IMG/VR virus record: IMGVR_UViG_3300036945_000436
Coordinates: 1 to 32,552 of that record
Reading direction: 5' to 3' (one strand)
DNA: 32,552 nucleotides
From: a virus
The first letter of the stretch is position 1. The number at the start of each line of letters is the position of its first letter. The notes below the pieces were generated by a model. That model saw nothing but the letters and a program-made list of their open reading frames with translations, was not told the origin of the DNA and did not search any database. The position numbers were made by a program, and so were the translations under genes. Positions 1 through 32,552 of the stretch are shown here, in pieces.

Positions 1-1
1 G

Positions 2-3000
2 TCATTGCCTCCAGAGGCTTACTCCGATACGCCGGATTTGTTTACTGCTGCGCCTACCGTTAAGCTAGAAGACATATCCGTAGCAGCTACGGGGATTGAA
101 ACTGATGCAGAGGCTTTTGAGCAGGCAGACGCAGGGGCAGCGGCAGCAGGGACTGACGTAACAGCGAAGTTAAAGGCGATAAATGACGAGGCGGCTAAGG
201 CACAAGCGAAAGCAATAGAGAAGGCGCAGGCGTCGGGTATCTTGGTTAATCCCCAATACCCCCAGATCGAAGCGCAAGAGGCTGCGACAACTGCAGCACA
301 AGCAATAGAGAAGTTGCGGGCGACGGGTGTCTTGGTTAATCCCCAATATTCCCAGATCGAGGCGCAAGAGGATGCGACAACTGCAGCACAAGGAGATTTG
401 TTTGCTGCGCCACAAGCCGCGTCACAAGCTGCGACACAGGCTGAAGCTGCGCCAGAAGCAGAAGTGCCGAGAGTGGATGAAGTAATCACTGATATTGCTA
501 GCGCGTGGGACGCGCAAAACCGCAATAACCGTTCGGATTCTTGGTTCGAAGGTAAGATAACTGCGGGTAAAGCATTCGATGCAATCCAAAAAGAAGGTAA
601 CTTTATTCCTGCCCATGGTATGTCTAAGGTCGCCACACTTTCTGAAGGGCTGCAGAATCTTACTACGCTGTTGGACGGCGGGATTGACCCAAACCGGGCA
701 CTATACACTGCGCCTCTTACCGCAGTGCCGGGCTCTAGCAGCACTACGCCGGGTGGGTACGCGTACCGGGATGGCCCGTTTATTGTGACGTTCCGTCAAG
801 GATTGGCGGGGCCACCGACTTCTGCCGATATTACAGGTGTTCTGGTAAACCCCGCGCACGCAGAGATTGCTACGGAACTACAAACTAAATACCCAAACTT
901 AACAATCCGTACCTTTGATGCAGTGGCTGATGTGGTCGCGGCGTCAAAATCCGCTGCGCCAACTGCTGCGCCAAAGGTTATACCCTTAAGCGAGCGGATT
1001 TTGACGGCCGAGCTTGTTGATATGCTATTGGGTGTCGGTAAGCAGCCACAAGCCGCGCTGCGTAAACGTATCGGCATGCCTATAAACGACCCAGACGACC
1101 CAAACAAAACAACCATAACTATAAAGCTTCTGAGCTCAGTTGCTCAAAGCTCCGCGCGCACCCCAGAACAACAGCAGCTTGCCGCAGACCTAATTACGGG
1201 CGCATATTTCAAGCGTCTAGCTGAGTCACAAGCGGCGGCAGAGGCTGAAGTGCCACAAGCTGAAGTGCCGCAGGGCACAACGCAGGAGACCGCGACAGAG
1301 ACCGCGCCGCCGGTGGTGTCGTCTAAACTCGAGCGTCAGCTAGCGCCTATACGCAAATTCTTTACGCCCGGAAACATTGTAGAATCCTACGCTGGTAATG
1401 ATCGGGTGTTGTCCTTCGATATATTTCCCAATGGTGTTTGGGAGGTAGAAGTAGAGGCAGTTAAGAAGGAAAACGGTCAGTGGGTAACAACTGGTAAGCC
1501 CCGCAGACACAGCAGCTTCAACGCAAAGCGTAACCGAGTACCAGTCCAAATTGCAGATACAAAGCAAGAGGCTACAAATGACGGAGAAGGTGCAGCAGTT
1601 GACCCTGCCAAAGCTGGAACTAGCGCTCCGGGTGGTACACAGGGCGTGGGAAAAGGCCAAGGGGCCGGAAGCGGTAGTCAAACCACCGAAGACGCTACAA
1701 CATCTAGAACAGGAGGATTGGCAAGCGATATGCAGTCTCCTGTCGTTGCTGGAGCAACAGGTGGAACGGAGCCAAATACACTAAGGAAACAACACCTACG
1801 CCAATCCAACCCCGGCGGAGATTGGCTTAAGGGTAAGCAAGTAACCGCTTCTAAAAACCCAGACCGGAAGTTTATGGTCGGCGCCGTTACCGCCGACATA
1901 GGCGCTGAAACAGACGTGTTCTTGCCAACTGATGTACTCAGCGGGCTTGCTGGTTTGGAAAACGAAGTGCGCCGTGCCGGTGATCCTAGATACGATGCGT
2001 TGCTAGCCGATGCTCAAGCGAACGGCTTTGACCCGGATCAGAAGAAAAACAAAATCGTTGTAGCAGTAAACCACTACGGCCAAGCCTACATTCTCGAAGG
2101 CAACACACGGGTGGCTGTAGCAAAGGCGCTGGGTGTAGCAAATGTCAAGGCCGAGGTAAGATACTGGAACGGTGGCGAAGATGCAGATGGGCCGATGAGC
2201 CCAGACAATGTCCTTGCCATGCTAGCCTCAGAAAACAATGCTGGAGCAACAGGTGGAACGGAGCCAAATACACTAGCCGAGCTCGAAGCACAGCTGGACG
2301 CAGCCCGCGCCGAAGCCGAAGTAATGCGTAAAAGAGTTCCACCGGGGCTTCTGGAGCGTAAACCCGTCGGCGGCGCAGTTGATCCCGCGCTGCAAAAAGC
2401 CGTGACCAACCTAAAGACCGTACTGGCTCGGCAAGAGAAAGCCTTGGAGACAGCTAAGAACAAATTCAACCTCGCCAAAGTTCCCGGTGAGGTACGTACT
2501 AAGCGCCTAGCAGCATACACTGATGCTATAGCCAAGGTAGACGCGACGCGTAAGCAGCTGGCTGAAGCGCAAGCATTACTGAGTAGCGCAGAGTTTGGGG
2601 CGGGGCTTAGCCGTGGGGTGCAGCCGTTGGCGCAGCCCGATGCAAAAGGTCAAGTTGCCCTAACCAACTACACCAAGGCTTTGAACAAAGCTGACGCGCT
2701 TGCCAAGCGTATCGAAACCGCACGCGCGCGACAGGTGGAAGAGGCACAGGCGCCAGTATTGCCTACTGGGCTACGTGATCCTGTTGTCCCAGACACATTT
2801 ATGACCTTTCAGCGTGGTTTTACGACCAAGCCTATTGCCCCAGCAGACGCGCCTAGATCGGCTGCAGAGTCTGTACGAGCGGAAAATATCCTGCGCCGTC
2901 TGACGAACGGCTTTTTCGAGCGTACAACTATGGCGTACCGGAAGTTCACCGGTGGGCGTAGGGGCATAAATAGCGAGAGCAGCTGGGAAACAAATCCTGA

Positions 3001-6000
3001 CTGGGTTCCGCTAGATGACCAGATAAAAGTTTTGGCTCTACTGGGTAGGGTCGATGTCCTGCAAGAGTTTGGTATAGCCAAATCTGAGCTTAAGCCCGGC
3101 GAAGTTCTGCTAACAAAAGAAGAGCGCGCTGCACGCGTCTACTTCTCTAAGACCATACGCCCCGTCGACGCTATCGCTATGATGGTGCAAGATTTGACGG
3201 TGGGTTACAAAAAATACGAGGTTTCAGAAGATGTCGTAGCCATCAAAGGCATCGGAAATGTAGAGAGCCTACTGTCCCAAGGAACCGGTTCGGTACCGGC
3301 AACGGACGCGCTTAACTGGGTGCGCGCAAACCTGTCTGCCAAGACCAAGGGCGCAGTTGATCTGTCTGTTAAAAAACAGGCTGAGAAAAACAAGACTCTG
3401 GAAGGGCTCGTTGGTGCTGAAGGTGGCACCGATAGGGTAGAAGAACAGCGCGCTAAGCGTAGGGCTGTAAAGGCCGCACAAGCCGCAGACGCAGATACGT
3501 CTGGTTATAGTGCAATGGAGACGGCTGCTCAAATGGCGGCTGGCGACTCACGCATAGCTCTAGACACAGGCCTGCACTATTCTGTCAAAGCATCCCTCGA
3601 TAACGGTGATCTAAAGGGCGCGCTGCTCGCACTGGCCGCTACGACAAACAACGCAGAGCTCAAAACACTGGCATCGCGCTTCGCAGAGCTGACCGGTACA
3701 ACCCGCGTCAAGGTGCTGTACCCCGGAGACTCTGCAAGGAACATTGGCCGTAACGCAGGTATCTACTGGCAGTATGACGGTAACAACCTGAACGACTTAG
3801 AGCGGCGGAATATCATATACCTAAACGGTCAGATCGGTATGACCGCACATACGCTTACGCACGAAGTAGCGCACGCGCTCTCGTCTAGCTTTATTGAAAC
3901 CCAACCGAACCACCCCGTTGTAAAGCAGCTGGAAGAGCTACTGGTTATGCTGCGGAACAAGGTGTCTGTTCGTGTAGCCGGTGCACCGGGAGACTTTTAT
4001 GGTCTTCGTAACGTAAAGGAGATGGTAGCAGAAGCCTATGGTCGGATCGCTCTTGGTGAGACAGACAACGGCCTGCGCGACCTAATGAAAAGCGTAGTGC
4101 TTACGACTGAAATTGGCATAGAGTTCGATAAACCCCTGACTGCATGGGAGCGGTTCCAAGAAATTGCTGCCAATATCATTAACGTAGTAATGGGTAGGCC
4201 CCTAACTAAACGCCCACGTGCGAAGCGGAAAGACACGGTACTAAAGTACGAGACTGCAACCGAAAAGTTCCACCGGCTGTTTGATGGTATCCTATCGGAA
4301 GCGTCAGATGTTCTGCCTGACACCGTGCTGCAGAAGGCTGTCTCGAGCCCCATGGTTGCCAAAAACGTGCTGAACAACGCGATTAAGAACGCCCCGATCT
4401 GGGACAGTGCTGGCCGCAAGCGGCTCTCCGACCTTATGATGTCGTCGGTGTCCGTAGACCTACGTCGGGCTTTGTTGGCCCCACTGCAGTTGGAGTGGTT
4501 TAACGATATTGCTGGAAAATACTTCCCGCAAATTGCAGCGCTTAAAGTTATCGACGACTTGCGTCGTGGTAACATCCGCAGGCTCGAGAATGCCGCAGCG
4601 CCGGTGCTCGGGGAGCTAGCCAAGTATGCGCAACAAAATCCAGAATTGTACTCGGCGCTGATGTCTATCTTGCCGACGGCTTCACGGCTGGAGGTTGACC
4701 CGACAAAGCCCCAGTCCACCTACGCATCAGACCCCGAAAAACTTCGGGTTTGGCATGACCTTAATCGGCAGCTGAACACCTTGGACACCACGGGGGAGAT
4801 GCGTAAGCTGTTCAAAACGAACATCGCCTTGTTCGCGTCGTACCGCAAAGAAATACTGGACGTTCTGCGTGCTCGGGTGAAAGACCTAACCGATGACGTT
4901 GCTATGCAGAACCAGATTTACAAGCGCCTCATGGACAAGCTCGATGCCGAGGGCGCTATTGATCCGTACTTCTCGCTTATGCGCGAAGGGGACTTCTGGC
5001 TTATATACACTGCGGAAGATAATACCGCAGGGGCTGTAGCGCTTGACCCGTTCGGTAGACCCAAGCGTCCTACCACCCAGTATATTCAAGCGTTTAATTC
5101 CGCTTGGGCGCGCAGTGCTTTCCGTGCAAAACTCGAGACGACCAAAGATGCAGATGGTAAGCCGGTTGCGTGGGATATCAAAGAAGATCGCCGGCCAAAG
5201 CAAGACCGTAACCTACGCGGTAGTGTGTCCCCAGCGATTGTGCAGGCTATGTTTAACATCCTAGACAGCACGGTGCCGAAGACAACACGGGATGCAGCTG
5301 CTGAGCAGCGCGCCGCAAACGCACGGACAGCCATCGAAGACCTATTCCTGTCCTTCGCTCCTGAGACTTCTATCCTGAAGTCTCTTAACAAACGTAAGGG
5401 CACCCGTGGTTTTATTGGTGATATCACGCCTATCGGTGTAGTTGATCGCCCGATAGATATGCTTGGAGCGCTCGACAGAAAGAGCCACGCCATTGCATTC
5501 CAGCTATCAAACATGAAGTACGGCGCTGAAATTCAGCGGTTGATGAACCAAGTCGTAGAGACACATAACAAGCTAAAAGATTCCGGTCTTTCGTCCGGCG
5601 AGTCGGTTGCAGTTGAGGCGTACCGTGATGAGTTCTTGGCTAGGGCAGCCTATGCTAAGAGCCCTACCATAAGCAAATTCTGGCAGACAAACCGTGGTCT
5701 TACGTTTGGCTTCACTCTTGGGGGCAACATCTCCGGTATGGTCAACAGCCTATTTCAGATTCCCGCGATTGGAGTTCCTGAACTGGCAGGGCGGTACGGT
5801 ATGCGCGAAGCGCAGCGAGAACTACGTTTTGCCGCTAGCGCCGTAATGCACGCGGGTAAGACACAGCAAGTCTTGTCCTACGGCCCCGATGGGCGTGCTG
5901 TGCGTGAACTAACCAGCATCGACAACTACGGTTCTTTGGGTAACTACTACACACCCAAAGTCAAAAATAACCCACAGACCAGTGAGGAGGAGTTTGGATA

Positions 6001-7372
6001 CGACTTGCGCACGGACATGAACATCCCAGCTAAGTTGCAGGCTAAGTTAAAGGACATGGATGTTCTCGTCGAGGTTATGGCAAATAACGACATGCTAGCA
6101 GGGTCTACAAATCAGGAGCTTCTTGATGCTACGAGCGACTGGTGGCGTAAGATAAACCGCTGGAGTGGGTTCGGTTTGCACCATGCGGAACGGTTCAACC
6201 GGCAGACTATGGCCGTTGCGGCATATAACCTAGAGCTCGGAAAGCGCGCTGCAGGGAGCGCTGCACCAGACTATGCTACAAAACTCGCTGCAGCGAAAAA
6301 AGCTGTTGAGATTACTGAGCGTGTGAACGGCGGTATCGGTGCCGCCCAAGGAGCGCCTATTGGTTTTGGTGGCATCGGCTCGCTTGTTATGATGTATAAG
6401 CGCTTCGGTTTGATGATGACACGCTACCTCATCAACAACGTAAAGCAGTCGCTTAAACGGGTCAAACCCGGAATGTCTCCAGCCGAGATCGCGGAACTAA
6501 AAGCGGAACGGGCAGTCGCGCGCTACCAGACTATAGGCATTATCGGTGCAGCTGCGCTGTTCTCTGGGGCGCAGGGTCTACCCTTCTTTGGCGAGGTCAC
6601 GACCCTGATTGACCTGTTTTTTACTGACGACGACGAAGAGCCGATAAAAGTGGTAATTCAGAAGTTCCTAGGCGAACCATACTACAATGGTGCATTGAAC
6701 TACCTGCTAGGTATCGAAATCGCGTCGCGCATCTCGCTAAGCGGATTGATTTTCCGCGAGAACATGATCGATAAAGATCAGCCTATCCTTTACGACGCAA
6801 TTGAGATGTTTGGGGGCCCAGCAGTAGGTGTAATCTTAAACCTAAACCGGGGCTACGACTTAATGCAGGAGGGCGAGCTTTACAGGGGCTTGGAGGCTAT
6901 GACGCCATCCGCGATCAAGAACCTTATGAAGGCTGGACGGTTCGGCCTCGAGGGGGCCACCACGCAGCGTGGGGATGAGATCGTGCCACTATCGGTGCTA
7001 GATTTGTTCAAGCAAGGCATTGGCTACACGCCGGAAGCGTATGCACGGCAGAAGCAGCGTACGTCCGTTACGAAGCGTATAGACGAGGCAGTGCGCGAAA
7101 AGAGAACCAAGCTGCTGCGTAAGTACAACATGGCTATGGAAGACAGAGACTTCGCCGAGGTGCGCGAAATTCTTAAGGATATGCGGGAGTTCAGCCGCGA
7201 GTATCCGGATAGTGCGATTGAAGCATCTACGCTTTCTCGGTCGCTCAAAGGCTTCCAGCAGCGGTCGGACGAAATGATCGGTGGTGTGTCGTTCAATCAG
7301 CTAGAGCGCGCACGTCGCGAAATCGGAGAGTTCGACGAAGACACAACTCTGTGGGCAGACGTAACACAATAA
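2..7372 (+). CDS. Giant polyvalent-type phage protein, 5' end outside window
   Basis: The frame is open to the left edge, so the true start is probably upstream; residues here are counted from the TTG at 5. At least 2455 residues are visible. Residues 70-129 are two 30-residue repeats. Residues 594-745 hold a ParB-like domain (key stretch EGNTRVAVAKALG), bracketed by 36-bp direct repeats. Residues 757-870 are a probable coiled coil. H1286-E1287-V-A-H1290 is an HExxH zinc metallopeptidase motif, with a downstream EMVAEAYG that could give the third ligand. The region around 2040-2180 (W-W-R-K...HHAERFNRQ) resembles the C-terminal LPD38-type domain of large polyvalent phage proteins, followed by a hydrophobic segment near 2176-2205. 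Such proteins are thought to be packaged and injected to act early in the host; that role here is inference. It is the only rightward gene and ends at a TAA just before a hairpin terminator. Confidence 0.85.
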   Translation, partial: SLPPEAYSDTPDLFTAAPTVKLEDISVAATGIETDAEAFEQADAGAAAAGTDVTAKLKAINDEAAKAQAKAIEKAQASGILVNPQYPQIEAQEAATTAAQAIEKLRATGVLVNPQYSQIEAQEDATTAAQGDLFAAPQAASQAATQAEAAPEAEVPRVDEVITDIASAWDAQNRNNRSDSWFEGKITAGKAFDAIQKEGNFIPAHGMSKVATLSEGLQNLTTLLDGGIDPNRALYTAPLTAVPGSSSTTPGGYAYRDGPFIVTFRQGLAGPPTSADITGVLVNPAHAEIATELQTKYPNLTIRTFDAVADVVAASKSAAPTAAPKVIPLSERILTAELVDMLLGVGKQPQAALRKRIGMPINDPDDPNKTTITIKLLSSVAQSSARTPEQQQLAADLITGAYFKRLAESQAAAEAEVPQAEVPQGTTQETATETAPPVVSSKLERQLAPIRKFFTPGNIVESYAGNDRVLSFDIFPNGVWEVEVEAVKKENGQWVTTGKPRRHSSFNAKRNRVPVQIADTKQEATNDGEGAAVDPAKAGTSAPGGTQGVGKGQGAGSGSQTTEDATTSRTGGLASDMQSPVVAGATGGTEPNTLRKQHLRQSNPGGDWLKGKQVTASKNPDRKFMVGAVTADIGAETDVFLPTDVLSGLAGLENEVRRAGDPRYDALLADAQANGFDPDQKKNKIVVAVNHYGQAYILEGNTRVAVAKALGVANVKAEVRYWNGGEDADGPMSPDNVLAMLASENNAGATGGTEPNTLAELEAQLDAARAEAEVMRKRVPPGLLERKPVGGAVDPALQKAVTNLKTVLARQEKALETAKNKFNLAKVPGEVRTKRLAAYTDAIAKVDATRKQLAEAQALLSSAEFGAGLSRGVQPLAQPDAKGQVALTNYTKALNKADALAKRIETARARQVEEAQAPVLPTGLRDPVVPDTFMTFQRGFTTKPIAPADAPRSAAESVRAENILRRLTNGFFERTTMAYRKFTGGRRGINSESSWETNPDWVPLDDQIKVLALLGRVDVLQEFGIAKSELKPGEVLLTKEERAARVYFSKTIRPVDAIAMMVQDLTVGYKKYEVSEDVVAIKGIGNVESLLSQGTGSVPATDALNWVRANLSAKTKGAVDLSVKKQAEKNKTLEGLVGAEGGTDRVEEQRAKRRAVKAAQAADADTSGYSAMETAAQMAAGDSRIALDTGLHYSVKASLDNGDLKGALLALAATTNNAELKTLASRFAELTGTTRVKVLYPGDSARNIGRNAGIYWQYDGNNLNDLERRNIIYLNGQIGMTAHTLTHEVAHALSSSFIETQPNHPVVKQLEELLVMLRNKVSVRVAGAPGDFYGLRNVKEMVAEAYGRIALGETDNGLRDLMKSVVLTTEIGIEFDKPLTAWERFQEIAANIINVVMGRPLTKRPRAKRKDTVLKYETATEKFHRLFDGILSEASDVLPDTVLQKAVSSPMVAKNVLNNAIKNAPIWDSAGRKRLSDLMMSSVSVDLRRALLAPLQLEWFNDIAGKYFPQIAALKVIDDLRRGNIRRLENAAAPVLGELAKYAQQNPELYSALMSILPTASRLEVDPTKPQSTYASDPEKLRVWHDLNRQLNTLDTTGEMRKLFKTNIALFASYRKEILDVLRARVKDLTDDVAMQNQIYKRLMDKLDAEGAIDPYFSLMREGDFWLIYTAEDNTAGAVALDPFGRPKRPTTQYIQAFNSAWARSAFRAKLETTKDADGKPVAWDIKEDRRPKQDRNLRGSVSPAIVQAMFNILDSTVPKTTRDAAAEQRAANARTAIEDLFLSFAPETSILKSLNKRKGTRGFIGDITPIGVVDRPIDMLGALDRKSHAIAFQLSNMKYGAEIQRLMNQVVETHNKLKDSGLSSGESVAVEAYRDEFLARAAYAKSPTISKFWQTNRGLTFGFTLGGNISGMVNSLFQIPAIGVPELAGRYGMREAQRELRFAASAVMHAGKTQQVLSYGPDGRAVRELTSIDNYGSLGNYYTPKVKNNPQTSEEEFGYDLRTDMNIPAKLQAKLKDMDVLVEVMANNDMLAGSTNQELLDATSDWWRKINRWSGFGLHHAERFNRQTMAVAAYNLELGKRAAGSAAPDYATKLAAAKKAVEITERVNGGIGAAQGAPIGFGGIGSLVMMYKRFGLMMTRYLINNVKQSLKRVKPGMSPAEIAELKAERAVARYQTIGIIGAAALFSGAQGLPFFGEVTTLIDLFFTDDDEEPIKVVIQKFLGEPYYNGALNYLLGIEIASRISLSGLIFRENMIDKDQPILYDAIEMFGGPAVGVILNLNRGYDLMQEGELYRGLEAMTPSAIKNLMKAGRFGLEGATTQRGDEIVPLSVLDLFKQGIGYTPEAYARQKQRTSVTKRIDEAVREKRTKLLRKYNMAMEDRDFAEVREILKDMREFSREYPDSAIEASTLSRSLKGFQQRSDEMIGGVSFNQLERARREIGEFDEDTTLWADVTQ
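212..391 (+). repeat. Two tandem 90-bp in-frame repeats
   Basis: Two adjacent 90-bp units (212-301 and 302-391) encode 30-residue repeats that begin AIEK, share the core LVNPQY.QIEAQE and end ATTAAQ. A third, diverged copy of the core (TGVLVNPAHAEI) lies at residues 277-288 (from base 833), which suggests the tandem units were copied from, or share origin with, that domain. Confidence 0.9.
1748..1783 (+). repeat. 36-bp direct repeat, left copy
   Basis: Identical to 2240-2275 over 36 bp and in the same reading frame; encodes AGATGGTEPNTL. The two copies bracket the ParB-like domain. Confidence 0.95.
2240..2275 (+). repeat. 36-bp direct repeat, right copy
   Basis: Second exact copy, 492 bp after the first. 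It joins the ParB-like domain to the following coiled-coil stretch. Confidence 0.95.
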
Positions 7373-7397
7373 AAAAGCCCCGGCGCGAAGCCGGGGC
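7371..7397 (-). terminator. Rho-independent terminator for the leftward genes
   Basis: An 8-bp perfect stem (GCCCCGGC / GCCGGGGC, 7377-7384 and 7390-7397) with a 5-nt loop is followed on the minus strand by six T residues (complement of 7371-7376). It ends the long leftward transcript at the convergent junction with the giant gene. On the plus strand the A-run precedes the stem, so termination of the giant gene there is less certain. Confidence 0.9.
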
Positions 7398-7456
7398 AAG
7401 TCAGGAGAACGACAGAGGACTAGCTGGCGGCAAGCCTGCACGTCACGTACACAATA

Positions 7457-7675
7457 TCATGCGGTTCTCCATACGCGCAACCCTAAATACGGGGTCTCAA
7501 TTCTCTGCCTGCATGTTAGGGAGATTCCTAACCTTTTTCCCACGCCATGAACCTGCCTAGCGCAGAGATCGGTGTTGACGCAGGGGACAAAGAACGAGCC
7601 ACCAACGTGCAGTTCATCCCACGGCACGATGATGCGAACCCCGTCTGGGTCTAAATCATTTACCCTCTTCGCCAT
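7457..7675 (-). CDS. Small conserved phage-type protein, unknown function
   Basis: 72 residues from the ATG at 7675, overlapping the end of the primase-helicase gene by 20 bp. The sequence has a GGSFFVPCVNT stretch and a C-terminal LGLRVW, a pattern I recall from small phage proteins near replication genes, but no function can be named. The Shine-Dalgarno is weak, so translation may be coupled to the upstream gene; a longer start at 7693 is possible. It is the last gene of the leftward cluster. The 18-bp palindrome at 7515-7532 lies inside it and is read as LGISLT. Confidence 0.7.
   Translation of the reverse strand: MAKRVNDLDPDGVRIIVPWDELHVGGSFFVPCVNTDLCARQVHGVGKRLGISLTCRQRIETPYLGLRVWRTA
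7515..7532. promoter_or_regulatory. Dispersed palindrome copy 1 (exact)
   Basis: GTTAGG-GAGATT-CCTAAC. Leftmost copy, inside the 7457-7675 gene, read as LGISLT. Confidence 0.9.
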
Positions 7676-10514
7676 CTGGCTCGTCCAGAACAATCGGTAT
7701 CTCGATGGTGTCCACGACGTTCATACGCATCTTGGTGCCTTTGGTCAGTCTGATCTTAGACTTCTTGACGCTGTACTTGGCTTTGAGCTCTGCAAGCACC
7801 GAGTTGTAGTTGACCTGCTGGTCGGCCAGCCAAGCCTTGAACGGGGTCGGTAATAGGAACAGCACGTTTAGGTCGGTCTCGTATCGGCCGATAATGTCGG
7901 CGGTCTTTGGCTGCTGGTCTGGCACTACAAGGTCATCAATCCCATTCCCGTTCTTCTTGCTGCGTCCGTCTATGGTGGACTTGATCTGCAGGATGCGGCC
8001 CAAATTCTCGTAGGTATATGCGGTCACCAAGTCCATTGGATCGAGCGACATATCGGAGCTGGTTGTCTTGTTGGCCTTGAGGATGTTCTTGATGATGTAG
8101 TCACGCAGCACGGGGATGTCGTAGTCCAGCAGCCCTAGGTGCTTACAGATCACGGCAGCTGCTAGCGAAGTAGCCACGGCGGCTGACCAGAAGCGGTTCT
8201 CTGGGCCAAGGTCTGCGGACACGTCGATCTTGCGCTGTAGCGTCTCCAGAAGCAGTTTTGTCTCAGCTAGGTTGGCCATGACGTACTGGACAAACAGGGT
8301 GCCTGCATGGCCGTAGTTGGTCTGGATGTTGGTACTGAATGCGTCGGTCTGCTTCTTGTCGGCCTTCTCGTTAAACAGCTTGCTTGTCTCGATCTCCAGC
8401 ACCCTCTGGGCCTCTGCTTTCGGCATTGCCTTTGCCATAGCCACCTTGTCGATCAGGCTGCAGTTCGCTGATGAGATGAATAGCAAGTTCCAAGGGTCTC
8501 CACGATAGCGCTCGGTGTTGCCTGTCGAAGCAAGGCGATTGCGCTGCTGACCCCCCGTAATCTGATAGATCATGTCCGAGGCATCTTGCGGCTTGATGTT
8601 GGTAATCTCGTCCATACACACAGGCAGGCTGTGCATGACATCGGCGCGGTTCATACGGGAGTTATGGGTATCGCGCTCTTGGAGCAGCAGCTTACGTGGG
8701 TCGCCCCATACCGATAGCGCTGCGTACTGGGCATGCGTCTTACCAAAGCCGGAGTCCTTCGACCAGATGTGCAGCAGGGCCGCATTGATCGGCAGAAACT
8801 TCATCAGCACCGAGCCGAAACCGACGCAGGTGATAAACTGGTGGAGCTCAAAGCCGGGACGGTTGTAGAAGTTCACGGCATCGCGCCACCCATCGAGCGT
8901 GCCTGCGGGCTCAAAGAACTCCAGCATGCCCCGTGTTGCGGCCGATGGCGCGTTAAACTCTACGCGGTCTTCGTAGATAACCTTGTCTCCTAGGACGAAG
9001 CCCTTGAAGTCTGGGAGCCAGCCGAACTGGCGGTGTGCATCATCTGCCTGCGTTGTGATCTGCAGGTTTTTAACCATAGATTGTGTAAAGCTCATGATCG
9101 CATCTACTTCCTTGTTGATAGCTATGACGCCGTTTGTGGCGAGGACTTTGCGAAATTCTTCCTTGGACGTAACGACGTAGAGGGGCACCACAAAAGACCT
9201 TACCCCGTCCCTAGGTAGATGGTGCCGCATCTCGACAATTTCACCCTGCTCGGGGTCGTTTAGGCGGCGCACTACGTACAGATCGTGGTGCCATATAATC
9301 CGCTCAGTTATCTCCCCGTCATCGTCAATCACACGGATGAACACGCCGCCGTCCTTACCGCGGAAATATGGGGTCGGATATTCTGGGATTTCGTAGACCC
9401 TAGGCGGCTCATTTGGTTTCTCTGGGTTATCGACAACGATGGTGTTGTCCTCTGGCGACGCTTCCGTGAACTGCTGGCCTAGAACGACTGGTGACTTGAT
9501 CTTGTTCCAGTTTGGGCAGCCTTGGCAGCCGCCCGGATTGTACTCCTCGAACCGAGCGCAGAGATACGGCCCCTTGATGAGGCCGGCCTTCTGCATAGCG
9601 GCATCTTCGTCGTAGTCCGGATGCCCCATAGAAACAGCACGCACGGCCTTTGGCATATCGGTGCAGTGCTTGGCGATAGATAGCGCTGCACGCCACATAG
9701 GCTCTGACAGTTCTGCCCTGTTCTCGATGCAGTGTGCCAGCTGGGCACAGCCTTTGCCGGCTATCGTCTTCTGCATGATGTTCTTAAACGAGGCTTCACG
9801 CTTACCGATCAGGGCATCCATCATGGCGTTGCTTGTCACCGCTGGGGAATATCGCCTAGCGGGCATGCTAGTCGGCAGACTACCGGCCACGGACTCGAGC
9901 AGAGCAGCAAAGGCAAAGAACTCCACTGGGGCCGGCGCGGCCATGCCGAAGAAGGTAACGGGTTTACGATCACCGCCCTTGTGGTTATTCGTACCCGGCA
10001 CCCGTAGGACACGGGCAGCATCGGCGGTCACTGTCTCGTCAGCCTTGAACCCTTGGGCCTTGGCGAGCGCCTTGAGTTTTTCCGCCACAGGGAGCCACGC
10101 CATGAAGTCCACAGGCGCAGTAAGCGGCCAGTAAACGTGCACACCATAGCCGGAGCTGACTAGGAACGGGCGGGGCAGCCCGTTGGCTTTGACGAAGGTC
10201 TTTAGCGCCACTATGGCGGCGTATTGGTCGGGGAACTCTTTTGGCTTTCCGGTCTTGAGGTTAACCCCGCAGTCCAAGTCCATGAAGAACGCCCGCATCT
10301 GCTTGACGTTATCGGCTTCGCGGGAGCCAGCTTCTTCAAATGTACCGAGGGCGAAGTAGGCATCCAAGCCGTTTTCGTCAAAGTTCATGGCAGCGTGCTC
10401 TAGCTGCTCTATGGTGTCGTAGAACTTTTGGATGCGTCTGTTCTCGCTAATAGCAAGAACGCAGTAGGAGCCTGCAGTCCCAAGAACGGACTGCAAAAAT
10501 GTCATTGTATCCAT
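7656..10514 (-). CDS. Primase-polymerase / superfamily 3-like helicase fusion
   Basis: 952 residues from the ATG at 10514. The N-terminal ~190 residues resemble an archaeo-eukaryotic primase (Prim-Pol): a D79-L-D81 metal-binding motif, SGYGVHVYW (121-129) with His126, and RVPGTNNHKGG (171-181). A small Cys cluster lies near 319-333. The C-terminal half has an ATPase core like DUF927-type helicases: Walker A SKDSGFGKT (585-593), Walker B PVCMDEI (631-637) and a sensor SSAN (681-684). The protein probably makes primers and unwinds DNA at the phage fork. A longer frame from a TTG at 10580 would translate both arms of a 13-bp inverted repeat, so the ATG at 10514 is preferred although its Shine-Dalgarno is weak. 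It is downstream of the putative ssDNA-binding gene and upstream of the small terminal gene. Confidence 0.88.
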   Translation of the reverse strand: MDTMTFLQSVLGTAGSYCVLAISENRRIQKFYDTIEQLEHAAMNFDENGLDAYFALGTFEEAGSREADNVKQMRAFFMDLDCGVNLKTGKPKEFPDQYAAIVALKTFVKANGLPRPFLVSSGYGVHVYWPLTAPVDFMAWLPVAEKLKALAKAQGFKADETVTADAARVLRVPGTNNHKGGDRKPVTFFGMAAPAPVEFFAFAALLESVAGSLPTSMPARRYSPAVTSNAMMDALIGKREASFKNIMQKTIAGKGCAQLAHCIENRAELSEPMWRAALSIAKHCTDMPKAVRAVSMGHPDYDEDAAMQKAGLIKGPYLCARFEEYNPGGCQGCPNWNKIKSPVVLGQQFTEASPEDNTIVVDNPEKPNEPPRVYEIPEYPTPYFRGKDGGVFIRVIDDDGEITERIIWHHDLYVVRRLNDPEQGEIVEMRHHLPRDGVRSFVVPLYVVTSKEEFRKVLATNGVIAINKEVDAIMSFTQSMVKNLQITTQADDAHRQFGWLPDFKGFVLGDKVIYEDRVEFNAPSAATRGMLEFFEPAGTLDGWRDAVNFYNRPGFELHQFITCVGFGSVLMKFLPINAALLHIWSKDSGFGKTHAQYAALSVWGDPRKLLLQERDTHNSRMNRADVMHSLPVCMDEITNIKPQDASDMIYQITGGQQRNRLASTGNTERYRGDPWNLLFISSANCSLIDKVAMAKAMPKAEAQRVLEIETSKLFNEKADKKQTDAFSTNIQTNYGHAGTLFVQYVMANLAETKLLLETLQRKIDVSADLGPENRFWSAAVATSLAAAVICKHLGLLDYDIPVLRDYIIKNILKANKTTSSDMSLDPMDLVTAYTYENLGRILQIKSTIDGRSKKNGNGIDDLVVPDQQPKTADIIGRYETDLNVLFLLPTPFKAWLADQQVNYNSVLAELKAKYSVKKSKIRLTKGTKMRMNVVDTIEIPIVLDEPDGEEGK

Positions 10515-10537
10515 TGCCGCCACTCTATCTGTTGAAA

Positions 10538-10579
10538 TGCCGCGACGAGGTGAGGTTATTTTTATCCCTCGTCGCGGCA
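10538..10579. repeat. 13-bp inverted repeat upstream of the primase gene
   Basis: Arms 10538-10550 and 10567-10579 are perfect reverse complements (TGCCGCGACGAGG) around a 16-nt AT-rich loop. It lies between the preceding stop (10593) and the primase ATG (10514). The T-run after the stem is short on the minus strand, so it could be a weak terminator or an mRNA stem that sets the primase level. Confidence 0.8.
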
Positions 10580-10592
10580 AGCCTGTTAAGGA

Positions 10593-11498
10593 TTACTCGT
10601 CGTCCCACTGCGAGACAAGAGCCGAGATGTCGGCCTTGGGGCCATCGGCAGGCTTAGCGGCCTTTTTGGTTTCAACTTTCTTCGGTTCTACAACCTCGTC
10701 CTCGTCGTCGAGGATGATCTTTTCCTTGGCCGGATTGTAGTTCTTGGTTCCGGCCTCAGAGTCCTTCTTCTTAACACCATCAGTCTGTGCGACAGTCATG
10801 GTGATAGCCTTGGTAGCATCTTCGCTGTCTTTGGCTACCACTGCAACTTGTAGTTCTTCCTCGGTCAAAGGACGCACGGGTTTGAAGTACAGTTTCGGAG
10901 TCTCCGAATTTTCGTCCATCGACATCTGGGTCATCACTGCGATGATAGGCGTGTCGTGCGCATCAAGGAACTTAGCATATGCCTGCATAGGCATCTTACC
11001 GTTCTTGCCGTCACCGAACAGCGACGTGGCCGGCAGCTGCATCTGATACACTTCATCAGGCTTGCCTTCTAGCGTGATTGCCAGACGCTGATTGAAGCGG
11101 CAGGCACGGCTATCGCCTTGTCCCGAACCTTTTACGTTCATGGGGCAGTCAGCGCAACGCGCGGCTTTCTTCTGATCCGCAGGGACTTCTGCCGCTGGCG
11201 CACGTGTATCGGATGACCAGCATGTCGGTGCCGAGGTGTTGTTCGGATCGTAGGTGCCCTCGTAGTAGGTGCGCGAGATCGGCGCAGCGTTAACCACCAC
11301 GACGTTCAGGTGGTCTTCCTTGGACACGGAGACCTGCTCACCATCAACAAAAAGGCGGAACCGGCCACCCTTGATCGAGATACGCTTACCAGCGGAACCG
11401 GGCCCACCAGCGAGCATCTTGTTCATATCGCGCAGCGACTTGAAGAGATCGCTGTTCACCAGCGGGTTGCCTTTGCCAAAAAGTGTCATTTCACTCAT
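10593..11498 (-). CDS. Putative single-stranded DNA-binding / replication accessory protein
   Basis: 301 residues, with a strong Shine-Dalgarno (AAGGAG, 6 nt before the ATG). A central Cys cluster (CADCPMN...ACRF, about residues 115-135) and the KLYFKPVRPLT stretch match a protein I recall next to phage primases and helicases, usually of unannotated function. The C-terminal quarter is low-complexity, rich in Lys, Glu and Asp, and ends in an acidic tail (SALVSQWDDE) like those ssDNA-binding proteins use to recruit partners. Its place directly before the primase-helicase supports a replication role. The ssDNA-binding call rests on tail, composition and context rather than on a visible OB-fold motif. 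Confidence 0.6.
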   Translation of the reverse strand: MSEMTLFGKGNPLVNSDLFKSLRDMNKMLAGGPGSAGKRISIKGGRFRLFVDGEQVSVSKEDHLNVVVVNAAPISRTYYEGTYDPNNTSAPTCWSSDTRAPAAEVPADQKKAARCADCPMNVKGSGQGDSRACRFNQRLAITLEGKPDEVYQMQLPATSLFGDGKNGKMPMQAYAKFLDAHDTPIIAVMTQMSMDENSETPKLYFKPVRPLTEEELQVAVVAKDSEDATKAITMTVAQTDGVKKKDSEAGTKNYNPAKEKIILDDEDEVVEPKKVETKKAAKPADGPKADISALVSQWDDE

Positions 11499-11508
11499 GT
11501 TGTTCTCC

Positions 11509-11739
11509 TTAGTTATCGGTTTCGTTGTCGAAGTCCATTTCCAACTGCGCCGATTTCTTCGGCGCGTTGACTAGTGCGTCTGCCAGCTTAGGCAGGTCGA
11601 ACCTGTAGGTGTTACCCACCTTCAGATAGGTGTCTCTCGGTACCGTGCCGTTGCGAAGCCATGTACGCACGGTTGCTACCGATACGACAAAATGCTCCGC
11701 GACGCCTTCGATAGTAACAAAAGGTTTGTCGGTCATCAT
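11509..11739 (-). CDS. Small helix-turn-helix protein (excisionase / MerR-like)
   Basis: 76 residues. The fold reads as a MerR/excisionase-type winged helix: VEGVAEHF-like helix, VSVATVRTWLRNG recognition helix (about 20-32), then a wing (YRFDLPKLADAL). The ATG at 11739 overlaps the stop of the upstream gene (ATGA), and a second in-frame ATG follows at once. It could be an excisionase, a small repressor or a replication-control protein. No integrase is seen in this window, so an excisionase role is unsupported. It is one of three HTH candidates here that might bind the dispersed palindrome. Confidence 0.75.
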   Translation of the reverse strand: MMTDKPFVTIEGVAEHFVVSVATVRTWLRNGTVPRDTYLKVGNTYRFDLPKLADALVNAPKKSAQLEMDFDNETDN

Positions 11740-12149
11740 TTCTTCCTTACAGTGATGACGTACTCGCTGTCGACGTTTAGGCCGGGTGGAAGTACATCGG
11801 GGTTTTCCTCTAGGAACTGCTTCATCACAGTTTGGTTGAGGCGCTTCTCGTAGAACTGGGGGACTTCGTGTTCCAAGATAAACCTGTTCATCGAGTCCCA
11901 GTCATTTGTCCAGTAGCGCGTCTTGATCGTGCGATAGAATGTTCCCTCGGAGGTACGAACGCTGTCGATGTTCTGCGACTTGCAGTAGTCGAGCAGCTCC
12001 GATTTGAGAGCGTTGATTTGTGCCTCTAGGGCGCTATCCTGCTCGTCAAACTCGGCTTTCAGTTCAGCCCGCTTGTTGCGGATTTTGATGTAGGTTCTGG
12101 TCAGCATGTCCGGCGTAGGGCCTACATCGGCCTCAGTTTCAGTAGTCAT
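11736..12149 (-). CDS. Conserved phage protein with N-terminal coiled coil, unknown
   Basis: 137 residues, with a strong Shine-Dalgarno (AAGGAG). Residues 15-55 form a likely coiled coil (IKIRNKRAELKAEFDEQDSA), followed by a compact domain with a conserved-looking SVRTSEGTFYRT stretch. The size and layout recall small phage proteins beside recombination or replication genes (Gam-like proteins have a similar long helix), but I cannot assign a family. It is the first gene after the promoter at 12179-12207, so it heads the transcript that continues into the HTH, ssDNA-binding and primase genes. Confidence 0.75.
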   Translation of the reverse strand: MTTETEADVGPTPDMLTRTYIKIRNKRAELKAEFDEQDSALEAQINALKSELLDYCKSQNIDSVRTSEGTFYRTIKTRYWTNDWDSMNRFILEHEVPQFYEKRLNQTVMKQFLEENPDVLPPGLNVDSEYVITVRKK

Positions 12150-12178
12150 AGTGGTTCTCCTTCACTATCAAGAATTGA

Positions 12179-12207
12179 TATATAGTAGTATCTAATGCAC
12201 TAGTCAA
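12179..12207 (-). promoter_or_regulatory. Sigma-70 promoter for the primase operon
   Basis: On the minus strand: -35 TTGACT (12207-12202), 17-bp spacer, -10 TATATA (12184-12179), with a predicted start near 12172, about 23 nt before the ATG at 12149. The -35 box overlaps the last codons and stop of the helicase gene. Confidence 0.8.
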
Positions 12208-13735
12208 GTAACTCTTTATAAAGATCGACGACCCTAATATGCACGTCTATCTTCTCGTCGAGCATCCTGTAAACCCGACGCTCTACACCCGATCCCTGTA
12301 ACTGGACAACTGTACACTTGTTTACCTGCCCCTTGCGGTGCACCCGCGCGTTAGCCTGCGCATAGGTTTCGAGTGATGATGTTGGCGCCCACCAGACGAC
12401 TGTATCCGCCGCAGTGAGTGTGACGCCGTGCGCAGCGGCCTGTGGTTGGATAACCAATACCCGTGGGTTGGGCTGCTGCTGAAACTGTTTGAATATCTCG
12501 GTTCTGGTGCCAGCATTCACATCGCCGTTGATGACGGCATTTGTGATGCCATCCTTGGTCAGCTGCGCGGTCAGCATGTTGATGACGTGCTTGAAAGGCA
12601 CGAAGACCAGCACCTTGTGAGAGGTTTCGGCGATGACTTCCTTGAGGACATTGTAGCGGTTGTTGATGTCGAACTGGACGGTGTCGCCTGACTCGGTGTA
12701 ACTTGCACCGGCCGATATTTGCAGGAGTTTGCCCATCATCACAGCGGCGTTTACTGCCGTGATTTGCTCGCCAGCGACTTCCATAACCATCTGCTTCTTT
12801 AGGCGGTTGTAGTATAGGTCTTGCTGCTTGGTCAGTTCCACATCCCGCTTAACGTATGTCATGTCAGGCAAGTCGAGGCATTCTTCCTTGGTGAACCGTA
12901 TCGCCGGCTGCAGTGCACGGTGCACAATGTACTCGGAGTTTTCTTTGGGCTTCCAGCGGTACTGCGATAACTTAATCATAACCATGTCTTTCCAAGCGGC
13001 AGCGAACCTAGGCACACCCATTGGGTTGACGAGCTTGGCCAAGCCGTAGGCGTCCTCGGGCCCCTGCGCCGCAGGTGTACCCGTCATCATCCACAGCCAA
13101 GTGTCTGGCCCTACCAGTGAGTTGAGCACCTTCCAGCGCTTGCTCTGGGCGTTCTTGTAGTGGCTCGCCTCGTCCACAATGATGAGGTCGTAGCCTGCCG
13201 CAGCTATATCATCTTTTACGATCTCAACGCCGTCGTAGTTGATGATAAGGAAGTCAGCCTTACCCGCTATGATCTTCTTACGCTTGGCTGCTGTGCCGTA
13301 GGCGATGTCGACTGTCCGGTGCATGGCAAACGAGAACAAGTCCGCGCGCCATGCGCTGTCCATAATCGAGAGCGGGCAGATGACAAGAACACGTTTGACG
13401 ATGCCCTGCTTCATCAGGAAGTCCGCGGCCCAGATTGCGCTGGCCGTCTTGCCAGTGCCCGCTTCGTTGAAGCAGAATGCCCTGCGGTTCATAGTCAGAA
13501 AGGCTGCCGTAGTGCGCTGATGCGACATCGGGGTAAATTTACCCGTCCAGTTGTAACGGTTCTCGATGGGCGACGGCACGTTGATATTGAGCCCGCGAAG
13601 TGTGTGTGCCTCGTTCACACCCCAGTGTACAACAACCTCGTGCTCGTTAACTGCTTTGCTTTTTGGGATGATCGTAGTGACTTGTTTTGGATTGCGTAGC
13701 CGTAACAGCAACGCCTTATTGTCGATGATCTGCAT
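12200..13735 (-). CDS. SNF2-family (superfamily 2) DNA helicase/translocase
   Basis: 511 residues. Motifs in order: Walker A NEAGTGKTAS (90-99), Walker B/DEAH-like box IIVDEAS (185-191), TGTPAAQ (218-224), and a C-terminal helicase motif VI of the form ARVHRKGQ. Spacing and the RxHRxGQ form are typical of SNF2-type ATPases found in phage replication modules, where they translocate on DNA, probably to remodel forks or support recombination. Length is normal for a single-chain SF2 core with no extra domain. The Shine-Dalgarno is AGGAGA. An exact dispersed palindrome sits 15 nt before the ATG. Confidence 0.93.
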   Translation of the reverse strand: MQIIDNKALLLRLRNPKQVTTIIPKSKAVNEHEVVVHWGVNEAHTLRGLNINVPSPIENRYNWTGKFTPMSHQRTTAAFLTMNRRAFCFNEAGTGKTASAIWAADFLMKQGIVKRVLVICPLSIMDSAWRADLFSFAMHRTVDIAYGTAAKRKKIIAGKADFLIINYDGVEIVKDDIAAAGYDLIIVDEASHYKNAQSKRWKVLNSLVGPDTWLWMMTGTPAAQGPEDAYGLAKLVNPMGVPRFAAAWKDMVMIKLSQYRWKPKENSEYIVHRALQPAIRFTKEECLDLPDMTYVKRDVELTKQQDLYYNRLKKQMVMEVAGEQITAVNAAVMMGKLLQISAGASYTESGDTVQFDINNRYNVLKEVIAETSHKVLVFVPFKHVINMLTAQLTKDGITNAVINGDVNAGTRTEIFKQFQQQPNPRVLVIQPQAAAHGVTLTAADTVVWWAPTSSLETYAQANARVHRKGQVNKCTVVQLQGSGVERRVYRMLDEKIDVHIRVVDLYKELLD

Positions 13736-13750
13736 GTTGTTCTCCTAGAT

Positions 13751-13768
13751 GTTAGGGTTTGCCCTAAC
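13751..13768. promoter_or_regulatory. Dispersed palindrome copy 2 (exact)
   Basis: GTTAGG-GTTTGC-CCTAAC, 15 nt upstream of the helicase ATG. On the minus strand its GTTAGG half supplies the TAG stop (13766-13764) of the preceding gene. Confidence 0.95.
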
Positions 13769-14021
13769 GTTTTTTCTCGCCGGGCTTATGACCGTTCCGG
13801 CTGCGGTTCTTCGAGGGGCTTTCCAGCTTGTAGCCGTCGGCATTGGTGCCGCCCTTGGCCAGCGCCTTCTTGTGGCTCACATCCTTGCCAGTGCGATCCA
13901 CACCCTTCTTGTCCAAAGCGCGACGTGCCCGCTGCCGCTCCATGCGATCTGGGTGCTCGCCGCGCTCTTTCTGTTTTTGGTACTCGTGTTTGTACGGTCT
14001 AGGAGACTTCGTATATGGCAT
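13764..14021 (-). CDS. Small basic HNH-like protein
   Basis: 85 residues, strongly basic. The C-terminal half, DVSHKKALAKGGTNADGYKL then SPSKNRSRNGHKP, has the His...Asn...(N/H) order of a short HNH (beta-beta-alpha-metal) fold, a form often seen in small phage proteins. It may be a nicking or terminase-associated nuclease, or only a nucleic-acid-binding relic; the leading H of the usual HH pair is not seen. Tandem stop codons of the upstream gene lie just before its ATG. Its own stop codon comes from the palindrome at 13751. Confidence 0.7.
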   Translation of the reverse strand: MPYTKSPRPYKHEYQKQKERGEHPDRMERQRARRALDKKGVDRTGKDVSHKKALAKGGTNADGYKLESPSKNRSRNGHKPGEKKR

Positions 14022-14026
14022 GGTTA

Positions 14027-14692
14027 TTAACCCCCGTTATGGGCACACTCTACCACAGGGCAGTACTTTCGGCATAGCCCCGATGGTCTTGGGTTCCACA
14101 CATTTGTCTCATGCGCCTTTTCCAAGGCGGCGTACTTCGTAACCCACGGCTTCCACAGGACACCCTCGTCAGTGACGGAGTAGTCCTGCTTCACGATCTC
14201 GTTGGCGATGGTAAACAGCAGCGCACCCTTAACCTTCTTCACCTGTGGAAAATGCTTGAACACCGATAGTGCCATCAGCGTTAGCTGCCCCACGTCGGCA
14301 TACTTCGCGCTCTTGCCAGTCTTGTAGTCCACTACACGTGCGGTATCACGGTGGATATTCAGAAGGTCAACAATGCCACGGAACCACACGTTCTTGGCGA
14401 AGAAGTCGCACGGTTCAAGATCAGCGGTTAGGCCCATCTTGAGTTCGCAGTGCTTCTCCCCCGGCATGGCAGCGAGCTTCTCCATAGCGGCCTGCATGAA
14501 CGAGAACTGCGGCGGCAGTGGCTTACCGTCACGAATATATTCTTCACATGCCTTGTGAAACTCGGTGCCATATCTGGTTGCATCGGTCTCTTGGAACGGG
14601 AACTCTTTGAGCACGTTCACGTGATAATACTGTTTCGGACACGTCTCAAAAGCCTTCATCCTACTAAAAGACCATGCACCTGCGCTGCTCAT
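14027..14692 (-). CDS. Cas4/RecB-like PD-(D/E)XK exonuclease with Fe-S cysteines
   Basis: 221 residues. Nuclease motifs: H46 in GTEFHKACEEY, D109 in RGIVDL, D122-x-K124 in VVDYKTGK, and Q136 in QLTLMAL. Four cysteines (C18, then C207, C211, C216) are placed as in Cas4/AddB-type nucleases that bind a 4Fe-4S cluster. It probably resects DNA ends during phage replication or recombination. There is no CRISPR array or other cas gene here, so it is a phage nuclease rather than part of a CRISPR system. The ATG overlaps the stop of the HNH gene (ATGA), with only a weak Shine-Dalgarno, so translation is probably coupled. Confidence 0.9.
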   Translation of the reverse strand: MSSAGAWSFSRMKAFETCPKQYYHVNVLKEFPFQETDATRYGTEFHKACEEYIRDGKPLPPQFSFMQAAMEKLAAMPGEKHCELKMGLTADLEPCDFFAKNVWFRGIVDLLNIHRDTARVVDYKTGKSAKYADVGQLTLMALSVFKHFPQVKKVKGALLFTIANEIVKQDYSVTDEGVLWKPWVTKYAALEKAHETNVWNPRPSGLCRKYCPVVECAHNGG

Positions 14693-15147
14693 AGTGTAGT
14701 ACGCCCTTTATATATGTCACATACGCGCTGTTCGGATATACCGTACACTGCGGCCAATTCCCGACCTCGTTCTCCAGACGCTCTCCGTGCACGGATTTCA
14801 GTAACCACCTCTGGGGTGAGCACTTGCGTACCCCCCCGACACTTTTGTGCCATATCCCTAGCATTGTCTTGCATGGTGCCCCACCGTAAGTTGTCCACAT
14901 GGTTATTATGTGGGTTATCATCAATGTGCATAGCCACACCAAGTAGTGGTCTATCCCCCTTAAACGCAGACAGTACCAAGTGGGATACAGGGAAATCTAC
15001 CCGCGGGTTAGTAGACAACCTAACTACAGCTCTCCAGCCAGTACGCATTGGGGTTAATACCTTATGCGTTTTAGCGTTACGTACAGTACCCACCGAGGAT
15101 ACTTCATAAGCGTACCCCGGTATAGCCCGCCACTCTAGCTCAAGCAT
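14689..15147 (-). CDS. HNH homing endonuclease (NUMOD4-HNH type)
   Basis: 152 residues from the ATG at 15147, with GGAG six to seven bases upstream inside the polymerase 3' end. The N-terminus WRAIPGYAYEVSSVGTVRN is a NUMOD4 motif. The HNH core follows (HLVLSAF, then AMHIDDNPHNNHVDNLRWGT, about 73-91). The C-terminal LAAVYGISEQRVCDIYKGRT is a helix-turn-helix DNA-binding part. Free-standing enzymes of this type cut alleles that lack them and spread by repair. It sits exactly between the polymerase and Cas4-like genes, overlapping the first by 8 bp and the second by 4 bp, which suggests clean insertion into the operon. A longer frame to 15294 has no support. Confidence 0.9.
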   Translation of the reverse strand: MLELEWRAIPGYAYEVSSVGTVRNAKTHKVLTPMRTGWRAVVRLSTNPRVDFPVSHLVLSAFKGDRPLLGVAMHIDDNPHNNHVDNLRWGTMQDNARDMAQKCRGGTQVLTPEVVTEIRARRASGERGRELAAVYGISEQRVCDIYKGRTTL

Positions 15148-16978
15148 CGCACTCTCCATAATTCTTGCCGATACCGGCTTCACAGTCGACGGGTAGGCCA
15201 TCGGCCCATGTTGGAACCCAACGCATACACTCTTCGACATAGGCTTTGCAGGTTTCAGCTTCGTTGTCAGGCACACAGCATACAATGCTGTCATGGACTG
15301 TCAATACTACACGGTACTTCTTACTAATTCGCAGCATTTGCTCGCCGATAATAAGTCTGGCCAGTGCCTGCGTGACGTTCTCGACTACCTTCCCGCCATA
15401 GATACGGGTGCGGCCGATGCGGGTTTTGTACGAATACTCCATCCCGCCTTTCTCGTTCTCGGCCTCTTCCAGCTCGTCGTAGCGGATCAGTAGACCATTA
15501 GGCAGGATGATGCCGGGGGCGTATGGGTCTACGCCTAGCACCCCGTCTTTACCGAACGGCATAGCGTCGCCGCGCACCATGTATCGTAGCATGATACCCG
15601 CCTGCTTCCACATGTTAGAGATCATGTCGTTTGTTTCGCGGTAGATGCTGATGATCTTGGCGGCTTCGTTTTTGGTGATCTCCACCCCAGAGTTCTTGAG
15701 GGCCAGCTGGAACTTATCACCACCCATGCCGTAACCTGCACCAAGTACCGTGGTCTTGCCGACAAAGCGCTGATCCTTGGTCACGTCGGCTTCGTTGACA
15801 CCATAGATAGCCGAAGCCATTTTCTTGTAGACGTCGCCCTTGGATGCAAATGTCTGCACCACATCTTCCTGACCAGCCAGCCACGCCAGCATACGCGCTT
15901 CAATCTGTGCAGAGTCTGCCTCGACGATGCTGTAGCCATCTGGTGCTACGATACACTTCTTGAGTGCCTTGGCGTTAGGGCCCCGACTAGGGAGGTTCTG
16001 CAGATTGATCTTATCATCCCCGCCCCAGCGGCCCGTGTGGGCTGCGTAGTAGCGCACGGGTACAGGCAGTATGCCCCGCCCCGATATGTCGATGAAGCGC
16101 TGTGTGCGGGTCTCCTCTAGCGTGGACTTCACTCCTAGCCGTGCGGCAGCCAGCGTCTGCACCTGCGGGTCATAGTGATCCAGCAGGTCTTTCATACCTT
16201 GATCGGTCTTAGCCAGCGCGTAGGTCATCTTCCCCGTGGTAGGGCTGATCTTCATGGGGCACGGGACACCCAGATTACCTAGCAGCGTAGCAAACTTGGG
16301 GTTCGACATGAGGTCGGACTTGTCCTCTAGGCCGGCGGACTTGAGCAGGTCTCCCTTCATAAGCTGCGTCTTCGCTAGGTGCGCTTCTAGACGCTCTCGG
16401 TCGAGCCCAAGCGTGGGCTCCGTAAACATACGCAGAGTCAGGTCGATCAACTTGAGTTCAGACTTAGGGAAGCCCCGTGACAGCATGATGTTGAAGATTT
16501 CGTAGGTCAGGTCTGCGTCATTTATGCAGTACTGGCCGTAGGCCGACAGCTCCTCAAACGAGAAGTCGCTACGCCGCTTGCCCTTGGCATCAAGCACCTC
16601 GTTGCCCTTCTCCCCCACCCCGTAGTTTTGGGCGAGGGTTTTCAGGCTGGCGCTCTTCTCGACTCCGTGTATGGCACGTGCCATGCAGAGGGTATCAAAC
16701 AGAACCTTGGGGCGGATACCGAACCGCCATGAGTTTATCGCACCATCAAACATCATGTTGTGTGCCAGCACCGCGGAGTTGGCCCAGTTATACTGGGCCA
16801 AGAACTCCTTAGTGCGGCCATGTGTGCCGCTGAACCATTCTGTGGTGCCCGTGTTGACCTTAACCCCCACCCCAATGACTTGGAAGCGGGGGTCACGGAC
16901 ATACTCTTCCGTGGTGATCTTGGACAGCGAGTAGTCCTTGTCGTAGTAGGTCTCAAAGTCGACGGTTAGAATATCCAC
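15140..16978 (-). CDS. polA-like: Family A DNA polymerase with 3'-5' exonuclease
   Basis: 612 residues from a GTG start (16978) with AAGGA nine bases upstream. The N-terminal proofreading exonuclease shows D7-x-E9 (VDFETYY), LAHNMMFD (71-78) and YCINDADLTYE (150-160). The polymerase domain shows AHTGRWGGDDKINLQNLP, motif A (EADSAQIEARMLAWL), motif B (the K..VLGAGYGMGG helix) and motif C (TVHDSIV). There is no 5' nuclease domain, as usual for phage replicative PolA enzymes; the size fits T7-like and related phages. It is the replicative polymerase working with the primase-helicase. The following HNH gene starts inside its last codons. Confidence 0.96.
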   Translation of the reverse strand: MDILTVDFETYYDKDYSLSKITTEEYVRDPRFQVIGVGVKVNTGTTEWFSGTHGRTKEFLAQYNWANSAVLAHNMMFDGAINSWRFGIRPKVLFDTLCMARAIHGVEKSASLKTLAQNYGVGEKGNEVLDAKGKRRSDFSFEELSAYGQYCINDADLTYEIFNIMLSRGFPKSELKLIDLTLRMFTEPTLGLDRERLEAHLAKTQLMKGDLLKSAGLEDKSDLMSNPKFATLLGNLGVPCPMKISPTTGKMTYALAKTDQGMKDLLDHYDPQVQTLAAARLGVKSTLEETRTQRFIDISGRGILPVPVRYYAAHTGRWGGDDKINLQNLPSRGPNAKALKKCIVAPDGYSIVEADSAQIEARMLAWLAGQEDVVQTFASKGDVYKKMASAIYGVNEADVTKDQRFVGKTTVLGAGYGMGGDKFQLALKNSGVEITKNEAAKIISIYRETNDMISNMWKQAGIMLRYMVRGDAMPFGKDGVLGVDPYAPGIILPNGLLIRYDELEEAENEKGGMEYSYKTRIGRTRIYGGKVVENVTQALARLIIGEQMLRISKKYRVVLTVHDSIVCCVPDNEAETCKAYVEECMRWVPTWADGLPVDCEAGIGKNYGECDA

Positions 16979-16989
16979 TAAACTAGTCC

Positions 16990-17355
16990 TTATATTAGTC
17001 GGCGCGTGGGGGGCAGGCGTCCGGCACGGGGGTTCAAATACTCATCCATCCTGCGTAGCTCCATTACCCATTCTGGTTGCATATTGTCCCGGCCTACTAG
17101 TTCGGCCATAATTACGCGGATTGCCTGCATCATATACTCTTTGGTGTAGAACGGGCCAAACGAGTACAGTCTGTAGTAATCCCTTACGCGGGCATCTTCA
17201 GGCATCGTATGGTGCCATATCATAACTAGTGTATGGTGTAGGTGGCGCGTTACCATCACGCTCGGTCTTAGCATCGTTCCGTCTTGGGTACGCCAACGCC
17301 ACTCACGCGGAACCGTCGGCGGTAGCTTAACAGTAGCTTTTACTACTTGCTCCAT
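16990..17355 (-). CDS. Hypothetical protein
   Basis: 121 residues, starting at an ATG with AAGGG upstream, 3 bp after the preceding stop. Rich in Arg, Tyr and Met, with an amphipathic middle (DYYRLYSFGPFYTKEYMMQ) and no motif I recognise. It lies directly upstream of the DNA polymerase on the same transcript, so it may be a replication accessory protein, but this is position only. Confidence 0.75.
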   Translation of the reverse strand: MEQVVKATVKLPPTVPREWRWRTQDGTMLRPSVMVTRHLHHTLVMIWHHTMPEDARVRDYYRLYSFGPFYTKEYMMQAIRVIMAELVGRDNMQPEWVMELRRMDEYLNPRAGRLPPTRRLI

Positions 17356-17358
17356 CCC

Positions 17359-17952
17359 TTACTCCTCGTTCAGTGGTGTATCGAGGTGTTCGTAGAACAC
17401 GTTCACGTTCTTGGCGTAGTAGACTGTGCTGGCGATCTGTTGATCCCCACTTGCATAGACTTTCAGCGCAGCTACTTCCCCATTCTTGTGCATGGTGCTT
17501 AGGCGCCCGCCTACCTTCTGGATGAGGTCAGGGATGCCGGAGAGTGGAATGCTCTGTTTTGCGATAGCCTGCGTCAGCTCTTGTACTGTCCACGGGCGTA
17601 GTTGCTCCAGAACCGAGGTAAACACCCCAACGAAATCGGTGGGGTGCGTCTTTGTAGGCTCTGGGATGTTAGGTACATTCCTAACAACGTCGGCCACGCG
17701 GGATAGGACTTCGACACGAACTGCGCGCCAGCGCGATGGGTGATGCTTAGTATGTTCAGAAGCATAGTTGTCTGTAGCCCATACACGCAGGGTATCGCCC
17801 ACCTCTAGGGCGTGGCGCTGTACATCCACTACGGATAGAAATACTTGCTCGTTGTCTGGTGTAATCGCAAAGCCTAGGCCCGCCCGAGCAGTGAAGTTGT
17901 AGGTCGCTTCCAGTTGTTGCAGTTCCGTCGGTTTAAAATAGTTCATGCTCAT
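17359..17952 (-). CDS. Hypothetical protein, possible OB-fold plus winged helix
   Basis: 197 residues. Residues 25-60 (GLGFAITPDNEQVFLSVVDV, then LEVGDTLRVW) read like a cold-shock/OB-type strand pattern. The C-terminal part (WTVQELTQAIAKQ ... KVGGRLSTMHKNGEV) reads like a winged helix. Together these suggest a nucleic-acid-binding protein; both assignments are by eye and tentative. The ATG overlaps the stop of the upstream gene (ATGA). A dispersed palindrome lies inside the gene and is read as VRNVPN. Confidence 0.75.
   Translation of the reverse strand: MSMNYFKPTELQQLEATYNFTARAGLGFAITPDNEQVFLSVVDVQRHALEVGDTLRVWATDNYASEHTKHHPSRWRAVRVEVLSRVADVVRNVPNIPEPTKTHPTDFVGVFTSVLEQLRPWTVQELTQAIAKQSIPLSGIPDLIQKVGGRLSTMHKNGEVAALKVYASGDQQIASTVYYAKNVNVFYEHLDTPLNEE
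17668..17685. promoter_or_regulatory. Dispersed palindrome copy 3 (exact)
   Basis: GTTAGG-TACATT-CCTAAC inside the 17359-17952 gene, read as VRNVPN and far from any start codon. Confidence 0.9.
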
Positions 17953-18488
17953 TCCTTGTCCTTCTTACTTAAAATTTCACGGCACTCTCCAGCGATAGCG
18001 GAGTAGGCCGATGCGTCAGTGTAGTTGTCTGGGTGATAACCCTTCTGAAACGATCTGGTCATCTTTACTAATACCATCATCCACGCAACGTCTTCAGCAT
18101 CGAGTTCTAGGTTGTTTGTAGCCCTTTGCTTTGTGTGGATGTAGGCGTTCCACAGCTCCGCGCAGTCAGTTAGATTGTTGATGGGTGGGCCGTAAGATTT
18201 GTCTCTGTCCCCGTTCGTCAGGCTTATCGCCGTCTCGAGGGTCTGCACCCGCGTAGGTTTCGGTGTTGAGCTTGCCGAAAAATATAGAATCTCATCGTCA
18301 AACCACTCTTCTTGTACCGATTTTTGGCTCCCAGTAAGCACATCGCGCGGGGTGCCAATGCGGTCGATGCAGGATTTAGCAAGGTCTAGGGGTACCCCGC
18401 AGTCTACAGATGTAGTAAGCGCGTCAGCGCCGGGGTTAGTAAGTAGGTATTGCCATACCCGCTGTTCTTCTTCAGTCATTACAGTCAT
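17949..18488 (-). CDS. DUF6378-like protein (MazG-like helical domain)
   Basis: 179 residues, with a strong Shine-Dalgarno (AAGGAG). The C-terminal half (from about residue 83) has the pattern of phage DUF6378 proteins: RDKSYGPPINNL, AELWNAYI, AEDVAWMMVLVKMTR and a YTDASAYSAIAGE end. The acidic helices resemble the all-alpha MazG/dUTPase NTP pyrophosphohydrolase class, so a nucleotide-pool role is possible, in keeping with the adjacent dCTP deaminase. The N-terminal 80 residues look like a separate small domain, possibly helix-turn-helix (VWQYLLTNPGADALTTSVDC). Confidence 0.78.
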   Translation of the reverse strand: MTVMTEEEQRVWQYLLTNPGADALTTSVDCGVPLDLAKSCIDRIGTPRDVLTGSQKSVQEEWFDDEILYFSASSTPKPTRVQTLETAISLTNGDRDKSYGPPINNLTDCAELWNAYIHTKQRATNNLELDAEDVAWMMVLVKMTRSFQKGYHPDNYTDASAYSAIAGECREILSKKDKE

Positions 18489-18553
18489 ATTTATCTCCTT
18501 TACCGTTAGTTAGTGCTGCCTAGCATTATTTGCAACTGCTTCATAGTGTATTT

Positions 18554-19039
18554 TTACTCGTCAGACATGATGCCTTCTACAGGGCGGTCAGGTTGGTTCT
18601 GATACTTGCCATCATATGATGCAAAATTAGATGTCTCGTGGAACACCACTTGGGCAATGCCCGCACCCGCTGGAATGTGCAGCCCCTTGCGCCCGTGGTA
18701 CACAAGCTCAAGCGTCAAGAAGCCGCGCCAACCATTCTCGATCACTGTGTTGAAAACAGATAATCCCTGTCTCGCCCATGTGGATTTGTCGTGGACAATG
18801 CCCACCAGATTGTGCCGCATCTGGAACTCTTCGATGGCGCTGGCTAAGGTGAAGTTGCCCTCACCCATCCACATACCATCCATCCAAAATCCGCCCGCCT
18901 CAAACACAATATCCTGCTTAATGCGGATGTCATACCCCGCCTCGGACAGTCCGAAAGACACGCCGTGCTGGCGCATCTTGTCGTTGATCATGTCCTTGAT
19001 GGGGGCACGCTGCAAAAGGTCTGAGCCGTTGATAATCAT
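18554..19039 (-). CDS. dcd: dCTP deaminase
   Basis: 161 residues, close to the usual length. Signature blocks are present: HDKSTWARQGLSVF (83-96), then TVIENGWRGFLTLELVYHG (98-116) with the catalytic Glu at 111, IPAGAGIAQVVF (122-133) and a C-terminal KYQNQ. The enzyme converts dCTP to dUTP (or to dUMP if bifunctional) to feed dTTP synthesis. Phages carry it to tune the nucleotide pool during replication. The ATG overlaps the upstream stop by 4 bp. A 65-bp gap follows it (18489-18553) in which I see no convincing promoter or gene. Confidence 0.93.
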   Translation of the reverse strand: MIINGSDLLQRAPIKDMINDKMRQHGVSFGLSEAGYDIRIKQDIVFEAGGFWMDGMWMGEGNFTLASAIEEFQMRHNLVGIVHDKSTWARQGLSVFNTVIENGWRGFLTLELVYHGRKGLHIPAGAGIAQVVFHETSNFASYDGKYQNQPDRPVEGIMSDE

Positions 19040-19263
19040 TCGTCATAACTCCAATCATGTTTGTAGTTTTCTTCAAGTTCTGCCAAGGCTTGCTCCTGCC
19101 GTATCTGCTCTTTGATCTTCATGACAGCCGGCAGGTGGTGCTTGGTGATGCGGGATATAATCTCCAGTTCTAGGGGTGTGACCCACCAGCGAGGCATAGG
19201 CACGTAGCCCATCTCCCGTAGCTTTTTTCCCACGGGGCTGAATGTACTGTGGTCAGCGGTCAT
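19036..19263 (-). CDS. Hypothetical small protein
   Basis: 75 residues from the ATG at 19263, which overlaps the end of the preceding gene by 11 bp and has a G-rich Shine-Dalgarno (GGGGGTTGGGG). A longer frame to 19368 has no better start. The C-terminal half is a predicted long helix (AVMKIKEQIRQEQALAELEE). Family not recognised. Confidence 0.65.
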   Translation of the reverse strand: MTADHSTFSPVGKKLREMGYVPMPRWWVTPLELEIISRITKHHLPAVMKIKEQIRQEQALAELEENYKHDWSYDE

Positions 19264-19489
19264 CCCCAACCCCCGCAAACGCTTCGTTCGCAATCTTCGC
19301 CATGCGTTTGACTGTGGCGTTTGCGCTCGCTGTTTCGCAGTTTGAGATTTGTTCGAGAGCTTCCGCAAAACGTAACGCTGTTTTCCAAGCGGCTACCTCG
19401 CTATTCATTGCCCTCGTTACAGCGCCAAAACTAAAAATGTCACCCACTACCTGCAGCGCAAAACCCATGGCCTTATAAAACTTATTCAT
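19253..19489 (-). CDS. Hypothetical small helical protein
   Basis: 78 residues from the ATG at 19489, preceded by GGGAGATGGAAA. The N-terminus is hydrophobic (YKAMGFALQVVGDIFSFGAV), perhaps a membrane-associated helix, and the rest is helical and Ala-rich. The longer frame to 19747 is a shadow of two other genes. The ATG overlaps the stop of the small membrane protein gene upstream (ATGA). Confidence 0.65.
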   Translation of the reverse strand: MNKFYKAMGFALQVVGDIFSFGAVTRAMNSEVAAWKTALRFAEALEQISNCETASANATVKRMAKIANEAFAGVGDDR

Positions 19490-19659
19490 TTTCCATCTCC
19501 CTTCACGCAGTCCTCGTCGATCCACTCGTAGCCAGCCTTGATGCACAGCTGCATGGGGCTTGGTTTTGCTACCCAAAAGACTACAACAAAGGCAAACGTA
19601 CATACCAGAACGATGCCCCCAAAAAAGAACAGAACATCTTTTGCATCTTGATCCATCAT
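19486..19659 (-). CDS. Small membrane protein with C-x3-G-x7-C tail (1 of 3)
   Basis: 57 residues from an ATGATG at 19659; both ends overlap neighbouring genes by 4 bp (ATGA). One transmembrane helix (about residues 9-31) is followed by a short tail with CIKAGYEWIDEDC: two Cys exactly 12 apart with Gly at +4. The same C-x3-G-x7-C spacing occurs at the C-terminus of the proteins at 19656-19841 and 30396-30584. The function is unknown; a lysis or membrane-modifying role is possible but unsupported. Membrane topology is unclear. Confidence 0.75.
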   Translation of the reverse strand: MMDQDAKDVLFFFGGIVLVCTFAFVVVFWVAKPSPMQLCIKAGYEWIDEDCVKGDGK

Positions 19660-19841
19660 TTCTCACACTCCCCTTTCCAAGCCCAAGCCCCATCGGTTGG
19701 GCAGTATTGTGCATATCCGCGCTCGATAGCGCCGCTCTTGTAGACACGGCTGGCTTCCCTGTGACCTACCGAGGCACCCATTATCAGCGTAAGGGTGGCA
19801 AAGGCCGCTATCGCGAGAACAATTACAAAGTTATCACTCAT
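19656..19841 (-). CDS. Small membrane protein with C-x3-G-x7-C tail (2 of 3)
   Basis: 61 residues with one transmembrane helix (about 4-24, VIVLAIAAFATLTLIMG) and a tail ending CPTDGAWAWKGEC-EK, the second instance of the C-x3-G-x7-C pattern. The ribosome binding region (GGGAGATGGAAA) is identical to that of the gene at 19253, suggesting local duplication. The first ATG overlaps the end of the gene upstream. Confidence 0.75.
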   Translation of the reverse strand: MSDNFVIVLAIAAFATLTLIMGASVGHREASRVYKSGAIERGYAQYCPTDGAWAWKGECEK

Positions 19842-20025
19842 TTTCCATCTCCCATGGTGCGCGCCCTAGCGTGACGGGCATAGTACGAAACTCTAGCGTA
19901 TGCGTTGACATCACTGGCACGTTGACCGTCCTGCGCGGTGCGCTGATTGCAGTCCTGACAGTGTACATGCTTGGCTTGTCGGTGGTGGCTTTACCCTCTG
20001 GCATTTTCTGTTTGTTTACTCTCAT
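19834..20025 (-). CDS. Hypothetical small basic protein
   Basis: 63 residues if started at the ATG at 20025 (GAGG nine bases upstream); this overlaps the HTH gene by 35 bp. Starts at 20004 or 20052 are also possible. It is Thr/Arg/Val-rich with no recognised motif. The stop overlaps the next start (AATGAGTGA). Confidence 0.5.
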   Translation of the reverse strand: MRVNKQKMPEGKATTDKPSMYTVRTAISAPRRTVNVPVMSTHTLEFRTMPVTLGRAPWEMENE

Positions 20026-20308
20026 CTTCCATATCCTCATTGTAAGCGTCATTTAGAATAGCAAGGATCACGTCCCCCGCCGTGGCCCCTTCGGGCGCTT
20101 GTTCACGCAGCCACTGTTCGATGTGCGGCGGCGCTCTAGACAGCAAGACTTTGCTTCGGTCGAACTTTGCATCTACGCCAATCGAACGGGCGTACTTGAT
20201 GTGGTTGTGGACGTTGGTAACTTTCATACCGAGTCGCTCGGCAATGTCCTTACGGCGATACCCACTACACACCAATTTGGCCACGGTTTGATATATAGGC
20301 TCTCTCAC
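19991..20308 (-). CDS. Helix-turn-helix DNA-binding protein
   Basis: 105 residues from a GTG at 20308 that overlaps the preceding stop (GTGA) with GAGGGTGAG upstream; the longer frame to 20362 would need a TTG start. Residues 8-43 form a clear HTH of LuxR/sigma-region-4 type (VAKLVCSGYRRKDIAERLGM then VTNVHNHIKYARS). The C-terminal part is acidic. It is a candidate regulator of the phage genes, and one of the possible binders of the dispersed palindrome; no direct evidence links them. Confidence 0.8.
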   Translation of the reverse strand: MREPIYQTVAKLVCSGYRRKDIAERLGMKVTNVHNHIKYARSIGVDAKFDRSKVLLSRAPPHIEQWLREQAPEGATAGDVILAILNDAYNEDMEDESKQTENARG

Positions 20309-20529
20309 TTGGGTCTCACCCTCGGGAACGGCGACACACTCGGTGCATTTGTTTCTATGCAATGCACACCGATAACGTCCAAGCCCTGCGCCTCAAACAC
20401 GTCACGCAGCGTGTTGATGCTGTCGCTGCAAGCCTGATAGGACGGGAACACTAACCCCGTCATCGGCGGCTTACCTTCAAACGGCCCGCCTAGTGACAGG
20501 GCCATGATTGTCCATGTTGGAATGCTCAT
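20305..20529 (-). CDS. Hypothetical small protein
   Basis: 74 residues with a good Shine-Dalgarno (GGGGAGGG). It contains GLVFPSYQACSDSINTLRDV and a Pro-rich end (SVSPFPRVRPK), a pattern I associate with short phage proteins of unknown role. Its stop overlaps the GTG of the next gene, and its ATG overlaps the stop of the one before. Confidence 0.7.
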   Translation of the reverse strand: MSIPTWTIMALSLGGPFEGKPPMTGLVFPSYQACSDSINTLRDVFEAQGLDVIGVHCIETNAPSVSPFPRVRPK

Positions 20530-20711
20530 TGCTTACCCTCCCCGATGCAACGGAGGGCGATACCTACCAGCAGCTGTAGTTCGATGGCGCTGTGCTCGGC
20601 TGCGCTGTTCCGTGGTGCGTCCATCTGCATGATGTCCGCCTTGCGCTTTATGCGGCGTAGTGTGGCCAGCAGGGTAATGTCCTCGGCCGCGTTCTGTATT
20701 GCGTTGCTCAT
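20526..20711 (-). CDS. Hypothetical small protein
   Basis: 61 residues from the ATG at 20711 with AAAGGAAA upstream; the frame to 20780 is not supported. Mostly helical (AAEDITLLATLRRIKRKADI). A fully symmetric palindrome copy lies 24 nt upstream of its start. Confidence 0.7.
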   Translation of the reverse strand: MSNAIQNAAEDITLLATLRRIKRKADIMQMDAPRNSAAEHSAIELQLLVGIALRCIGEGKQ

Positions 20712-20735
20712 ATTGATTTCCTTTTGGTTGGTAGT

Positions 20736-20753
20736 GTTAGGCTTAAGCCTAAC
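20736..20753. promoter_or_regulatory. Dispersed palindrome copy 4 (exact, fully symmetric)
   Basis: GTTAGG-CTTAAG-CCTAAC, 24 nt upstream of the ATG at 20711. The spacer is also palindromic, so all 18 bp are symmetric. Confidence 0.95.
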
Positions 20754-20755
20754 AC

Positions 20756-20947
20756 CTAGTCTGCAGCGATACTTGTCCACCCCATAATACCTTCTAAGGC
20801 AAAGTGTGTGGCGACTGTCCTGCTGTCGCGCTCCACACCACTTACCTCACATCCCTCAACGAGTTCGATAGCTTCCTCTAAACTATCTGCCTCAACATCG
20901 ACCTCGATGTCTACAACTTCCCGAGCCCTGATTTTGAAATTAGCCAT
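20756..20947 (-). CDS. Small protein resembling DpnD/PcfM-like family
   Basis: 63 residues from the ATG at 20947 (GGAGAT seven bases upstream); the longer frame to 21007 is a shadow. The alternating VVDIEVDVEADSLEEAIELV core resembles DpnD/PcfM-type small proteins. The function is unknown and the resemblance is by eye. It ends two bases before palindrome copy 4. Confidence 0.65.
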   Translation of the reverse strand: MANFKIRAREVVDIEVDVEADSLEEAIELVEGCEVSGVERDSRTVATHFALEGIMGWTSIAAD

Positions 20948-20948
20948 C

Positions 20949-21242
20949 CTACTTATCTCCATCCAAGATCGACTTGATCTTGTCCATGTTGTCCTCGTTG
21001 ATGACAAGGGCGGTGCCGCCCGCGCCGTTGATCCTGTCTATGTTTAACTGCTGCAACGCCGTGGGCTTGTTGCCATTGGCCTTGCACTCGAACGCAAAGA
21101 ACTTACCCTTGTAGCAGGCGATTATGTCAGGCACGCCCGATGCACCGAACCCGCTCGTTACGGGGTAGAAGTAGTAGGCGCCCAGCTCCTTTAGCTGGAC
21201 GACCACTTTTGATTTGACTTTTTTCTCTGGCGTAGCTGCCAT
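20949..21242 (-). CDS. VRR-NUC domain nuclease
   Basis: 97 residues from the ATG at 21242, with GAGGAG upstream. It is a compact VRR-NUC/PD-(D/E)XK fold: GAYYFYPVTSGFGASGVPDI supplies the Asp, and KFFAFECKANG the E-x-K. The length is that of stand-alone phage VRR-NUC proteins, which cut branched or structured DNA such as Holliday junctions. It may process replication intermediates before packaging. It is close to the regulators and nucleotide-metabolism genes rather than in the main replication block. Confidence 0.88.
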   Translation of the reverse strand: MAATPEKKVKSKVVVQLKELGAYYFYPVTSGFGASGVPDIIACYKGKFFAFECKANGNKPTALQQLNIDRINGAGGTALVINEDNMDKIKSILDGDK

Positions 21243-21243
21243 A

Positions 21244-21633
21244 TCACGCTCCTCTAAGAACCCAGTAGACGCTCTCATCGACGCGCATACCGACACCCTC
21301 TACCTTGGTCTGCGGTGGGTTTACCTTCATCATAGATAGCACGGCAATACGCTCCTGCATCCACGCTGGTAACTCGTCCGTGGTGTTATACACACCCTCT
21401 ACCTCGCTGTCGGCGCTACCAATACCAAGGCAAACAACCTCGATAGTAGAGCCGACGAAGATGCGGTAGACGTTCTCAATATCGCCCGTCCACTGGGCTT
21501 TGAGTTCACTTAGTCGCTTACGTGCGCTTGGCATATCAGTGACACGTGTTAGGCTTGGCCCTAACGCCGCCCGCTCAATGTCGTCATGCCTTATGGCGTT
21601 CACATCGAAGATGTGCCCTACCCTGCTCTTCAT
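21244..21633 (-). CDS. Hypothetical protein with shared C-terminal module
   Basis: 129 residues from the ATG at 21633, overlapping the upstream stop (ATGA). The C-terminal ~40 residues (LPAWMQERIAVLSMM...VEGVGMRVDESVYWVLRG) closely parallel the end of the neighbouring 300-residue protein, so the two genes share a duplicated module. Function unknown. The exact palindrome at 21548 is read as LGPSLT. Confidence 0.75.
   Translation of the reverse strand: MKSRVGHIFDVNAIRHDDIERAALGPSLTRVTDMPSARKRLSELKAQWTGDIENVYRIFVGSTIEVVCLGIGSADSEVEGVYNTTDELPAWMQERIAVLSMMKVNPPQTKVEGVGMRVDESVYWVLRGA
21548..21565. promoter_or_regulatory. Dispersed palindrome copy 5 (exact)
   Basis: GTTAGG-CTTGGC-CCTAAC inside the 21244-21633 gene, read as LGPSLT. 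Confidence 0.9.
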
Positions 21634-22532
21634 TCGTATTCCCCCGTGCAAATATAAAATACCCTGTCGTCTACACGCACACCGACACCCTGAATGTGCG
21701 TGTCGTTAGCTACCAACTTCAACACCGCTGTTCGCCCCTGCGCCCACTCTGGCAGTTCCGTCGCCGCCATCCGTATAGCCGATAAACTTGGGATGTCGGT
21801 ATTTGGTTCCAGCTGCGCGATGTCGGCCACAAGCTGCCCGTAGTTATCAGAAAACGCGACGTAGGTTAGACCTCTGTGCTTGTAGCTGTCAAACTCGGAT
21901 AGCGCGTCTATTTGGCTATACAGTTCATCCTTATCTCTGTTCAGTTCTTCAGAGGCGAAGGTAATATTACGCAGTTCCTTAAACATACCTTTGTCATAAT
22001 CGCTGGCGCTGTAGACATAAAAACCAAGCAGTTCGTATAGTGTGTCCCGTATGCGCCTGCCTAGGGCATCTCGATCTTTGGTGATACGCGCGTTAACGTC
22101 TGGAAGGGTGATACGAATTGCGTCCTCAACGGAAAGTGGCTTAAGATGGTTTACGGCTAGTTTGACAGCTGTGGACAGCTTATCAGTGGACACGGTGTTG
22201 TGCTTCCAATTATCAACGCTGATCTTTGGGTTATGTATATTGACCGTGCGGACATAATACGCCAGCTTTTCCTTACCAACCTTCCTAAGCCGCAAGTCCG
22301 CGAACCCAATCTCACCGAGCACGTGCGTATCGCCCGGCCTGTATATGAACGTCGTATTGTTGTCGTAGTTATAGTGGCTCGCCCCGCCAAGGGCTTCACA
22401 CACGGCAGTTACAAAGTCCCTCATCTCCGCATGTCGGTAGGTCGTCCTTCCTCTATGCTCGTGCATTTCTCTGCTGTGTAGATCGCCTTGCTCAAAATTG
22501 CTCACAAGTGGATGATTAAACAGTGCCGACAT
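21630..22532 (-). CDS. Hypothetical protein, C-terminal module shared with neighbour
   Basis: 300 residues with AAGGAG upstream. The middle (residues 150-240) is helical and charged. The last ~40 residues (LPEWAQGRTAVLKLV...IQGVGVRVDDRVFYICTG) match the end of the protein at 21244-21633. I do not recognise the family of the main body. The two neighbours are translationally coupled and may act together. Confidence 0.75.
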   Translation of the reverse strand: MSALFNHPLVSNFEQGDLHSREMHEHRGRTTYRHAEMRDFVTAVCEALGGASHYNYDNNTTFIYRPGDTHVLGEIGFADLRLRKVGKEKLAYYVRTVNIHNPKISVDNWKHNTVSTDKLSTAVKLAVNHLKPLSVEDAIRITLPDVNARITKDRDALGRRIRDTLYELLGFYVYSASDYDKGMFKELRNITFASEELNRDKDELYSQIDALSEFDSYKHRGLTYVAFSDNYGQLVADIAQLEPNTDIPSLSAIRMAATELPEWAQGRTAVLKLVANDTHIQGVGVRVDDRVFYICTGEYE

Positions 22533-22533
22533 T

Positions 22534-23640
22534 TTATATCTCCTTACGAATAGTGTTATTAAAACCGCATACCTCGTTGATCCATTTGTTCACCGAGGAG
22601 CGAATGTGTGCGTTCCGAAGTTTTTCTACTTCTTCGGACGGTGTGTCATTATGCTTCCACATTTGGAAACCGCTCACTGCGTCATATATTTTAAACATAG
22701 CGGTGAGTGTCAGGCTGTGCCGCATCGGGTGCTCTTGGTCTTTGATAATGCGGTGGATTAGTTTCGGTTCGGCCCCTTGGAATAGGTTGCCGTATAGCCC
22801 ACCGACCTGCTTATCCAGCTTGAGTTCTGCTGCAATCTGCTTAAGTTCCTTGTTTGTATGGTCTCTGAGTGACCAGTTTATCTGGGCCTGCATCAGTGGG
22901 TATAGAACTGTGACGTGCTCGAGGAATGCGGTAACATCCTTCTTGAGTGAAGCCTTTAGTTCCTTGTTCACATAGGTGCGGTCTACCATGACCTTGTGCG
23001 GCTCACCGACGAGCGTGAACCTGCCGCTCTCCTCGCGCTTGAATGTCACGCTAAGCCCGTCATCGCCAGCGGTTGCTGCATTCATGTAAGCTTTAGCCCA
23101 CGCAGGCATCTTACCTTTCTGTTTCTCTGCTTTCCAATGCTCAACGAGGTATCGGGGTGCGCTCGTAGTTTTGGGTAGGTGTATCCTGCTTCTTTCATAC
23201 GTGTTTAGGAACTGCTTACCCTCGCGGGTCTGCACGAACCCAATATTTCTAGGCAGCGCGCGGTTGATAAACGAATAGATATGGTTGTGTTGCCACTCCC
23301 CTGCGCCGTTGCGGATGGTGATGGTCTCTGTCCCATCCTTGAGCTTGCGCCAGACGATAGGAGAAAGCCTAGCAATTTCTGCGGGTGTAATGGGATATGC
23401 CGCTCGAATATGATTATCGACGGACAGCCCCCATGTAAATACTGGATCGGCACGGCCGCCGCAGGACAGTGCATAGCACGTGTCGCTTATCTTTATGATC
23501 CGCTCCTGCTTGCGGGTGCGGTCGCCTACGGGCCGCACGTCCTGTTCCAGCGTATGGTTCTTGCTCACCAGTGGCTTGGTGTCCCTGTAACGTGCCTCTG
23601 CATCGGCGAAGCAGTTGATCTTGTTGATGTAGTTGGTCAT
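22534..23640 (-). CDS. Hypothetical protein
   Basis: 368 residues with a strong Shine-Dalgarno (AAGGAG). Rich in Lys/Arg/His, no membrane segment and no catalytic motif I can identify. The C-terminal region (HRIIKDQEHPMRHSLTLTAM, then KIYDAVSGFQMWKHNDTPS) looks like a folded helical domain. It starts directly after the 23652-24062 gene and ends one base before the 300-residue gene, so it is in the same transcript. Confidence 0.75.
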   Translation of the reverse strand: MTNYINKINCFADAEARYRDTKPLVSKNHTLEQDVRPVGDRTRKQERIIKISDTCYALSCGGRADPVFTWGLSVDNHIRAAYPITPAEIARLSPIVWRKLKDGTETITIRNGAGEWQHNHIYSFINRALPRNIGFVQTREGKQFLNTYERSRIHLPKTTSAPRYLVEHWKAEKQKGKMPAWAKAYMNAATAGDDGLSVTFKREESGRFTLVGEPHKVMVDRTYVNKELKASLKKDVTAFLEHVTVLYPLMQAQINWSLRDHTNKELKQIAAELKLDKQVGGLYGNLFQGAEPKLIHRIIKDQEHPMRHSLTLTAMFKIYDAVSGFQMWKHNDTPSEEVEKLRNAHIRSSVNKWINEVCGFNNTIRKEI

Positions 23641-23651
23641 TTTGTTTCTCC

Positions 23652-24062
23652 TTAAAATTCTAGTTGTAGTTCGCGGCGAATATCCATGCGGCTGTAAAGA
23701 TTGTCTACTAGCTCAATACCCGCGTCGTTGTGTTCATACACACGCTCCGTGTCGTCGTCGTCTTCTCCTACCCTTAGTTTACAGTGTGCGTATGGGAACG
23801 CATCACCACGCTCGTCCGCAAAAGTCTTAACTACATCTATCATGTCCTCTAACCCCTGCACGTCCTCGTAGGAGTCATACCACTTACTACCTAAGCTACT
23901 GAAAGTTAGCCCCCACACCCCGCCCCAGTCTCGGATTTTCCACGCTTCAACTAGGTTATGCTCACTCACAAAGGGTCGCATCTGGTAGATCGCCAGCACC
24001 TCGTCGATCTGCTCCTTCTCACTAAAGACAAACGCTATCGCAACGTCGCTATTGTATCCCAT
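23652..24062 (-). CDS. Conserved phage hypothetical protein
   Basis: 136 residues. The N-terminus MGYNSDVAIAFVFSEKEQID resembles a small phage family that begins MGY(R/N)SDVAI, of unknown function. It is acidic in the C-terminal half (GEDDDDTERVYEHND). The Shine-Dalgarno is GGAG at a longer distance. Confidence 0.72.
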   Translation of the reverse strand: MGYNSDVAIAFVFSEKEQIDEVLAIYQMRPFVSEHNLVEAWKIRDWGGVWGLTFSSLGSKWYDSYEDVQGLEDMIDVVKTFADERGDAFPYAHCKLRVGEDDDDTERVYEHNDAGIELVDNLYSRMDIRRELQLEF

Positions 24063-24066
24063 TTGA

Positions 24067-24375
24067 TTACTCCGATGTCATTAAAGTTAGTTTGATTGCC
24101 ACCACGCGGTCGGCCTTGATGATGAGGGTCTCACTGTCATTGAACAGGTTTAGATACCCCTCCGATGCCATTTCCGCTGTTAGGTGTTTCCCTAACGCTG
24201 GCCCTGCGGTAATCATCATGCCCACCATTTCGCCGTTTGTCAGCTGCACCTCGGCGAGGCTGTATTGCTTCTTGTAAGGGCTGCCGCCAGTCTGGGCTGT
24301 GGTTGCGCTTCCTAGCTGGCTTGTGGTGCCGTAGCTGCCTAGGTTGCCTAGGTTTGGGTAGGTTATTTTAGACAT
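24067..24375 (-). CDS. Hypothetical protein
   Basis: 102 residues from the ATG at 24375 (AAGGAG seven bases upstream, inside the preceding gene's end); the frame to 24417 is not supported. The N-terminal 30 residues are Gly/Ser/Thr/Gln-rich (NLGNLGSYGTTSQLGSATT), then a compact domain. The palindrome at 24179 is read as LGKHLT. Confidence 0.7.
   Translation of the reverse strand: MSKITYPNLGNLGSYGTTSQLGSATTAQTGGSPYKKQYSLAEVQLTNGEMVGMMITAGPALGKHLTAEMASEGYLNLFNDSETLIIKADRVVAIKLTLMTSE
24179..24196. promoter_or_regulatory. Dispersed palindrome copy 6 (exact)
   Basis: GTTAGG-TGTTTC-CCTAAC inside the 24067-24375 gene, read as LGKHLT; 116 nt upstream of the 24062 start. Confidence 0.9.
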
Positions 24376-24679
24376 CCTCATTCTCCTTAAAAAGCCCGTG
24401 CTCCACACACAGGGCATATATTGAGCACATATCGTGCACGTCGATGTGTAGGTCTACACGTTCTTCCAACATAACCAGATTACCGTCTTCGATGTCGAAC
24501 GAGTCGTAGTTGTGATCGCTATCTGGGGCTGTGCGCTTTGACATAGGCCCGACGACAATTATTCTATCTTTCTCCTCTCTAAACCACACGTCCAAGTCAT
24601 TGGCATAACCCAGAAATATAGTTCCGCTACCAGCGGTTATATCACTCGATGCCTTCCATCTCGGTTTATCCTTTCCCAT
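24368..24679 (-). CDS. Hypothetical protein, tandem paralog A
   Basis: 103 residues. Clearly paralogous to the adjacent 24666-24977 product: shared CANDLD/YANDLD, VVVGP, DGxLxxxxxxVDLHI and VHDMCxIYALCVExG blocks, with the same length. The two overlap by 14 bp. A tandem duplication of unknown function; possibly they form a heterodimer. Confidence 0.8.
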   Translation of the reverse strand: MGKDKPRWKASSDITAGSGTIFLGYANDLDVWFREEKDRIIVVGPMSKRTAPDSDHNYDSFDIEDGNLVMLEERVDLHIDVHDMCSIYALCVEHGLFKENEDV

Positions 24680-24977
24680 CTAGCACCCCCTTCTCCACAC
24701 ACAGGGCATAGATCAGACACATATCGTGCACGTATATGTGTAGGTCTACGTAGCCATCTTGTATCTTTAGTGTGCCGTCTACGATGTCGAACGCATCGAA
24801 GTTTGTATCCCCATCCGCGTCTACCTGCTTTTCTTTAGGCCCGACGACGACCACTATTTCCCTATCGTCGTCCCACCAGATGTCTAGGTCATTTGCACAC
24901 CCCCAGAACGTGTCGTCCTTAAACTCTAAAGCGCCTACACCTGATTCTGCGTATGACGGCTTCCAACGCGGCTCCAT
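24666..24977 (-). CDS. Hypothetical protein, tandem paralog B
   Basis: 103 residues; paralog of the next gene downstream. DNA around the C-terminal block (24697-24750 against 24405-24455) is still alike, so the duplication may be recent. Its ATG overlaps the stop of the VWA-type gene (TAATG). Confidence 0.8.
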   Translation of the reverse strand: MEPRWKPSYAESGVGALEFKDDTFWGCANDLDIWWDDDREIVVVVGPKEKQVDADGDTNFDAFDIVDGTLKIQDGYVDLHIYVHDMCLIYALCVEKGVLDGKG

Positions 24978-26167
24978 TACATATCCCTTCCCTTGATGTG
25001 AACCGTAGTGCCACAGTCAGGCACAGCAGACTTGTTGTCCAAGATGACCCACAGCAGCTGGTGCTGCCACTCGCCCCACGACCCACCAAGATAACCATCG
25101 GTCAGCACGATCACGCACTGTGCCTTGATCTGCTTGTCTTGGATGTATGCGGGGACGCACTCGATCATAGTGCCGCCGCCACCCTTAGGCTTGGTAGACT
25201 TGGCAAGGTTGCTTACTTCCTCGCCCTGATAGACTTCATCACCACACACCTCCGTGTCCCAATACAGCAGGCGGATAGCCTCGGGGTGGACGGTTTCGGC
25301 GATGCCAACCACCTCGGACAGGAACGATACTAACTGCGGCCCCCCGATAGAACCCGACGTGTCGATAGCCACAACAATCTCGCCAATCGTCTCGGAGATA
25401 CCGCTCGGCATATACATACCCGCGCCGATGTATCGGCGGTTCGGCCTGCGCCACGTGGAGTAGTCAGACCCTGTGCATGTGCTAGTAATGAAGTCACGAA
25501 GAACCTCGCGCCAGTTTATCTGCGGCTCGAGCAAGGCTTCAAGGTCGCGGTCGCCACCGCTTCCCATCTTGCCAGCCAGTAACGCACCTTGACGGATAGC
25601 CTCGTCAATATCGCGGGCCAACTCATCGCGCTCGGCCACAGTCATTTCCTGTGCGTCATCCCAGCCGTGCTCATCGAAGCCAGTGCCACCGCCTTGGCCC
25701 CCGCCCTTCTTCAGATCGTGGAACACCTGCGCGCTGTCCCATGCCCGATACTTAGTATCGAAGCAGCCCATCTTTAGCTCGCCCGTCATGGCAGCAAAGC
25801 CGTCTTTGATGTTGTCGTCATACAGTTTGACGTTGATCACGAAGTCACAGGCTCTGTTAGCCAGATCGTGGTTCTCGTCATACATCCAGCGCCACGTGGT
25901 CAGGTGTCGGTATAGCTTGTGGTAGCACTCGTGCAGGACAAGGAAGCGCAGTTCTGCATCGTTCAGCTTGTCCACAAAGACACGGCCATACACCTCGTCC
26001 CGCCCGTTGGTGTAGGCGGTAGGACATTTCCTAACATCGCTCTCGACACGGCGGTCGCCGATCATCAGGATGCCCGCAAGCGCGGCGTATCTCGTGTTGG
26101 CCATGATGTCGATCACGGCTTTCTGTAGGCGCTGTTCGGCGCTCAGCATTCCATTCGCATTAAACAT
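24977..26167 (-). CDS. VWA / metallopeptidase-like (CobT-like, DUF2201-type) protein
   Basis: 396 residues from the ATG at 26167 (GGAG six bases upstream). The N-terminal half has H79-E80-C81-Y82-H83, an HExxH zinc-peptidase motif (LHECYHKLY). The C-terminal half has a VWA MIDAS motif, D269-T-S271-G-S273, with VLTDG (D357). This pairing is the DUF2201 layout found in partners of MoxR AAA+ ATPases, and the MoxR-type gene lies about 0.6 kb upstream. Together they may remodel or activate a protein complex; phage CobS/CobT-like pairs are widespread but unexplained. A degenerate palindrome at 26018 is read as VRKCPT. Confidence 0.85.
   Translation of the reverse strand: MFNANGMLSAEQRLQKAVIDIMANTRYAALAGILMIGDRRVESDVRKCPTAYTNGRDEVYGRVFVDKLNDAELRFLVLHECYHKLYRHLTTWRWMYDENHDLANRACDFVINVKLYDDNIKDGFAAMTGELKMGCFDTKYRAWDSAQVFHDLKKGGGQGGGTGFDEHGWDDAQEMTVAERDELARDIDEAIRQGALLAGKMGSGGDRDLEALLEPQINWREVLRDFITSTCTGSDYSTWRRPNRRYIGAGMYMPSGISETIGEIVVAIDTSGSIGGPQLVSFLSEVVGIAETVHPEAIRLLYWDTEVCGDEVYQGEEVSNLAKSTKPKGGGGTMIECVPAYIQDKQIKAQCVIVLTDGYLGGSWGEWQHQLLWVILDNKSAVPDCGTTVHIKGRDM
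26018..26035. promoter_or_regulatory. Dispersed palindrome, degenerate copy
   Basis: GGTAGG-ACATTT-CCTAAC: one change in the left arm; inside the VWA-type gene, read as VRKCPT. Confidence 0.65.
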
Positions 26168-26354
26168 TCTTGTCTCCATTTGTGTATTCTCTGATGTTGC
26201 GTCTCCACGAATAGATGACAGCCGTGGACACGTTGTGTTTTGTAGCGGCCGCATTGACACCTTCGGTATCGGCATCGTCGATAATCTTGCGCCGTGTGTC
26301 GTTGGTTAGGCCGTAGTCGTGGTTGTAAATCAGCTCGAGTGGATCAGTTTTCAT
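26160..26354 (-). CDS. Small helix-turn-helix protein
   Basis: 64 residues. AAATKHNVSTAVIYSWRRNI (about 36-55) is a transposase-type HTH motif, without any catalytic domain. It overlaps the upstream gene by 11 bp and the downstream start. It could be a small regulator of this operon, a third candidate binder for the dispersed palindrome. Confidence 0.75.
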   Translation of the reverse strand: MKTDPLELIYNHDYGLTNDTRRKIIDDADTEGVNAAATKHNVSTAVIYSWRRNIREYTNGDKNV

Positions 26355-26688
26355 TTGAGTTTTCTCTTTGTGCTTCTAATAGAACCCGTTTTGCTTCCTT
26401 GCGAAGCAACCGCATTGTCGCAAAAGACGGGCGATCCTTGACGTTATCTACAAATCCGAACATGTATGGGTAGTTTTTTATCCATACTCTGTAGTCCCCA
26501 ACGTAGACGTAATATTCGGACAGGCTGGTCTTTCTATCGTTGTGGTAGCATGGCTTGACCATACCCAACGTGATTGCCACGCGGACGTAATGATCCCACA
26601 CTTGGCAGTAAGTAGTCGATATATGCCCGCGAAAAATCCCTCTAAAATTCTCCAGCCACACGGGTGGAGCGCTGTATCCGTTTCCCAT
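26344..26688 (-). CDS. Hypothetical protein
   Basis: 114 residues with AAGGAG upstream. Tyr/Trp-rich middle (SEYYVYVGDYRVWIKNYPYM) and a helical C-terminus. Not recognised. It is preceded by palindrome copy 7 and a possible TATAAT -10 box. Confidence 0.72.
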   Translation of the reverse strand: MGNGYSAPPVWLENFRGIFRGHISTTYCQVWDHYVRVAITLGMVKPCYHNDRKTSLSEYYVYVGDYRVWIKNYPYMFGFVDNVKDRPSFATMRLLRKEAKRVLLEAQRENSNEN

Positions 26689-26714
26689 TCTATTTCTCCT
26701 TGAGGTTGGTGGTT

Positions 26715-26732
26715 GTTAGGGTTTCCCCTAAC
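26715..26732. promoter_or_regulatory. Dispersed palindrome copy 7 (exact, extended)
   Basis: GTTAGG-GTTTCC-CCTAAC, 26 nt upstream of the ATG at 26688. The flanks GGTT and AACC (26711-26736) extend the symmetry by four bases on each side. A perfect TATAAT lies just upstream on the minus strand (26744-26739), so the copy may overlap the transcription start; the matching -35 box is weak. Confidence 0.9.
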
Positions 26733-26751
26733 AACCGAATTATATAATTAC

Positions 26752-27849
26752 CTACTTTTTGTCCGCAGCGAACAAGTAACCGTTACTCATAGCCCATTGG
26801 GTGAAGGCTTTGTTGGTCATGACCAACGCCTGACGGCCATACTTCGGTGCACGGACACCATTGGCGAACATACCCTGCGCCTCTTTGTCCAATCTGTTGC
26901 AATAAATCATCCAGTTGTCGATCCAGTCTTTCTCGATGGTGGCCAGCGTCCGATACACAACCATACACACGGCGGCTGCCGATGATGGAACCTTGGCATT
27001 CAGCGGGTCTTTCTTGATGCTCTCGAGTGAGGGCAGCTGATCCGCCAGCTTGACGAACGCCATCAAGTCCATCGCGCCACGTTCCCCGATAGTGCCCATG
27101 AGCGCAGCGGTGATAGTCTGGTCGTCCATTACACCCCGTTCCTTCAAGATGTCAGACGCCGCTTCCAATGAGCGAGGCGTGACAAACGCCGCGCGCTGCT
27201 GCTTGGGGTGGAAGATGTATGGGTTGTCGTCGGGGTTGTTGTAGTCGTCGAACCCGTGGAACAGCTGCGGGTTATCCTTGCACCAACCAAGCAGGGTGTG
27301 ATCCACGCTGTTGTTGATAGCCCACTCGATCCAGTCCATGTTGGACGGCTTCTTACCCGTCACGACAGTGATGCGGTTGCGGGCGTGTGGCGGCAACAAG
27401 TCACCGACACCCTCTGCGCCAAGGTTGGTAGTGGCAAAGATGATGCTGTCAGGGTGCAGCGTGTAGCCACCGATCTTGCGCTCCAGCATGAGGCGCAGCA
27501 GGGCATTCTTCACGGATGGGTTAGCCTTACCATACTCGTCCACCATCAGGATGATTGGCCCGCCGTGATGTGCGCCAAGCTCTTCGTTGGTGGCATAGGC
27601 CACATAGGCTGCGTCGCTGCCTGCCTCTGCGATACGTGGTAGGGTGATGTCGCCCAAGTCCTTGGTGGTGCAGTCGAAGTAGCACGCCGTATGGTTCGGC
27701 AATGCGGCCGACAGGGTTTTGAGCAAGGATGATTTGCCCGTGCCCATGTGGCCCTGCACCAAGGTGGTGCGCTTGTGGCCCGTGGCCTTGATGAGGTTTG
27801 CGATCTGATCGAGGTTCAGTGCATACATCGAGATTGCGTTGTTAGCCAT
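26752..27849 (-). CDS. MoxR-type AAA+ ATPase (CobS-like)
   Basis: 365 residues, GGAGA upstream. Walker A GHMGTGKSS (33-41), Walker B ILMVDEYG (100-107), sensor 1 FATTNLGAEG. This is the MoxR/CobS class, which works with a VWA protein; that partner is encoded at 24977. Such pairs use ATP to insert metals or to remodel protein complexes in cells; the phage target is unknown. The start is 23 nt downstream of palindrome copy 8. Confidence 0.92.
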   Translation of the reverse strand: MANNAISMYALNLDQIANLIKATGHKRTTLVQGHMGTGKSSLLKTLSAALPNHTACYFDCTTKDLGDITLPRIAEAGSDAAYVAYATNEELGAHHGGPIILMVDEYGKANPSVKNALLRLMLERKIGGYTLHPDSIIFATTNLGAEGVGDLLPPHARNRITVVTGKKPSNMDWIEWAINNSVDHTLLGWCKDNPQLFHGFDDYNNPDDNPYIFHPKQQRAAFVTPRSLEAASDILKERGVMDDQTITAALMGTIGERGAMDLMAFVKLADQLPSLESIKKDPLNAKVPSSAAAVCMVVYRTLATIEKDWIDNWMIYCNRLDKEAQGMFANGVRAPKYGRQALVMTNKAFTQWAMSNGYLFAADKK

Positions 27850-27872
27850 TGTAGTTCTCCATTTGAATTGCT

Positions 27873-27890
27873 GTTAGGATTTAGCCTAAC
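27873..27890. promoter_or_regulatory. Dispersed palindrome copy 8 (exact)
   Basis: GTTAGG-ATTTAG-CCTAAC, 23 nt upstream of the MoxR-type ATPase ATG. Spacer identical to the copy at 29113. Confidence 0.95.
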
Positions 27891-27893
27891 GGG

Positions 27894-28136
27894 TTAATTT
27901 AGTTCGTTGCGCTTCGACTTGCAGCGTGCGCAGTCGCATTGCTCGCTGGATTTGCTGCGGTAGTAGTTCTTTACCTGCACCGCGAGTTCCATGATGATGT
28001 GCATGGCGTCTTCTTCACTGTCGGCATACTGGGTTACTATAAGCCCGCACACGGACACTATGCCAAGCAGCGACATTTCCTCCGGTAGCACATCGGTTAC
28101 GTCGCCCAAAATTTCAGCAGTCACTGTTTTAGTCAT
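27894..28136 (-). CDS. Hypothetical small protein with C-terminal Cys cluster
   Basis: 80 residues with AAGGAG upstream. The N-terminal two thirds are hydrophobic to acidic; the end, QCDCARCKSK, has three cysteines that could bind a metal. Between the MoxR-type ATPase and the DUF3150-like gene, so it may belong to that module. Family not recognised. Confidence 0.72.
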   Translation of the reverse strand: MTKTVTAEILGDVTDVLPEEMSLLGIVSVCGLIVTQYADSEEDAMHIIMELAVQVKNYYRSKSSEQCDCARCKSKRNELN

Positions 28137-28154
28137 TCAGTCTCTCCTTGTTTT

Positions 28155-28172
28155 GTTAGGGTTAATCCTAAC
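28155..28172. promoter_or_regulatory. Dispersed palindrome copy 9 (exact)
   Basis: GTTAGG-GTTAAT-CCTAAC, 18 nt upstream of the ATG at 28136. Confidence 0.95.
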
Positions 28173-28183
28173 AGTTAAACTTC

Positions 28184-29098
28184 TCACCAATCCAACGACG
28201 GCAGCGACTTGATCGCCTCGTCGACAGCGTTCTTGGTAGCGCGGCGCAGGTATGCGTCATCCTTCACGGACTCTGCGTTGACACCGCGGAACGCAGCCGA
28301 CAGCTTGCGCTGCATCAGCTGCATATTCATATCGCCCGTCAGGTTACACGTCTCCATCAGGTCGAGCACCTCGAGCATACGATCAAAGACAGATGCGTAA
28401 ATGCGCGGTGACTTGCCTTCCTCGGTCTTGTCGGACAGCTGGCGCGATAGCGTGGTCAGGATGTCGAACAGGCGCTGCCAGATGTCCTTCATGGCGTTGC
28501 CAAGCTGCGAGGTGTAGTGCGTCTCGTATTGCTCCTTGAGTGAGGTAAACGCATCGTTGGCGATGTCCAACCGCCAGTCGCCAGCATCGGGCAACGGGAT
28601 GTAGTTGAAGCGGAAGGTGAACTTGCTCCGCAATTCGTCCATGTTAGGATACTCCCTAACATCAAACAGGTCGCCCAGCTTGGCCTGCGCCGCTGCCACC
28701 TCAAGGTCATACTGCGCAAGGAACGCCTCGACCATGCGGAAGAACTCGGCTTGCAGGGCGGTCATGTGCTGGTGGTATGCGAAGTATTTCGGCGTTGGCA
28801 GCAGGCGTGGCCCCGTGTCAGACCAAGGCAGCGTGCTGTTGTAATGCCAGTTCCTTACATTGGCCGAGAACTTGACCAACGCATCCAGTTCTTCGCACGA
28901 GCCGAGTAGGCTCTTGGTCACGCGCGCTACGCCCTTGTCGGCATTGTTCGCCGTGGTGACATCCTCGCTTGCGCGCTTGTCCTGCTTGCGGCCCGTCCAG
29001 ACGCCGATGCCCAACTCTACTTGCATGGACGAGGACGAGATGGATGCAGCCTTGGGGGCAAAGTTCAGTTCCATTTGGGTCATGTGGTTCGTATTCAT
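28184..29098 (-). CDS. DUF3150-like protein
   Basis: 304 residues with AAGGAG upstream. Mostly helical, with LLPTPKYFAYHQHMTALQAE, LGDLFDVREYPNMDEL and NYIPLPDAGDWRLDI, a pattern I recognise from phage DUF3150 proteins, which commonly occur beside the MoxR/VWA pair. A scaffold or substrate-adaptor role in that module is inference. The palindrome at 28643 is inside the gene and read as VREYPN. Confidence 0.8.
   Translation of the reverse strand: MNTNHMTQMELNFAPKAASISSSSMQVELGIGVWTGRKQDKRASEDVTTANNADKGVARVTKSLLGSCEELDALVKFSANVRNWHYNSTLPWSDTGPRLLPTPKYFAYHQHMTALQAEFFRMVEAFLAQYDLEVAAAQAKLGDLFDVREYPNMDELRSKFTFRFNYIPLPDAGDWRLDIANDAFTSLKEQYETHYTSQLGNAMKDIWQRLFDILTTLSRQLSDKTEEGKSPRIYASVFDRMLEVLDLMETCNLTGDMNMQLMQRKLSAAFRGVNAESVKDDAYLRRATKNAVDEAIKSLPSLDW
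28643..28660. promoter_or_regulatory. Dispersed palindrome copy 10 (exact)
   Basis: GTTAGG-ATACTC-CCTAAC inside the DUF3150-like gene, read as VREYPN. Confidence 0.9.
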
Positions 29099-29112
29099 GT
29101 TGTCTCCTTGGT

Positions 29113-29130
29113 GTTAGGATTTAGCCTAAC
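29113..29130. promoter_or_regulatory. Dispersed palindrome copy 11 (exact)
   Basis: GTTAGG-ATTTAG-CCTAAC, 14 nt upstream of the ATG at 29098, in the leader of the transcript from the 29214-29242 promoter. Confidence 0.95.
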
Positions 29131-29213
29131 AGTTGATTTGAAATTGATCTGTCTCGCTCACTCGTTACGCTCGCTTCGCTCACTAACTACACTAAATAAC
29201 ATCACTTGATACA

Positions 29214-29242
29214 ATACTACACTATATGGCGCTCTAAGTCAA
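29214..29242 (-). promoter_or_regulatory. Sigma-70 promoter for the DUF3150/MoxR/VWA operon
   Basis: On the minus strand: -35 TTGACT (29242-29237), 17-bp spacer, -10 TAGTAT (29219-29214). It lies in the 126-bp gap 29131-29256, which holds no gene, and would give a leader of roughly 110 nt containing short repeats (GTGAGCGA twice) and palindrome copy 11. Confidence 0.65.
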
Positions 29243-29256
29243 TAGATGTGAGTTAT

Positions 29257-29565
29257 TTAGCCCACACCTGAACGAGGTTCTTGTAACATCGCCCCATACA
29301 ATCTGATCAGGTCAATGTTACGACGCAGCGTATCTGCGTGTTCCTGCATGGTTGGAAACGACGCTAGCCCTTTTATATACTCCTCGAGGTTTTTCAGATC
29401 GGACAGCCACGTGCCCCTATAGTCTTCGGTATATGCACGGATAACACTGCTAGAACCAATCCCGATACGCCACAGGCTGACCTCTACGTTGATGTTGCAT
29501 ATGAACTCGGCACTGCTACCCCCGCTATTGAATAGGGGCTTCACTTCGTCCTCGTTCTCGGTCAT
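29257..29565 (-). CDS. Hypothetical protein, tandem paralog C
   Basis: 102 residues; paralog of the adjacent 29562-29867 product. Shared blocks: MTE-x(4)-VxPLF near the start, FICNI, ExSLW, RxYxEDxxGxWL and a helical end. The two overlap by 4 bp (ATGA). Function unknown. It ends the right-hand operon; the gap to the next gene carries the 29214 promoter. Confidence 0.78.
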   Translation of the reverse strand: MTENEDEVKPLFNSGGSSAEFICNINVEVSLWRIGIGSSSVIRAYTEDYRGTWLSDLKNLEEYIKGLASFPTMQEHADTLRRNIDLIRLYGAMLQEPRSGVG

Positions 29566-29867
29566 GGCTTCACCCCTAGCATTTGCATATACACGCGGAT
29601 GGCCTCATAGTTGCGGGCTATGGCGGAAAGGCACTGGACTGTGTTCTTCGCGTTGATTTCGTTCAATCTATCTACGTGTGCTCTTACTTTCTCCTCACTC
29701 TCCAGCCAAATACCGTGGTTGTCCTCTGCGTAAATTCGCAGCGTAGGCGACCAGCCTACGCTCCACAGGCTAAGTTCATCGCCTATGTTGCAGATGAACC
29801 TTGGGTTCTTGCTTAGTTCAGGCCCCGGCCTGAACAGGGGTTCTACTTCGCTGTCGCTCTCGGTCAT
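29562..29867 (-). CDS. Hypothetical protein, tandem paralog D
   Basis: 101 residues; the other copy of the pair with 29257-29565, with the same order of blocks (VEPLF, FICNI, ELSLW, RIYAEDNHGIWL). Its ATG overlaps the stop of the zinc-ribbon gene (ATGA). Confidence 0.78.
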   Translation of the reverse strand: MTESDSEVEPLFRPGPELSKNPRFICNIGDELSLWSVGWSPTLRIYAEDNHGIWLESEEKVRAHVDRLNEINAKNTVQCLSAIARNYEAIRVYMQMLGVKP

Positions 29868-30067
29868 GTTGGCACTACCTTGTTCAGTCCGCGCAGCTGT
29901 GACTTGTCTGTCACTAGCGTGGCGCCTTGCTTATGGGCGACGGGTGCGACGCACCAGCCTGCCCGCTCTGATCGTGCCGACTTGTCACCGCATGGCAGGC
30001 ATAGGGTATATCCTAACGCCGCCCGCTTCGGGCTGAACTCTTCACCGCAGTTGTTGCACTTATTCAT
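29864..30067 (-). CDS. Small zinc-ribbon protein
   Basis: 67 residues with GAGGAG upstream. CNNC (C4, C7) and CLPC (about 23-26) form a four-Cys zinc ribbon (CNNCGEEFSPKRAALGYTLC-LPC), followed by a basic tail. Probably binds nucleic acid or protein. A degenerate palindrome overlaps the ribbon (read LGYTLC). Overlaps the upstream gene by 8 bp. Confidence 0.78.
   Translation of the reverse strand: MNKCNNCGEEFSPKRAALGYTLCLPCGDKSARSERAGWCVAPVAHKQGATLVTDKSQLRGLNKVVPT
30000..30017. promoter_or_regulatory. Dispersed palindrome, degenerate copy
   Basis: CATAGG-GTATAT-CCTAAC: two changes in the left arm; inside the zinc-ribbon gene in the LGxxLT frame. The weakest copy, and it may be chance. Confidence 0.4.
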
Positions 30068-30392
30068 CGTTGCTCTCCTCTGTTAGGTTACTTCCTAACA
30101 CCCACGGCACGAAGCACCGCAGGTATGTGTCGATCAGATCGGCTTCCTCGGGTATAAGCGGGACGTCACCCCAGTTGCCGCGTATTTTACCATACGCCTG
30201 CTCATTGTCCCGCACTGGTAGGGTAAAGATGTCCCACTCGTTCATGTTACCGCTCACGACGTGGATACGCAGTAGGTGTGGTCTCATTACTGTAGGCTCA
30301 GTTCTATACCACAGGTCGAACCGCTCCACCCCGCCGATGTATTTAAGGTCGCGCCGATCCATAAGGTCGAGTGCTGTTCTTGGTTCAAACAT
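30060..30392 (-). CDS. Hypothetical protein
   Basis: 110 residues with AAGGA upstream. Contains DRRDLKYIGGVERFDLWYRT and GNMNEWDIFTLPVRDNEQAY; acidic C-terminus. Not recognised. The palindrome at 30082 encodes LGSNLT near its end and is 14 nt from the next start. Confidence 0.72.
   Translation of the reverse strand: MFEPRTALDLMDRRDLKYIGGVERFDLWYRTEPTVMRPHLLRIHVVSGNMNEWDIFTLPVRDNEQAYGKIRGNWGDVPLIPEEADLIDTYLRCFVPWVLGSNLTEESNDE
30082..30099. promoter_or_regulatory. Dispersed palindrome copy 12 (exact)
   Basis: GTTAGG-TTACTT-CCTAAC, 14 nt upstream of the ATG at 30067 and inside the 3' end of the upstream gene (LGSNLT). Confidence 0.95.
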
Positions 30393-30395
30393 TTG

Positions 30396-30584
30396 CTAGT
30401 CCTTTACTGCGCGGCAGGTGCCGTCAATGAAGTCACGTCCGCTAGAAAGGCACGCCACCTCACGTTGTAGGTTTTCCATTTTGGTGTCGTTCTTTGCGCC
30501 TGCATTTAGGCCATAGATAACCATGCCTACAAATACCATTATCGCCGCTGGAAAAACGACGTATGAATAAATCTGTTCGCCCAT
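30396..30584 (-). CDS. Small membrane protein with C-x3-G-x7-C tail (3 of 3)
   Basis: 62 residues from the ATG at 30584, GGAGG seven bases upstream; the frame to 30764 is a shadow. One transmembrane helix (about 7-28, VVFPAAIMVFVGMVIYGL), a short charged stretch, then CLSSGRDFIDGTC, the third instance of the C-x3-G-x7-C pattern, here 10 kb from the other two. Function unknown. Confidence 0.78.
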   Translation of the reverse strand: MGEQIYSYVVFPAAIMVFVGMVIYGLNAGAKNDTKMENLQREVACLSSGRDFIDGTCRAVKD

Positions 30585-30585
30585 C

Positions 30586-30939
30586 TCACACCTCCATTCC
30601 AAAAATATCAGCGGCAGTAGTCCACTTGTTAGCGGCCGCGTAATCCTGCATTGGATCGTTAGGTTCTTCCCTAACAACCTCCACCAACAGGTCGACGTCG
30701 TAGCAGTCGCAGGCCAGCACGCCATACTCTGCAGCGTCATGGTATCGGGCGAAGTAGGTGTCATCTTTGATGACCCCGACGAGGGGGCGTTTCCCGTGGC
30801 CTACGTCCTCGATGGTATCCACAAGCCAGCGGTTGAAGGCGCGTGCTTCCCCATCGTCAAGGTTATCGGTGTCGCCATACAGCACGGGTGCGATCCAGTG
30901 TGCGGGCAGGGATAGTGTGATGGTCTCAAAGCGTGTCAT
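30586..30939 (-). CDS. Hypothetical protein
   Basis: 117 residues with AAGGAG upstream. The layout (TITLSLPAHWIAPVLYGDTD, then ARAFNRWLVDTI, FARYHDAAEYGVLACDCYDV) resembles small phage/plasmid proteins of unknown role. The palindrome at 30658 is read as VREEPN. Its stop is directly before the next Shine-Dalgarno. Confidence 0.75.
   Translation of the reverse strand: MTRFETITLSLPAHWIAPVLYGDTDNLDDGEARAFNRWLVDTIEDVGHGKRPLVGVIKDDTYFARYHDAAEYGVLACDCYDVDLLVEVVREEPNDPMQDYAAANKWTTAADIFGMEV
30658..30675. promoter_or_regulatory. Dispersed palindrome copy 13 (exact)
   Basis: GTTAGG-TTCTTC-CCTAAC inside the 30586-30939 gene, read as VREEPN; 73 nt upstream of the 30584 start. Confidence 0.9.
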
Positions 30940-30990
30940 GTCGTGTCTCCTTAATTTGATGTTGGTTGCCCTGCTTAGGGCTGGTTGGTT

Positions 30991-31008
30991 GTTAGGCTTT
31001 ATCCTAAC
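30991..31008. promoter_or_regulatory. Dispersed palindrome copy 14 (exact)
   Basis: GTTAGG-CTTTAT-CCTAAC, 51 nt upstream of the ATG at 30939. On the minus strand GTTAG gives the TAG stop of the 31004-31207 gene. A small hairpin (GCCCT-GCTT-AGGGC, 30968-30981) lies between it and the next ribosome binding site. Confidence 0.95.
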
Positions 31009-31207
31009 GCATTGTTACTTCGTCGCGTGTCCAGTTCTTGTTGGACTTCAGGAATGCAGTGATCGGGCTTTCCCTGCCATACACCTCGGCGACCTGCCAA
31101 GCCTTCGGGTGGAAGCCCATCGTGCCGCCCTTGTCTGCTGGTCGCACAATCGTGCTCTTTACGAGGCGCACAGTCTCGAGAACCATCTTACCTTCTCCGT
31201 ATGTCAT
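31004..31207 (-). CDS. Hypothetical small protein
   Basis: 67 residues with AAGGAGGA upstream. Basic, with KGGTMGFHPKAWQVAEVYGR; not recognised. Its TAG stop is part of palindrome copy 14. Confidence 0.7.
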   Translation of the reverse strand: MTYGEGKMVLETVRLVKSTIVRPADKGGTMGFHPKAWQVAEVYGRESPITAFLKSNKNWTRDEVTMR

Positions 31208-31208
31208 T

Positions 31209-31355
31209 TCATTCCTCCTTGCCCGTTAGGGTATTTCCTAACAGTGCCGCTTGCTCGGCCAACTCCATTGTCGGCCACCATCCACCGACCTGTGTCCCAC
31301 ATCTATGGAATACACCGAAGCGCCCGTAACATTCTGAAGCGTAGTATTTAGGCAT
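31209..31355 (-). CDS. Hypothetical very small protein
   Basis: 48 residues from the ATG at 31355, with AAAAGGAGAG upstream; the longer frame to 31472 overlaps its neighbour and is rejected. Contains GRFGVFHRCGTQVGGWWPTM. The palindrome at 31225 is read as LGNTLT near its end. The stop is two bases before the next ATG. Confidence 0.7.
   Translation of the reverse strand: MPKYYASECYGRFGVFHRCGTQVGGWWPTMELAEQAALLGNTLTGKEE
31225..31242. promoter_or_regulatory. Dispersed palindrome copy 15 (exact)
   Basis: GTTAGG-GTATTT-CCTAAC, 17 nt upstream of the ATG at 31207 and inside the upstream gene (LGNTLT). Confidence 0.95.
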
Positions 31356-31370
31356 CTCATCTCTCCTTTT

Positions 31371-31388
31371 GTTAGGCTCGTGACTAAC
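31371..31388. promoter_or_regulatory. Dispersed palindrome, degenerate copy
   Basis: GTTAGG-CTCGTG-ACTAAC: one change in the right arm; 15 nt upstream of the ATG at 31355. Supplies the TAG stop of the 31384-31704 gene. Confidence 0.75.
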
Positions 31389-31704
31389 ACGAGCAGTCTT
31401 TGCCGAACTTCTCGCACATGAAGCAGTAGTATGCAGTCGCATCGGCCACGCGATCCTGCACGGGATCGTCACTTCTCACGCCGCCGAAGGTCTTGTAGGT
31501 CTGGATGGCAAAGCCCGCGCCATAGATGCCTTGGCGCTGATACATACTGCGCGGGCGGATTGGGCGCACTTGTGGCGGAGCCACGTCGTTAGGTATTTCC
31601 CTAACAGCCTTGCCCGCAGGGCGGCGCACGACATAGGCACGGCCATCTGCGATAGCAGCGGGCACAAGGTCGGCAAGCAAGGCACGGAGTTCGTCTTTGG
31701 TCAT
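31384..31704 (-). CDS. Hypothetical protein with C-terminal Cys cluster
   Basis: 106 residues, GAGG before the ATG at 31704. The end (YYCFMCEKFGKDCSC) has four cysteines, a possible zinc site. The middle YQRQGIYGAGFAIQTYKTFGG is unassigned. It is the first gene after the strong promoter at 31798-31826. The palindrome at 31588 is read as VREIPN. Confidence 0.75.
   Translation of the reverse strand: MTKDELRALLADLVPAAIADGRAYVVRRPAGKAVREIPNDVAPPQVRPIRPRSMYQRQGIYGAGFAIQTYKTFGGVRSDDPVQDRVADATAYYCFMCEKFGKDCSC
31588..31605. promoter_or_regulatory. Dispersed palindrome copy 16 (exact)
   Basis: GTTAGG-TATTTC-CCTAAC inside the 31384-31704 gene, read as VREIPN. Confidence 0.9.
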
Positions 31705-31729
31705 GGTAGCCTCATTAAATTAGATGGAT

Positions 31730-31747
31730 GTTAGGAAAGACCCTAAC
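31730..31747. promoter_or_regulatory. Dispersed palindrome copy 17 (exact)
   Basis: GTTAGG-AAAGAC-CCTAAC, 25 nt upstream of the ATG at 31704, in the leader of the strong leftward promoter. A GGCC-GAAA-GGCC hairpin (minus-strand RNA, 31766-31755) precedes it. Confidence 0.95.
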
Positions 31748-31797
31748 AATGGCTGGCCTTTCGGCCTTGGCAACAACTAAAAACACAACACCCTTAC

Positions 31798-31826
31798 AGT
31801 ATAGGGCAAATGCTATCCTATGTCAA
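31798..31826 (-). promoter_or_regulatory. Strong leftward sigma-70 promoter
   Basis: On the minus strand: consensus -35 TTGACA (31826-31821), 17-bp spacer, -10 TATACT (31803-31798), giving a leader of about 85 nt before the ATG at 31704. It probably drives the right-hand leftward genes. Confidence 0.85.
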
Positions 31827-31861
31827 GGGCTACCAAATAAATAGTTTTGGCGACATTTGGT

Positions 31862-31879
31862 GTTAGGAAGTATCCTAAC
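31862..31879. promoter_or_regulatory. Dispersed palindrome copy 18 (exact)
   Basis: GTTAGG-AAGTAT-CCTAAC, 35 bp upstream of the -35 box of the strong leftward promoter; not in a gene or leader of that promoter. Confidence 0.95.
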
Positions 31880-31995
31880 GTGGTAACGGCTGCCATCCGG
31901 CATAATGTCCTATTGTTCTTTCTTTTGTTACTAAGAATATATATATAAGCTATTGAAAAGACTGCAATGTTCCTAGTGTTACCAATGTGGTGCCA

Positions 31996-32083
31996 AAAAC
32001 AGATATGCGAGACCGAGGAGTTGGCGGGGGTGTTTTCGGGAGCCTGCCCCTCCGCGCGCAGGGAGGTCGGGTATATCTGTTTT
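31996..32083. repeat. 11-bp inverted repeat around a GC-rich core
   Basis: Perfect arms AAAACAGATAT (31996-32006) and ATATCTGTTTT (32073-32083), with a further GACC/GGTC pairing four bases in. The 66-nt interior is GC-rich and contains an inner CCTGC/GCAGG hairpin, in contrast to its AT-rich surroundings. It could fold as a structured RNA or a cruciform. Confidence 0.7.
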
Positions 32084-32098
32084 GCTGGTAACAATAGG

Positions 32099-32123
32099 AA
32101 CATTGCATGAAATCAATGACTTA
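32099..32123 (+). repeat. 25-bp direct repeat, copy 1
   Basis: Core CATGAAATCAATGACTTA; 24 of 25 bases match 32159-32183, exactly 60 bp away. The site lies among TRGTAACAWTA repeats (32086, 32136, 32155, 32188). Confidence 0.85.
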
Positions 32124-32158
32124 CGACCCCCCAACTGGTAACAATACAAAAAAGTAGT

Positions 32159-32183
32159 AACATTACATGAAATCAATGACTTA
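32159..32183 (+). repeat. 25-bp direct repeat, copy 2
   Basis: Second copy of the 32099-32123 repeat, with one base changed (GC/AC in the sixth to seventh positions). Confidence 0.85.
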
Positions 32184-32258
32184 GCACTAGTAACATTACT
32201 GGATAGCACCAAATAGCAGAACAATACTTCTGTGTATGGACAAGCGTTTTATGTGGCG

Positions 32259-32285
32259 CGCGCACCGCTGCTTGAGAACTGGTGT
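32259..32285 (+). repeat. 27-bp iteron-like repeat, copy 1
   Basis: Begins CGCGCACCGCTG and ends GAGAACTGGTGT; runs directly into the palindrome at 32284. Copies follow at 32394, 32454 and 32521. Confidence 0.92.
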
Positions 32286-32301
32286 TAGGGACTTTCCTAA
32301 C
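32284..32301. promoter_or_regulatory. Dispersed palindrome copy 19 (exact)
   Basis: GTTAGG-GACTTT-CCTAAC, fused to the end of iteron copy 1. It is the exact reverse complement of the copy at 32419. Confidence 0.95.
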
Positions 32302-32313
32302 AGAAGAAAGTGC

Positions 32314-32389
32314 TTGACATCACTCGCTTTGGATGGCATACACTACGTGTATGCCACCTGACACCGCCCGCCCCCGCTGGCGGTTTTTT
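32314..32389 (+). promoter_or_regulatory. Promoter-inverted repeat-terminator cassette
   Basis: TTGACA (32314-32319) is followed by a 9-bp perfect inverted repeat (GGCATACAC 32335-32343 / GTGTATGCC 32347-32355) that overlaps where a -10 box would lie (CATACA at 17 bp, or TACACT at 19 bp, both weak). A terminator follows: ACCGCC (32363-32368), 10-nt loop, GGCGGT (32379-32384), then six T (32384-32389). The inverted repeat may be an operator, and the predicted transcript only about 40-50 nt. Confidence 0.55.
32363..32389 (+). terminator. Rho-independent terminator (rightward)
   Basis: Six-bp GC-rich stem and six T residues, directly before iteron copy 2. Confidence 0.7.
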
Positions 32390-32393
32390 GTTT

Positions 32394-32420
32394 CGCGCAC
32401 CGCTGCTTGAGAACTGGTGT
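32394..32420 (+). repeat. 27-bp iteron-like repeat, copy 2
   Basis: Identical to copy 1 over 27 bp; also runs into a palindrome (32419). Confidence 0.92.
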
Positions 32421-32436
32421 TAGGAAAGTCCCTAAC
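32419..32436. promoter_or_regulatory. Dispersed palindrome copy 20 (exact)
   Basis: GTTAGG-AAAGTC-CCTAAC, fused to iteron copy 2; exact reverse complement of the copy at 32284. Confidence 0.95.
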
Positions 32437-32453
32437 AGTCTCGCACCACATCA

Positions 32454-32480
32454 CGCGCACCGCTGCTTGAGAACTGGCGT
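32454..32480 (+). repeat. 27-bp iteron-like repeat, copy 3
   Basis: One change from copy 1 (ending GAACTGGCGT); no palindrome follows, only CGGGCATCGG in its place. Confidence 0.92.
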
Positions 32481-32520
32481 CGGGCATCGGTTTTGAAACA
32501 GCGCCGAAAGCATTGCATCA

Positions 32521-32547
32521 CGCGCACCGCTGCTAGAGAACTGGCGT
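32521..32547 (+). repeat. 27-bp iteron-like repeat, copy 4
   Basis: Ends GAGAACTGGCGT like copy 3, with one more change (CTAGAG). The array may continue past the window edge. Confidence 0.88.
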
Positions 32548-32552
32548 CAAAC

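Follow-up and report, generated by a model that had tools for sequence, protein, structure and literature searches.

The 32,552-nt stretch of viral DNA analysed here (IMG/VR record IMGVR_UViG_3300036945_000436, hereafter the window) carries the palindrome GTTAGG-N6-CCTAAC dispersed among its genes, which raises the question of what reads it. A sequence-only reading had listed 20 exact copies and proposed a protein that recognizes them as DNA or as an RNA hairpin. All 20 copies were confirmed (Table 1), with none found for the reversed pattern used as control. Allowing up to two mismatches, there are 26 matches against a mean of 0.81 and a maximum of 4 in shuffled sequences, in line with the low chance expectation claimed earlier. 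From the three degenerate copies previously reported, those at 26018 and 31371 stand, with one mismatch each, but the one at 30000 has two mismatches and, as the matches at 17498 and 23356, is indistinguishable from chance. A third one-mismatch copy (15007) was absent from that list. The spacer is indeed constant at 6 bp and AT-rich (about 29% G+C by hand count of the 20 spacers, versus about 53% for the genome), and the giant gene (5-7372) has no copy, even allowing two mismatches. The sites are clustered along the DNA, with a spacing CV of 1.25. Exactly ten copies lie 14 to 26 nt upstream of a start codon, as had been stated (31730, 31371, 31225, 30082, 29113, 28155, 27873, 26715, 20736 and 13751); the link with start codons is only partial, since about nine copies are intragenic.

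Table 1. Palindrome sites and associated features in the window.
Feature	Position	Strand	Context
Exact site	7515..7532		Inside small gene 7457-7675
Exact site	13751..13768		15 nt before SNF2-like helicase gene 12200-13735
One-mismatch site	15007..15024		Intragenic; not conserved in the one aligned relative
Exact site	17668..17685		Intragenic
Exact site	20736..20753		24 nt before gene 20526-20711
Exact site	21548..21565		Intragenic
Exact site	24179..24196		Intragenic
One-mismatch site	26018..26035		Intragenic
Exact site	26715..26732		26 nt before gene 26344-26688
MoxR-like ATPase gene	26752..27849	-	Anchor for finding relatives
Exact site	27873..27890		23 nt before MoxR-like ATPase gene
Exact site	28155..28172		18 nt before gene 27894-28136
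Exact site	28643..28660		Inside p304; in-frame reading VREYPN
Exact site	29113..29130		14 nt before p304 gene
Exact site	30082..30099		14 nt before zinc-ribbon-like gene 29864-30067
Exact site	30658..30675		Intragenic
Exact site	30991..31008		51 nt before gene 30586-30939
Exact site	31225..31242		17 nt before gene 31004-31207
One-mismatch site	31371..31388		15 nt before gene 31209-31355
Exact site	31588..31605		Intragenic
Exact site	31730..31747		5' leader of gene 31384-31704
Sigma-70-like promoter TTGACA-N17-TATACT	31798..31826	-	Between sites 31862 and 31730; read directly
Exact site	31862..31879		Upstream of -35 box of promoter 31798..31826
Exact site	32284..32301		Non-coding right end; adjoins 24-bp repeat
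Exact site	32419..32436		Non-coding right end; adjoins 24-bp repeat

In related phages, the motif precedes the same genes, a comparison on which the sequence-only reading had let its functional claim depend, and the claim survived. In the closer relatives, the arms are identical and occupy the same positions as in the window. In the distant ones, a different 17- or 18-bp palindrome is substituted in place within near-identical flanks, and the classes seen include GTTAGTG-N3-CACTAAC, GTTAGGGA-N-TCCCTAAC, GTTATAC-N3-GTATAAC, TTTACGGAATTCCGTAAA and others. Such substitutions are seen at the starts of the ATPase, p304 and helicase genes: relatives hold class-specific palindromes at the spot of site 27873, while site 13751 is in the same place in relatives, with GTTAGTG or TTTACGG palindromes there in distant ones. 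Most relatives examined have their own 17- or 18-bp palindrome, in about 5 to 20 copies per phage, with 5-10+ being the usual number. When the window sites are aligned with relatives, the arms are kept and the spacers drift; at site 7515, the arms are kept in 8 of 9 variant sequences of 72 to 98% identity. We found no near DNA match to the window among cultured phages, no relatives in bacterial genomes in one scan using the ATPase, and no report of this phage group or of such dispersed palindromes among open-licence PMC papers.

Many near-identical copies per genome, some of them inside genes, could also be produced by a mobile or REP-like palindrome spreading without any function for the phage. 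We consider this extremely improbable, since the gene-start positions are common to relatives. In addition, the arms are kept while the spacers drift, the sites switch in concert with a protein (F1, below), and the repeat unit extends no further than one or two flanking bases, with a flanking asymmetry of a single base.

The best candidate for the reader of these palindromes appears to be F1, an unnamed all-helical protein of 156 to 209 aa encoded where the early region begins, rather than the HTH proteins suggested initially. In a close relative of the window, the F1 gene lies about 1.2 kb past the position of the right edge, and it is therefore absent from the window. The F1 of the window is predicted to resemble L060 4783-5385 and to have Lys in the place of residue 109. 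Across 39 non-redundant loci, motif distance can be predicted from F1 distance once the contributions of the ATPase and p304 are taken out (partial r = 0.51, p = 0.0003; without width, 0.42), while for p304, given F1, the partial r with the motif is -0.01 (without width). In a 13-genome test, the motif is also correlated with p304 and the helicase (partial r of 0.57 and 0.47). The phages G022 and G024 have different palindromes, GTTAGGGA-N-TCCCTAAC and GTTATAC-N3-GTATAAC respectively; their 14 compared families, a set that takes in p304 and leaves out the helicase, are 73 to 98% identical, and F1 just 32%. We rejected p304 as the reader, as it is 94% identical between these two phages despite their differing palindromes. 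Among the HTH proteins, the one at 11509-11739 (minus strand) has a near-identical helix across palindrome classes and does not covary with the palindromes (partial r = -0.10, p = 0.73), and those at 19991 and 26160 fall outside the families shared by at least five compared genomes, so the original nominations were abandoned.

No match was found for F1 in Pfam, NCBIfam or PDB sequences, HTH and repressor families included, nor in cultured phages. Matches to PHROG are weak and scattered, three members hitting phrog_12501 ('HTH DNA binding protein', best E 0.0008). With no better match than these, F1 is connected to DNA binding solely through its covariation with the palindromes. The structure model has a pLDDT of 90, and fold searches against PDB and BFVD gave nothing convincing, with no Foldseek match under E 0.001 and a best VIA match (Z 4.8) limited to a short C-terminal stretch. 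F1, fast-evolving and previously undescribed, would most likely bind all the sites of its genome to control the early genes.

A correspondence between residues and bases was also found. The alignment column that ranks highest for half-site base 7 is F1 residue 109, with D accompanying G and K or R accompanying C, and for base 6 it is residue 108, on the same helix; both were selected among many columns, at permutation p values of 0.003 to 0.007 that are uncorrected for column number. In a new scan, about 18 of 18 distinct helices outside the training set fit D109/G7 or K109/C7, counting helices with a determinable motif, which are mostly of the common D109/GTTAGTG type, with only two distinct K109 cases. 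On the other hand, the base-6 rule at residue 108 fails in L101 and L225, and the TTTACG-class proteins, which match the F1 profile weakly, depart from the residue-109 rule. Contacts of Lys/Arg with G and of Asp with C are chemically common. The residue-109 rule offers a falsifiable recognition code for a family that is nameless in the databases searched. With arms that are kept, covariation with one protein family and a predictive residue/base correspondence, the earlier idea of a protein reading the sequence is reinforced.

The palindromes are mostly intergenic. Of the 133 sites pooled from 13 phage loci, 64 precede a start codon by 5 to 60 nt, where 12 would be expected, and 34 fall within called genes, against an expectation of 111. 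Start-proximal sites usually end 10 to 25 nt before the start codon, with the Shine-Dalgarno (SD) in between. This location directly before the SD would suit an RNA hairpin at each early gene, bound or cut in the mRNA and controlling translation or stability, the other option raised from the sequence. We regard it as unlikely. Alongside 293 exact sites, the 21 one-mismatch sites are all transversions, with no transitions and no G-U wobbles, a small sample in which uniform substitution would give 4 wobbles, and DNA is favoured for this reason. Two palindrome classes are perfect, without a loop, and intragenic copies exist. A site is present within 330 nt before the ATG in about 40 of 45 F1 genes, mostly at a distance of 110 to 170 nt, and where a good sigma-70 promoter is visible the site is usually upstream of the -35, so that these copies fall outside the F1 transcript. 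The hairpin option is weakened accordingly.

This position upstream of the -35 is one that an activator could occupy, and together with the sites placed before individual genes it could mean that F1 is an activator or antiterminator switching on early or middle genes singly. However, around 478 sites, promoters are not enriched either in the 60 nt before the site or in the 80 nt after it, and the gap between site and SD mostly leaves little room for one, making this role unlikely. A role in genome organisation, with the sites anchoring a nucleoid-like, partition or replication complex instead of regulating genes, is suggested by the distant Rhizobium phage RHph_TM27A, where a similar palindrome occurs 48 times in the 47 kb examined and is spaced more evenly than at random (CV 0.51 versus 0.97). 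In the family of the window, by contrast, the sites occur only in the early half, with a high density near F1, and within the window itself they are clustered, as noted above. ParA (PF13614) had no match in 14-16 records. We therefore see this role as very unlikely.

We consider it fairly probable that the palindromes are dispersed DNA operators read by F1 for a stoperator-like damping of early transcription. F1 would bind directly, probably as a homodimer with one subunit per half-site, and one long helix (residues 90-117 in the L068 protein) would touch half-site bases 6 and 7, with the predicted pairings Asp109 with G7, Lys/Arg109 with C7, Ala105 with T6 and Ser105-Lys106 with G6. Bound between early genes, F1 would most likely block the transcribing RNA polymerase, as a roadblock or by repression, and near its own gene it may limit its own expression; we infer that early transcription would thereby be damped or shut off. 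The sites of a genome would all change together with F1, so that the F1 of one phage would no longer act on the sites of a related one. Nothing points to prophage immunity, since no integrase (PF00589), resolvase (PF00239) or ParA was found in 14-16 records. More tentatively, F1 might represent a new DNA-binding family, with an undescribed helical fold and a simple base code, rewriting operators genome-wide in virulent phages and producing mutual blindness without lysogeny; we hold this as a possibility somewhat short of even.

It has long been puzzling how a regulator and a dozen scattered operators can shift specificity in concert, and the question becomes directly testable here because near-identical pairs such as G022 and G024 differ in their operators and many natural F1/palindrome pairs exist. 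In operators like those of lambda CI/Cro or LexA, a palindrome with two half-sites is read by a homodimer, and specificity switches by residue and base. The palindromes described here share the two half-sites and the proposed homodimer, but they are many dispersed intergenic sites rather than a few operators overlapping promoters, and the protein family is different.

In cluster K mycobacteriophages, the SAS repeats are described as lying just before start codons of non-structural genes, and the ESAS as containing 17-bp imperfect inverted repeats; the SAS is asymmetric and includes the ribosome-binding sequence, within 3 to 7 bp of the start, and no reader protein is named in the parts consulted (PMC3203893). 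Our sites likewise precede start codons. Unlike the SAS, as far as that account goes, the palindrome precedes the SD and also occurs inside genes and upstream of promoters.

Cluster A mycobacteriophages, of the L5 repressor type, are temperate and have 20 to 30 short stoperators per genome, many in short intergenic gaps, bound by a single phage repressor that diverges between phages together with its motif (PMC9283540, PMC6550527). The stoperator is 13 bp long, asymmetric and oriented with transcription, and the repressor is a monomer with two DNA-binding domains, one of them an HTH (PMC9283540, PMC6550527). As in cluster A, many copies of one short site are dispersed here, many of them intergenic, and the motif and its candidate reader diverge together. 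In contrast, the palindromes here measure 17 or 18 bp, F1 forms an apparently unrelated helical family in which no HTH is recognised, and searches for integrase and ParA in 14-16 records gave no match. If our reading is true, the stoperator idea would have a second solution, apparently unrelated to the first, in a widespread uncultivated phage family that is seemingly not temperate.

The 20 exact copies of GTTAGG-N6-CCTAAC in the window are real and well beyond chance, with 26 matches of up to 2 mismatches against 0.81 in shuffles, and the reversed control pattern has 0 matches in the window. Two of the three degenerate copies listed by the sequence-only reading have one mismatch, but the third, at 30000, has two and is inseparable from chance, as are the two-mismatch matches at 17498 and 23356. 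A start codon 14-26 nt downstream of ten copies, also claimed there, is borne out by the position count, and about nine copies are intragenic. One site lies upstream of the -35 box of a TTGACA-N17-TATACT promoter.

Relatives were collected via the primase (35 contigs) and the MoxR-like ATPase (80 contigs). Close relatives have arms identical to those of the window at matching positions, as expected if the motif is functional. Both arms are kept in 8 of 9 variant sequences of site 7515 (relatives 72-98% identical) and in all variants of site 13751 (77-98% identical), while the spacer changes. The majority of distant relatives contain a different palindrome, 17 or 18 bp long and likewise dispersed, in most cases GTTAGTG-N3-CACTAAC, the commonest class. 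The other classes are GTTAGGGA-N-TCCCTAAC, GTTAGGGAATTCCCTAAC, GTTAGTC-N4-GACTAAC, GTTATAC-N3-GTATAAC, TGTAGTGA-N-TCACTACA, TTTACGGAATTCCGTAAA and TTTACGCA-N2-TGCGTAAA. In the p304-ATPase gap, palindromes differ within nearly identical flanks, e.g. 'ggcttctaaGTTAGGGACTCCCTAACaacta' (contig L107) versus 'ggcttctaaGTTATACGCCGTATAACaactt' (L122). One palindrome has thus replaced another at the position of the site.

The genomes G022 and G024 have different palindromes, and their outlier is a protein encoded close to where the early region begins, with 31-32% identity against 73-98% in 14 other compared families. A profile of this family, F1 (156-209 aa), found members in nearly all contigs reaching the early-region start, where the F1 gene precedes that of the ATPase by a few kb. 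By comparison with the close relative L060, the window ends about 1.2 kb before F1. Neither Pfam nor NCBIfam has a family for F1, PDB sequences gave no match, PHROG matches are weak and scattered, and fold searches with Foldseek and VIA gave nothing convincing. Structure prediction gave models made up entirely, or almost entirely, of helices (pLDDT 90 and 84).

Across 39 non-redundant loci, F1 distance predicts the distance between palindromes even after the ATPase and p304 backgrounds are removed (partial r 0.51, p 0.0003; 0.42 with width left out), and p304 does not act on the motif independently there when width is left out. In 13 near-full genomes, F1 reaches a partial r of 0.51 (p 0.0015), with p304 (0.57) and the helicase (0.47) also high. 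We excluded p304 as the reader because it is 94% identical in G022 and G024 although their palindromes differ. The helicase, with this pair left out of its comparison, would be a weaker alternative. The conserved HTH protein at 11509, suggested earlier as a reader, was rejected, with a partial r of -0.10 and a helix nearly the same in G022 and G024. These comparisons suggest that F1 is the likely protein binding the sites. In contig L126, a tandem pair of proteins, related to each other but of a different type, takes the F1 position and the usual kind of dispersed palindrome is absent, possibly a replaced system.

Of the alignment columns, residue 109 (L068 protein) is the strongest for half-site base 7, with Asp accompanying G and Lys/Arg accompanying C. 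For base 6 it is the neighbouring residue 108, residue 105 being also high, and the three share one long helix (90-117) in the predicted model. The helix sequences are GA[RK]..D with TG, GSK..D with GG and GSR..K with TC. Searching anew with the F1 alignment supplied further contigs for a held-out check. D109/G7 or K109/C7 holds in every one of the ~18 distinct new helices whose palindrome could be determined; among them are two cases of K109 with GTTAGTC (L251, L254) and three of GSK..D with GTTAGGG (L248, L250, L253). Base-6 exceptions are L101 and, by residue 108, L225; the TTTACG-class protein departs from the residue-109 rule.

The motif had been proposed to be read either as DNA or as an RNA hairpin. 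In the classes tested, 21 of 21 one-mismatch sites are transversions, with 0 G-U pairs (293 exact sites), and two palindrome classes are perfect, without spacer. A site occurs within 330 nt upstream of the start in about 40 of 45 F1 genes, mostly at 110-170 nt, and where a strong sigma-70 promoter is visible near that start (L092, L101, L107, L120, L122, L131) it precedes the -35 box, as does site 31862 in the window. Mismatch types, spacerless classes and promoter placement thus favour recognition as DNA over the hairpin. In Rhizobium phage RHph_TM27A single mismatches are mostly transitions (23 of 35), so the transversion argument is limited to the F1 family.

Of the 133 sites in 13 loci, 64 are followed by a start at 5-60 nt (12 expected) and 34 are intragenic (111 expected); in ten near-full genomes the early half holds all sites. 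No excess of promoter-like sequences was found around 478 sites (window, L060-L141, L184-L258), the sole flanking signal being T before (61%) and A after (87%) the palindrome. These bases extend its symmetry, unequally, and could be an A-rich leader context or a direction-dependent contact. The position of the candidate operators, between genes in an operon and without promoters, points to control of transcription elongation. In the best reading, F1 on these operators would slow early transcription or shut it off in a stoperator-like way, a regulation whose sign and step we infer.

The window, 32.5 kb from the genome of an uncultivated phage, has no DNA match to cultured phages, and its primase-helicase is 30% identical to that of Pseudomonas phage Rollin and 24% to that of RHph_TM27A. 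Near the right end, a second repeat, CCAGTTCTCAAGCAGCGGTGCGCG, has 3 exact copies and one variant, in two cases directly after a palindrome.

Coordinates of features in the window and in related phage contigs
Sequence	Position	Feature
Window	15007, 26018, 31371	One-mismatch palindromes
Window	17498, 23356, 30000	Two-mismatch matches
Window	31862	Site upstream of the promoter
Window	31826-31798	Promoter
Window	32552-32250 (- strand)	Second repeat
Window	11509-11739	HTH protein
Window	29257-29867	Adjacent genes (102 and 101 aa), tandem paralogues by appearance
Window	5-7372	Giant gene; weak LPD39 polyvalent-protein domain match (E 0.005, below curated cut-off)
L060	4783-5385	F1
L060	10001	p304
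L098	7329, 7377	Repeat related to CCAGTTCTCAAGCAGCGGTGCGCG, just before the site upstream of F1
L126	4715-6337	Two tandem proteins in the F1 position
RHph_TM27A (L143)	14000-60894	Same genome plan

The cultured RHph_TM27A has 48 GTTACC/GGTAAC palindromes (up to 1 mismatch) in both halves, with more regular spacing than expected at random (CV 0.51 vs 0.97). For EVB29_028 (242 aa), the first larger gene of its early region, no family matched clearly. Rollin (L142) contains four copies of AAAAGGTAG-N7-CTACCTTTT, maybe a parallel system. For the L5 stoperators, elongation control has been proposed (PMC9283540). Unlike in L5, no integrase, resolvase or ParA was found in these phages, and the site symmetry and the protein are different. 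As in L5, where stoperator motif and repressor diverge together (PMC6550527), the motif and its candidate reader diverge together here.
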